A stretch of DNA of 64,000 bases from Amphiura filiformis (Eukaryota > Echinodermata > Ophiuroidea > Amphilepidida > Amphiuridae). Under the pieces are notes generated by a model that saw only the letters and a program-made list of their open reading frames with translations, did no database searches and had not been told where the DNA came from. The stretch spans positions 46,269,613-46,333,612 of the forward strand of contig NC_092637.1 in assembly GCF_039555335.1 (NCBI RefSeq). Reading direction: 5' to 3'. Below, in pieces: positions 1 to 64,000 of the stretch. A program made the translations under genes and the position numbers. How positions within the stretch are numbered: position 1 is the first letter of the stretch; each line of letters starts with the position of its first letter.

Positions 1-640
1 TATGCTTAGTTTTGGAGATAAAAATTATTTAGCTTTAAAGTTATTTAGCTTTAAACCGGAAATGACGTCTAAATGACCTTTGACCAAAAAAATAAAAATA
101 CTATGCTCACATCGGGTAACACTAATGCATATATGAAGTTTATGCAACTCTGGTCTGGTTACGTTTTGAGATAAAACAAATGAACATATTTGATGATTTT
201 TGGTTTTTGACCGGAAGCGACCCCTTAATGACCTTTGACCCCAAAACTGTAGACACCCCAAAGACCCTGCTTGGTAGCAATGCATGTGTGCTAATGACAA
301 CACTCTGCTATGTAATTTGTAAAAACAGTGATTTTTGAATATTTTTAGCTTTCAGACCGGAAATGACCCCTTAATGACCTTTGACCCAAATTCTGTGAAT
401 AATTTATAGGCACTGTATATAGCTGATGCATATGTGCAAGTGACGTCATTGTAGGATGTAACATGTAGGAGAAGAAGCACTTTGAAGATATTTGGTTTTA
501 TACCGGAAATGACCCCTTAATGACCTTTGACCCCAAATTTGTGAATATCCTATAGACACTGGATATAGCCGATGCATATGTGCAAGTGACGTCATTGTAG
601 GATGTAACATGTAGGAGAAGAAGCATTTTGAAATTTGTTG
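1..640. repeat. Tandem repeat, about 4 units of 145-155 bp
   Basis: A unit is repeated at intervals of about 145-155 bases. Its landmark is ACCGGAAATGACCCCTTAA followed by TGACCTTTGACC, at about 55, 210, 355 and 502. The last two units also share a GATGCATATGTGCAAGTGACG block and are the most alike. The array probably continues past the left edge. No protein is credible here. Confidence 0.8.
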
Positions 641-683
641 CCAGAAGAAAGAAGAAAGAAGAAAGATCCGATAGCATCACAAG

Positions 684-822
684 ACCTAGCCGGTGTCCCG
701 GCTAGGTAAGAAAGAAGAAGAAGAACGCGGTAAAAACAATGCACAGCGCCGATGGCGGCTGTGCAAGAAGAAGAAGAAAGAAACTACTGGGAAACAGGAG
801 TCTAGCCGCCGCTCGGCTAGAC
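684..822. repeat. Three hairpins joined by AAG-rich linkers
   Basis: Three self-complementary segments follow one another. The first (684-707) has a perfect 10-bp stem, ACCTAGCCGG, with a 4-base loop. The second (741-764) has stem GCACAGC plus GCC/GGC and one bulged base. The third (800-822) has a perfect 9-bp stem, GTCTAGCCG. The linkers are almost pure AAG/GAA repeats. A short open frame through here is only a lysine/glutamate reading of the linkers, so I do not call a gene. Confidence 0.7.
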
Positions 823-1133
823 TAAAAAACAAACAAACAAAAATGAGCAAACAAAATGTTGTCAAATACTCAAGATTTTGAGTGCTTAGACTTGTTCCAA
901 GTCTTTGATTTTTGTGACTCGATTGTCAGAAAACATGCAAAAAATACATGTTTTTTTCAAGAAATTAGTAAAATAGTGAACTTTTTCTTTTATCTCCATT
1001 TAGTACTAAATAGATGATTAGGATTGAGATAAGATTCATTTGGCAGACCTTGATAATATTTTTTAATCCCAAAAATTTAGTGCTGTATTTTTCTGGAATG
1101 TGGAGTAAGTGGCCTTCTTGTGCACATGTTGTA

Positions 1134-1523
1134 CTAGTCAGCCCAGTGAAATGAGAAGGCTATTATAAGTGAGGGACAGAAGGGAGTGTAAGGTTGGGGA
1201 GGGCATTTTAGACAGACGTCATGTTTTCGGTTCCCAGCTGCAAGCTCTGCGAAAGACGTCATGTTTTTGGTTCTCTGAGTAAGATTTGATCTTTCCCTAG
1301 AGAAGTCCTTTTGAGAGGGCTGAGCTTTCGGAACTCTAGCGAGTGCCATCTTCAGAGCAACTAAATAAACATGATGATGCGCCTTATATACACTAGGGGG
1401 AACTGTCAATGGGACATGTCAAAGTGATTGACATAAAATGTCAAGAGGAGGGATGTCAAAATGATTGACAGGAAGTGTCAATACGTCAATTGAGAGAACT
1501 TCCTGTGTAGAGAAACAAACAAG
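1134..1523 (-). mobile_element. 3' flank of Penelope-like element, LTR-like repeats
   Basis: This lies downstream of the retroelement stop codon in the element's own direction. It holds two copies of GACGTCATGTTTT with GGTTCCCAGCTGCAAGCTCTGCG (split here at 20 bases: GGTTCCCAGCTGCAAGCTCT). Related copies lie beyond the other end of the ORF at about 2605-2680. Repeats on both sides of the coding part fit the LTR-like ends of Penelope elements. That identity is inference. Confidence 0.5.
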
Positions 1524-2600
1524 CTAATTAACTTGGTCAGAGGTCCTTTTGAATAATCTATTCCATTCAGGAGGAATGTCCACTCCTTTGTCCCTATTGA
1601 AATTGTCTGGAGTGGAATGGATATGCCAAGCTACCATGAACTTCCTTTCGGACCACTTGGTGTTCATGTCCAGAGTCTTGGTGTTGTCCCAGTCAATGTC
1701 GTGTTGGTTTTGCCACACATGCTCGGCGACGGCTGATTTTTGTGTGTTGCCAGAGTTGGTGTCTCTTTGGTGTTCACTAGTTCTCTTCTTCAAAGTTCTG
1801 CCAGTTTCACCAATGTAAACTTGGTCACAAGATCCACAAGGAATAGAATAGATAGCTCCGGGCTGGAGATCCTTGGGAATTGGGTCCTTGGGGTGTACAA
1901 GTTGCTGTTTAAGAGTATTGGTCGTTTTGAAGTAAACGCGAAGGTTTTTCTTCCGAAGAACTTTGCGTATAGCTTCAGAGGTCCCAGCTACGTACGGCAA
2001 GATGACAGTAGCATTAGGCCTAGGTTCGTCAGTCGTGTCAGTCCTGGCAGGTCGGGATGTAAAGTCATGAACAAACTTAGAAGGGTACTTGTTGAGCTTC
2101 AAAGCTTGTCGGATGTGAGTCTTTTCATGGCGTTTCTCCTCAATGTTCGACGAAACATTGTCAGCTCTCTGGAACAGTGAACGCAGCACTGAACGTTTGG
2201 CTGATTCTGGATGGTGCGAGTCAAAGTTAAGATACTGGTCAGTGTGAGTTTTCTTCCTGTAGACTGCAGTATCAAGTGAAAGGTCAGGCTTTCTCTTAAC
2301 GAGGATGTCAAGGAAAGCAAGCTGGTCATTGGTTTCCTCCTCATAAGTGAATTTGATAACATCCTTACGAAGATTGTTGAGGTGGGTCAGAAAAGACGCT
2401 AAGTGTTCACGCTCGATAACACAGAATGTGTCATCAACATAGCGTTTCCAAATCCGAGGTGGGTTAGGAGCGGTCAGAAGAGCTTCTTGTTCAAAAGACT
2501 CCATAAACAGGTCAGCCACTGGTGGGGAGATGGGGGAACCCATCGTCAGGCCATCAGTTTGAAGGTATAGGTCCTCTTCAAACATGAAATAAGCATTGGG
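1524..2600 (-). mobile_element. Penelope-like retroelement: partial RT plus GIY-YIG endonuclease
   Basis: An uninterrupted frame of 353 codons (1524-2585), with about 5 further homologous codons upstream of the first ATG. It starts in the middle of reverse transcriptase: the motif TDGLTMGSPISP is near residue 10 and the catalytic YVDD motif near residue 49. The C-terminal part has a GIY-YIG-type nuclease signature near residue 240, IYSIPCGSC then VYIGETGR. RT followed by a C-terminal GIY-YIG domain is the defining layout of Penelope-like elements. The N-terminal RT motifs are missing, so the copy is 5' truncated and cannot move by itself. The frame is open to the end, so insertion was fairly recent. 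Confidence 0.88.
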
Positions 2601-2830
2601 TTCTCTGCTGGAAGGTCTGCGATAGACGTCATGTTTTCGGCTCTGCGACAGGCGCTACGTTTTCTGTTCCCAGCTGCAAACTTTGGTGGATCTCTGTTAC
2701 GATTTCCCGCTCAAATGATGGGCTTTATCAGGATTTTTGCTCTTTTTCCACGACGTTGGAAAGTTTTGACGACTATTGAAAACGCTGAGACACAATATCC
2801 TCTGCGTTTATAACAACGCATATAAACAAG
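2601..2830 (-). mobile_element. 5' flank of Penelope-like element
   Basis: It carries GATAGACGTCATGTTTTCGG and GTTCCCAGCTGCAAACTTTG, which are diverged copies of sequences on the other side of the retroelement ORF (1210-1280). No RT homology was recognised, so the coding part is cut off here. Confidence 0.45.
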
Positions 2831-3236
2831 GTCGGATTTATCACAGGGCAGAGTTGGCCCGAGCCCAGGGCACAATCTAGAGGGAGGGCCAAATCTTGAG
2901 AAAAAAATGGATATACATCTTCCTTTGACCCGGTTTTAGACAACAATTATCGTCCAAATTTTGCCCCATTAAAATATTGCAACATTTGTCCCGATTAAAT
3001 AATTTGAAGATACTCTGGCAACTTGAATTAAAAAAAAACCCAAAGGTTTACACCTTGTTTACAGAGTGGCTCTTTAACCCTAACACCCCCAAAAAAACAC
3101 AAAATACCACGATGAAAAATACTGCGCATGTGTTTCCCAGGGTCTGCGATGACGCAATCACCCTAAGTGTTATATGCTCACGGAATTGCTGCCCGGGCAG
3201 CGATAACCCGTGTAGCTACCGGTCCGTGATCGTGTG
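2831..3236. other. No gene seen
   Basis: Anonymous sequence between the retroelement and a duplicated segment. It has A-rich and C-rich runs. I saw no repeat family or coding signal. Confidence 0.4.
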
Positions 3237-3949
3237 CTTGGCATGCGGTGGGGGGGGGGGGTCAAAGGTTGGAATCCAGGGGTGCTAAGTGACTTCTTTG
3301 TTTAAAAGAAGTTTACAGGTTTTTTGAATGTGACGTCATGGTAGTCTCGGTCCCAGCCGATTTGTGCTCCTTCGTCACTAAACAAACCGTCTGGCGACAA
3401 CCTCAAAAAACGTCTGTCCTGATTGGCCGAATTAACTCCGTAAAATATTGTGTTGCCAAATAAGGCAAGTGATGGACACCAATGCGGTGATATAAATCTC
3501 CGTATTAATCAACACAATATCACCTACAGAGTACATTTTGCGTTTGCGCTATCTACAAAGTACGATGTTTGTGTCACTTACACAAGTCACGCCCTAATTC
3601 ATCAGCCATAGCCAATTGAAAACCTTTTTATTTGGAAATTCATTAAACCAATCAGCCATCGTCATTTCGGGGTTGTCGCCAGACGGTTTGTTTAGTGACG
3701 TAGGAACACAAACCGGCTTGGACCGAGATAAACGTCATGGAGGCAGTGCATACCAAAGTCACCCAGCCATCTTTCAACATAGACTGGAGCAAGGCAGTTA
3801 AGCGAATTCCCTGGTGCCGTGTGTCATTACCGCTCATGCACTGATTAACAGAGATGTATCGTTCGAGTCCGGACTCGAGTCCACTTTTGCTTGGCATGCA
3901 GGGGGGGGTCAAAGGTTGGAATCCAGGGGTGCTAAGTGACTTCTTTGTT
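3237..3949. repeat. 65-bp direct repeats bracketing a MITE
   Basis: Nearly the same segment occurs at 3237-3303 and 3889-3949: CTTGGCATGC, a G-run, then TCAAAGGTTGGAATCCAGGG and GTGCTAAGTGACTTCTTTG. About 60 bases is too long for a target-site duplication. It more likely reflects a local duplication or a compound element. The G-runs differ in length. Confidence 0.75.
3332..3740. mobile_element. MITE, copy 1 of an inverted-repeat family
   Basis: Terminal inverted repeats of about 70 bp. The left end reads GACGTCATGGTAGTCTCGGT; the right end is its imperfect complement, ending ACGTCATGG. Both arms contain the complement pair AACAAACCGTCTGGCGACAA / TTGTCGCCAGACGGTTTGTT. The copy at 6325-6735 is nearly identical. 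There is no transposase frame. Confidence 0.85.
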
Positions 3950-4108
3950 CATCTTTTCTCCTTTTCGTATCTTCTTTAACTTCCGATATCAAAAAGCAGG
4001 GTTAAGTGTTAGGGTTAATGCAAAGAGTCACGTCCTACTTTTGTTCTGTCTTCTCAGGTTTTGCTTATGTTTTTTTTTAAACGCGATTATTTCTTTCATT
4101 TATTTCAG

Positions 4109-4312
4109 GAATACGAGTAACATACGATATATCAAAAGATCCTTATAACGGACGAGTAGTTGAGGTATTGGTGCTATGTACTGAATGCCGTATCCCTGAG
4201 TATTTCCCGCTGGACGATGAGCGACTGTACCGGATCGCTATACCGTCTTTTATCGCGTCAGGAGGAGACGGCTTTGGAGTCTTACGCGATCATGCAAGGA
4301 CCAGGGCACAAG
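4109..4312 (+). CDS. Gene A, exon 7 equivalent
   Basis: Preceded by TTTATTTCAG and followed by GTAGGT. Phase 1 at both ends. It encodes GIRVTYDISKDPYNGRVVEV, then CTECRIP, then the SGGDGFG substrate-site loop. It is closely similar to gene B exon 7. Confidence 0.88.
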
Positions 4313-5436
4313 GTAGGTGTAAAGTCACAAATTTTATTGCAGGTTTTTGACGATACGAACTCTCAATCTCCTGATATATAATACCCGGGTAGTAATAATT
4401 ATATCGGACAGTTTATTGTAGTAATCTGTATTAATACGTATGAGGGAATCACGACAAAATAACTTAGAAAGGTACTTAAAAGGTATCTTTTTCAGAGCCA
4501 TCATTGAGCAGCGACGTAGCTTGCGACACCATCACGGCGTCTTCATTCAGCGTAGTGATGTTTTGTTTACAATCCCTCGGTCACATTACCACCCGATGGG
4601 TGGTCAAGTGTCAGCAGATCATTGTAGATGGCGGGCAGGTCGTATCCGGCATCCCTGTTGAGCGTGGGTTTTCGTGTCTTTATAGTCTATGCTTTATCTC
4701 TATGGCTTCCCTGATCTTCCTGTTCCAAAAATGTTCTTCCCTGCCGATAAACTTCCACATCTTGATATCATGTTTATGATCAGCTTTGTGGTCACCGACT
4801 GCTTTTCGGGTGGTGGCGGTTTTAGTGTGTTATTTGAAACTGGTGCCGAGAGATCTGGTGCCGACTTGTCTCACCAACATAAGTGTTCTCACTTATAATT
4901 GAAGACCGAATTAACAAGACTAGTTTGCGTATGACGTCCTGTCAACCAGACCAAAAATGCCATACTGCGCAGGTCAGCAACCAATCACGGCGCGCCTTTG
5001 TCATGACGTCAGACGCAATCTAGTCTTTTTAATTCGGTCTTTAATTATAACCACCCATCAGGTGGTCATGTGACCGGAGGATTGTAAACAAAACATCACT
5101 ACGCTGAATAAAGACGCCGTGATGGTGTCGCAAGCTACGTCGCTGCTCAATGATGACTCTGAAAAAGGTAACTTTTAAGCAAATGTCACACATGATAGAG
5201 TCCAATATCAGTATCCATGCTGCTAAATATGAGTTTGTTATTTTTCTTATTTCTTTTCTATCTGATGATTCTTTTCAAGTTTAATACCAAGCAATTAATT
5301 AGCATAACTTTTTTTAAATATATTTTTCTTGTTATTTTCAGGTGGAGTTGATGCTGAGATTTTAGCTGCATACATTGAAAGTTTTACTCCAATTTTCGTC
5401 GGCCTCGAGGGAAGAATAAAATTCGTGGATTCGTAG
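4109..5436 (+). CDS. NT5E-like: Gene A: 3' end of an ecto-5'-nucleotidase-like gene (last two exons)
   Basis: Two exons, 4109-4312 (204 nt) and 5342-5436 (95 nt), encode the end of the C-terminal nucleotide-binding domain of a CD73-type 5'-nucleotidase. They have the same lengths as exons 7 and 8 of gene B and the same phase 1 joins. The first ends in IPSFIASGGDGFG, the segment that holds the aromatic ring-stacking residue (F) and the aspartate (D) which bind the nucleoside in human CD73 (Phe500, Asp506); both are kept. The protein ends IKFVDS and then a stop, with no hydrophobic GPI-anchor tail, so a secreted soluble product is inferred. Exons 1-6 are not in 1-4108 and would lie left of the window, unless this is an isolated 3' fragment. 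The catalytic domain therefore cannot be judged. Confidence 0.85.
4600..4890 (-). pseudogene. Decayed GIY-YIG retroelement C-terminus
   Basis: On the minus strand the frame shows TYVGETSR, the GIY-YIG core, then GDHKADHKHDIKMWKFIGRE and WNRKIREAIEIKHRL. A stop and a frame change follow, then RKPTLNRDAGYDLPAIYNDL. This order is the usual C-terminal end of Penelope-like proteins. It is a different family from the copy at 1524-2585. Stops and frame change show that it is dead. Confidence 0.7.
4894..5049. mobile_element. 156-bp MITE with TGACGTC motifs, copy 1
   Basis: Terminal inverted repeats TATAATTGAAGACCGAATTA... and ...AATTCGGTCTTTAATTATA. TGACGTC occurs near both ends and a CCAATCA box lies inside. 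Further copies are at 41531-41696 (full) and 59332-59457 (left end missing). Confidence 0.85.
5342..5436 (+). CDS. Gene A, last exon
   Basis: Acceptor TTATTTTCAG, then 95 nt ending in TAG. It encodes GGVDAEILAAYIESFTPIFV and ends GRIKFVDS. It matches gene B exon 8 (also 95 nt) almost residue for residue. No GPI signal follows. Confidence 0.87.
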
Positions 5437-5469
5437 TATATCAATCCTCTGCATGCTAGCCATAGGCTT

Positions 5470-5916
5470 CACGGTTGTTTGATGTGATCATTTTTTAGTT
5501 TTTCAAACAAAACATCATGTACATCCCAATTTTTGGCTTAAACAGCTTAAAATGGTATCATGCTAATGTATACAGATGTTTTTGAGTCATTTTCAACTCT
5601 AATTTCCCCTTATTTACAACATTATTCACTTTTACAGTATTTTTTAAGCTTTTTTGGATATAAAATGTATCTATTTATGACAAGATTGGTGGCGCTATTT
5701 AGATACTGGAAATTACTCTATCAGGCTTTTAATACAAATAATTAGTTTTCTTTGTTGCTGTTTCAACTATTCCATCTGTTTTAATGGCAGTATTGATTAC
5801 CTACCCCCTTGCAAATTAAGATATGATTTATAATAAACAGCGCCACCTATAGTTTGCATTTTCATAATAATGAAGCCAATTCTCCCGGCCAATGCTATAT
5901 ACATCAAACAACCGTG
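5470..5916. mobile_element. MITE just after gene A stop codon
   Basis: Ends CACGGTTGTTTGATGT and ACATCAAACAACCGTG are inverted repeats. It begins 34 bases after the stop of gene A, so the 3' UTR and polyadenylation site of gene A probably lie in it. A second copy is in gene B intron 2 (26168-26624). Confidence 0.85.
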
Positions 5917-5936
5917 GCTTCAGCATTAAAAGTTTT

Positions 5937-6324
5937 TACATGTTTTTTCAAAATATCAAGCGATATCTCAAGAACTACTGAACGGATACTATTCTTCTTT
6001 GTACCCATTCTAATACATTTTACATTAAAATGAAAATGTACAATTCTAAAATTTTTGAATTAAAAAAATCTTGTGCAGCCGACACTCGCTTAGAGATAGG
6101 TAAAGCTTCTTTGACCTTCGAAGTTAAAACAAACAATTCAATGTCAATAAATAGTAGATTCCAAATGTTACTTTGGGGGTAGATTTATTCAAAAATATTA
6201 AAATATTTTGCCTCCTAAACAAACGATTTTTTTATTTTTAAATAGTAGAGAAAATAAAGTATCGTATTTAATCACAGAGTCTGTGTTAAAGTCCAAGGTC
6301 TAAGTTTACAGGTGTTTTGAATGA
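5937..6324. other. No gene seen
   Basis: AT-rich anonymous sequence between two MITEs. No coding or repeat structure recognised. Confidence 0.4.
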
Positions 6325-6735
6325 GACGTCATGGTAGTCTCGGTCCCAGCCGATTTGTGCTCCTTCGTCACTAAACAAACCGTCTGGCGACAACCTCAAA
6401 AAACGTCTTTCCTGATTGGCCGAATTAACTCCGTAAAATATTGTGTTGCCAAATAAGGCAAGTGATGGACACCCATATGCGGTGATATAAATCTCCGTAT
6501 TAATCAACACAATATCACCTACAGAGTACATTTTGCGTTTGCGCTATCTACAAAGTACGATGTTTGTGTCACTTACACAAGTCACGCCCTAATTCATCAG
6601 CCATAGCCAATTGAAAACCTTTTTATTTGGAAATTCATTAAACCAATCAGCGATCGTCATTTCGGGGTTGTCGCCAGACGGTTTGTTTAGTGACGTAGGA
6701 ACACAAACCGGCTGGGACCGAGACAAACGTCATGG
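6325..6735. mobile_element. MITE, copy 2 of the 3332-3740 family
   Basis: Nearly identical to 3332-3740 in both arms and core. The right flank (about 6736-6830) also matches that of copy 1 (GTCACCCAGCCATCTTTCAA), but with an inserted 42-base repeat of internal sequence (TAAAATATTGTGTTGCCAAA at about 6750). So the two copies share flanks and arose by duplication of a larger unit, not by independent insertion. Confidence 0.85.
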
Positions 6736-6829
6736 AGGCAGTGCATACCATAAAATATTGTGTTGCCAAATAAGGCAAGTGATGGACACCCGTCACCCAG
6801 CCATCTTTCAACATAGACTGGAGCAGGTA

Positions 6830-7905
6830 AACACTTCCCCCAGGGGAGAGGGAGGGGCGCTCACATAAATGGTCTGTACGCATGGGTGACCAAAAAAACA
6901 AGGAAAAGGGGGTGTTTTTCTAGGAAAGGCAAGTTACGCGAGTGACGCATTTAGGGTCTAAAAATACTGATTTTTAAGAATAGTGGTAGTTTCCAGAAAC
7001 TGAACAACTTGTTTTAGGGTACCTTTTCATTTTTCAAATTTCAAATTTTCAAATTTTTGGTAAATTTCGAGTCCAAAAGGATACATTTCTTCATTTTACT
7101 AGCCAAAAACTCATTAGGGTGTCAATTTTATTTAAAATTACCATATTAAGGGCCTAAATTTGCTGGTAGGGTAAAACTCGTTTAGGGGGTGTTTAAAGAA
7201 AATTTGGTCACGCATGCGTACATTATCATACTTGAGTGGCCACCCTGTGACACTTCCAGTATCCTACGAGACAGTGATCAAGTCTAAGAAAAAAAAGAAG
7301 TCACGACCTGATAATATACATGAGAGTCTCACTCTTATGATGAAAGAAAAATGGCAATCTGAAAATTCCGAGACAGGAATAATTCTTTGCGATTGGATGA
7401 AAAGCTTTAAACTTTAGTCATTCAATATACCAACACAGATGAACTCTCATGACCATTTACACTTACAGTTTAGTGAGAGAGAGTAAGTAGGTGTACGCCT
7501 TTAAGATCCCCATATCTTTCCAATGTCTGTCAAGTTGTGATTTGAAGGAGTTTGTATTCTTGGTATTAATGGCTTAGGATGGTAAGGAGTTTCAATGATA
7601 AACGACTCTCCGTGTAGTGCTTTGTGAAACGGTTTGTTTACGTTTTGTTATGATGATTGACATTTCTGAACGCAGCGGATCACAGCGTGTCATATGGCTA
7701 GTTTTGCACTTTCAAAACATGTAAACGGTATCAAAAGTTCAAAACGTCCTAGTAACAGGAAACTTTCTTAAAGCAATAACGTGTGATTTGCATAAAGAAT
7801 AGATAGATTCCTATCTAAATGTTTGTTTTCACTGATCACATTATCCCCTTTTCGAGCCAAACAAATGAGGTATAACGAAGAAGATTGCGATTTCATACCA
7901 GCGCT
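6830..7905. other. No gene seen; repeat-like anonymous sequence
   Basis: AT-rich sequence with TTAGGGTGT-like motifs at about 6950-7200. Short open frames have no recognisable domains. Confidence 0.4.
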
Positions 7906-7942
7906 TTCAATGCGTGTACTACGCTCCGATCGTAACATGTAT

Positions 7943-8627
7943 TACTATACCTCATAAATATTTATTAGGTAATCCACACATCTTATTGGTTAATAACGCC
8001 AGCGTCCGAGTACGGTATTTTGACTACTTCCCCGCGCCTGTGCAATTACGCGCACGCGGGGAAGTAGGAGAAACTTCCGCACCCTACTACCACACGGTGT
8101 ATCGACCCCGCGAGTCACTGTTCCTTTTGACGTAGCATTATGCTACACAACGGCGATTCTGCAGATGAGTTTATCGTGAAAATGGCGTCTGCTGCAGTTA
8201 TTTTGCCGAGATACCGATGGAAAATAACACGCGAATTTGACGTTTTATGAAACAAAATGTTATTTATGGAATGTTAAAAAGAAAATTCGAATAATATAGG
8301 TCAAAATGTAGATTGATTGAACAGAAATCCTCCAATAAAATCAGGTAAGCAAAATATTAAGCTTATTTACCATGCCGGCCGGCACGTTGACTGGTGTGTG
8401 TTTTGATTTTTGTTTACGATTTTCCCGTGATAGTGAAAATATTTATGAGGTATAGTAAAACAAATACAACATGTTCCATTTCGGGGAAGTATTCTAAACT
8501 CCTGGTCCCTCGGTGTTGATGATTTGACTACTTCCCTCCGCTGACGCGTCGGGAAGTAGTCAAATCAGCCAACACCTCGGGACCAGTAGTTTTGACTACT
8601 TCCCCTCAAAACATGTTGTATTTGTAT
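7943..8627. repeat. Nested palindromes sharing an ACTACTTCCC stem
   Basis: Three inverted repeats. Segments at 7943-7966 and 8435-8457 are complementary (ACTATACCTCATAAATATTT). A hairpin lies at 8024-8068 (CTACTTCCCCGCG / CGCGGGGAAGTAG). A large hairpin spans 8463-8627, with outer arms CAAATACAACATGTT and inner arms CTGGTCCCTCGGTGTTG. The string TACTTCCC or its complement occurs at least five times. Confidence 0.8.
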
Positions 8628-8639
8628 AATACTGCACGG

Positions 8640-9718
8640 AGCATCGCGCTCGACGTGTGTACACATAAGCTGACATCCACGGGAGATGTTAGCAAGCATT
8701 CGATCGATGAACTTTGAATAAAACCGGGTCGACCGGTTTTAATTTAAAAAGTTGAATTTAACTGTTATTAAAGGGGTACTATACCCATTGCATTTTTTTG
8801 CATTTTGTGAAGAAATGAGAAACAAAAATTGGACGAAGTGGTATGCAAAATGAAGGGGCAAATCTTCTCGTTCTATTGGTCGCACCGGTATCAATGTAGC
8901 TTACATGCTTTTAAAGGTAGAAGCCAAAAGGTGGTACATCACTGATGTTTTTTTAAATCCACTTCATTTTGGAAAGCTTACTGTCAACGGATTTCGTTAA
9001 AATATTGGATATGTGTTGCAAACACATTAGAGAAATGATGTTGATATGTTAAATGGGAATAAGTGGTTCCTGATTTCTTTTATGACTTCATGAACTTGGT
9101 GCTCCACACGTATCAAAAAACGTACTGGTTAAAATGCTTCTATTTTCAATGTTGAGCTATATTTTGTATTTTTAACTTGCAACATTATTTCTCTGAAACT
9201 TAATTAAGCCATAGCTAACAGGTTACCACAACCACAACCACACTACAGCAATGTTGAAATTTTTTTTTATTTCTTATCACTTATACTTTCTAATAATCTA
9301 ATTCCATGTTGTTTCATATCAATACAAAAATGGTCCTTTTCTGTCAAAAAATTACACCAAATTTGTGACCATAACATATTCCATGGTTGAGTAACTGTCT
9401 TTGAAAGACAAGGCGGTCTCAAACAAAATGTGCCAAATCTGTCATTGTCTGCGCCATTTGCACCAGTAAACATGAGTAAGGAGTATCACACTGTTTCAAA
9501 ATCAGTAACGATTAGAGAACCCGTATTGCGCTCACAGCAGCATTGCATCTTCCGAATTTCACATGCTTCTTATCAACCTGGCCACACGCTCCTATGGGAT
9601 GGCATTCCCCTCTTCGAGCAAGATCTGTCTTAAACCAGCCAAGGTGGTTTGATCTGTCACTCTAGTGCGCACAACTCGAAGGTTGGTCCTAAGGAGGTTC
9701 TTTATGGTAGGCAGTAAT
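8640..9718. other. No gene seen
   Basis: Intergenic AT-rich sequence. An overlapping pair of 67-68 codon frames on opposite strands at 9267-9633 has no recognisable domain and is most likely chance. Confidence 0.4.
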
Positions 9719-10076
9719 TTGCTCATCCGGACGATCATGAAAATAATCAAAATTCAGATTTTGGTACTTTTGTCATTGCCATAAATGTGTTAACATATCC
9801 TGTTAGTGGTTCAGCCGAAAGCCGTGTATTTAAGACAAAAACAAGGAATTTATATGGATCTGTAATTTAGGTACTGACAGTATCTAAATTAGCTCATGTA
9901 TTTGAATGGGGCTTCAACTTCGTCAATACTGTTGTTTTCTTCATTTTTTTGCCAAATGTTTCATTTCAAAAATACCAAATGACAGTTTGAATGACTTATC
10001 CTTAACCTTTAAGCAATTTATGAACAATTTAAAATTTTGTACACTTTCGCTGGGATCACTGAATGAGTCTTTAAGT
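9719..10076 (+). repeat. Dispersed repeat, copy 1
   Basis: From TTTGCTCATCCGGACGATCA to CTTTCGCTGGGATCACTGAA it matches 32743-33390 along its length. The second copy carries an inserted element that this copy lacks, so this one is an empty-site reference. Confidence 0.82.
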
Positions 10077-10270
10077 CCTGGTTATTGGCTGGCCACTCTA
10101 TGCGTTGAATTCCTTCTTGCAGGAAGTAATTTACAAGCTCTTTGTGGTCGAGCGTTATAATCCTGTAGAACAACGTTCGGTCCAAGGTTTTGCAGAAATG
10201 ATATACTGCAAACGACTTTTCATTCATTCTTTTATTCATGCATTAACCCACTCATTAAGGGAAGGGGTAT

Positions 10271-10887
10271 GAACGTTTGGATAGTATTTATTGTGGGACA
10301 TTAGAGCACATCAGACATATCGAATTGCATTCTGAATACGAAGAATGTCCTTCTGATATCAAATAATTTTGATTTTTGAAATTCGCAATGTAATACACAT
10401 TTTATGGCAAATCATTAAAATTGATATTTTGATATTTAACAGTACTTGAAGTAAACTTTATAAATCTGATGATTTATACTTAAAGTGTATGTAGGTGGGA
10501 TGAAAAGCCGACGATCAATTGAAAATTTTGACCTTTCGTATTGAAGATATGGATTTTTTCCCAAAACACAAAAAAAGGTCTTTTGGGAAAAAAATCCATA
10601 TCTTCAATATGAAAGGTCAAAATTTTCAATTGACCGTCGGCTTTTCCTCCTGCTACATACACTTTAAGAATATATCATTAGATTTATAGAATTTACTTCG
10701 AGGACTGTTATATAGCAAAAATTTGAAAATATCAAATTTTTATAATTTGTCATAAAATTTGTATTATATTGTGATTTAAAAAAAATGAAAATTATTTGAT
10801 ATCAGAAAGACATGCTTCGTATTCAGAATGCAATTCGATAGGTCTGAGGTGCTCTCATGTCCCACAAAAAATACTGTCGAAACGCAA
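10271..10887. mobile_element. 617-bp full-length palindromic MITE
   Basis: The left half is the imperfect reverse complement of the right half over almost the whole length. The centre is GGGAAAAAAATCCATATCTT against its complement. The ends read GAACGTTTGGATAGTATTTA and a diverged complement. A half copy lies at about 33643-33800. No transposase. Confidence 0.88.
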
Positions 10888-11019
10888 TAAACGCTCATTT
10901 TGGATCCCTTAAGTATAAGGTAATTTTGTTTGTTTGTAAATAAGCAAAGAGATGAAACGTAGTTCAAGGAACACTTTTCTAAGGTCATCTTCACAAGCAC
11001 AAGAGGACACAGCAAGGTG

Positions 11020-11369
11020 TTTAATTTGTGTATAACTGTGTAAATGAAAAATAAATTTTCGGGGCTCGTGCATAAGACGCATCAACATTAGCGCGCATGC
11101 ATTATTTTGTCTAATTTCTCTCCCAACAAATAATACACGTTCATTAACCTGTAAGTTTGCAATATTTGTTTGTCTTTTAACATGTCTTGAGTGACAAAGA
11201 AAACAGTATTTACCATGATAAAATCATTGACATGCACATGTATAGACTATGTATTTAATTTTACTGCAGAATGTGAAATGTCTATTTCTCTTTTAACTTG
11301 TTTTAAGTGGAAAAAGAGAATCATATAATACCTGATGATAATAAGACTGTAAAAACTATTTTTATTGTT
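11020..11369. other. No gene seen
   Basis: Anonymous AT-rich DNA without recognised structure. Confidence 0.35.
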
Positions 11370-11666
11370 GTATAGTTGATGCGTTATTTTGATTTCACGA
11401 AGGATCTCTTGATAAACTTGATGCTATCATTGAATTACATGTACAGTCCTCTTGATCTTCCCTAGTAAAAGTGGCACAATTGTGATTTTACCCTTTCGTT
11501 GTTAACTAAACATATCTCGAGATTAAAACAAGCAAATTGAACAGCACAAACGGCATTTGAGAGCTAAGACTATGCCCTTGACGTTGATGTAAGCATCATT
11601 TCACAACGGTATTTTCTAATTGCCATAGAATGCGCTTTTCACTTGCACAATTGTTTTTGAGACAGG
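11370..11666 (-). mobile_element. MITE fragment (family of 27910-28361)
   Basis: Shares AAAGTGGCACAATTG, ATTTTACCCTTTC and AAACGGCATTTGA with the element in gene B intron 4. It keeps the right end, ACTTGCACAATTGTTTTTGA then GACAGG, which that copy lacks. Confidence 0.75.
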
Positions 11667-12778
11667 CGGTATGTGTTCATCATTGTAACCTTCCATCATA
11701 ATCCATCTACTTCGTTTTATTTCATACGATCCACTTCAACAGGTTAGATGCTCCTTGATAAGGCCAACCCCCCAATAAAACGCAGCAAAACAACAACAAC
11801 AACAAACAAGTTTGTTTCCTGTAGCACGCCATTACGTTTTTGACGGCTTATTTTGCGCATTAGATTTTTTTCACTTAAAAAAAAAAAAAAAACAAAACGG
11901 GAAAAAAATCGCAAAAAACAATATAAAACACTACTGGAGTAAACATTTACACATCACAACAAACAAGCGTAGTGAATGCATGATGGGGCTTCCTTAAATC
12001 ATCCTCTGTAGGAGGGTACACCACATTTCGCCATAATTCATTCTAGAAACGCTTGCTGTTAGAATAAGAAAAAGTTTAATGCTAAATTATTGCACATTCT
12101 AGGGAAGCGTGGTTACCGTTTTGAAATAACCGAATGAGAGGGTTTTCAAGAAAATATTTTTCCTGTCAAAACTGAAGCATCCTCTGTATAAAAGAAAATA
12201 TGAATATAAACTGCACACCATATATAACGATTCGTGATACCCAATTGTGGCACGTTTGATGTCGTTTGTGAGGCAGAGAATTTTATTTCAATTTTATATA
12301 CGCCAAAATATTTTTTAATTGAGCAAGAATAAGGATAGAAAAAACGTTGAAAATTCTATGTATAAATAACATTAGACCCGGCAAAAGATTACTGTTTCGT
12401 TTTGATGGTAATCTAATCTTTTATTTCCTGAAAAAACATTTGGGGTCTAAAATGGATTTTTTATGTAATTGATAAAAACATCGAACGTGTGTACAAGAAA
12501 AATGGTAGGTTCCTCTATAGTATTTTACTGACCATAGAAAAGTACTGACACCGTCGAGCACATGTCAAAATCGATATAATGTATTGTCCATATAGACGCG
12601 CATTTATCATGTTTATTGTCGGATTAACAACAATTAAGCGCTATTAATACACATTAGTGTTTTTAGGCAAATAAAATTCCAAAATATGGTACGCTTTCTG
12701 CTTTTGCTTGTCACGTGGTAGGCCTATTTTGAAGTTGCGATTATATCTTCAAATAAGTTTCAAATGGATTCCATCAAG
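11667..12778. other. No gene seen
   Basis: Includes an A-run at about 11878. It also has TTCAACAGGTTAGATGCT at about 11739, which also occurs just upstream of the gene B start (about 22698). No gene is supported. Confidence 0.35.
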
Positions 12779-13261
12779 ACAAGTGGCCGAGTGGTCTAAG
12801 GCGCTATAGACTGTCAGCAGAGGGACATTTTGGTAGACGAACGAGGTACCAATGTCTGACCACAGACGTGTGTAGGGGGTCACTTGAAATTAATGGAATG
12901 GCGTGTCTGCCGGGTTCCATCCACTGCGTGTGCCCCCGGGGGCCCTCCAAATAGCTAAAAAAATAGGTTCAGGGTAGATGAGCGTAGATGAGCATTTAAA
13001 ACCACCACCTTAGTGTGTGCAACGCTCTCCATATATCAACATCACAAACGGCAGACATTTTAACTTCTGCCAAAGGCCTGTCAGACCCCCAGGCCCCCCT
13101 GAAAATCAGCCAAACAAAGACGGGCAAGGTACCACTTGGGAACAATTCCAAATGAATGAGTGTAGTGTATAGAATACTAAATGGACAATAACAGACACAT
13201 AGTCCCCTGCACTACCGGTATCAGACACCCTAAAAGTACCGCCGGTCCCTCTGCTTTCAAC

Positions 13262-13736
13262 TAACCTAGGCTAGATATTGTCGATACCACTCAAAAATAA
13301 TCTTAAAAGAACAAACATAATTCATAGAATACGAAATAAGGTAAGACAGACATTTTGTCTGCTGCAATACCGAAAACAGACACCCCAAAATGGGCCACTA
13401 CCCCCAGCTTGCCAACTAGCCCGGGCTAGATATTGTCGGTACCACTCAAAAATAATTTTAAATGAACAAACATAGTTCATAGAATATGAAATAGGGTATG
13501 ACAGACATTTTGTCTGCTGCAATACCGAAAACAGACACCCCAAAATGGACTACTACCCCCAGCTTGCCAACTAGCCCGGGCTAGATATTGTCGATACCAC
13601 TAAAAAATAATCTTAAATGAACAAACATTGTTCATAGAACATGAAATAGGGTATGGCAGACAATTTGTCTGCTGCAATACCGGAAACAGACACCCCAAAT
13701 GGACCCCACCTCCAGATATCCAACTAGCCTGGACTA
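13262..13736. repeat. Tandem 155-bp subrepeats, left arm
   Basis: CTAGATATTGTCG recurs at 13271, 13426 and 13581, a period of 155. Each unit has ACATTTTGTCTGCTGCAATA and ACAGACACCCCAAAATGG. The array continues after the inserted MITE at 14554-14710 in a more diverged unit. Confidence 0.85.
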
Positions 13737-14553
13737 CAGTAAGCCAAAGAATTAAGGTACCAGTTATGTTCACCACTGTATATCCTAAATAGAGACAAAT
13801 ATGTCAAAATTAAAGCAGTCAATGCCTGTACTCGTTAGCTCTGATTTAAGACCTTATCTGTTGAAATTGGTTGAGAATTAAAGAAACGGTGATCTAAAAA
13901 CCTAATGAAGAAACAAAATCAAAAGTTTTTTTGTGTTCTAATCAATGAAAGCACGACGCTAGTTTTAACGTGCTAATCAAATCAAGGTATTGTTGGTCGA
14001 AGCAACCTAAAAATCGATTTCCATTATCTAGATCAATATATTATTGAAAATTAACACCTTGATGTTTTGCAAAAGTTCATTCTATAAATCGTATACTTTG
14101 CAAACTTGCTTAATTTATTGTTGTTAATGAGTTATGTGCGTTTTACAAAAGTGTTGCTGTTTCAGCCCTCTTTACAATGTAACTCAAGAAGCACAGCACC
14201 TATAAAAGTACATATGTGATATTTTAATTCTTCTACACCCTCGCTATGAATTGAGCAATGCAGTTTTTGCCAAAGCTCACTACCATTCGTAAGATGCTGT
14301 GAACTACCAAATCACAACAATTTAAAATAATTAATAACCTTAATGCAGCAAACTGCAACTTTTAAATTGTTATTTATTTGGGTTTTGGGATCGCTGTGTC
14401 TTTATTTCTTAAACATTATTTCAACGAATAAGATCTTAAATTCGCGATACAAGATGCAACTATTGGCTGCTGGTTCCAATTATGGCATATCTGTCTTTGT
14501 TTAGGATATACAGGAGGTGAACATAACTAGTACCTTAATTTTTTGGCTTACAG
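13737..14553. mobile_element. 817-bp MITE, Tc1/mariner-like, inside the left foldback arm
   Basis: Terminal inverted repeats of about 38 bp: CAGTAAGCCAAAGAATTAAG and the complement CTTAATTTTTTGGCTTACAG. They are flanked by TA on both sides (13735-13736 and 14554-14555). It interrupts the subrepeat array, so it is younger than the foldback element. No transposase. Confidence 0.85.
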
Positions 14554-14710
14554 TAGATACTGTCGGTACCACTCAAAAATAGTCTTAAATGAACAAGCAC
14601 ATTTCATAAAACTCGAAATAGGATATGACAGACATTTTGTCTGCTGCACTGCTGATACCAGACCCCTCCCAAAATTAACATCCTACCACTCACTGTCCTC
14701 GCCCCCCCGA

Positions 14711-16239
14711 TCACACTGATATATCTAGTCAACTTATTATTTATCTTTCAGTTATCTAATCAACTTATTTAATAAGGGGACATAATTACTGTTCTCAACT
14801 GGTGACTCGTATCTGCATATTCTACCTATTTCTTTCACAACAACAACGGGGGATAATGGATCCATGGTGCTGAAAGTGGGCATGTCAACCTCATATTTTG
14901 ATTTGAAACCTGTGTGAAAGTTTCAAATGTGTGTTTTAACAGAAAAGTCAATTTAGCTAAAAGACCTTTCTGCATTCACATGACCATATGTTCCATTTTG
15001 TGCATCTCGTGTATCTTAAATAATGAGCACAGGACATCTTCAATGATGTTTTTTCTACATTGTATACCCGAATTTACACATGCATAGAGTTTAAACTTTG
15101 GAAGCAACATGAGCCATTTCGTCGGCAGAGCACTATCGTAAGTGCAGTTTGGACAGAGGAGCATTTTTGTGTTTTGCGAAGTCGTTTGTTTCCCAGTAGC
15201 CATAAAATGACATGGGAATGTAAAACAATTTAATTTTAACAATTAACTATATAAACATGATAAATGTTGTTAAAGTTAATAAATAGATAAATTATTTATT
15301 GATTTAGATGTCGTAAGTGGCACATACCATAGTGTTACATGCACTCAAATAGAAATAAGTGTAGAGTGCAATACTATCGTATGTGCCACATAGGATAGCG
15401 TAGCAGCCACTGCTATTAGGATATGCGTAATATCAGCTCAAATGTCCAATATTTGTCATTTTATGTTACTTAACAACTGTTAATTTATTTAGGCACATAA
15501 TATTTACAATAGCAAGAAACCTTTTGCCCTAATGTTATCTCTCAAGATTTATTAATGAATCAAAAAGAAAAGAACACCATATTTAAACTTAGCCAGCTTG
15601 GTGACATCGCGTTTAGCCGTCACAGTTGGTGACTGTTTTGCACTTACGATAGTGTAGCATTCCGTGATTTTGTTGTTTAGGTCCAAGAAAGTATCGTGTG
15701 TGGCACATACGATGGTCTTGCAGCAGATGAAAAACAAAATTTAGCGTGCTAGACTATCGTAAGTGGCACATACGATAGTCTTGCAGGCATTAATAAAATT
15801 GCATTGAACTTATTTTATTTTATTGATTAAAAAATAATTAAGCAATTTTAAAACTTAAAACCTGGTTTAAAATATGTATTTTAACGACCTTCCATAATTC
15901 AACATCTCAAATTGGCCAAAAATTTCACTTACGATAGTATAGCCGACGATTTGGAATTAAGATGTCCATTATTCTGATGCAAAGTGAGTAGCTGTATTAA
16001 AATGTTCTTGAAATCATGAAGTTTCGAGGCATATTGAGTAAGTTTTTTGAAATGTTTAATATGTTTTCTTTAATGTAAATTCTGTGGACATGACATCATG
16101 ATAACACAAAACTAATTTGAAAATAATTGTTTTTGAATTTAATTAAAACACAATACCGATTGTCACACAAAACATCAATAATTGCATTGAAGATTTCTTT
16201 TTGTACTTTGGGTATTACATATTACTTATGTCATGTATG
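14711..16239. mobile_element. Core of foldback element with repeated ACTATCGTAAGTG palindrome
   Basis: A motif of the form ACTATCGTA-AGTGGCACA-TACGATAGT, perfect at 15753-15779, occurs in full or in half at about 15131, 15309, 15372, 15641, 15690, 15753 and 15926. Read on the minus strand, three neighbouring copies lie in one frame and give CKTIVCATYDS, CKTIVCATHDT and CYTIVSAK, with a stop between the first two. I do not recognise a protein. Confidence 0.65.
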
Positions 16240-16880
16240 TAGCCTGGTCGTGTTAGTAAGTTGGGTGGGATGTCCATTTTGTGTGTGTGTGTGGGTGTGG
16301 GGGTGGGGGTCTGGGTGGGCGTGTGTGTGTGGGGTCTGGTATATTTAGTGCAGCAGATAAAATGTGTGTCATTACCCATTAGGTGTTCTATGAAATGTGC
16401 TCGTCAGTTCATTTAGGATTTTTTTTGGTACCTACAATATATAGGCTGGGTTAGTTGGTAAGCTGGGGTAGGGGACAATTTTGGGGTGTCTATGAAGTAT
16501 GTTTGTTCATTTAAGTTTTTTGAGTGGTACCGACAACCGGGACCGACAATATCTAGCCCGGGCTAGTTGGCAAGCTGGGGTAAGGGTCATTTTGGGGTGT
16601 CTGTTTTCGGTATTGCAGCATACAAAATGTCTGTCATACCCTATTTCATGTTCTATGAACTATGTTTGTTCATTTAAGATTATTTTTGAGTGGTATCGAC
16701 AATATCTAGCCCGGGCTAGTTGGCAAGCTGGGGATAGTGGTCCATTTTGGGGTGTCTGTTTTCGGTATTGCAGCAGACAAAATGTCTGTCATACCCTATT
16801 TTGTGTTCTATGAATTATGTTTGTTCATTTAAGATTATTTTTGAGTGGTATCTACAATATCTAGCCTAGGCTAGTTGAAA
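16240..16880. repeat. Tandem subrepeats, right arm
   Basis: Inverted copies of the left arm units: TATCTAGCCCGGGCTAGTTG recurs and TTTTGGGGTGTCTG appears in each unit. The outermost and innermost units are more diverged. The innermost contains a GT-rich run at about 16280-16335. Confidence 0.82.
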
Positions 16881-17399
16881 ACAGGGGGGCCGCGGCGGTA
16901 CTTTAGGGTGTCTGATACCGGTAGTGCAGGGGACTATGTGTCTGTTATTGTCCATTTAGTATTCTATACACTACACTCATTTATTTGGAATTGTTCCTAA
17001 GTGGTACCTTGCTCATCTATGTTTGGCTGATTTTCAGGGGGGCCTGTGGGGTCTGACAGGCCTTTGACAGAAGTTAAAATGTCTGCCGTTTGTGATGTTG
17101 ATATATGGAGAACGTTGCGCACACTATGCTGGTGGTTTTGAATGGTACCACGCTGATCTACCCTGAACCCTATTTTTCTAGCTATTTGGAGGGCCCCCTG
17201 GTGCACACAGTGGGTGGAACCCGGCAGACACGCCATTCCGTTAATATCAAGTGACCCTCTACACACGTCTGTGGTCAGATATTGGTACCTCGTTCGTCTA
17301 CCAAAATGTCTCTCTCCTGACGGTCTACTAGGCTCATAGAGCATATCCAAAGCGGCGTGGTGCGCCGTGAGTTCGAACCCCGCCTCTGCCAAACTTTAA

Positions 17400-18114
17400 A
17401 AGAAGTAAAATTAAAATTAAAATTTAACTATTTTTAAAATTTCATATTGGGGAAATGTGACTGGGAGAATTTATGTATGGCGTGGAGTGGTGTGGTAGGA
17501 GGGTGATCCTATCTAGCGAAGATATTACAAACAGTGATGTTTACTAAATATACAAATGTATAACTAAAATGTTCTTATTATATTATGTATATCAGAGTTT
17601 CGCCGGAATTTAACCTTTTTAAGCACAGGAAAGATTCAAGTCCGTGTGATTTGGAGGTGAAACCGTGGCATGAAATTAAGCTCCTGATCAAGTTTCAAGT
17701 TTCAAGTTTTATTTCTTTTCATCTCAATTCACAAAAAGTCATACAAATAGAAATGCAAGATAAGAAATACTTAATGATAATTACTTATAGAAATACAATA
17801 TAAGAACATGAGAAGTGAAGAGATGTGGATGCCGCAAAGACGCAGGAGCGTGAAGCTTGTGGCACCCAATCTGAACAAGATGGAAATTTAACTTACGCTA
17901 CAATATTAATATGTACTACAGTGATGATATCATGTGGCCGAAATAAGAATAAATGAAATTTAATTGAACGGAATCATTAAATCAGATAATCAAAAGTACA
18001 ATAATAAAAAAATATAAAATAAATCATATATTTTGACACAAAGCTGAATGAAAGGAGAAGAGCCCCTATATAGGGTTACTTGAACGTTTAATGAGGTAAC
18101 AATCATAATTTGTT
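17400..18114. other. No gene seen
   Basis: AT-rich DNA with a small TTTCAAG direct repeat at about 17692-17710. No coding signal. Confidence 0.35.
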
Positions 18115-19082
18115 CAGAATGTAGGCGTAAAAATTGCTTCAAAAGCATCTTTTAATACATTTGTCCAAATTAGTGTGTATGAGGTGTGTTTTGAGCACAG
18201 AACAAAATAGTCTTATTGTTGAAGCAAACGATTAATTACCAAAACATAGGATAAAGAATTCAGACAAAAACGAACGAATACTTACCTAAAGCTTTAGGTT
18301 GAACAATTAAAAAAATTACCAAACATTTGATTAGGTAGTTTACCTAACATGCATACATTTTTGCATACCCCAATGGGTTGATCACACACGGGTAACAAAA
18401 TCATTTGGTACCTTCTGGCCCATGGACTATACCGTGAGATAAATAGGTGCAGCGCCACCAGTAAGCTATACAATAAACTTACAAGAATATCACTTAAAAA
18501 GTCTTTCACGTTGTGAGTTATGAACTATTTCCAAATTAATAAAACAAGTTTGGCATTTGTGTTGCGAGACCTAGTGCTATGTAAAATCCTGTACAGTCAG
18601 TGGATGGGGAGAGGCAACAGGGGCAAGAGCCTCGCCTCAGTGCACAGCACGTTGACGCCTCGGGTACTCAAATAAACACGACCTTGGCCATGCTAGATCT
18701 TCACATAATCATGATAATGCTCTAATGGTAAACCCTACATTATGTAACCCGAGGTGTCACATTACTTCTGATGGACTTATAGACCACTTGGCATGTGACG
18801 TCATTGCCCGGCAGTATGCGCGCGCATAATGGCAATTTCCATTGTTCGTTGCCCTGCAGTGTGCGTACGCATCGTAGTCTGCTAAGGGCACGTGCATTTT
18901 AAATCGCCCACCACATTTCATATAGTACAGGAAAGCCATTGAACAGTGTAGCGGCTCATTCGAGCATATCGATAGACGAGTCCCTCGCCTTTGTTGATAA
19001 ATAGTGATGTCAAGTGGTCTAAAATGTGATACCAAAACCTCTATTTCCTAAGCCAGTCTCATATTTTCGCGTTGGTTCTCAT

Positions 19083-19387
19083 TAAATAAATGTTGGTATT
19101 TATACAGCGCATATCACATGTGAACATGTACCAAAGCGCTTTACATTTATTCCGATGTCGTTAGAATTATACCAGCTGCCATACAATGCCCAAGGCATGC
19201 TCATACCTTTGGGCGGCGCTCAATGGACAATATTCATAACAGCTGCCATTTCACCCCTGTGTAGAGAGAGAGGCACGTAAGGTAAAGCGCCTTGCCCAAG
19301 AGCACAACACGATGGCACCGCCGGGGCTCGAACTCTCAACCCACCGATTACAAGGCAGAGCCTGTACCGCTGCGCCAACGTGCCCTG
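19083..19387 (-). repeat. tRNA-derived SINE
   Basis: On the minus strand it starts with an A-box region, GTTGGCGCAGCGGTACAGG, then a B box, GAGAGTTCGAGCCCC. A body with CTTGGGCAAGGCGCTTTACC follows, and a tail with AAAGCGCTTTGGTACATG and ATAAATACCAAC. tRNA-like head, conserved body and a GCGCT-containing tail are typical of widespread animal SINEs. Confidence 0.8.
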
Positions 19388-20055
19388 TCATTATTATGAA
19401 AATATGTGAGACAACATGACAAGGCCTTAAGGGGGTCGATCTTTTGTGCGTAATTATAGAGGGCCAGGGGATTCACTCTATCATTAAAAAAATTATTTGA
19501 AGAAGTCAAAGAGCCCTAGGAATAAAAACTGTAGTGTAAGTCATGCCAGATACAATTTCTTTATACGACAAAAATTAATTTTTGTAATCGATCAAAAAAC
19601 AAACGTTTTATATCAATTTTAAATTTAGCCTAAATCCGTAAATATGGTACCTCTCGCCCTTTTTTAGGTCAAGGCTATTTTTACCATTATGCAGCGAACC
19701 ATTGTTGAAGCTATTTCACATACATGTACAAAACATTCTAGAGAAAGAATGAGGACATATAGTGTTGAAATATCTTTTGTTGATTTCGAATGATAATGTC
19801 ATGAAGTCGTAAATTTTAAGGTCAAATTCCTAAAACCAAAACAAAACATTGCGACGCAGATAATTCCCGACTTACGCAATTTCATCATCACATCAGTGTC
19901 TTTATTATTTGTTTGAAACCTTTCCCAAACGCTCGTGCTATTTATGCATAAAACGGCTAATCTATCTTTACAAAACGCGTCTTTTTTTAGTAAACAAAAG
20001 GCTAAAGATGGCATTATGAGATTTATCTTTTATCATTACACTCCTCCGCTCAACT

Positions 20056-20132
20056 GCCACGGTGGCTGAGTGGTAAAGCGCTAGACGCGTAATCGAAGTT
20101 TAGAATCGCTGGTTCGAGTCCCAACGAAGCCC
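20056..20132 (+). pseudogene. tRNA-like sequence (degenerate)
   Basis: A box GGTGGCTGAGTGGTAAAGCG and B box GGTTCGAGTCCC are both good, and a T-run follows at 20141. The T-stem and anticodon stem do not pair, so this is a tRNA pseudogene or SINE head and not a working tRNA. Confidence 0.6.
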
Positions 20133-20252
20133 GTGTAAACTTTTTTTCTTCAAAATTCATGATCGCATTCCGAAATGAGTCACTTGTCGGTAAATCATGT
20201 ATCGTATCCTTAAATGATGCAATAATAAAGACATTCCAGACATTGATGTAAA

Positions 20253-20497
20253 CATTAGGAAATGAATTGGGAGAAAGCCTTCCGACAATAAGATACTATG
20301 CTTAGCCATCAGCCTAGGTGGCTTACGCTCCAGTAACTTCAGATGATTGAGCTCAGTAATACATCAAAGAATGTCGTCCAATTTATGAAAACAAATAGAT
20401 AATCAGCTTATCGGATTAAAAGCTTAGAGGGAAGGTCTTGCTGCTCAGCGAGTGTTAGTAATTATCAGAAGGTTTTCTCCAAATTCATTCTCTAATG
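20253..20497. mobile_element. 245-bp MITE, copy 1
   Basis: Terminal inverted repeats CATTAGGAAATGAATTGGGA and TTCTCCAAATTCATTCTCTAATG. A second copy lies inverted at 30260-30506 in gene B intron 6, sharing GATAATCAGCTTATCGGATT. Confidence 0.82.
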
Positions 20498-21110
20498 AAT
20501 ATTATTTGGATCAGTGACTCTCTATATCACCAAATGTGACATAGATGAAGAGTTTGGCATGATACATAATTCTGGATATGGCACCAAGTGGAATATTGTT
20601 CAACAAGAGTTCATATGAGTTGCGGTAAAGTAATTATATTCAAAACTCCCGCCAAAAAGGATGACATTATGTAGCTCAAAAACGGGTCAAATTCTTTATT
20701 CCACGCAAGATGTATTTTGCAAAAAGTCAGGAAAAACACGAGGACGCACCTAAAATACTCGATTTACAATGACAAGTAAATATTTCAAAATCATTTTATA
20801 TTGTACATCGCCAATGGTTTTACAGAATATTTCAAAACACAGATCATTTCGGCCAAACTTGGAAAACACCAACTTTAGAAAGATGTTGTGCAATTTCGAT
20901 AAGGAATGTCTAATTCTTAAAATTCAAATTTCCCAAGAAAAATGTTAAAAGTAACAAGCAGATCTAAATAGTCATAGATATGACAAACGACGCCAAGGAA
21001 AACGACAATATGTCATGCACGAATGACGTTGAAAACACAGCAAGAGTTCATGACCAAACACATATCAATTGTCGTTATGAAACCTTTCATGTCGGGCACT
21101 GTGACAGAAC

Positions 21111-21190
21111 TATATAGATAGACGACGACATACCATTGGCAGCCATTACTGTCATGAGAACCAACAAATGTTCCGATAAGGTAACATTAG
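21111..21190 (+). promoter_or_regulatory. Possible TATA box, small exon and splice donor upstream of gene B
   Basis: TATATAGATA at 21111 is followed by a short ATG frame at 21154 and by TTAG|GTAAGT at 21190. An acceptor-like TTTCAACAG ends at 22705, just before the gene B start. Joining them would give a non-coding first exon for gene B, since the joined upstream frame stops at once. This is inference only. Confidence 0.3.
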
Positions 21191-21504
21191 GTAAGTATTC
21201 GGTCGTTTTTACCTTAATTCTTTATCCTATGTTTTGTTAATTACTCGTTTGATTCAACAATTTAAGACTATTTTGTTCTGTGCTCAGAACACACCTCATA
21301 CACATCAATTTCGACAAATGTATTAAAAGATGTTTTTGAAGCACTTTTTACGCTTACATTTTGAAACAAATCCAGGAAGCTATACACATTTCTACACATT
21401 TATATTTAACTCAAACGAAATCTGTAAAAATTAATTTCACAAAAGTCCGTCAATTAAACGTAATGGCCACAGCATTTGCAAAAATATTGAACTAACTTGA
21501 TCTA

Positions 21505-22045
21505 CCGTAAAATGGGGTAACTTCGGTCAGCGGGATAACTTTGGTCGGTCAAATATATTTTTTAAATGGTCATATTTTCGTAAAGCAATATTTTAGTCAT
21601 ATTTGTTGTCAATTTGTTAAGAAATATATTTGGAAGAAATAATAGTTGATCATGTCAAATTTTCTCGAAATTTGCGAAAAACCAGGATTTTTAACCAAAA
21701 ATAAGCATTTTTTTACCTTGTTTTCAGAATAAAAATCGATATTTGTGAGCAAGGATGTATGCTTGATTAATTTTGCAAGGGGTCAAATGTCACAAAAAAA
21801 CAATAACTTGTCCGTATATAGCGAAGATCAATTTTTTTGGATTTTTTTTTCATGGAATGTAATGGTCAGGCTATTTTTAACCCCTAGGACACCCTTACAA
21901 AATTATCAAAAAATCTTTTTCAACTTCAAGGTGTAGAAGGGAACCCTAATGTCATAAAAAAGAGTTAATTAGAAATATAATTGGTTTTTTTAGAAGCAGT
22001 GGTTTAAAAACTCTGAAAAGTGCCCAAAGTTACCCCATTTTACGG
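21505..22045. mobile_element. 541-bp MITE, Tc1/mariner-like
   Basis: Terminal inverted repeats CCGTAAAATGGGGTAACTTC and AAGTTACCCCATTTTACGG, flanked by TA on both sides. The inside is AT-rich with no transposase. Confidence 0.85.
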
Positions 22046-22096
22046 TAACGTCCCGTGAAATCGTAGAAAGTTTCCGCAGATTAAACAAATATAATT

Positions 22097-22656
22097 ATAT
22101 GTGACCGTCCACGGCGAATGAGCCGTAAATTCCTCCCCGGTCAATTTTGTTTTATTTCGTGTTTAAAAATAAACATCATAAACTTAAAATGGTATATCAT
22201 TTGACTTCAAACGATATCCAGAAGCGGGGTTATGGTTTGTTAAATTTTGCTCCTTCAACAAAATTATTAATTTTTTACATGTGTCTCTTTTTCTCATAAT
22301 TGGCGGTCATTTCAAATCATCCCCAAGTCAACGAGGTTTAAGAAAGTTCTCTCATTGTTAATTGTTGGTTATGCATACCTGTACAAAATACAATGCCTGG
22401 TAACCCACCACTTGAACAGGAATTAACAAAAGCAAACAAAGACCAGAGCTATAAAAGTTCTATAGCCATCTAAGGTAGAAGTTTATTATCCACTTCAACA
22501 ATAGGATTATTGATTAGTTTTTGACTATAAAAATGGGACTGATGTCGGGCCAGCTTAAGTTACCGATGAATACGACCTTCGTACACATTTTATACCGTAA
22601 CTCAGAATACAATTTAGGGAATTTACGGCTCATTTGTGCTGCCGGGTCACATATAT
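22097..22656. mobile_element. 560-bp MITE directly upstream of gene B
   Basis: Ends are inverted: ATATGTGACC with AATGAGCCGTAAATTC on the left, and GAATTTACGGCTCATTTG with GGGTCACATAT on the right. It ends about 60 bases before the gene B start and contains GCTATAAAAG at about 22448, a TATA-like site that could serve gene B. Confidence 0.8.
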
Positions 22657-22717
22657 CATGCATTGGTTATCACCATTTCACTGTGTGTATCATCGATTTC
22701 AACAGGTTAGATGCTGC

Positions 22718-23077
22718 ATGATTATGAGGTCTTTACGTTGTATGCTATTCCTTATAATCTTTGCAACTACCACAAAGTTTGCAGCTGCCGATCATGATGA
22801 CTTCCATCTCACTCTCCTTCACACAACTGATGTCAGCTCTCGCTTTGAGCAGTTTGATGCAAACGGCAATAATTGCACCGAGTCTCAGTCTGACAGGGGT
22901 GAATGCTATGGCGGTGTAGCTCGTCGTGTTACAGCAATCAACAAAGTTCGCAATGAACGAAAGGATATCAACGTTCTGTTGCTTGATGCTGGGGATCAGT
23001 TCGTCGGGACGTGGTTTAATTTCTTTGAAGGAAGAGCGACATCATATTTCATGAATTTGATGGGTTATGATGCAATG
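22718..23077 (+). CDS. Gene B exon 1: signal peptide and first metal-site motifs
   Basis: 120 codons ending ATG|GTACGT. The start is the ATG at 22718 (or 22724), giving MRSLRCMLFLIIFATT, a typical signal peptide cut near FAAA|DHDD. LHTTDVSSR replaces the family's DxH motif: Asp kept, His changed to Ser. LLDAGDQF keeps the metal aspartate. There is one NCT glycosylation site. An in-frame ATG at 22634 is less likely because it would bury the signal peptide. Confidence 0.87.
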
Positions 23078-26000
23078 GTACGTTTAAATGTTTAACTCGG
23101 ATGTTTAATTGCTATACGGTCGATTCCAGCGAAAGCGGGGCAAAATTCTTTGTAAAATATCATTAATAAAGGAAATCACGTTATATTGATGGAGCATATC
23201 ATGTCACGTCTAATGTGCTTATTAGGCATATAGGCCATCACTAGCAAGTCATACCAGGGGACAAGCTATAATAGTTTAAATGGTTTAACTGAATCGGCGT
23301 TACCCACTAATTCAAAGATAATGCACCATGCATATTATGCCAATGAATGTTCTTCAATCAAAATGAAATCATTACTGTTGGAAAGATGTTTGTGTGATCT
23401 CTTTTCACATTTAAAACAATTGAATTTCACGGACGACTGAGGGCTCTAGAACACAATAAGTCATTTTATGGAAATCTAGCAGAAATTGATTGAGCCAATC
23501 TGGAAAGGACGTGAGCCTAATATATCGGACATCTTTTTAGGTAAAACATTATACCGTAAAACCTCGTCTTCAAGCATATAGAGCGTTTTGATGAAAGATA
23601 AATTAATACAAAACAGCCGTAAAATATGCCATTTTATTTGGTCTTACAATAGTATTTGCTTGTATCGGTAATCTACTTGCTCCAACTCCATAATGTTATA
23701 ATTTATTTTGTCGATGTATGGCACATGGATTAATTTAGCGTACATCAAAAGCACTCTATATTCTTGTAGACGAGGTTCTACGGTATGGTTTATGTATTTT
23801 AGGTGAACTGCTCTTCTTGTTTTTGACGTGTTTTTTCTTTGCTAATTTTTTTTCTTTTAATGGCAGACGTTTGGAAATCTAGAATTCGCACGTGGTCCGG
23901 AAGGGCTGCCTCCCTTTCTTGAAGATATCGATTTCCCCATGGTTAGTGCTAATCTAAACGTTACCAACGAGCCATCATTGCAGGGATTGTTTAATAAGAG
24001 TGCAATTATCGAATATGACGGAGAACGTGTAGGGATAACCGGCTACGGGCACGAACAGATCAACGTAATAGCAGAGCTTGGTGAGTCTGACCTGTCAGTA
24101 AAAAGACAGTATATGCATAGAAACAACAATGAATGCTGTATTAAGGTGGTACTACATCCCTTGATAAATTTGGCACTACTCAAAATATAATAACACACTC
24201 AGGTAACAAAAGTTATGTGTATTACAGGGTGTCCCAAAAAGAAGAGGCCCACATTGCGCCCTCTTTTTCTCCTATTTCTGAAACGTTGATCAAATATATT
24301 TTGGTATGTAAAGAAACCCTAAATCGTTAGCTTTAATAAACCAAAACAATTCTTTCAATCGGCTCACAATTGTTGAAGATATGCCCTCTTTAAGAAATGT
24401 ACCCGTTTTTTACTCTGTCCACGGATGAGGTTTGGCTACATCAAAGATTTAAACGAAACGCACGGTTAATTACATGGATAGATAATAGCATTAGTCTTGG
24501 GAAATCATTCACTATAAGCGAGGATCACTAGCTAGCTTCAAACATCTTCGCAACCCCGTATTACTGCTGCATTCGCAAGAATCCGGCGCACAAAGCCTTA
24601 AGGATGGTACCCAACGCAATCAATGCAATGAGGACTAGGGCTAAAACCTGTATTCGTCACGGAGGCAACCAGGTAGAGGGCAGAGCAGCACAGTAAACTC
24701 ACTTGAAAAGAACAAAAGACAAACTAAACAGCCATTTTCAGGGCTACCTTTTATTCCAAAAAGAGAAACGACTTATGTTGTCAATAAAAAGAAAGCAAGA
24801 AACGAGAAATACATAAGTAATTGCAAGTATAGCAAAAGAAGTCCCATCCCACATCAATTTCGCTCAAATTAATGACACTTAACAAAATCCATAACCCATA
24901 AGCCCACCGGTAAAGCCCATTCCCTTAAATAAAGTTGTTATTTTATAAAGTTATCATCGAGAAATGTTTTATATTCATGCATGGTATATGCACTTTTCAA
25001 TCATTGAAGTAGCCAAACCTCCTCCGTGGACAGAGCGAAAAACGGATACATTTCTTTAAAAGGACATATCTTCAAAAGTTATGAGCCGATTGAAAAAATT
25101 GTTTTGGTTTATTAAAGCTAACGATTGAAGAATTCTTTACATACCAAAATATATTTGATCAACCTTTCAGAAATAGGAGAAAAAGAGGGCGCAAATGTGG
25201 GGCCTCTTTTTTTTGGGACACCCTGTATATGGGCAAGGAATACTGCACTGGAATTTCAGTGACTCAAGACAAGCGGTACGTTATTAATGATAAGAAAAGA
25301 GGTATCGCTAGAATGCACCTCATTTCTTAACATACCGTATATAACGAATCACTTGTCTTGAATCACTGAAATATCAGTGAAGTAATTGGATTCGTTGCCC
25401 CTATAATATACATAAATTTTGTTACCAGTGTGTAGTTATTTTGTGAGAAAAATGCCAAATTAGTCACAAAATTTATCAGTGGGTGTAGTACCACCGTAAC
25501 GTACAAAGTAGCATGGTATTATTTTCAGCCACTTTAGCGGTCCCTGAACTTTACAGTTGCCCTAAACGAAGTTTAACAGATACACCTGGGTGGTTATAGG
25601 ATAATTGGATAACTTGTCACAGCCTTTCAAGTGCAAAAGTAAACTTTCTGGTTCACTTCGTACATTGTATGGTCAATAAGGCCTTTATCAAACTGCTCAG
25701 AATACTAACCCAACGTAAACCTTTACCTTCATTATAAGCTTTTTGCTAATTTGTTGTTACGGTATCGGAGCCTTCAGTCCATATTTGTCTAGATTTGGTA
25801 ATTTTGTTTAAATAATACAGTTTATTTTTGTAGGCCAGCACATTTATCTGTGAAAAATGAGTCAAGGAAGCCACTGATCACATTTAAGTTTTAATTGAAA
25901 CTGTCTGAGTGCATACCACTTTTAAGAGTTTAGGAGCCATATTTTTAAGAGGCATATTTTTAAAGCTCATCCCACTTTCAGAACTGGTAGATTACAAGTG

Positions 26001-29000
26001 CATTTCAGTTCTGACGAATACTTATTGGAATTTAGGTTCAGTAAATATCACCTCAGACATTAATAAATTTGATGATATCAGAAAAATGTTGCTCAAATTC
26101 AGAAAAAAATATTATTGACTAATGTATTGCACTCAGTTCATTATCCTTATCGTAGTTAAACACCATACACGGTTGTTTGATGGGATCATTTATTAGTTTT
26201 TCAAACAGAACATCATGTACAACCAAAATTTAGGCTTAAACAGCTAAATGTGATATCATGCTAATGAATACAGATGCTTTTGAGTCATTCTCAACTTTAA
26301 TTTCCCCTCTTTAACAAAATAACTCACTTTTATAGTATTTTTTAAAGCTTTTTCGGATAAAAAAATGTATCTATTAATGACACAATTGGTGGCGCTATTT
26401 AGTTACTGAAAATTACTCTTTCAAGCTTTTAATACAAATAATTCCTTTTATTGTTTGATAAAATATGTTTATAAAATTTCCTTGTTGCTTGTTTCACCTA
26501 TTCCAGCTGTTTTAATAGCAGTATTAATTACCTAACCCTTGCAAATAAAGAAATATGATTTAGGATAAATAGCGCCATCTATAGTTAATAATGAAGCCAA
26601 TTCTATATACATCAAACAACCATGCATAATAATACCCTTCATGTCGTTAACCTGGAATAATTACCTTATCATAAAATTCACATAGATATCTGTGTAAATT
26701 TAAGTTTATCATCTATGATATTCTCTGATTTCTCAGTCTATTTATTATGTTGATAATATACTGTAACTTGCTGATGATACATGCGATACTGCAATTCCAA
26801 ACTGTTAAAATACATAAAGCAAATGGCTAGAATTGTACATTAAACACACCTATTAAACTAGAATTGTACATTAAACACACCTAACAAACAACCATCCAAT
26901 CCAACTCCACCCCATCCCCCAGTAGGCAATGAGGATAAAGTGCCTTGCCCAAGGACACAACACATTGGCACGAGCGGGGCTCAAACTCACAACCTATGGA
27001 TTATGAGTCGGGAGCCTTATCCACTCGGCCACACGTGCTCCCACAAAAAAGAGCACTTGTCCAATATTTTAGGCTTACGTACTTTCCAGATTGGCTCATC
27101 ATTTTCTCCTATTTTTAGGTGGTGCCGTATTCACCGACCCTACCCAGGCTTTACAATCAGAAGTAGAGGCTCTGACGTCACAAGGAGTCGACAAGATTAT
27201 CGTTCTCAGTCATCAATGGGGCTCGATCGACACAGATGTGGAAATCGCAAGGACCGTACCAGGAGTCGACATAATTGTAGGAGGTGGACAAAATCACTTC
27301 CATTATACAGGTATGTACATTTATGTGTAAGTGATACAAAGAAAAAACACTACGGCACACCCCACACACACACTCATAAAGATACCCCACAAACAACACC
27401 ACACTCCCACAAGTATACTGGGGTAAGAGCCGCATGCACGCACAGACCAAGAAACATTCGCACGTGATATTTGGTTATCTGGGAACTCCATGTTTTGTCC
27501 CTTGCAAAACAATGAACTATTAAGAGGCTTGCTTTTTGATACATCGTATCATAAGTCATACACTTATCATAACGTTTTCATATGACTTACAATTAATCGA
27601 CTTACGATAGCTTAAATTTGAACTTAAAACTTTCGCCGTGTCACAACTGTGCGCGAATATCGTAACATCACTCATCTTTTATGATTTATTAGGTTGTGCC
27701 CCGGATGTCGAGGTACCTTTGGACGACTACCCTATCGTCGTCACCCCGGATCACGATCCCGACGGCACAGTTCTCATCGTCCATGGAACTATCTATGCTA
27801 AGTACTTAGGTCGACTGAACGTAGTCTTCGATTGTGATGGTAATGTTACAGAATGGTATGGCAACCCTATTCTGCTGGACGATAGTATCGAACAAGGTTT
27901 GTCTTTAAGCCTGTCTCAAAAACAATTGTGCAAGTAGAAAGCGCCATCTTTGGCAATTTGAAAATACTGTTGTGACATGATGCTTACATTATCGCCAACG
28001 GAGGAGCCTTAGCTTTCAAATACCATTTGTTTCATTTATTTTAGTTGCGGCAAACCAGAAATCTGCTTCACTAAACACAAATGTATGAAAAACATTCTGT
28101 GCCACTTTTTTGTATTGTTGTGTAATCAATACATTCTTTGGATTTCACGAAGGAACTCTTGAAAAACTTGATGCTATACTAGTGAAAGTGGCACAATTGC
28201 GATTTTACCCTTTCTTTGTTAATTAGACATATTTCGAGATTAAAAGGAGCAAATTGAACAGAACAAACGGCATTTGAAAGCTAAGACTGCGCCCTTCACG
28301 TTGGTGTAAGCATCATATCACAGCAGTATTTTCTAAATGCCAAAGAGGGCGCTTTTCACTTCAAAAGTCAAAAGTCAAAAGAAAAATGTATATGATATAT
28401 TCCTTATTGAATTTTGTATGATTGCTGGGGCAATGTGACCTCATTTCTCATTTTCCAAAATTAAACGTTGCTGACCTTTGAAATTATGTTAATTGTTGTT
28501 AAGATATTTTGTTTACGTCATAGTGTGCGTCAATAATGTATTCATTGTTTTATTATTTCTCAATGTCAAATAATTTGGCGATCGTTTACGATATTTTCAA
28601 GATTTCGACTAAATCTTTTCATTTCAGACCCAGAAACGCTTATCGAAATAGAAGAATATCGCAAAGACATTCTTGCAGTAACTAACAGGGTGGTTGGCAG
28701 GTCGTTGGTACATCTCCAAGGATCCCCAAGAGGTTCTCTGGTATGCCGCCAGAGAGAGTGCAACCTAGGCAACCTTATTACAGACGCAGTTGTATGGTAT
28801 TGGGTAACGTCATTTAATGACAGGGAATGGAATGATCTATCTATGGCGGTTTTTAACGGTGGTGGAATACGAGACTCCATAGATAAAGGTGTTTATTTCA
28901 TATCCCAAATTTTCGCATAATGACGAATATAAGTATTACAACATTATAAATCACCGATTCGCTGAGTGCGAGAAGCGACAATGGCAAAAATTACATTGGA

Positions 29001-31268
29001 CCGCAAACGCTCTATAGTCATTATAATACAAATAATACCGGTTTATATGTTTTTGATATTCGTCGGTATGTATGCAATGATCACGAATTATAATTTTAAT
29101 CATTGTAACATGTCTTAGTTTTGTTTTCGGTAAGGCTATTGAATTCAGAAACCTCTTTTTGAAATTGGTAATTTTTACAGAAACGCCAATAGTTAGAAAT
29201 TACAAGCCTTTGGTAACTTTCTGAAAATTTATAATTCTAATGATGGTTTGGAACCATCTAATGCTTGCAAATGGCAAGGGTAATTGATATTTGTATAAAT
29301 GTAGCATATAAATGGTTGATAAACTAGCTGTCATATAATACACTTTGCTGTAAAGCGCAAAAATTAACGGTGATGATATAGACGATCTGAACCGTTTATT
29401 ACGCCAACATGTTTTTTTTTCCAATAATTTACGCACACAGGTGAAATTCTATCTCGCGAAATTACCACCGCGTTGCCATTTTTGGCACTATGGTTGCGTT
29501 GCAACTGGAAGGACGTTACATAAGAGAAATGCTGGAACATTCCGTGGCCAACTACCCCACTTCGGGAGCCTTTTTACAAGTGTCAGGTCAGTAAAATTGG
29601 TACACTGCAAAAATTGTGTCTTACCTGAGGACACTATTTTAAGACGCGACTTTGAAGCTACTTTTTAGCCATGTCCTTATGCAAGTCATGTCTTGCATGA
29701 AAACATGGCTTGTGGAAAGACAGGACTTTGAGCTATGTCCTTATCCAAGACATGACTAGCTACAAGACATCAACAACGTATGTAGCTAGCCTTAAGTCAT
29801 GTCTTAATTATTGGAGCAGATTGGACATGTCTTACTTCATGTCCTAATTAAAGACACATTATTGAATAAGTGACTTCTAACAAGTCACTAATTCTTCGAG
29901 TCGTGTCTTATCGCAAAACTAGACATGACTCATATGCATAAAGTCATGACTAACCACAAGACATGTGGTTATGATATGGGACTTGCACAAAGACGCTAAA
30001 TTAAGACATGTCTACTGAAGATATATCTCCATGATAGACACAATTTTTGCAGTGTAGATTTGCTTGTTTTCCAAAAACGGGTTTCAGTCTCAGTGGCATA
30101 ATATACTTTCCATGTCAGCTCCTCTTATCAATACAAGTTTCACAGTTTTCGCTCGTACACAAAAGTTGCAAATTTCCTATATTTTGACCGGAAAGTGTAA
30201 AAATAAAAATTCTTGTTCCGTTCGTCTTCAAAGAAGTTATTTCAGTCAAAATATGTGCACATTAGAGAAAGAATTTGGAAAAAAAACCTTCTGATAATTA
30301 CAAACACTCGCTGAGTAGCAAGACCTTCCCTCTAAGCTTTTAATCCGATAAGCTGATTATCTATTTGTTTTCATGAATTGGAAGACATTCTTTGATGTAT
30401 TACTGAGCTCAATCATCTGAAATTACTGGCGCGTGAACCACCCAGGCTGGTGGCTCAGCATAGTATTTTATTAACAGAAGGTTTTCTCCAAATTCATTTC
30501 CTAATGATTTAGGTCGTCAAAAAAGGAAAGATTTTGTAGCCCTAAGACAGAGATGCGGGTACCATGCACCTAATACTTTGGGCAACGCTTGTTTTTCCTC
30601 AAATGTCTCTAAAGACATTTCATGTACTTTTTACCATTCTCAGGAATACGAGTAACATACAATATATCAAGAGATCCTTATGACGGACGAGTAGTTGAGG
30701 TATTTGTGCTATGTACTGAATGCCGTATCCCGAAGTTTGTCCCATTGAAAGATGAACTAACTTACCGTATTGCTGTTCCGGCTTATACCGCTTCCGGTGG
30801 TGACGGATACGGAGTTGTACGTGATTATGCAGTCAACAGGATGGAAGGTGGGTATTCTGTTACTACATTGCATCATTTTGGAAGAAGAGTTTCCAAAGAG
30901 TTCAATGCACCTTGCTAATGGTAAAGAAATATCAACAGAGTTTTTGTTAAAGAAGGAATCGGAAAGTGCTGATGGAATAGCAGTAGAAATAATTTATATC
31001 CTGCTGATCTTTTGAAAATAACAATGTTACCAATTCAAAAGAATAAAAGACTAAAAATTACAGATTAGTAATGCACGAAATTGATCGTTATAGATTACTT
31101 TAATTATGATTCAATAATCTAAACATTTCTTAATATTTTTTATTTTGTGTGTTTTTGTTCCCTTATTTAACAGGTGGTGTTGACGCTGAGATTTTAGCTG
31201 CATACATCGAAAAATTTTCTCCAGTTTTTGTTGGGCTTGAGGAAAGAATTAAATTCGTTGATTCGTAA
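22718..31268 (+). CDS. NT5E-like: Gene B: secreted ecto-5'-nucleotidase-like protein, probable pseudoenzyme
   Basis: Eight exons: 22718-23077, 23867-24080, 27119-27310, 27693-27896, 28628-28888, 29441-29586, 30644-30847, 31174-31268. All introns are GT-AG; the first junction is phase 0 and the rest phase 1. If one missing base in exon 6 is allowed for, the protein is about 558 residues, close to human CD73 (574). It has a signal peptide, the metallophosphatase domain (exons 1-3) and the C-terminal nucleotide-binding domain (exons 4-8), but no GPI-anchor tail. Against the known CD73 metal ligands (Asp36, His38, Asp85, Asn117, His220, His243), it keeps Asp36, Asp85, Asn117 and His220 but has Ser for His38 and Gly for His243. 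The catalytic His118 and Asp121 are Leu and Ala. The substrate-binding residues are mostly kept. Hydrolysis is therefore unlikely; nucleotide binding is plausible. Confidence 0.85.
23555..23788. mobile_element. MITE in gene B intron 1
   Basis: Ends TACCGTAAAACCTCGTCTTC and TGTAGACGAGGTTCTACGGTA. Same family as about 48695-48936 in gene C intron 1. Confidence 0.78.
23867..24080 (+). CDS. Gene B exon 2: altered GNHE motif
   Basis: Acceptor TAATGGCAG, donor GTGAGT, 214 nt, the same length as gene C exon 2. TFGNLEFARGPEGL stands where active enzymes have GNHEFD: Asn kept, catalytic His changed to Leu and Asp to Ala. NVT and NKS glycosylation sites follow. Confidence 0.87.
24145..25495. mobile_element. 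MITE in gene B intron 2, host of a nested element
   Basis: Outer terminal inverted repeats GGTGGTACTACATCCCTTGA and the complement ending TGTAGTACCACC, about 35 bp. The middle is occupied by the element 24225-25225. Confidence 0.75.
24225..25225. mobile_element. 1.0-kb Tc1/mariner-like inverted-repeat element, nested
   Basis: Very long inverted repeats (about 200 bp). Ends are CAGGGTGTCCCAAAAAGAAG and the complement ending TTTGGGACACCCTG, with TA on both sides. Inside the arms, TAAAGAAATGTA and GTCCACGG pair. No transposase frame, so it was moved by an outside enzyme. Confidence 0.85.
26168..26624. mobile_element. MITE in gene B intron 2 (copy 2 of 5470-5916)
   Basis: Same ends (CACGGTTGTTTGATGG and ACATCAAACAACCATG) and same body, including GGTGGCGCTATTTAG. 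Confidence 0.82.
26885..27043 (-). repeat. tRNA-derived SINE in gene B intron 2
   Basis: On the minus strand: A box TGTGGCCGAGTGGATAAGGC, B box GTGAGTTTGAGCCCC, then GTCCTTGGGCAAGGCACTTT. It shares the tRNA-like head type with the split sequence at 12779/17390. It sits 76 bases before exon 3. Confidence 0.8.
27119..27310 (+). CDS. Gene B exon 3: end of metallophosphatase domain
   Basis: Acceptor CTATTTTTAG, donor GTATGT, phase 1 both ends. VLSHQWG keeps the histidine equivalent to CD73 His220. DIIVGGGQNHFHYTG has Gly where the GGH motif needs the metal-binding His243. Confidence 0.87.
27693..27896 (+). CDS. Gene B exon 4: inter-domain and start of C-terminal domain
   Basis: 204 nt, phase 1 both ends. 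YPIVVTPDHDPDGTVLIVHG and AKYLGRLNVVFD correspond to the family segment that ends the catalytic domain, followed by NPILLDDSIEQG. Confidence 0.87.
27910..28361 (+). mobile_element. MITE in gene B intron 4
   Basis: Left end CCTGTCTCAAAAACAATTGT begins 14 bases after the exon 4 splice junction. The body matches 11370-11666. The right end stops at GCGCTTTTCACTT, missing the final inverted repeat. Confidence 0.78.
28628..28888 (+). CDS. Gene B exon 5: substrate-binding motifs
   Basis: 261 nt, phase 1 both ends. VCRQRECNLGNL and VFNGGGIRDSID match the CD73 segments containing Arg354 and Asn390/Arg395, all of which bind the nucleotide; they are kept. Confidence 0.9.
29441..29586 (+). CDS. Gene B exon 6, with a one-base frameshift
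   Basis: Acceptor ACGCACACAG, donor GTCAGT. Reading from phase 1 gives EILSREITTALPF and then drifts to a stop. After the T-run at 29479-29483 the family sequence resumes one base out of frame as LEGRYIREMLEHSV and ends FLQVSG. The exon is 146 nt; 147 would keep phase 1 into exon 7. So one base is missing, probably a T. LPF holds the equivalent of CD73 Phe417. Confidence 0.83.
29603..30054. mobile_element. CACTG-ended MITE with many AAGACATG repeats
   Basis: Terminal inverted repeats CACTGCAAAAATTGTGTCTT and GACACAATTTTTGCAGTG, flanked by TA. Inside are about ten copies in both directions of AAGACATGAC / GTCATGTCTTA. CACTR ends and dense subterminal repeats recall EnSpm/CACTA elements; the TA flank would instead fit Tc1/mariner. 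Confidence 0.78.
30260..30506. mobile_element. MITE in gene B intron 6 (copy 2 of 20253-20497)
   Basis: Inverted relative to copy 1. Shares GCAAGACCTTCCCTCTAAGC and ACATTCTTTGATGTATTACT. Ends match the copy 1 terminal repeats. Confidence 0.8.
30644..30847 (+). CDS. Gene B exon 7: nucleoside-binding loop
   Basis: 204 nt, phase 1 both ends. GIRVTYNISRDPYDGRVVEV, CTECRIP, then VPAYTASGGDGYG. Tyr replaces the stacking Phe500 of CD73 (aromatic kept), and the aspartate is kept. Confidence 0.88.
31174..31268 (+). CDS. Gene B last exon
   Basis: 95 nt ending TAA. GGVDAEILAAYIEKFSPVFV then IKFVDS. No hydrophobic tail for a GPI anchor. The stop lies inside AATAAA (31267-31272), a possible polyadenylation signal giving a very short 3' UTR. 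Confidence 0.88.
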
Positions 31269-31272
31269 TAAA

Positions 31273-32308
31273 ATGCTTTCTAAAGTATAAGACGAATTTA
31301 TACTCCATCGCTGACCGACGAGCGATTGGTATTTGACCAATGTGATATGGTGCTTTTTCCAACGTAACAAAAGCGCTCCACCTCTTTAGCTAACAACCAA
31401 TCGCTATCGCTTAGTGATGTAGTATAAATTCAGCTTAAGGGCGTAGACCACCAAATAACTTCTCCATTGAAAAGCACGTAAAAATCAACTTTTTTAAGCG
31501 GCGTTTTCTACCAGGCGTGACAATATTTTTCTCTTTTTAACGTCATCCCTGTATTAATTAAGGACTGAAATTTCATTTAAGCTCCAATTTTGGGGAACTT
31601 TACAGATTCAGTTTTTTATTAAAAAATGTTGAAAAGCGACGTCGCTATTTCAACGCCAAAACTAGCATTAAAACGTGTTCCGTTAGCAGTAATTCGAACA
31701 GGGCCTACTTTTCTTGTGAAATCGATTTGTATTATTTCATATCTATTTTAGTCATTAATAGGTTAGCATCTTTCATTTAAATCAGAACATGCCAACCTCA
31801 CGAAGAACATGGTCCCTAAGGACACCACATTCTCTCCAGTAGCCATATACTTTTAACCGGAACTCATCACCATTGCACCTTTCGTGCAGTGATTTGGTGT
31901 AATGCGCCCTTAAGACGTAATATCTGCTTTGTTAAGCACCTGTTGTTGAGATTTGTTCAGTAAAGAATCATATATTCAGTATTCTTATTCAATGGGTGCG
32001 TCTTGTAAATAATTCACGTAATTTGATTGGTTTTCCGGTGTATAATATCTCACAATAGTTGATAGTGATATTAGTCAGGGCGCGCGCCACCACGCAACGG
32101 CGGCACGCTTGTTGCTCCTCAATGATCGCGCGATAATGCGTTCGCGTAATACACTTGCGAGAACTAAGAACGCGATTCGGCGGCTTAGATGTTCGTGATT
32201 TTTTTCGTTCATTTAAAACAACGGGGGTGTCCTCACAAAAGTAACTTTATTTTTTCTGAAAAAAAGGCAGTTTTTCTTGCAAAAATTACATTAAAACTGA
32301 ATAAGAAT
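31273..32308. other. Convergent intergenic region, no gene seen
   Basis: Lies between the 3' ends of genes B and C. Weak inverted pairs flank the start (GACGAATTTATACTCCATCG near 31291 against a diverged complement near 31420), suggesting an old MITE. Confidence 0.4.
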
Positions 32309-32490
32309 GAGAATAAATGATAGGATTTTGTCTTTTGCCTATCCAATATCGTGTCATAATGGATGGGCCGGCCAATATTGTTATCGTAGTGGATACGGCT
32401 GCGCCGGCATCCACTACTCAAAATATTGGCCAGCCCATCCATTATGACACGATATTGATAGGCAAAAGACAAAATCTATCATTTATTCTC
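32309..32490. mobile_element. 182-bp near-perfect palindromic MITE
   Basis: GAGAATAAATGATAGGATTT at the left pairs with ATCTATCATTTATTCTC at the right. Inner arms AATATCGTGTCATAATGGAT pair nearly perfectly around a short centre. Confidence 0.85.
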
Positions 32491-32742
32491 TAATTCATGG
32501 TATTAAATCGCTGAGGACGGAGAATGGTTTCTCTATCATACATTGTTCTTGACTGGTTTAAACCTACCATTGATATCTATTATGAATGATACCAAAGCAG
32601 TTGGTCAATTTAAATGGTGATTTATGTCATACAACTACCCTTCGTAGTTCTAGAGTTAAAAACAAAATTCATATGCTAGATGTGACCACAGGTTTAAAAG
32701 GTAGAACATTATTTAAAAGCAACCATTAAAAGCCCATTCAGT

Positions 32743-33390
32743 GATTTGCTCATCCGAACGATCGTAAAAATCATCAAAATTCAGATTTTGGTACAGTTGT
32801 CATTGTCATAGTTGCCATCAGTGGCGTAGCTGCCAGGGGGGCGGGGGGGGGCAAAAATTGCCTATTTGGGCCCCCGCCCCCTAGTGCAAGGAAAAAAGAG
32901 GAAAAAGGAGGGAGAGAGAGGAAAAAAGAGAGGAGAGGAGGGGCAGAGAGGTGGGGAATCCATACGATATGCAATATACCATACGATTATTATCAATAAG
33001 CCTGGCAAAAATTGTCTATTTGTGCCCCCGCCCCCAGTGGGAAATTTGGTGGATTTGGGCCCCGCCCCATACAGTCTTGCCCATCCTGGAAAAAATCCCA
33101 GCTACGCCGCTGGTTGTCATAGCCTGCTGGTGGTTCAGCCGAATGCCGTGTATTTAAGACAAAATTTAAGGCATTTACATGAATCTGTAATTTATATACT
33201 GACAGATATAAATTAGCTACACGTATTTGAATACGGCTTCAACGTCGTCTATACTGCTGTTTTATTTTTTTTTTGCCAAAATTTTCATTTCAAAAATACC
33301 AAAATGACAATTTGAATGACTTGTCCTTCACCTTTAAGCAATTTATAAATAATTTTAATTTTTTGACACTTTCGCTGGGATCACTGAATG
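32743..33390 (+). repeat. Dispersed repeat, copy 2, interrupted by a hAT-like MITE
   Basis: Matches 9719-10076 on both sides of the insertion 32819-33112. Confidence 0.82.
32819..33112. mobile_element. 294-bp hAT-like MITE with 8-bp target duplication
   Basis: Ends CAGTGGCGTAGCTGCCAGGG and CCCAGCTACGCCGCTG. Flanked by GTTGCCAT (32811-32818) and GTTGTCAT (33113-33120), an 8-bp duplication with one change. CAGNG ends and 8-bp duplications define hAT elements. The uninterrupted copy at 9719-10076 confirms the insertion. Confidence 0.88.
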
Positions 33391-33642
33391 GGACTTAAAT
33401 GAAGCAGAGATAGGAGATAATGTATGAATCAGAACGTTATCTAGCAACTTATTCTTAATAATCATGATAATGACTACAAGAGAACCTAGAATAACTTAGC
33501 AAGTAATGCCTATGGTTACTTTTATGCAGAATTTGGTTTTGAAAATATATCCAGCAAACAAAAATTTCACTAACAACGTGAAATATCGGGTTATGTAAAT
33601 GGTACGTAAAGGGTATAAAACGTTTTAAGGGATCGGATAGCA

Positions 33643-33810
33643 ACGTTCGCACAGTATTTGTTATGGAGCATGAGAGGGCACATCAGACATATTGAACTGC
33701 ATTCTTAATACGAGGAATGTCCTTCTGACATCAAATAATTTTGATTTTTTGAAATTCTCGATATGATACAAATTTTATTGCAAACTATTCAAAATTGGTA
33801 TTTTGATTTT
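33643..33810. mobile_element. Half copy of the 10271-10887 palindromic MITE
   Basis: AGGGCACATCAGACATATTG and GAATGTCCTTCTGACATCAA match the left arm of that element; the second arm is absent. Confidence 0.7.
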
Positions 33811-34099
33811 GTATAACCTAACATTTAAATGTTATTTAACGTTTTGACTAAAACCAAAAAGGTTTATATCCTTTAAAAATATTTTGTGTGTGCTAGGTAG
33901 TTCAACCGTAGACTCTTAAGTTCAATCTACTTTTGTCCTGTTAATCACGGTCCCGTTAGTAGTTGTTATATATATAGCTAAGTTCATATTTCACTTAATG
34001 CATCCGACTGTGAAAATAACGTATTACATATGTTTTGCGTTTCGGTATTTGATCGCATTGTAATTTCAGGATTTCTAGTCGAGTGCAGGTGTTTTGCTT

Positions 34100-34375
34100 T
34101 TTATTTACGAATTTAAGCTCGTTAATTTTACCATCGTCAAAATTGACACACCGTATCAAGAACAAAGTCAACCATTTCAGAAATTTGAGACACTCATTCA
34201 CGGCTTGTGAGCACCCGCTACCGTTTCAGCCGTTACTTGTCGAGTTATTTTGTGCTTATTTACCGATTCGTTTGAGCTCCAAATTGACACACCGTATTAA
34301 GAACAAAGTCAATCATTTCAGAAATTGTAGACACCCTTCACCGCTTGTGAGCACTTGACAGCGTTTCAGCCACCG
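34100..34375. repeat. Two-copy tandem repeat, 141-bp period
   Basis: AAATTGACACACCGTAT is at 34140 and 34281, with GAACAAAGTCAA and CACGGCTTGTGAGCAC or a variant in both. Confidence 0.75.
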
Positions 34376-35296
34376 TAACGTTTGAAAATATTTCAGATAT
34401 GTTACTTGTATACAAAGTAAGACAATTAACCATAAAGCATATATTTTCCCAAAGCAGTACTTAACTTTTTATCAGACTAAATAGTCAACTAATATACTGT
34501 TGAGCTGTCTAATGGTTAAAGTCAAAAGTCATACAGGGGTCATGGGTCATTATGAGACAATCGACATGAGCCACAGCATTGCTTGCTGTTATTGTGGTCT
34601 AAGGGGCTGTGCAATAATTATGAGCCCGGGGAGGGTAAATTTGAGGGGGGCGAGAAAATGTTGGCGAGCCGAAGGGGGGGCAGGCAATTTTGGCCAGCCG
34701 AGAGGGGGCAAGCGATTTTGGTGGGCCGTTTACAACAAGGCTCATTATTCCGAAGGGTCATTACTCCAAAGGTTCATTATTCCGAATTTAAAACTAGGCT
34801 CTTTTATTCCGAATTTAAAATAAGGCTCGTTATACAACGGTCATTTCCTATACATGTCCTATACCACCTGGTTCTTTAAAATAGATAGATAGCGCCATCA
34901 TCCCTTTAAAAGCCTTTTACATTACACAAGTATGAATTATTTACAAAAACAAATAGTTTGTTTATTGTGTTACAATGCTTAATCTGTACAGGTAGAATGG
35001 TTAGGGGGAATTCCCTAATTGGTAGTGGTGGTGGTACATGGTGAGAATATTAAGGCTATAATCCGTCTGTCGTGCGTTGACATGCAGCATTCGTCATCAC
35101 ACGGAATATTATCATTATGTCGGATTCATTTGACATCGGTGCATGGCAATGCCACGTTGACGGTCATGACCCCCAAAAAATCGGATTCCCCCTTAAAACG
35201 TCCAATCCTATCTAGCGTAAATATCGTACGGTCCCTTATGTTACAACATATTGCTGTTATATAGAGGTGATAAACCCTATCCTACAATTATTATAG
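34376..35296. other. No gene seen
   Basis: G-rich segment at 34600-34730 begins GGGCTGTGCAATAATTATGA, a motif also present at about 61700 (GACAATAATAATTATGAGCC). It is followed by three TTCCGAA-containing short repeats. Confidence 0.4.
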
Positions 35297-35302
35297 TTTA
35301 TT
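35297..35302 (-). terminator. Candidate polyadenylation signal of gene C
   Basis: AATAAA on the minus strand, about 130 bases after the gene C stop codon. First such signal downstream of the stop that I found. Confidence 0.45.
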
Positions 35303-35434
35303 TGAATGAATGCATTATCGAAAACACCACCCAGTCAGAGTTGGATCCCGGAGTTGGATTCACTTCCGTGGGTGTATACGCGAGCGTTGGTCGCGTATTG
35401 TACTACGGGCATTTGGCATGTTATGCTCAGTCAA

Positions 35435-35646
35435 TTACTGTCTCTGTTTTCGTGGTTTGCCTCTGCCACCACCTCCACCACTGCCTTGTCTCCTAGTAGT
35501 TGTAGGTGATGTTGTCTTTGGCGAAGTTGGTCTTGGTGTAGTCTCTGTGCATTCGCCTTCAACAAATGTTATACGACCTTCTACGTATCGGTTTATGGGA
35601 GTAAAACGCGCGATGTAATCTGCCAACACATCTTCTCCTAGATCAC
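35435..35646 (-). CDS. Gene C last exon with Thr/Pro, Gly and basic tail
   Basis: Acceptor ATACAACAG. Family part DVLADYIARFTPINRYVEG then RITFVEGEC. Where A and B stop, this exon goes on: TETTPRPTSPKTTSPTTT, RRQGSGGGGGRG, KPRKQRQ, stop. The Thr-rich part could be O-glycosylated and the end is strongly cationic. Confidence 0.85.
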
Positions 35647-35824
35647 CTGTTGTATATTGAAAACAATAAATTCAATATTGTGCGCGTGAATGAGTAATTA
35701 CGTGTGGGTGTGTGCGGTATGTGCGCGTGTGAGGGAAGTGCGTATATTGTGTTTTGTTGCGCTCACAAGTCATAACCAGTGATTACATCATTATTGCCTT
35801 CAAAACTGTGCCTACCAGGGAACG

Positions 35825-35870
<46 letters not shown>

Positions 35871-38800
35871 TAAGATAAATAAACGCACTATGCAAAGCCT
35901 CTAGGCGCTGAACATAATTACGGAAAAAGATCAACTTAAACCAAGGGTTATGCGATGGTGCGCTTCTTGTCTTACGAATGAAGTGCCGATTGTTTCATAA
36001 CGTGATTTAACAGGGCAATCAGACCCCCATATATGTGTTTATAAATAAGCACAAGTACACGCGCTACAAGTACCGAACTGCTTTTGCTGGTATCGCTTAT
36101 CAACGTTGACAGCATTTATTTAAAAACTTCATCAACAATATCAATATCACAGTATTCTACAGATGTCACATGTGCTGCCTTTGTATTCACTTACCAGCAA
36201 CATAATTTTCACCTTCATTTGTAACAACCTCATAGCCATTACCACCCTCGCCTATAAATGACGGCATGATGACTTTATACACTTTGTCGTCATCGAGAGG
36301 CTCATAGTAAGACTGTAAGCAACCAAGATACTTCAATACTTGAACATCAACAACTCGTCCATCGTATGGTTCTTGGCATAGGTCATAGGTTACTTTCAAT
36401 CCTAAAACAGATTAAAGAATATATTATACAAATATCACCTGCCCATGAATGTGATTGATTGGGTATTACATTATTCTTTCAAGATTCACGATTTCACACC
36501 ACCAAAAAGTATTATATGGTTGTGCGCCCTGAATGCATTTCTCAGAAAAACCGATAGATGGCCTAAAGTAAGCATTAAATTGAGCAGAAATTTGCATAAC
36601 TTTGGCTAAATTTGGATAGGTCATGATAAGTAATATCAAATCCTGAAAATGTGCCTCAGATGGGAGAGATCGAGTATTTTTTAATGATTTTAGCAGCCTT
36701 TTCTATACAGAAACACTGGCATGATTTTGGATGTCGTGCCAGTAGTAAAAAATAATGACGGTCAACCTATATTTTTCCCAGTCAGAGGGATCAGGCTAGG
36801 GTGTTTTCTTGAGGCAAATTTAGTACATATCTCTATGGAGATTTATTTGGTGGTGTGAGATCTGCAAAGTTAAACATTAAGAGTTAAATTCGGGTAAACT
36901 AATAGTGTAAAGATATATTCACCGCGTGAATATATCTTTCCAACATTACACAATAAACAAAAAAGAGGGAATGTTACAATAAAAAGGCATTTCGTGATCC
37001 ACAGCCTCATCACCCACTTTTCTCAAAATAAAATTGAGATTTTTATATCACTGGGTACCTCTGGCTACATAATGTTTATGTACAAAATATTTCTTGCAGA
37101 TCAATTCGTTTAGCAAAGATATCGTGAAATTTGAATTTCGTTCTGGATATGTACTGAAAAATGTCATAAAAAGAAGATGCTAGGATCACGAAATATTCCT
37201 TTAAGTTATTACACCAAACGTTGACTATTACGTAATGAACCATACCAGCTACTTGAAGAAACCATCCTGAAAGGAACCTACTCCGGCAGATACTGCTTGT
37301 TCCAACATCTCCCTTACATATCGGCCTTCTAACTCAACAGAGTCAAATGTATTACTGAAAGGTAATACTGCTTTGATGTCACTCTCATAATAAATATCAC
37401 CTGAAGAGGGTAGTAAAAACAACAAATAAAATAAAAACAATAAAAACAGCAAGCTAGTGGCCATAGCTTTGCATTTAACATGTAGAGTCACTTTACAGGA
37501 ATTAAAATGGTATATGGTTTGCGGACGGCGTAGAAAGCAATACCGATATCCAATTTTTGATTGATCATTCAGTGAGTTTATATATAAGCATAATTGGATC
37601 AGGGAAACGACATCCGCATGCAGCACCTCGTGCCGTCGGTATCGCCGGTATCGGCGACGTAACTTGTGTTGTTACTTAGGTTGCATCTTCATATTATATT
37701 CTGATTCAGTTTCCTCCCATACCAAGATATTCAATAAGTGTCCGCATTATTTTGAGACTATTTTTAATCTTCCTTGCATAAATTTACATAAGAAAATTGT
37801 ACCATATGGTCCAGGTATGGCATACCTTCGTTAATGTTATCCCTGATCCCACCTCCATTCATGAACGCAATTATTGAAGCGTTTAGCGCTTCTTCTTCTG
37901 TCAATGACTCCAAACACTTCCAAATCATGGCATCGGCGAGTAGATTACCAAGATTACACTCCTGTTGACGGCATGGTATTATAGGGTTGTTCCTTGGTGT
38001 ACCTCCACCTTCCAGGAAAACGTCAGCTCTTCCCACTATAACAGGATCATTAGGATTAGAGATTGGCTCAGCCCATTCCATGATCTCCTCAAGCAAAGGT
38101 GGATCTAAGTGTCATTTGATAGAAAAAAAGAACACGATGCCAAAAAAATATACTTAAAATCTTTGTTCACTTTGCCAACAGACAGCTCTACTACCCTGGG
38201 GAAAAATGACGGTGTGCATCATCCAGAAGTTTTATTCATGGCTATAAGGCGCTGCACTTTTATTCTGCATTCTGTTGTTATTTTGTAATGTTAGGTAGAA
38301 TAACGTTTAAGATCTTATATTATCTACGTGTTTGATCCCGAAATGTCTTGTGGGATTCCAATGCTGTTAAAGTTCTCTTTATCTATTTACCTTGCTCAAC
38401 ATCTTTGTCCAGTAGAATTGGTCCACCATTAAAATCTTCGACCTTTCCCTCTTCGTCGAAGGTCACGTCAAGACGTCCCAAGTATTTCGCAGTATGGTAT
38501 CCATGTACAATAAGGACTTTCCCGTTCGGGTCATCATTAGGGGTAATTACTATGGGGTATGGTTCCAAATTGAAGTTTTCAGGCACGTCCACAGGTGGAG
38601 AACAGGACGTACAATCATCTAAATACATTGTGAAGGGAATCATAGAACGATTAGATTAGAATAAAAATATAGTTTAGATATAGGATTGAATGTCAAAGTT
38701 GAGTGATCACATAATTATTGGGCTATTCAAATTGAAATATACACCCCTTTGGAAGATTTTGGAAATATCTTCCACAGGGGGAGTATGAATTTCAAATTAA

Positions 38801-41800
38801 GTAGCTCCATTTGAATTTCGTGCACCCTCTGATATAGACCAGAATCTTCAACCGAGGGAGGATGAGATAACATGCTAATTCCATTTGAAATGCATACTCC
38901 CGTGGTGGAAGATATTTCTAAAATCTTCCACAGGGGGAATGTAGATTTCAACTGGAATAGCCCATTATACATTACAGGACACTTAGAAATTTATCCATTT
39001 GTACTTAATTTGTCCCTGAGATTATTATTTGTACATTATTTGTCCCTGTATATGCTTGTCATACAACCAGAGGCGCTAACTAAATTAGGAATAAGTTACT
39101 TCAGCTGCTTTTGTCCCAGAGGATGATTTAAGGAAGCCCCATCATGCACTGCAAACGTGTTATCAGCAGAGTTTCAACTGCCACTTTACTTTTCAAATCC
39201 CATTGAATTCTGTGCAAAAGACGTTGTTTAAGAATTGTGCGTGTGTCATTATTAGTTGGTCGATTTCAGATCTAAAGTGATGTATGCATGAAGGATAATT
39301 CACACCTTCTGTAGGTAACATAAAATGTGAAATCGACCAGCATTGTGAATGCGTTTTTATTGTAAATATATCAGTCCAAATTCAAATTTAACCATGGCCG
39401 TCAATGCACTGTGCGAGCAGCAGTCGTGTCATGTTCACTCACACAGCTGTGCTAACCGCAAGTCAACACAGTGGCGTGGTGGGAAGTGCTTAAATCATCC
39501 TCTGCTTTTGTCCCATCCGGACTTCCGGGAAGCGACTTTTGTTTGTCATGTTGGACTCTTTTAGGATGCAGAATGATTAATGATTTATTTCCGGTAAGGC
39601 TTTTGTCATATCGTCCGTCCAATTTACCTGTTGATTAACAACCATTTTGCCCTGATTTTGCTCGATAAACAGCAAGTTACCGCTTCGGTCTGTTTCTACA
39701 GAAAACGAGGTTTCCGTTGACGTTGAAAAGGCGTTGCAAAAAGGCGTTGGAGGCTGTTTTCCATATCGTTTCCATAACGGTATTTGGCTCTGTAGAAACA
39801 CGCTCAAAGTTATTTGCCTTTGTCATTATAATTCGCGATGTTTTATTTGTTCATTTTTCGTTAAGTAAGTCAAATCTTATCAGTGCTTTGATTGACTTGA
39901 CTTAACATATGTGTACATATGTGTACACCTTGGCATCGAATGCTTACCATCATACTGGTATATATCCAATCCACCAATCACGATGATATCAACACCAGAA
40001 ATGGTACGAGCAATCTCAGCAACTTCAGTCTCCTCTACACCAGATCCGGAAGACTGACCGAGAACAATGATCTTGTTGACGCCCATTGATGTCAATGCGT
40101 CCACTTCTGTTTGGATGGCCTCGATTGGATCATCCAAGACGTTCGCTGTAAGAGATTAATAATGTAAGCATCAGCTCTACTACTTTAAATGCCAAGATAC
40201 GTGGTTCTCACGTCCATACGTTCATAAAATAAGATACTGATTGCATTCTATAATGAACTGCCCAAGTCGTTTTTGTAAACACGTATTTCTTTGATATGAT
40301 TAAATTAGATGATTAAAATAAAAATCATTTTAAAATGGAGAGCTTGGCCATATATTACCCAAACTTAATACAAAGAACACATTACACTACATGAACTGGC
40401 ATTGCAGTAGGCCTACTCGGTTATGTGAAGTCAGCACTGGTCCCTTATAAGCGAGTGGCAAGTATCATATACTTTGGTATTAAAATCTCTTATTCTGTCA
40501 TGTGAAAGTTCAATAACCACAACAATTATTCTTTCACACTGTCTTGTTCCATGCCCAAGGACAAAATAAATGGCATGTGGCGAAATTTATCTTGAAAACT
40601 AAAGCAAGTACCATATGTTACACTATGAACTTGTCAAGACCCATTGAAACTCATTATCCTAGGTCAAAAAACAGACGATGACTGCCCATTGAATTGCTAT
40701 GAACGTAGATGCCTTCTGAACGTTAAGGGGTCGGTCTGTATTGTCTCAAATATCTCCGAAATGGGAGAAAACTGCCATGTTTGCTGTGAAATTTTGCCTA
40801 GCAATATCTATCTCAGGTGCAAAATTTATGGTGCACATGAAAGAATGAAGTCTTTAGATTAATATTTTAGCAATCTTAATATTATTAGTTGATAGGAAAT
40901 TCTTCAAATATGCCTGTACATATAACGACGCATAACAGCCCACGCAGTTTTTTATAGGTGAACTTTTTTCGAGCAGTCCGTGTTGGACGATGACCCTATC
41001 TTTTTGCCGAGGTATTTACAGGACCTTGAAATAAGAATTATGATAGATATTTGCGACTTCGGAATGCAACGAAGGCATGTTTGAAGCTCGTCAATACACA
41101 AAATACTACCTGATTTTACACTCTCGTCGACCACTGTCTGGGGCATGTTATTTTGTTACTCTAAATTCAACAAAATTCCAATTTTTCAGGCAAAAAGACT
41201 TCTAGAGATACCATCCTACATGTCCATGTTCGATTTATGGTAATACAATTAACCAATTTTTAAATATCAATTTGTTTAGATTCACGGAAGCCATATTTTG
41301 TACATTTTCGACAGTAACGAGTTAACGCCAATTTTGGTACAAATTTGTCAGTTTTGCCAAAGTTATTTATCCGGTTAACTAACGAATACCAAGGTTCATA
41401 GGCGAGCTATAGCGCTATGTTATTTAACCACTTTTACTTACGATTATTTTCATGATTCCGTTTGAGAACAAATTAATATAATTCCTTATGGGTCTCCAAC
41501 TTCCCCTGTCTTCAAGCTTCTTCACACGACTATAATTGAGACCGAATTGAAAAGACTAGTTTGCGTATGACGTCCTGTCAACCAGACCAAAAATGCCGTA
41601 CTGCGCAGGTCAGTAACCAATCACGTCTCGCCTTTGCCCTGACGTCAGACGCAAACTAGTCTTTTTTAATTCGGTCTTCAATTATAGCCATGTTTTATGG
41701 AGTGTTGCCAGACAAGTCAAAAGCAAATTGGGACAAATCGGCACTAAATATGGCCCGTAACTACACTCAATATATCACCCAAATGTCCATGTTATTTAGG

Positions 41801-44800
41801 GTACAATGTTAATGTAAATAAATTGTAATATACAATATTATTTTAAAACAGTGTTTAAAATGTTCTAAGGTGCGTATGCGCGATTCTTTCTTCCGTTTGA
41901 GTTTTAGTGTATATACCTATAATGTATTGACAATCAATTCATAAGAAGCCCAAAGTTAATACCAACACTGCAGCGCTGGCAATACGACCAATTCTGTAAA
42001 ACGATATGACATGAAATCGTTCCGCTTGATTTATCAGGTCTATAAAGGTGACAAAGGAACAGGTCTCTAGTTTGATTCCACAACCATTCAAACCGATCTC
42101 ATGTTTTATTGTATTATCATGTATTAAAATGAGGATGGCTATGTCATAAATAGACCGGAACAATATAACCGTATACTACCACCTGTATTGAAGGACAGTT
42201 CTAAGATACAGGGTGTTCCAGAATGATCTATACCGTGTTTGAAAAATTAATCAAAAATGTATTTAATTTTAGTACCGGTACATGGAATACAATGACATAA
42301 ATGTCACCCACTTATTGTGTTATTTTCATTGCAAAAACTTGATTCGTTTTGGCGTGATATTGATATTCTTAAAACTGGACAAAAATTGCACGTATGTAAC
42401 TTACAGCACAGGCTTCATAAGCACAAGACATTGCTGCTTCATCACTATCGCCCAGACGTAGACCTAGGCCTACTTTGCAATATATATAGTGTAGAAATCA
42501 TTCAGTTGTCAAAGGAGATACACCAAATTTGGCACAAATGTAGAGCTTGAAACACTGAATAATTCTTAATATTGATTTAAGTGACCTTTTTCATGTGTTT
42601 TCAATATTAGTCCCGATATTTTTGCTGAATTAAAAAAAAAAATTGCGATAAATTTTACGCCAAAAATGTAATTCTTATAGAGGATATAACTTGTTCAAGA
42701 AAAACTTGCTGCAAATGTAATCTTCACCTTTTCCTAGTTGTGTGTTTGCCAATATACATAAATACATGCTGTGGCACAAGGACGAATCTTCTCTATAATA
42801 TTTTTATAATAGGCCCCTAAATCAATCTCTGCCGGCATTTCAAATGATGAAACTCACACACCGCAATCATTATTTTCGAAACTGCCGCCAAAGACGACAC
42901 ATGCAGTATTAGGTAAATCAAGCTTAACAAATCCTTTATACCATGCATGCTAGTAATCGATAGATCATAACAAAATTAGCTGCAAAACTTTTTCCAAATA
43001 ACTTTGTGCTGAACGGTCATTCATTATTTTCATAATAGATTGTATTGTCAAAACTTAAACTTCACCATTGTACGCAATATTCTGTAATTTCTTTTAGAAA
43101 CATTCGATCTTTAAAATCTTAAATTACCAAAAAAGCTAAATATAGGGGCCTATGTAATATTTAGAACTCAAAACAATACGACTGATAACAATGCTACCTA
43201 CAAAATTCAACTTTCCCGGTATGGATCTTTCTGGGACACCCATCCAGCTTAAGATGACAGCGAGACAGGATTCTCTAGATCGATTACACGGCCATTCATA
43301 CCTATTACCTGTTTTAGGAACAAACCAAAAATCGATGACGTCTTATAAACGAAACCAGTTTCGTTTAAGGGGTAGGGGGTAAAAATACTCGATTACGTTT
43401 GTACAAAAACATCGGTCTGAAGAATGTTTCATTATTATTATTATGTCAAAATTTCCAACATTTCATTATTACGTTTCTGGCATGGAGGGAGGGGGTCGGC
43501 TGAGAAACGAAACTAGTTACGTTTATTGGAAGTCATCGATCTGTTGGTTTGTTCCCTTATTGTAACCTTATAGAGGCCAGACTTTTATTTGAATGATAAT
43601 GGCTCTGTCACGCCGTACTGATTACCCTCTGTACGGAATGTTACATCACAATCTTGATCGACTTGACAACAGGTACACCCCGGTACAAATAATTGTAAAT
43701 GGTGGAAAGTCGTATTTATGACAAAATGATTAAAAAGTGATACTTTTAGGTATTATTCTGTTAGTTTCTGTTTGGCAAATCATAAATACTCACGTGTTTT
43801 GGTCAAAATGGCAATAATCTTTTTTCTACCCCTACCCACCTGAAATAGCTAAACACAACCCTTAAGATAATAAAAATAGTTATAGATGATCAGATTGATT
43901 GGTCTAAGTATGTACGATCCATGATTCATAATCTCATTAATAAACGCGATGCGTGCGATCCAATCATATTTTATTATTTGTGAAAACGCGAACGCAAATC
44001 GAGGTCATTAATATCTCACAATTGACCGCAAAATGCGTAATTGTTCCAATGTCGCACACAATTGACTTCTGCGTGCGCCGTATTGTGCGTCCAACGAACT
44101 GGGTGCGCGCTGGCTGCCGTATTTGGATTGCGCGCTACCAAGTATTTGCACAGATTCTGATACGCACTTTTGTTATTGGTCGTTTTGTTTTAGCCTGATC
44201 GATTTTGGGAAAGGGAAGATGTAAGAATTATTTATTTTTACAAACTTTTGAGGAAAATTTTGTGTTATTTTGTAAAGTTAAAAGATCAAAGTGACGGTTA
44301 TGAATGAGGTTAATAACTTTGCATCGGTTATATGTCGGGCATTGTATCTAAACATTTTGCTTTGGACCTCGGAATATCCCTCGGGGCTGCGCCCCTCGGG
44401 ATATTCCTCGGTTCCAAACGCACAATGTTTAGATTCTTCACAATGCCCTACAAATAACCGATGCGCAGTTATCAACCTCTAATTAATGTCTCGCCAATTT
44501 TCCTACTCACCAATATTTCCCATTCCATTGAACGCTTGTGACCCATAGCCAATGACACCAACTCGCTCATCACCAAACATCTTCACAGCACTCTTACCAA
44601 TGCGTCTCTGTAAGGCTGGTGCCGTTGTAGAATTGAAGTTGGCACTTAGTACGTCGAAAGTTGCTTCATCTAAGAAGATTCCCAGGAAAGCTGGACCAAG
44701 AAGAAACTCTTGATTTCCTAGCGTCTGTAAAAATTATGTTATTTGATCAGTGAGCGAACGGTGGTGATACTTTACTGTCATCATACGAAAAATAACGGGT

Positions 44801-47800
44801 CGAAAATTGAAAGGAACTGAAGCTATATCTCCATTCTTATTTATGAGGCCGGTCTCATAGATAACTTTTCAGGTTGGCCCCTGTTGAAAAGTATACAGGA
44901 CACATGCCAGCTATTATATGTGAGAAATGCCACGGGTCCGCAAAAATGTTTATAATCTGGTAAGACGTTTTGGGCAATTTAGTGAAAAATCGGTATTTTC
45001 AAATCAAATCAGAAATAATGGCAGTTGGACATTATTTGTTAATACATGCACAGACAAAGTTTTCTCTGGTTTCAGTGCCGGCAGATTATACGATTTACTG
45101 TTACACTTTGATTTGGATCACCCAGTTTACTGATTTCAAAATGGCTGCCAAATCCCATTAAATTACGTGTTAAGGCTTAAAACATGTACAAATTAATGCA
45201 AACTATTAATACAAAATATTATCGTTGTAAAGATGTCGAACACCATCATACTGGCGGGCTCCTTTGTTCAAAGGAAAAGTTAAAAATGCAGCACACTGAT
45301 GCGTTATATGCACATGATAAATTTGTATTTAAACTCTACAGAAAACAACTATTGCTTAAATGGGCTAATTATGCAAATGTTTTATATTGCAATTCTGGTA
45401 GTATTAAAATTTGTATGCATTTTTACAACATTTGGTTGCTAAAACGACCAGCTAAGTTTTGGTTTTTAATTAAAAATTATATTTTTCACCTTTGGCATAC
45501 TTCATTGTTCATAGTATTAAAATAAATGCGGGTCTAACAATGTTGATGCTCGAATTAGCAACATGGAAAATATCGGAATTGAATAGGATAGTTGTTGAAT
45601 CTTGACAAGCATGTCAAGACAGCCAGCATTGATAGAGTTAGGGCTTCTAGGCCGTTGTCTGAGACAGATCCCATATGTCTGAAGTTACTCTTAATGTAGT
45701 AGACCATCATGAAACTTGATAAAAATGTTAGGGTAGACTTTGCGCAACCCAACAATAAACTCCGCTAGAGGGTGCTTTCAAAACGACTGTCAAATCCCAT
45801 TGAATTACCTGTTAAGGCTCAAATAAAAAATGTACATGTTATGCCGCTTTCAATATTGCATTAGGTGATATGCTATGGGAAACCATATTGCGTTTTTGGC
45901 TACATCCTGACGGATTCATACAAGCTGAAGCTGAGCCTTAAATACTCTGGAATTTGCAGAACTTGCAACGCGGAAAGCTTTTTTTCCAGCAAATGTACCT
46001 AATATTAGCACATTTTGCACAGTTCCATTAAAGGGCAGGTCTATTGCAAAAACAACATCATATCATTGGCAAGCTAATATTATAAGGACAATGAAAATGA
46101 CTCCTTTTTTGAGAAAATAAGACGTGTAAAATTCCGCAAATACCAACTTAAGCGGTGAGTTCCTTCGAACGAGACAGATTTGGCCTAGAAAAAAGGTGAC
46201 GCCATGAAATGAGATGTGCCCGCTTTGAGAAAAGGGACTATAAACGCTCTCAATGGACAGAACGTATACTGTTGTCGTTCACAGAAAAAAACTGTAAATT
46301 AAGTAAATTTAATGGTTTTAAACATATGGATAAAATCAGCCGCTTCTTTAAAAAAAAAAAATATATTAGTAAATTGTGATATTACAATTCATATGTATAT
46401 CAATATCATGAGAAATATTAGGCCTAAAAAATAAATAAATAATTTGAGCTTAGAATTTCATCGTGATCCATCTGTGACTAGCATATAAACCGTGTTAAGT
46501 CCACAAACTCATGTATCTGATTTCCCTGTGCGATATTCAGTTGGATGAAATATTACAAATCAAACGCAATACTGGGTGAGCTTTGTTTCCGAAATGAGAA
46601 CAATAGTCTGCATATTGTTATGCAGCATTGTTATGGTAAATAATAGTATAACTCATTGCTGCTAATGTCAAACTTGTCACACAAGTAAATGAGAGCATGA
46701 TGTAGTGTCCGCTTCATTTACTTACGTTATAGCCCGCTGCCTTGAAAATTAATTTTGCTTCAAACGGGGGAAGAACACGTACGAGCCTGAATTTACCCAC
46801 ACAATTTCTCTTTTTTCAGGAGAAATACGCATAAAAAAAGATGCAACGAGTGTCAACTTGTAATGTAATAATAATTATTCTCTTCGAATAGAGATAAACT
46901 TGTTTTTGCAATAGACCTGACCTTTAAAACGCGCTTAGAAACTGGTCTGAGAGCCATATCTGGCATAAGCAATTCCTCAACCTCTACAAACCCAGAGTTA
47001 GATTCAGTACTCGGGGGTCAGGAGACAAAAAGGAGACCTCATGTAGCATGGCTAGATGGAGTAGCTTATCCAAACAGAACCCTTTGTTATGATGGTAGAT
47101 ATAGTTCCTCAGTTGCATGGTCCATCGTTTTGCATGGAGTTGAGGTGCCATGCCATCTTTTTGGACTTGTACCAGATATTCCTCAGTTGTAGTCAAGGGC
47201 GGCAATCCGAAGTTGTTTGTGCAGCCGCGGATCCAGAGAGAAAAAAATACGGGGGTGGGGGCGCAAAATACATGAGATTTCTAGAGGGCGACGAACTATA
47301 ATGTAATAATAATTATTCTCTTCGAATAGAGATTAGCTTGTTTTTGCAATAGACCTGACCTTTAAAACGCGCTTAGAAACTGGTCTGAGAGCCATATCTG
47401 GCATAAGCAATTCCTCAACCTCTACAAACCCAGAGTTAGATTCAGTACTCGGGGGTCAGGAGACAAAAGGAGACCTCATGTAGCATGGCTAGATGGAGTA
47501 GCTTATCCAAACAGAACCCTTTGTTATGATGGTAGATATAGTTCAGTTGTAGTCAAGGGCGGCAATCCGAAGTTGTTTTTGCAGCCGCGGATCCAGAGAG
47601 AAAAAAATACGGGGGGCACAAAATACATGCGATTTCTAGAGGGCGACGAACTATATGGCCGCGAAGAAATCATGGCGTCAGCTTGCGCGACGCAGGGGGT
47701 GTCTGAGGGGGATGTGGCTCCTTCAGAAGTGAGAAACTTTTGCAAAATTAAGACCAAATTGAAGCCATTTGGTGGACCATTTTGACACTATTATTGTGTA

Positions 47801-49508
47801 AAATTTGAGTTTGAAAGAGCGGAAAATTTGTGAAATGACCATAACGGCTATTTCCTATTCGTGGACAAGTTTTCAATATTATAATGTAACGGCTCATTTC
47901 CTATTCGTGGACAAGTTTTCAATTATTATAATTGTATAAATTTAATTGCTTGCGCGACGCAGGGGGTGTCTGAGGGGGATGTGCCCCCTCAGAAGTAAGA
48001 AACTTTTGCAAAATGAAGACCTAATTGAAGCCATTTGGTGGACCATTTTGACATTATTATTGTGTGAAATTTGAGTTTTAAAGAGCGGAAAATTTGTGAA
48101 ATGACCATGCCGGCTCATTTCACATTCGTGGACAAGTTTTCAATATTATTGTATAAATTAAATTTCTCTCCTTTCCCCTTTTCTCGTTTTTACGGGGGGC
48201 GCGCGCCCCATCTTTCCTACTTTTGCTTTTTTTCGGGGGGCGCGCGCCCCCTCCGCTCCCCCCTGGATCCGCCCCTGTTGTGTTTGTGTGTGTGTGTGTG
48301 GGGGGGGGGGGGGTTAGAAGTTTTGTTAAATATGACTGAGAAGGTAACTGAGGGGGGGGGGATGGATGTGACAAATTAACAAATGAGCGCGAAATAAAAG
48401 CATTTGGTTGACACCTTTTACACAATTATTATGTAAAATTTTAGTTGGAAAAAAATTGCAAAAATGTTCAATATGAAGGTCCAAGTTGTTTGCAGTTCAT
48501 TTCTACTGGCGAGCAAAGCGTGCAAAATGTGCAATTATACACTATTGTGTGGGGTGGGTGCGGTGATTGTGTTGTGGAGTACACGCGCATGTTAACATGA
48601 CAATTGCTCCATCAAGGATAAAATAGGAAATAAAGAAGAAAATAAAAGTAAATTGGCATTTGGCACCCAAATAGGATCATTTAATAAACACATTACAGTA
48701 AAACCTCGTCTACAAGCATATAGTGTGTTTTTGATGAAAGCTAAATTCAAACGAGACAGCCGTAAATATGCCAATACAATATATTGGTCTTACAATAGTA
48801 TTTGTTTATATATGTTTGTATCGGTAATTCATTTGCTCAAAATCCATAATATTATAATTTTGTCGATGGATAGCGTCTAGATTAATTTAGCTGTCATCAA
48901 AAGCACTATATATGCTTGTAGACGAGATTTTACGGTATGTTGTTTATTGCTCAAAAACTCTGTCCTGAAGTTAAAATTAGGAAACAGAGATTGCTTTTTA
49001 CTGCATTTATAGTACACTTTTTGTAAGAGGCAAAATTGGTCTTACTCCAAAGTAAATGGCAGTATCCATAAGTGATTACTGTGTTTTGTACAACCTGGAG
49101 TGCAAAATTAATCTGCTTTACATCAGGAAGTTATAATACATGATCAATTGTTCAGCTTACCATCGCATCATATCCCAGTTGGTTCATAAAATAAGAAGTC
49201 GCTCTTCCTTTATAATGATCAAACCACGTTGGTAATCCACCTGTAAACGGATTTCCTGAATCCAGCAGACACACATTGATATCATCTCCTTCATTGCGGA
49301 CTCCATTAATGGCAGTGCCACGTCGAGCAACTCCTCCAAAACATTCCCCATTTTGGTTTTCCTCAGGACTACATTCATCTCCGGAGGAATCAAACTGTTC
49401 AAAGGAAGATATTACGCCGAACGTGTGTAGGATAGTAAGGTTGAAGTCTTGGCGGGCATTGCAAGCCACGATTAGCCCAACGATGAGAAAGATAAACGGA
49501 GTCTGCAT
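35435..49508 (-). CDS. NT5E-like: Gene C: secreted ecto-5'-nucleotidase-like pseudoenzyme with a basic tail
   Basis: Eight exons on the minus strand: 49508-49161, 44724-44511, 40145-39948, 38618-38391, 38104-37826, 37400-37246, 36401-36195, 35646-35435. Canonical GT-AG junctions; phases equal those of gene B. Allowing one missing base in exon 6, it would be about 613 residues, longer than B owing to its tail. Of the six CD73 metal ligands only Asn117 remains: Asp36 is Gly, His38 is Ile, Asp85 is Asn, His220 is Gln and His243 is Gly. Catalytic His118 and Asp121 are Gln and Leu. Hydrolysis by the known mechanism is not possible. The C-terminal domain keeps CRxxECNLGNL, MNGGGIR and LPF, but the nucleoside-binding Asp is Asn. 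The C-terminus is Thr/Pro-rich, then Gly-rich and Arg/Lys-rich, with no GPI signal. Confidence 0.85.
35826..35870. repeat. (AAT)n microsatellite in gene C intron 7
   Basis: About 15 uninterrupted TAA/AAT units. Confidence 0.95.
36195..36401 (-). CDS. Gene C exon 7: nucleoside-binding loop
   Basis: 207 nt, phase 1 both ends, donor GTAAGT. GLKVTYDLCQEPYDGRVVDV, then MPSFIGEGGNGYE: the stacking Phe is kept and the CD73 Asp506 equivalent is Asn. Confidence 0.87.
36981..37204. mobile_element. 224-bp MITE in gene C intron 6
   Basis: Ends AAAAGGCATTTCGTGATCC and GGATCACGAAATATTCCTTT are inverted repeats. Starts 42 bases from exon 6. Confidence 0.78.
37246..37400 (-). CDS. Gene C exon 6, with a one-base frameshift
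   Basis: Reads GDIYYESDIKAVLPFSNTFD then LEGRYVREMLEQAV, ending GFFK and a TAG stop (37251-37249). One base out of frame, the usual VAG| splice end follows. At 155 nt the exon leaves phase 0, but exon 7 needs phase 1; one extra base near 37253-37256 restores both. So one base is missing. Confidence 0.83.
37826..38104 (-). CDS. Gene C exon 5: substrate-binding motifs
   Basis: 279 nt, phase 1 both ends. CRQQECNLGNLLADAM and FMNGGGIRDNIN match the CD73 nucleotide-binding segments (Arg354, Asn390, Arg395 equivalents). It is 18 nt longer than gene B exon 5, in the GGGTPRNNP loop. Confidence 0.88.
38391..38618 (-). CDS. Gene C exon 4
   Basis: 228 nt, phase 1 both ends. Begins DDCTSCSPPVDVPENF, an extra cysteine-containing stretch not in gene B, then YPIVITPNDDPNGKVLIVHG and AKYLGRLDVTFDEEGKV. 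Confidence 0.88.
38720..38963. mobile_element. 244-bp MITE in gene C intron 3
   Basis: Ends GGGCTATTCAAATTGAAATA and ATTTCAACTGGAATAGCCC. GGAAGATTTTGGAAATATCT pairs with its complement on the other side. Confidence 0.85.
39948..40145 (-). CDS. Gene C exon 3: both metal histidines lost
   Basis: 198 nt, phase 1 both ends, donor GTAAGC. VLGQSSGSG has Gln at the His220 position. DIIVIGGLDIYQYDG has Gly at the His243 position. Confidence 0.87.
40150..44304 (-). other. Gene C intron 2
   Basis: About 4.4 kb (40146-44510). Holds a full CRE-type MITE (41531-41696), a solitary TIR-like CAGGGTGTTCCAGAATGATC near 42208, and otherwise anonymous AT-rich sequence. No other gene recognised. Confidence 0.5.
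41531..41696. mobile_element. MITE with TGACGTC motifs, copy 2
   Basis: Close match to 4894-5049 including TGACGTCCTGTCAACCAGAC and both inverted ends. Confidence 0.87.
44305..44480. repeat. 176-bp hairpin-forming palindrome next to gene C exon 2
   Basis: GAGGTTAATAACTTTGCATC at the left pairs with the right end. The centre is GGAATATCCCTCGGGGCTGC against GCGCCCCTCGGGATATTCC. Stem of about 80 bp with a tiny loop; 30 bases from the exon 2 donor. Confidence 0.85.
44511..44724 (-). CDS. Gene C exon 2: altered GNHE motif
   Basis: 214 nt, phase 0 to 1, acceptor TTTTTACAG, donor GTGAGT. TLGNQEFLLGP stands for GNHEFDNG: Asn kept, His changed to Gln and Asp to Leu. VLSANFNSTTAP and ERVGVIGYG follow the family pattern. 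It has no start codon of its own. Confidence 0.87.
44725..46860 (-). other. Gene C intron 1, distal part
   Basis: AT-rich with no recognised repeat. A 113-codon frame on the plus strand at 45184-45525 has no domain and biased AT-rich composition; not called. Confidence 0.45.
46861..47656. repeat. Tandem duplication, 438-bp offset
   Basis: 46861-47300 and 47299-47656 both run from TAATGTAATAATAATTATTC to GGGCGACGAACTATA. The second copy lacks about 80 bases that in the first lie between two CCTCAGTTG repeats, a deletion by short homology. Confidence 0.85.
47582..48277. mobile_element. hAT-like element in gene C intron 1
   Basis: Ends CAGCCGCGGATCCAG and CTGGATCCGCCCCTG. Inside, a 200-base unit starting GCTTGCGCGACGCAGGGGGT is repeated twice (47677 and 47949). 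The left end is also present in the first copy of the tandem duplication (47220). Confidence 0.7.
48280..49160. other. Gene C intron 1, proximal part; GT/G-rich run
   Basis: A GTGT...GGGG run at 48278-48314, then AT-rich DNA. CAGTAAAACCTCGTCTACAA at 48697 pairs with TGTAGACGAGATTTTACGGT at 48915, the ends of an old MITE. A relative (TACCGTAAAACCTCGTC ... GACGAGGTTCTACGG) occupies 23560-23785 in gene B intron 1. Confidence 0.55.
49161..49508 (-). CDS. Gene C exon 1: signal peptide, metal motifs lost
   Basis: 116 codons ending ATG|GTAAGC. MQTPFIFLIVGLIVACNA is a good signal peptide; an upstream in-frame start at 49553 would bury it. LHTFGVISS stands for the DxH motif (Asp to Gly, His to Ile). 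LLDSGNPF has Asn for the metal Asp. DECSPEE and GGVARRGTAIN are almost identical to gene D. Confidence 0.87.
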
Positions 49509-49553
49509 GGCTGACAGAGTCACAGACTTGCCTGACCTGTTGTGATATAACAC

Positions 49554-52500
49554 AGATTAACAGCAACCCATATATTAGGGACGCACCATTGAATTCAGGG
49601 GGATGTTGGAAATTGTGATGAGTGCAATTTTCTTTACACTAGGTGTTTGGCCGTTTAAAAAAATATTCATGTATTATTGTATTCACAGTTACATTCTAGA
49701 TAAAACTTAAGTAAAAAGAAACAGAGCATCAAAATGAGCCACGTGGAACTCAATATTCAAGATTAGCAGCAACCCATATATTAGGGACGCACTATTGAAT
49801 TCAGGGGGATGTTGGAAATTGTGATGAGTGCAATTTTCTTTACACTAGGTGTTTGGCCGTTTAAAAAAAATGTTCATGTATTATTGTATTCACAGTTACA
49901 TTGTAGATAAAACTTAAGTAAAAAGAAACAGAGCATCAAAATGAGCCACGTGGAACTCAATATTCAGGATTAACAGCAACCCATATATTAGGGACGCACT
50001 ATTGAATTCAGGGGGATGTTGGAAATTGTGATGAGTGCAATTTTCTTTACACTAGGTGTTTGGCCGTTTAAAAAAAATGTTCATGTATTATTGTATTCAC
50101 AGTTACATTCTAGATAAAACTTACGTAAAAAGAAACAGAGCACCAAAATGAGCCACGTGGAACTCAATATTCAGGATTAACAGCAACCCATATATTAGGG
50201 ACGCACCATTGAATTCAGGGGGATGTTGGAAATTGTGATGAGTGCAATTTTCTTTACACTAGGTGTTTGGCCGTTTAAAAAATGTTCATGTATTATTGTA
50301 TTCACAGTTACATTCTAGATAAAACTTACGTAAAAAGAAACAGAGCACCAAAATGAGCCACGTGGAACTCAATATTCAGGATTAACAGCAACCCATATAT
50401 TAGGGACGCACCATTGAATTCAGGGGGATGTTGGACATTGTGATGAGTGCAATTTTCTTTACACTAGGTGTTTGGCCGTTTAAAAAAATGTTCATGTATT
50501 ATTGTATTCACAGTTACATTCTAGATAAAACTTACGTAAAAAGAAACAGAGCACCAAAATGAGCCACGTGGAACTCAATATTCAGGATTAACAGCAACCC
50601 ATATATTAGGGACGCACTATTGAATTCAGGGGGATGTTGGAAATTGTGATGAGTGCAATTTTCTTTACACTAGGTGTTTGGCCGTTTAAAAAAAAGTTCA
50701 TGTATTATTGTATTCACAGTTACATTGTAGATAAAACTTAAGTAAAAAGAAACAGAGCATCAAAATGAGCCACGTGGAACTCAATATTCAGGATTAACAG
50801 CAACCCATATATTAGGGACGCACTATTGAATTCAGGGGGATGTTGGAAATTGTGATGAGTGCAATTTTCTTTACACTAGGTGTTTGGCCGTTTAAAAAAA
50901 AGTTCATGTATTATTGTATTCACAGTTACATTGTAGATAAAACTTAAGTAAAAAGAAACAGAGCATCAAAATGAGCCACGTGGAACTCAATATTCAGGAT
51001 TAACAGCAACCCATATATTAGGGACGCACTATTGAATTCAGGGGGATGTTGGAAATTGTGATGAGTGCAATTTTCTTTACACTAGGTGTTTGGCCGTTTA
51101 AAAAAAAAGTTCATGTATTATTGTATTCACAGTTACATTGTAGATAAAACTTAAGTAAAAAGAAACAGAGCATCAAAATGAGCCACGTGGAACTCAATAT
51201 TCAGGATTAACAGCAACCCATATATTAGGGACGCACTATTGAATTCAGGGGGATGTTGGAAATTGTGATGAGTGCAATTTTCTTTACACTAGGTGTTTGG
51301 CCGTTTAAAAAAATGTTCATGTATTATTGTATTCACAGTTACATTCTAGATAAAACTTACGTAAAAAGAAACAGAGCACCAAAATGAGCCACGTGGAACT
51401 CAATATTCAGGATTAACAGCAACCCATATATTAGGGACGCACCATTGAATTCAGGGGATGTTGGAAATTGTGATGAGTGCAACTTTCTTTACACTAGGTG
51501 TTTGGCCGTTTAAAAAATGTTCATGTATTATTGTATTCACAGTTACATTCTAGATAAAACTTACGTAAAAAGAAACAGAGCACCAAAATGAGCCACGTGG
51601 AACTCAATATTCAGGATTAACAGCAACCCATATATTAGGGACGCACTATTGAATTCAGGGGGATGTTGGACATTGTGATGAGTGCAATTTTCTTTACACT
51701 AGGTGTTTGGCCTTTAAAAAAAATGTTCATGTATTATTGTATTCACAGTTACATTCTAGATAAAACTTAAGTAAAAGAAACAGAGCATCAAAATGAGCCA
51801 CGTGGAACTCAATATTCAGGATTAACAGCAACCCATATATTAGGGACGCACCATTGAATTCAGGGGGATGTTGGAAATTGTGATGAGTGCAACTTTCTTT
51901 ACACTAGGTGTTTGGCCGTTTAAAAAAATGTTCATGTATTATTGTATTCACAGTTACATTCTAGATAAAACTTACGTAAAAAGAAACAGAGCACCAAAAT
52001 GAGCCACGTGGAACTCAATATTCCAGGATTAACAGCAACCCATATATTAGGGACGCACCATTGAATTCAGGGGGATGTTGGAAATTGTGATGAGTGCAAT
52101 TTTCTTTACACTAGGTGTTTGGCCGTTTAAAAAAATATTCATGTATTATTGTATTCACAGTTACATTCTAGATAAAACTTAAGTAAAAAGAAACAGAGCA
52201 TCAAAATGAGCCACGTGGAACTCAATATTCAAGATTAACAGCAACCCATATATTAGGGACGCACTATTGAATTCAGGGGGATGTTGGAAATTGTGATGAG
52301 TGCAATTTTCTTTACACTAGGTGTTTGGCCGTTTAAAAAAAATGTTCATGTATTATTGTATTCACAGTTACATTGTAGATAAAACTTAAGTAAAAAGAAA
52401 CAGAGCATCAAAATGAGCCACGTGGAACTCAATATTCAGGATTAACAGCGACCCATATATTAGGGACGCACCATTGAATTCAGGGGGATGTTGGAAATTG

Positions 52501-52783
52501 TGATGAGTGCAACTTTCTTTACACTAGGTGTTTGGCCGTTTTAAAAAATGTTCATGTATTATTGTATTCACAGTTACATTGTAGATAAAACTTAAGTAAA
52601 AAGAAACAGAGCATCAAAATGAGCCACGTGGAACTCAATATTCAGGATTAACAGCAACCCATATATTAGGGACGCACTATTGAATTCAGGGGGATGTTGG
52701 AAATTGTGATGAGTGCAATTTTCTTTACACTAGGTGTTTGGCCGTTTAAAAAATCAAAATGAGCCACGTGGAAGTCAATGAAT
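49554..52783. repeat. Satellite array, 16 units of about 206 bp, at the 5' end of gene C
   Basis: CAGCAACCCATATATTAGGG recurs with a period of 204-207 at 49561, 49767, 49974, 50181, 50386, 50592, 50798, 51004, 51211, 51417, 51621, 51826, 52033, 52239, 52446 and 52652. The last unit is internally deleted. Units are about 95 percent alike. Each unit holds one CACGTG E-box in GAGCCACGTGGAACTC. The array begins about 45 bases upstream of the gene C start codon. Confidence 0.95.
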
Positions 52784-52917
52784 AAGTAACTTTGAAATAT
52801 ATGAGCAGGTTAAAACATAAAGTGTTATTGGTGATATTGACAAACTTATTGCAACAATTTAAATCCTTTTCATTGAAGTTAAAAGTTAAAAGTTAAAAGT
52901 TTGGGCTGCCATATGAA

Positions 52918-53138
52918 GACCTGAGCGCAAGAAGACCGTAAGTCCACTTTGCCCCTCAACATGTATACACTAAAGTTGCGTATAGTTTCGTATAGTGTGG
53001 TAATGTTTTATACATGTTCAGGGGCCAAAACAAAAGAACATGTATTAAACATTATAAAACCCTAAGAAACTGTACGTAACTTTAGTGCATACATGTTGAG
53101 GGACAAAGTGGACTTACGGTCTTCTTGCGCTCAGGTCT
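52918..53138. mobile_element. Palindromic MITE
   Basis: GACCTGAGCGCAAGAAGACC pairs with GGTCTTCTTGCGCTCAGGTC. The arms continue through GTAAGTCCACTTTG and CATGTATACACTAAAGTT. Confidence 0.87.
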
Positions 53139-53139
53139 G

Positions 53140-55894
53140 CATATAATAAATACTTGTCTCAGGCCGGTCTTACTTGACTTTGATTGAGATTATAGGAGAC
53201 CGAGACCGGGTAGAAGACCAGGACCAGCAGGTTCGAGACCGAGACCACCGAGACCGACACCAGACCGTTTTTTGTGGTCTGCAAAGTGTTAATGGAACAT
53301 GCAAATGTTATTAATTAACCTCGTCTACATCAGTGTCTCAGACTGCAGCAGAAGAATTTCATTTGCAGTGTGACCAACAACCCACTTGACCTATTTTCTG
53401 GAATCAGCTATTAAACATTAATAATCCAATATTAACATTCGTAGTAGAGTATAATTATAATATCCATTTCCCAATACGATACATTGATGTTTTGTAGAGA
53501 ATGAATGTTAGACAAAATGTTCTTTTGTATTTTGTATGTCAACGGAAAAGTAAACTTTTTGACTGGGATCCTCCAACACTGTTGAACTTCTCTTCGGCCC
53601 CATTCCAATTGTTCATACAAAAAATGGAATAAGGGGTAGTTTTTGGACAGGAAATGTGAACGAGTTGAGTGTAATTATAGTTGCAACCGTACTGGTAATT
53701 ACCTTTCCATTTGGTTAATGAGTTAATGTATCGTAAACGGGAAGATAGTAAAAGTGTATTTACGAAGTTTTTTTATAATTATACTTGCAGCTTTTGATTG
53801 CTAATCATTAAATATACGTCTTAGATTCAAAAGCATTAATTAATAATGATAGCCACAATAATACAGTTCGCATAATACTACACCATCCTGCGCCTTTCAT
53901 ACATTTAACTACTTTGAAGCCACTCCCCATGATCCCTCCAAAGAAACGGCACTCCACCACATAAACCCCAATTATGCCAATACGTTCACCATAATATGTA
54001 CAACTTACTTCACAAATCAAGATTAAGTAGTTAATTATCACTATTTCTTCTTCAAAATGGCGGCAGATATGAGTGTACAGATATACATGTAGCAAAAACT
54101 AGTTTTGCACTACATGGGAATGCCGAAAGTGTATGCGATGCATAAATGAGTAACAATACAAACAGTCTCAAAATTCCCCGCTTTATGTATGACACTATAT
54201 TATTATTAAAGTTCATGGCCATTACTGTAGAATGAGGCCATCGAACCATCATATAATTCGTGTATCTGTTATCGCCCACCACTTATGTTTACGTCTATAA
54301 TCAAAATGGCGCTTACATGATTATAGAAGATTATCAAGAGAAGTTAATAAATTGATCCTTAGCATCATATGTTATAAAAGACCATCCGAGTTACGTCATT
54401 GTGTCAGTCGTAGAGGAGATTTTCAAGATTCCCCGCAATGGCTTTTGACGCCGGTGCCAAGGAGATTAACGTAGTAAATGTATAAAGTCAGCGTACGCAT
54501 AACAAGTGACAAATAATTATTGAAGAACGATGTCAAAATGATGATTACCTTCTTTATTTTTACGTGCTTGAAAGCGCTCTGGCGAGAATACGTTACGCCA
54601 ATACACACAACTCTGTAGCTGCATAAATTATGTAAAATGCCAGTCCTTTTTAAATAAACACAACAAAAAAGAATATCCCCACAGACAAACACCCAGTAAA
54701 TAATGTACTAAATACTAAAGTCTAAAATATTTGTTTCTGTTTTAGGCACACCACCATATGTTATAAACTTCAAATTGAAACTTATGAATCTACAATAAAG
54801 TAAAATTCCCTGTGTAAATCGAATGCAACTTTTAGTGACTATCACTCACTTGTAGACCGCTCTCTTCCGAAGGGCATTAAAGCTAAACCACGTGGCGGAT
54901 ATTTTTGGTACTTGCTGTCAATCAAGAATAATGTATACATTACATGTAGACTAAAAACTGAGTAGGTGGGGCATCTGCAAATGTTCGTACGTCCCTGATA
55001 TATAAATGACAGATAACAGCAAAAACAGCTCCCATATCTGTCCATAACTTTGGTCAGTGGAGCGAGTCAGGGGATTTAAAATGGGTGATTATTGACTGGC
55101 AAGTGCCATATTTGGGAATAAGTGCAGTCCATCATTCAATGTGGAGGAAAGACTAGATTTTATCGATTGATTTTGCTGGAGTAATTTCCTGTTAACCAGG
55201 TTTAAGTACTGCAAAAGTCGAATCATGTTTGCATAACCGTAACATATTCGTACGCACTGTTACAGCAGTGCGTACGGTCTCATTCCCAATGTCTTGATAT
55301 GGCGTCTAATACGTACATGTACCCTTGGAGGTAAAATTTCCAATGCCTCGCTAAGTTGGTATTTTTAGTAACGTAAACAAGCTTTGTTTTCACGGATCAT
55401 CTGATTTTTAAAAAAGTTGATTGCATATTTTAACCTTGATCTCTAAACAACTGCACTAATAGCTCTTTGTCATCAATATTCACTCGGTCGGACATCCGGG
55501 AACATTGTCCCCTTCGTCCCCTTTGCACAAGCGTGCGCATAGCAACCAGCTCGAGAAAGGGGAACTGCACATGCGCTGCACATGCGGACACTGGTTTTAC
55601 AAGGCTATTTCCCCTTTGTGACGTCAGCCCGACCAAGAGAATGATTGCGCACTCAAAGAATGACCATTAACCGTATGTAAAATCATACTCAATAGTACGG
55701 GGTCGTTCTTCAAGTTATCATTGTTGAATGGAGGTTATGAAATGTGCCAAGAGGCATGATGCTATTTTAGTTGCAGATAGTTGGACCATAGACCCTAGGT
55801 TTTTTGGCTGGTTTGTGTCTTTTTTAACGGTTCAACAGACATAATCAAAACAGACGTTTATGGCAAAAGGTCAGTGCAGTGTTGGGTCTTTTTA
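53140..55894. other. Intergenic, no gene seen
   Basis: Includes a GAGACCGAGACC-rich stretch at 53190-53270 and a small hairpin, CCGTACGCACTG near 55255-55280. Short frames at 53808-54692 lack domains. Confidence 0.4.
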
Positions 55895-56103
55895 GGGACG
55901 CACCATTAGACTTCAAGGGGGGGAGGAAGTTGTGGTCTTGGATTTTTTTTAAATTTCATGCATTTATACACAGTTAGGTGGGGGAAGTTTTAAAAAACAA
56001 TTTTTTTTAGTGTTGGTGGAATTTTTTTTGCTCATGTAGTGGGGAAAGGTTTTTTTTTCAAAACTTCCTAGCCCCCACCCCTTGAAGTCTAATGGTGCGT
56101 CCC
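55895..56103. mobile_element. 209-bp MITE with GGGACGCACCATT ends
   Basis: Ends GGGACGCACCATTAGACTTC and GAAGTCTAATGGTGCGTCCC are perfect 20-bp inverted repeats. The same end motif opens each unit of the satellite at 49554-52783 and closes a relative at about 63050. Confidence 0.87.
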
Positions 56104-56109
56104 GACCAC

Positions 56110-58078
56110 TCTACTCCCAATTCCAGGAAAAGGCAGCATTAATTTATTTGGATTAGAAAATATTAATATAGAAAAATTAAATATAGAACTCTAAATCCTT
56201 TTACTTTAGTACTAACTGGCAAAGTCAAAGCATACTGCACTTACAATTCATTTGTTTTAAATTTTAAATTGTTTTACAATGCTTTTATATATAAATCGCA
56301 AATGCAACATAAATCACAATCAACATGGCAGTATAGGCAGTATAATCATAAAATCCAGCTGCAATGTATCCTGACAAAGTCCTCTGTAGACTTAAAGGCA
56401 ACAGGCTAACTATAATGTACATCATTGTGACAAAGCTGACAAACTTAAGACGGTGTTACTTGCACCATTCATCAATTTCTTCACGAACTACTTTTCCAAT
56501 CTGATCCATTTGTCAAAAGTGTATTTCCAGGCTCGGATCGGGTATGGGGGTGGGTGGTTGACAGGGGGTTGCAGATTTTCCTAATTCAGACCTTTTCAGA
56601 GAAATCCTCATTCACTCACCTTTACCCACTACAATTGATTTTCGAGATAAATTAGATAAATTTCAATGAAAGTTCATGATTTGTGGCCCACATTTGTTTT
56701 TACAGACAAAACAGATCCCATTTAAGGGGGGGGTATGTAGCACCCGGGCCTGTGTATTTCATAAACCAGACTTGAGCATGTCAAAGAACGTAATAAAATA
56801 TAAATTCATTCATATTCATGTTCATTAATTTATTTCCATCAAAATCACACACATAATAACACCAACAACTATAGGCCTATATAAACAAGATAGAGGAGGT
56901 GCAACTAAAAGCAAAAGTCTGAGAAAACGTTGCGCCCCCTGACAATTAAATTAAACACTCAAAAACCAAACAGACATACTAGTACAAACAAGACATGACA
57001 AGAGCGGTGACCGAAAAACACACACACATATAAAGAAACATATATGAGAAAAGAATTATTCATATTACAGACATTTGATCAATTAACTCATTCAAACCCA
57101 AATTTAGGGACCGCCAGTGGAATCGGACAGGTAGGCAATGTACCTCACAAGAAGGCAAATGGCCCGGCCCCAAATACCACCAGCGTCAAAGAGTCCAAGA
57201 GGAAAAACTTGCAAATATTGAAGCGACAAAATAATAAAATAAAAAGTTACTAATATTTTATTCTAGTTATCTATCTGGATTGCAAATGTATTATGACAAG
57301 GCTCAGCTTGTCACGTGACCCTAGCCCTACCGGGTTAGGTCACGTGACTACTCAAACATTACAATAGCATCAGTTGGCACCGAAGGTCGATGGATGTCGG
57401 CCGTAGGCCACCATAGCTAAACAGTAAGAATTTGGTTAGAAAGTATTTTCGTAGAAAATGTTAAAACTGTCCATTTTTATTTTTTACAGAATTGTCCCCT
57501 TTTTTTTTACAGAATTTCCGTTTTTTACAGAATGTTTTTCTTCCGTCGATTTACAGATGTTTCTGGTTTTTTTTCAAAGATTACTTTTGTCACAGCATTT
57601 GAGCTGTTTTAAAACGGAGAAAAACGCCGAACGGAGAAAAGGTGTCGGCCTATAAAAACAATCAAAGAGGAAATTGGTTAAGAAAGTCACTTCTACAATC
57701 GTTTTGAATACATTTCGTGGTTTATAAACGCCATCAGATTATACTATTACTGCTTTCTGGTCTGAGTTTACTCTCTCACTCTCTCAACTGATTTCCCCTC
57801 GAGATTTTAAAATTTCCAAAATATGGGCATTTTCAGACATCCAATTAGCTGGCGGACACTTATTCTCAGTTCGGTGTTTTTCCAATTAAAACAGCAAAAA
57901 TACTGTGATAAAGAAAAATGTTTTGTGTAAAAACAGAAAACGTCTGCCAAAATATTGCTTTTTTACATCCATCAAATATTTTCTCAATTTCTAGTGCATA
58001 TTTGTATCCGCTGAATACGTGATCACGACAATGGCTTGATTGATTACCCTCATTATTATTGAGGGTTTATTTCAATTC
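56110..58078. other. Intergenic, no gene seen
   Basis: A palindrome at 57310-57348 pairs GTCACGTGACCCTA with TAGGTCACGTGAC, giving two CACGTG sites. Otherwise anonymous AT-rich DNA. Confidence 0.45.
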
Positions 58079-58087
58079 AATATATAA
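58079..58087 (+). promoter_or_regulatory. Candidate TATA box of gene D
   Basis: AATATATAAACG about 150 bases before the start codon. A short upstream frame starts at 58124. TTCTTGCAG directly before the start codon could instead be a splice acceptor from a non-coding exon. Confidence 0.35.
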
Positions 58088-58231
58088 ACGAATGCATATT
58101 GAACTTTTGAAGGTGTTTTGAAAAATGCAGCGCGCGATACCTATTTAAAGCTGAAACTGGTTCACAGACAAAAATGCGTTGTGTACCCCTGCCATAGTCA
58201 AATAACAAAATTCGTCTGTGATTCTTGCAGT

Positions 58232-58570
58232 ATGGATCACCTTACTCTCGCTCTCCTTTATGGGCTAATCTTAGCCTGCAATGCTCACCAAGACTTCCAC
58301 CTTACCATACTACACACATTCGGCGTAACATCTTCTTTCGAACAATTTGATTCCTCCGGAGATGAATGTAGCCCAGAGGAAGACCAAAATGGGGAATGTT
58401 TTGGAGGAGTTGCTCGTCGTGGCACTGTCATCAATGATGTCCGCAATGAACGAAATGATATCAACGTTTGTTTATTAGATTCGGGTGGACAGTTTACAGG
58501 AAGGTGGTTTGATTATTATAAAGGAACAGCGACTTCTAGCTTTATGAAAGATCTGGGATATGATGCGATG
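58232..58570 (+). CDS. NT5E-like: Gene D exon 1: 5'-nucleotidase-like, metal motifs lost
   Basis: 113 codons ending GCGATG|GTACGT, phase 0, as in genes B and C. MDHLTLALLYGLILACNA is the signal peptide. LHTFGVTSSFEQF has Gly for the first metal Asp and Thr for the His; LLDSGGQF has Gly for the other Asp. It is closest to gene C exon 1. Exon 2 is not found in the remaining 5.4 kb. Intron 1 of gene C is 4.4 kb, so exon 2 may lie beyond the right edge, or the gene is a fragment. Confidence 0.85.
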
Positions 58571-58867
58571 GTACGTTGAACAATAATCATGATAATTGTT
58601 TCAGTTGTTTAATTTTGCCTTCCTAAATAAGTATGCATTACCTTTTTCATTAAATATTATACATGTATAACAGATTCAACATGTACCTGCAATTTGACTT
58701 TCTAAGCAGATGTTTTTCCAAAACAACATAAGTAAACATACTTGGGAGGTCATAATTGTAGCACAAAAATGTTTTTAAAACGTTATAAGCGTGTTTCAAA
58801 AACATTTCAATAACTGTTAAGCTTTGAATATTTCGTACAATTTTAAAGGAAGTCTCTGGCAATCACA

Positions 58868-59227
58868 ACATTATGCCTTATGTGTAAGAAAAATAATTAT
58901 CAACCACGAATCGCGTGGTTTTATTTAAAACAAACTCATAGTGACCATAAAAACGAATAAAAACATCCGTCTCTCAATACGCGATATTTAAAATTCCCGG
59001 GCGCCGAAATTGTGGAGTGCAATGACGTCTCAGTAATACAATGAAGGCTGACAATGGAGCACAAATAACCATTATGTCATTGCACTTAGACAATTTTGGC
59101 GCGGGAACTTTGAATATCGCGTGTTTTTTATTCGACTGTTTTTATTCGTTTTTATGGTCAATATTTTAAATAAAACCATGTGTTTCATGCTTGATAAGTA
59201 TTTTTCTTACATATAAGGCATAATGTT
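58868..59227. mobile_element. 360-bp MITE after gene D exon 1
   Basis: Ends ACATTATGCCTTATGTGTAA and TTACATATAAGGCATAATGT. AAAACGAATAAAAAC pairs with GTTTTTATTCGTTTTT inside. Confidence 0.85.
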
Positions 59228-59331
59228 ATGACTGTCGGAGACCGCCCTTTGATAACGAGCACGGGTTCGATCAGCGGACAAACAAAGATGATGCAATAAT
59301 ACTACTTCTTCATGTCATGCGTGTTATTAAA

Positions 59332-59457
59332 ACGTCTGTCAACCAGACCAAAAATATTTTACTGCCCAGGTCAACAACCAATCACGTCACGCCTTTGTCC
59401 TGACGTCAGACGCAAACTAGTCTTTTTTATTTCGGTGTTCAATTATATGTTGCATGG
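59332..59457. mobile_element. MITE with TGACGTC motif, copy 3, left end missing
   Basis: CTGTCAACCAGACCAAAAAT to AATTATA matches the copies at 4894-5049 and 41531-41696. Confidence 0.8.
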
Positions 59458-59726
59458 TTGCGCTCTTTTATCGTAATCAATTCTCTTCTTTCACTCGGCG
59501 GCATTAAATCGATTACCTTGGAGCGCTTTTAAAATAAAAGTATGCTTGCAATTGCAAATCAGTAGGATCATAACCAGTGCCGCCGCCACTGAGGTGGAGA
59601 GAAGCATGAAGTTTAACTTAGGTAAGCTGACAATATTATTTATAAAGCCTACCCAGTCGCACTGCAGTTTTTAGCGGGATCCCGCAAATGGGGCGTACCT
59701 CATCCCATTTTTTCACACTTCTGTAA

Positions 59727-60990
59727 GTAGCAATTAGCACCTCTTGAGTTTTCCGATAAAATCAATGGTCACTAATAGTAGTGGCACCAGTCGCGGTACA
59801 CCGCAGTACGACGGACTTCTGCACTAGTGTATATTGAATAAACAATGTTCATTGTTTACGCTGGTTTAAATCATGGGTCAATATAACTATAAACAGATTC
59901 TAGGGAGTGTGTGTGAATGTGTGATAATGGATGAATATAACTGTTTACTGTTACAGTATTAACCAGCTATTGTTGATGGTATCGGTAGCTAGTGATTTTT
60001 GCTTTACGGGCGGCACTAGTATTGTGTTAGCATGGTGCTGTATGCGATGTATTAAATTCGTGTTTGAGCTCTGTTTTGGCATGTTTGGGGGTTTATAAGA
60101 TAGGCCTATGTCCGAAAATTGGGTTTGATACTTTGATTTACCGATTGTATAATACTAATACCGCTGCACGTCGATCTTTTTTACGGGTAAGGCATATACA
60201 GATACAATCTACACTTCTTCATGTCAAAGTTTCACAAAAAAAGAAACACACAGGATGTTATTTCCTCATAGGCCTATTTTGTTGAACGGATCACCGTCAT
60301 TCCTCTCATACCGGGGGGGTAGGCGATCTTCAACTACAAGTATGTAGCAATTAGCACCTCTTGAGTTTTCCGATAAAATCAATGGTAACTACTAGTAGAG
60401 CGTGTTTATAGTGGTGTACGGTATTTATACGGTATCATTATACGCATATGGGATTAGAATGGAATGTGACTTATCCGTTATCTCGGCTGTTTATAGTGAC
60501 AATCAATAGCGCTATTCTGAATCCGAGGTGGTTGAACTCAGCGTGTTCGAGGTCACCGCATGCAATGTGGGAGACACAAATATGGTGCCAGTTTCAAATA
60601 GTTTGCCATCGAAACGACACCGACCATTTATAAAAACATTATTGTTACAGATCCGTACCATATCTGTAGGTGATGTGTTATTACAGTGACAAATTTGAGC
60701 TCGGAGAGTTATATTACCCTGCTCCACTTCCTTGAATAACGGCATCGTTAATCCCTGTCTGTTTATAGTGGCCGTATACGGAAAGAATATACTGCAATAT
60801 CCATCGATATCGAAGGATATCAGTTCCGTATAGTATGTGCGGCAAATAGCGCTATTGGTCTGTTTATAGTGGCGACCAATACCGTATAAGATGTACTTAT
60901 ACGCTAAATACCGGATAATCTTGCTCACTATAAACACGCTCATAGTGGCACCAGTCGCGGTACACCGCAGTGAGACGGATTTCTGCACTA
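59727..60990. repeat. Duplicated segment: empty copy and copy with insertion
   Basis: 59727-59826 matches 60344-60397 joined to 60942-60990 (GTAGCAATTAGCACCTCTTG and GTGGCACCAGTCGCGGTACA). The second copy is split by the element 60398-60941. Confidence 0.85.
60398..60941. mobile_element. 544-bp MITE inserted at TA
   Basis: Ends GAGCGTGTTTATAGTG and CACTATAAACACGCTC. Comparison with the empty copy shows duplication of TA. TGTTTATAGTG also recurs inside at about 60488, 60767 and 60863. A 158-codon minus-strand frame runs across it but has no recognised domain. Confidence 0.85.
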
Positions 60991-60999
60991 ACCTGGTCA

Positions 61000-62939
61000 G
61001 AGATATCTGCCTGCCCAGACCTGGCCCTTGGTCCGATTAATATTTTGGAGAAGTTTCACTACCAGGTGCTTCATAAAACAACTTTTCATGATCATCGGAA
61101 AAAACATGTTGAAAATTTGAAAACATGTCTCCGAGAACGCGAGAATATGTAGCGGGCTATTTAATTCCTTGCCATCTAGGCCAATAATTTAGTAGCCTAC
61201 CATGGTAACAGTTGATATATCTGGAATGTTGCCAACATACCCTTTACCTCGAGACTAGTATACCAGTTGTAACCATGGTAACACGGGACGACGGTCTTTG
61301 TGGTCAATGTATGGTATACGTACGTTACGTACAACCAATCACAGCGCTAGCTGGAAACAAGTTCACCTTATTATAATGTTATGAATGGGCTGTTGTCAAC
61401 ATGTTACTCGATCCCGGGGTACTCGATTCATGAATACTGTATCTCAATTGACCAGCTTATTGGAGTGCCGGGTTGGGGTCCCGTGGGTTGGGTGTCAGGC
61501 TTATAAATAAATAATTACGGGGTCATACAATTTTAACCTGTTAACATGGTTATTGGGGTAAGGTGTAGGCCTATCGGTGCTGGTGGGTGGGGTCATTGTC
61601 GTAATAGGGGGGGGGACGCAATTTTATTGACGCCAACTTTTGGAAAAGTTGGGAAAACCCCTCCCCCCCTCCGAAGAAAATAATAGCCCCTTATCTATGG
61701 GCTGGACAATAATAATTATGAGCCCGAGGGGGATTTCCAAACGGTTTGCCAAAAATCAACCCCCCCCCCCATCGCCCTGCCAAAAATGCTTGCCTTTCCT
61801 CTCCAATTCCAATTTATTTTGCATCTATTTACTTTCTCAATCATAATTTCAATTTTTATGGGCCTTATAAATGATAAAGATCTGATAATTAATCATTATT
61901 TACAGATATCGGCACGTGCATGCATCTCCCGAATTTTAAATACACGCATGACCGTTATCACAGATTTATCAATATTCAGTTTCTTCTTGTTTCTTTTTTG
62001 TAAAATTTTTACTGCTTGTCTCACAATATCGCCAATATCATATAACCAATAGGCCAACCAATATCTAGAGCATTCGAATATGTGGATTGGAATTAAAATT
62101 TAGAGCATAAAAAAGAAAATTTCGAAAGTTAACTTGACTTTCTGTTAATACATATTTTGCGGGAAATGGTGCCGGCAGGCATGATTAATAATTAATGAGC
62201 TCTGAAACTACTAATCACTACGCAATAACATCGCGATATGAGTTTATTTTTCTCTCATTCATTCATCACAAATGACCACGTGACCATTAATACGCCGTGC
62301 TCTCGTGTTGGAAGCATGTTTTGGGCGGGGCCTGATGTAGTTGGCCCCTGGATTTTTTTTAAATAAACGAACAGGTGGAACATTTTTCTGACTGAAGTAA
62401 ATACTAGTAAATAGGTCTAAAGAATCAAACTGTGCTTCTCAAGCATGCGTTTTAAATAAAGGCTCTGACATATTTCGATAATAAAATCAATTTTAGAAAC
62501 AAAATGAAATTAAACTAGTAAATATTTTATCATGTCCACGACACTTTATTTTTACATCGATTTGACAAAATATACGAATGCGTTCAAGGATTTTGAATTA
62601 TTGGAAAAAAAATGCACATTTATGCAACGGTTATTTTGGTTCCTTTCCCTTCTCTCTCTGAAAATTAGGCAGCAACCCAGAACTGTTTTAACAGCCAGTG
62701 TGGGGGGGGGGCACAGGGGACAGAAGGGCAGAGTGCCCCCTGACAAAAAATTTACATTCACGGGTCGGGTGCATGAAGATGATATCATCCTGTCCGGTTC
62801 GCAGATGGTCCTGATTCTTGAAGTGTGTGGGGGGGCGGCTAGGGAGTTAGGGTCTGGCCGAACTTCTTCTCTTTTTTCTTTTGCCGCCTTTGGGTGCAAT
62901 TTTTTTCGGCGAAGTTTTTTTTGTTCAATTTAAATGTAT
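61000..62939. other. No gene seen
   Basis: Repeat-like DNA with C- and G-runs. GACAATAATAATTATGAGCC near 61707 resembles 34610. Overlapping open frames on both strands at 62532-62933 look like chance in a G-rich repeat. Confidence 0.4.
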
Positions 62940-63053
62940 ACCTTCACAGAGCTGGGTATGATTTTTTTTACTCATCAGTGAGGCAACTTTTTTCAAAAGA
63001 CTCCTAGCCCCCCCCCCCCCTCCGATAATATCTAGTGGTGCGTCCCTAACATA
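62940..63053. mobile_element. Right end of a GGGACGCACCA-type MITE
   Basis: TTTTTTCAAAAGACTCCTAG, a C-run, then TCTAGTGGTGCGTCCC. It matches the right end of 55895-56103. I could not place its left end. Confidence 0.6.
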
Positions 63054-64000
63054 TTTATTCTGATTCTTGCATTTATCTTGGGCAACGGATTAATTTAATT
63101 TCAATTCTGGATTTTAAATCTTGCTAGTGTAGGCCATCGGCTTTGGATTCATAATCTTGGGATGTTGGTGTTGCATTTTGTTATTTCATCGGGAGCTTCC
63201 AGGCTGGGGTCTACTCAATCACAAGGCTGCCATGCCAATCTTGGGCTTCGGTGGACTTGGATCCGGACTTGAATGTACATGATTTATTATTAAATGATGC
63301 AATTTGCAGTTTTTCGTACTGCGCTGGAAAGGAAAGGAAACCGGCCGGGCAAGCACTATAACATGTATAAGGAATATATTGAGATGAAATAAGTGAATAT
63401 AAATATATAAATTGAATTGATCCTACAGCACCGGGGGGGGCACCCATGCGCATTGGGGGGGGGGGGTGAGGCCCCCAGGCTAAAGGCAGGCGGCGGAAAA
63501 ATATCTCCAGTAGGGTTTCTTTCACTTTACCTTGTTCAGCTCAAAATGGACAGAAACCCTTCCTGATAATTATTATTAGTATTATTTCAGCATTTTGAGT
63601 ATATAATAACAAATTTAAAATGTGAAAGAGGCGGGTAGAATAATTATTAATGAAAAATGACGGAAAATTGTTGGAAAATTGTGTAACGATACCATTTTAG
63701 TGCACCAACAGGGCTATAGGCGTAGGCGGTGCTGATATTGGGGCGTGTAACATACACCTCAAATACTTTACAAAACCAAAAATTTATTGAAAGAAAAATA
63801 GCCTAGCCTCTACCCCCCCTCCAACACTTTTTAGATTTTCGAGAGTCGTCCTGGCTGTAAAAAATTGGGTCAACCTTTTCGGGCGGACTTTTGCTGCAAG
63901 GGTGGCAAAAATACACCCCCCCGGTAGGAGCGGCCACGGTACTACGCCACTGGCACTCACTAAACATGGGTGACGTGGATGTGCGGTCACTTTGCCCCTC
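63054..64000. other. No gene seen; hAT-like end at 63937-63951
   Basis: GGTACTACGCCACTG near 63938-63952 is the complement of a CAGTGGCGTAG hAT end like that at 32819. The last bases (GTCACTTTGCCCCTC) resemble the arms of 52918-53138. Confidence 0.4.

Follow-up and report, generated by a model that had tools for sequence, protein, structure and literature searches.

Can a protein fold outlive the active site that it carries, and if so, what is it kept for? CD73, the ecto-5'-nucleotidase, sets extracellular adenosine levels in animals, and a stretch of DNA from the ophiuroid Amphiura filiformis raises the question for this enzyme. The window, by which we mean the whole 64,000 nucleotides analyzed (contig NC_092637.1, positions 46,269,613 to 46,333,612), is animal DNA with four CD73 gene copies, here called A, B, C and D. 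A first-pass annotation had read B, C and D as a local family of secreted, catalytically dead 5'-nucleotidases. That reading stands in so far as the catalytic machinery has been lost and purifying selection followed the loss, but it has to be qualified for reading frames that are broken as assembled. We consider it highly probable that the three copies form a family of CD73-fold pseudoenzymes. The fuller reading, in which these are soluble secreted proteins that would bind nucleosides or nucleotides without cutting them, is one that we hold with slightly less than even confidence.

Two of the copies are complete, with eight exons each that pair one to one: B on the plus strand (22718-31268) and C on the minus strand (49508 to 35435). 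Their internal exon borders have AG acceptors and GT donors, also at the exons with the motifs quoted in the first-pass annotation, which had rightly described the splice sites as kept. The other two copies are partial observations. D consists of exon 1 only (58232-58570, plus strand, 113 residues), and exons beyond it were not found within the window. A, a copy absent from the earlier annotation, consists of exons 7-8 (4108-5436, plus strand) and is matched by the C-terminal part of human CD73 with E=7e-18; its exons 1-6, including those that would hold the active site, were not found in the window. Rfam and tRNA scans gave no matches. All exons are collected in Table 1.

Table 1. Exons of the four CD73-like gene copies in the window, with residues numbered as in human CD73.
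Feature	Position	Strand	Observation
A exon 7	about 4109-4314	+	tblastn with B exon 7, 70% identity
A exon 8	about 5342-5436	+	tblastn with B exon 8, 87% identity
B exon 1	22718..23077	+	signal-like N-terminus (by eye); LHTTDVSSR (H38 to S); DAGDQ retained
B exon 2	23867..24080	+	GNLEFA (H118L, D121A)
B exon 3	27119..27310	+	LSHQ (H220 retained); GGGQN (H243G)
B exon 4	27693..27896	+	
B exon 5	28628..28888	+	CRQRECNLGN (R354) and NGGGIR (N390, R395) retained
B exon 6	29441..29586	+	F417 retained; internal one-base frame break as assembled
B exon 7	30644..30847	+	Tyr at F500; D506 retained
B exon 8 and stop	31174..31268	+	terminus RIKFVDS; without GPI-anchor-like tail
C exon 1	49161..49508	-	LHTFGVISS (D36G, H38I); DSGNPF (D85N)
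C exon 2	44511..44724	-	GNQEFL (H118Q, D121L)
C exon 3	39948..40145	-	LGQSS (H220Q); VIGGLD (H243G)
C exon 4	38391..38618	-	CTSC stretch not in human CD73
C exon 5	37826..38104	-	CRQQECNLGN and NGGGIR retained
C exon 6	37246..37400	-	F417 retained; one-base frame break near 3' end as assembled
C exon 7	36195..36401	-	F500 retained; D506N
C exon 8	35435..35646	-	fold end, then 40-residue Thr/Pro-rich, Gly-rich, basic tail; without GPI-like tail
D exon 1	58232..58570	+	LHTFGVTSS (D36G, H38T); DSGGQF (D85G)

By descent, B and C are of the CD73 type. Homology covers nearly their full length and both domains of CD73/NT5E (PF00149 and PF02872), with E-values of 1.4e-84 for B and 2.1e-67 for C against the CD73 chain 4h1y_P, and of 1.9e-14 for exons 7-8 of C. 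Identity to human CD73 is 44% for B and 41-42% for C, and the two share 51% with each other. PF02872 scores above its cut-off in both. The metallophosphatase domain PF00149, in contrast, has no match at E<=1 in B, C or D (the last with 113 residues only), whereas the controls, human CD73 and two bacterial proteins, match it at 42-59 bits. In a tree calculated without the active-site columns, B and C fall into one clade (support 0.996), to the exclusion of human CD73 and of the bacterial relatives described below; since human CD73 is the only other animal sequence in it, the tree barely informs us on when this clade began. Two viral scans returned pattern matches (1 and 47 stretches), none of which was confirmed as a relative.

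We take H220 to be a di-metal ligand and N390 a nucleoside contact of CD73; all residue numbers are those of the human protein and were checked by counting. The roles of N117, H118, H243, R354, R395, F417, F500 and D506 follow excerpts of PMC7508162, and the metal ligands and the His/Asp pair of the tsetse and E. coli proteins, as given in excerpts of PMC2843633, were mapped to human CD73 by motif. All motifs quoted in the first-pass annotation are present: LHTTDVSSR, GNLEFA and VGGGQN in B; LHTFGVISS, SGNPF, GNQEFL, LGQSS and IGGLD in C; LHTFGVTSS and SGGQF in D. Among eight active-site positions, B keeps D36, D85, N117 and H220 and carries H38S, H118L, D121A and H243G. C keeps N117 only (D36G, H38I, D85N, H118Q, D121L, H220Q, H243G), and D has lost all three sites that can be read in it (D36G, H38T, D85G). 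Counted over the di-metal ligands (D36, H38, D85, N117, H220, H243), 4/6 are kept in B, 1/6 in C and none of the three readable ones in D. The catalytic pair H118/D121 is replaced by Leu/Ala in B and by Gln/Leu in C, and lies beyond exon 1 of D. Neither B nor C thus has the full set of di-metal ligands or the catalytic pair expected of an enzyme. The earlier description of the family as lacking a working metal site suits C and D but goes too far for B, with its four remaining ligands. Transcripts using other exons that restore the motifs had been named as a possible refutation; neither a six-frame scan for the motifs nor a tblastn search with human CD73 revealed such an exon in the window, the only match being B's own DAGDQ.

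Whether these replacements exceed ordinary divergence can be judged against bacterial relatives. Of 297 confirmed loci, the 80 most similar to human CD73 form the comparison set; judging from their titles, most are alphaproteobacterial. Reading frames were selected by a filter that required GG[VIA]A and N.GG[IL]R and left the metal sites outside; 79 loci were readable, and one (L052), for which the filter gave no frame, was left out. In the N-terminal domain, identity to human CD73 is 41.8-51.0% for the bacterial proteins, 45.5% for B and 41.3%, just under the bacterial range, for C. Seven of the eight active-site positions are intact in 79/79 relatives, the exception being D121 (72 relatives with Asp, 7 with Asn). 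Proteins of the bacterial UshA/NadN type are thereby unlike B and C, even though the nadN and UshA models match B with E-values of 9e-42 and 4e-26, both under the curated cut-offs.

With 83 near-invariant positions as the baseline, retention was compared between the active site and the rest. C keeps 1/7 active-site positions versus 60/76 others (p=0.001), and D keeps 0/3 versus 18/21 (p=0.01). In B the ratio is 4/7 versus 60/73, which is non-significant (Fisher, p=0.14). Adding D121 to the active-site set gives p=0.056 for B and p=0.0004 for C. Active-site loss is therefore beyond chance in C and D, while B alone is without significant enrichment.

The pattern of losses allows part of their order to be retraced. 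B and C have both lost H38, H118, D121 and H243, and at the first three the replacements differ between them; D36, D85 and H220 are kept in B and lost in C, and D36 and D85 are lost in D as well. The simplest reading is a stepwise loss that began before B and C split, and independent losses are possible. C and D have D36G in common, and H38 and D85 are missing from the two as well, with different replacements; most likely, then, the loss is older than their own split.

This history makes it possible to ask how the protein evolved once its site was gone, with selection testable in exon 1 (C-D) and in exons 7-8 (A-B) only. For mature exon 1 (93 codons), the C-D comparison gave a dN/dS of 0.19 (p=7e-6 against 1), and for the full exon (113 codons) 0.30 (p=8e-5). 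An equal-age clock, which treats two copies in one genome as equally old since their duplication and assumes equal mutation rates, yielded for mature exon 1 an omega of 0.17 for C (p=5e-5) and 0.22 for D (p=3e-4). Without the clock and with B as outgroup, omega=1 is not rejected for C or D (p=0.82 and 0.058 in mature exon 1; 0.45 and 0.28 in full exon 1), and the B branch is saturated, as were outgroup branches in the branch tests generally. The pairwise A-B comparison of exons 7-8 gave a dN/dS of 0.31 (p=2e-4), and the clock version an omega of 0.15 for A and 0.40 for B (p=0.009), with the outgroup length at its bound; this test tells us less about selection after the loss in B than the C-D test does, since A may be either dead or active. 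Neutral dN/dS, another possible refutation named at the outset, is accordingly rejected where it can be tested, namely in exon 1 of C and D and, with the clock, in exons 7-8 of B. In these testable parts, purifying selection has acted on the protein after the site was lost. An estimate of B-C dN/dS over seven exons was discarded, as dS is saturated and the maximum-likelihood estimate ran off.

The C-terminal domain supplies the contacts to base, ribose and phosphonate. R354, N390, R395 and F417 and an aromatic residue at F500 are present in both B and C, and D506 is retained in A and B and replaced by Asn in C. This amounts to 6/6 nucleoside contacts in B, counting the Tyr at 500, which also occurs in 70/79 bacterial rows, and to 5/6 in C (D506N). 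A nucleoside-binding protein would be expected to retain such residues. The presence of N390 and R395 in 79/79 bacterial relatives holds by construction, because the filter required N.GG[IL]R. Compared with other invariant positions of the domain, the five invariant contacts are kept at 5/5 versus 19/25 in B (p=0.55) and 4/5 versus 23/28 in C (p=1), no better than the remainder, so that conservation of the pocket does not go beyond that of the fold. The fold itself looks maintained, as cysteines 51, 57, 353 and 358 are present in B and C. In total B has 6/8 and C 5/8 of the human cysteines, two of the eight being missing in the bacterial set too. That cysteines 365 and 387 are lost as a pair was considered as a further sign of fold maintenance and dropped, as the bacterial set is also without both.

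The termini set B and C apart from CD73/NT5E just as the missing ligands, catalytic pair and PF00149 match do. A and B stop after RIKFVDS, right past the last strand, and C continues for 40 residues that are first Thr/Pro-rich and then Gly-rich, with 9 K/R and 2 D/E. By eye, none of A, B and C has a hydrophobic C-terminal GPI signal; the signal peptides were likewise assessed by eye. From these ends, B and C are likely secreted as soluble proteins.

The catalytic His/Asp pair is gone in B and C, and the metal ligands are lost partly in B and almost wholly in C. In the mechanism that we propose, the kept C-terminal domain would bind nucleosides or nucleotides and leave them uncut. Outside the cell, such proteins might serve as carrier, buffer or decoy. 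Nucleoside binding through this domain, as suggested by the retained contacts, may occur, and we give it a little under an even chance; affinity for nucleotides may be poor, since H118 and the metals on the phosphate side are gone. In its widest form the proposal describes an old, expanding secreted clade, in which an adenosine-making enzyme would have turned into a non-catalytic extracellular purine binder by stepwise loss of the metal site with the nucleoside clamp kept. This scenario is tentative, and we regard it as possible rather than probable.

The retained C-terminal domain is open to other explanations. CD73 is a homodimer through this domain, and dead paralogs could pair with an active one, perhaps A or another copy, and tune or block it. 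The clustering of the genes would give co-expression a chance, and A, which is close to B, is strongly constrained in exons 7-8 (omega 0.15). An active copy is not seen in the window, however, where the active-site exons of A were not found either, and with only 51% identity between B and C, and a new tail on C, a common dimer face is unproven. We judge a role as regulatory partner unlikely.

Equally unlikely in our estimate is a reuse of the fold as a matrix component or protein ligand, in which it would attach to a receptor or to a scaffold outside the cell and purines would be irrelevant. There is precedent for a dual use of the fold in the salivary 5'-nucleotidases of blood-feeding flies, which are secreted, as is likely for B and C, and have no GPI tail: excerpts of PMC2843633 describe the tsetse protein 5'Nuc as a binder of the fibrinogen receptor GPIIb/IIIa, which gives the fold a role apart from catalysis, and the homologous chrysoptin as a binder too, for which an apyrase role is suggested instead in PMC2853526. 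According to the same excerpts of PMC2843633, tsetse 5'Nuc prefers ATP and does not use AMP as a substrate, and it keeps the metal and catalytic residues that are lost in the proteins described here. The basic, Thr/Pro-rich and then Gly-rich tail of C would suit such a role, but A and B are without it. The nucleoside pocket residues kept in B and C would also be unneeded here, even if the remainder of the domain is conserved to the same degree.

Returning to the preferred reading of selected, non-catalytic proteins, one difficulty lies in exon 6. The reading frames had been described as kept, which does not hold as assembled: both B and C have a one-base frame break in exon 6, and a further exon 6 was not found in the window, for B by tblastn. 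In B the protein stays conserved before and after the break, which lies at a short T run; the break in C is without a long homopolymer. A satellite beside C offers a yardstick. Its 15 monomers of 206 bp (3091 bases) contain 3 singleton one-base indels, 2/3 of them in homopolymers, a rate of about 1 per kilobase with real changes included, which the two breaks of B and C, spread over about 4.2 kb of coding DNA, do not exceed. As single-base indels are as frequent in the satellite, assembly slips are possible for B and C, and each break is possibly such a slip or a fresh mutation. If real, the break in B is probably recent, given the constraint in exons 7-8 downstream of it.

These breaks would be expected if the copies were pseudogenes that have lost their function and whose remainder is decaying. 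Each complete copy has one and no replacement exon in the window, and a slip is less obvious for C, where the break is outside a long homopolymer. Decay nevertheless fits poorly with seven other exons in both B and C that have no in-frame stop, with the GT/AG splice sites, with a 9-base indel between C and D that is in frame, and with post-loss omega values well under 1, while the two breaks would be explained as well by assembly slips at the satellite rate. We rate the pseudogene explanation as quite improbable. That the proteins are still enzymes with altered chemistry, B perhaps holding one metal ion on its four remaining ligands (D36, D85, N117, H220), is very improbable given the replacement of H118/D121 in both proteins and the single ligand left in C.

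If the reading of B, C and D as secreted non-catalytic binders is true, a purine clamp without scissors could serve in nature to soak up purines, as part of a sensor or as an antagonist, and it would offer a ready control for the separate workings of the two domains. Comparing B, which is half-degenerate, with C and D, which are nearly fully so, would also reveal the sequence of steps by which an active site is taken apart while selection continues. Among the matches listed in the open-access literature, judged by their listings, there was no dead 5'-nucleotidase family, and one paper that mentions pseudoenzymes and nucleotidases together concerns, by its listing, an adenine phosphoribosyltransferase. 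Interest is tempered by the frame breaks and by the fact that pseudoenzymes are frequent in general.

The window also contains several repeats and other elements. A 376-codon frame on the minus strand (1524-2654) has weak reverse transcriptase and GIY-YIG matches, both below the Pfam cut-offs, and is presumably a fragment of a Penelope-like element; a 174-codon open frame on the same strand (60512-61036) has no Pfam match. In the last intron of A, a 94% inverted repeat (4475-4604 and 5050-5179) forms a fold-back element, and an element that contains a 155-bp tandem repeat is present in two inverted copies (93%) at 12807-13736 and 16544-17327. The satellite beside C is a tandem array with a 206-bp unit at 49555-52753 (15.5 copies, 97% match) that ends 46 bases upstream of the C start codon and hence lies inside the leader or promoter region of this gene. 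Intron 1 of B and intron 1 of C hold a related element (80%; 23542-23793 and 48685-48947), whose best match runs opposite to the gene orientation while part of it matches the other way, so that it is likely a mobile element and not a shared intron.
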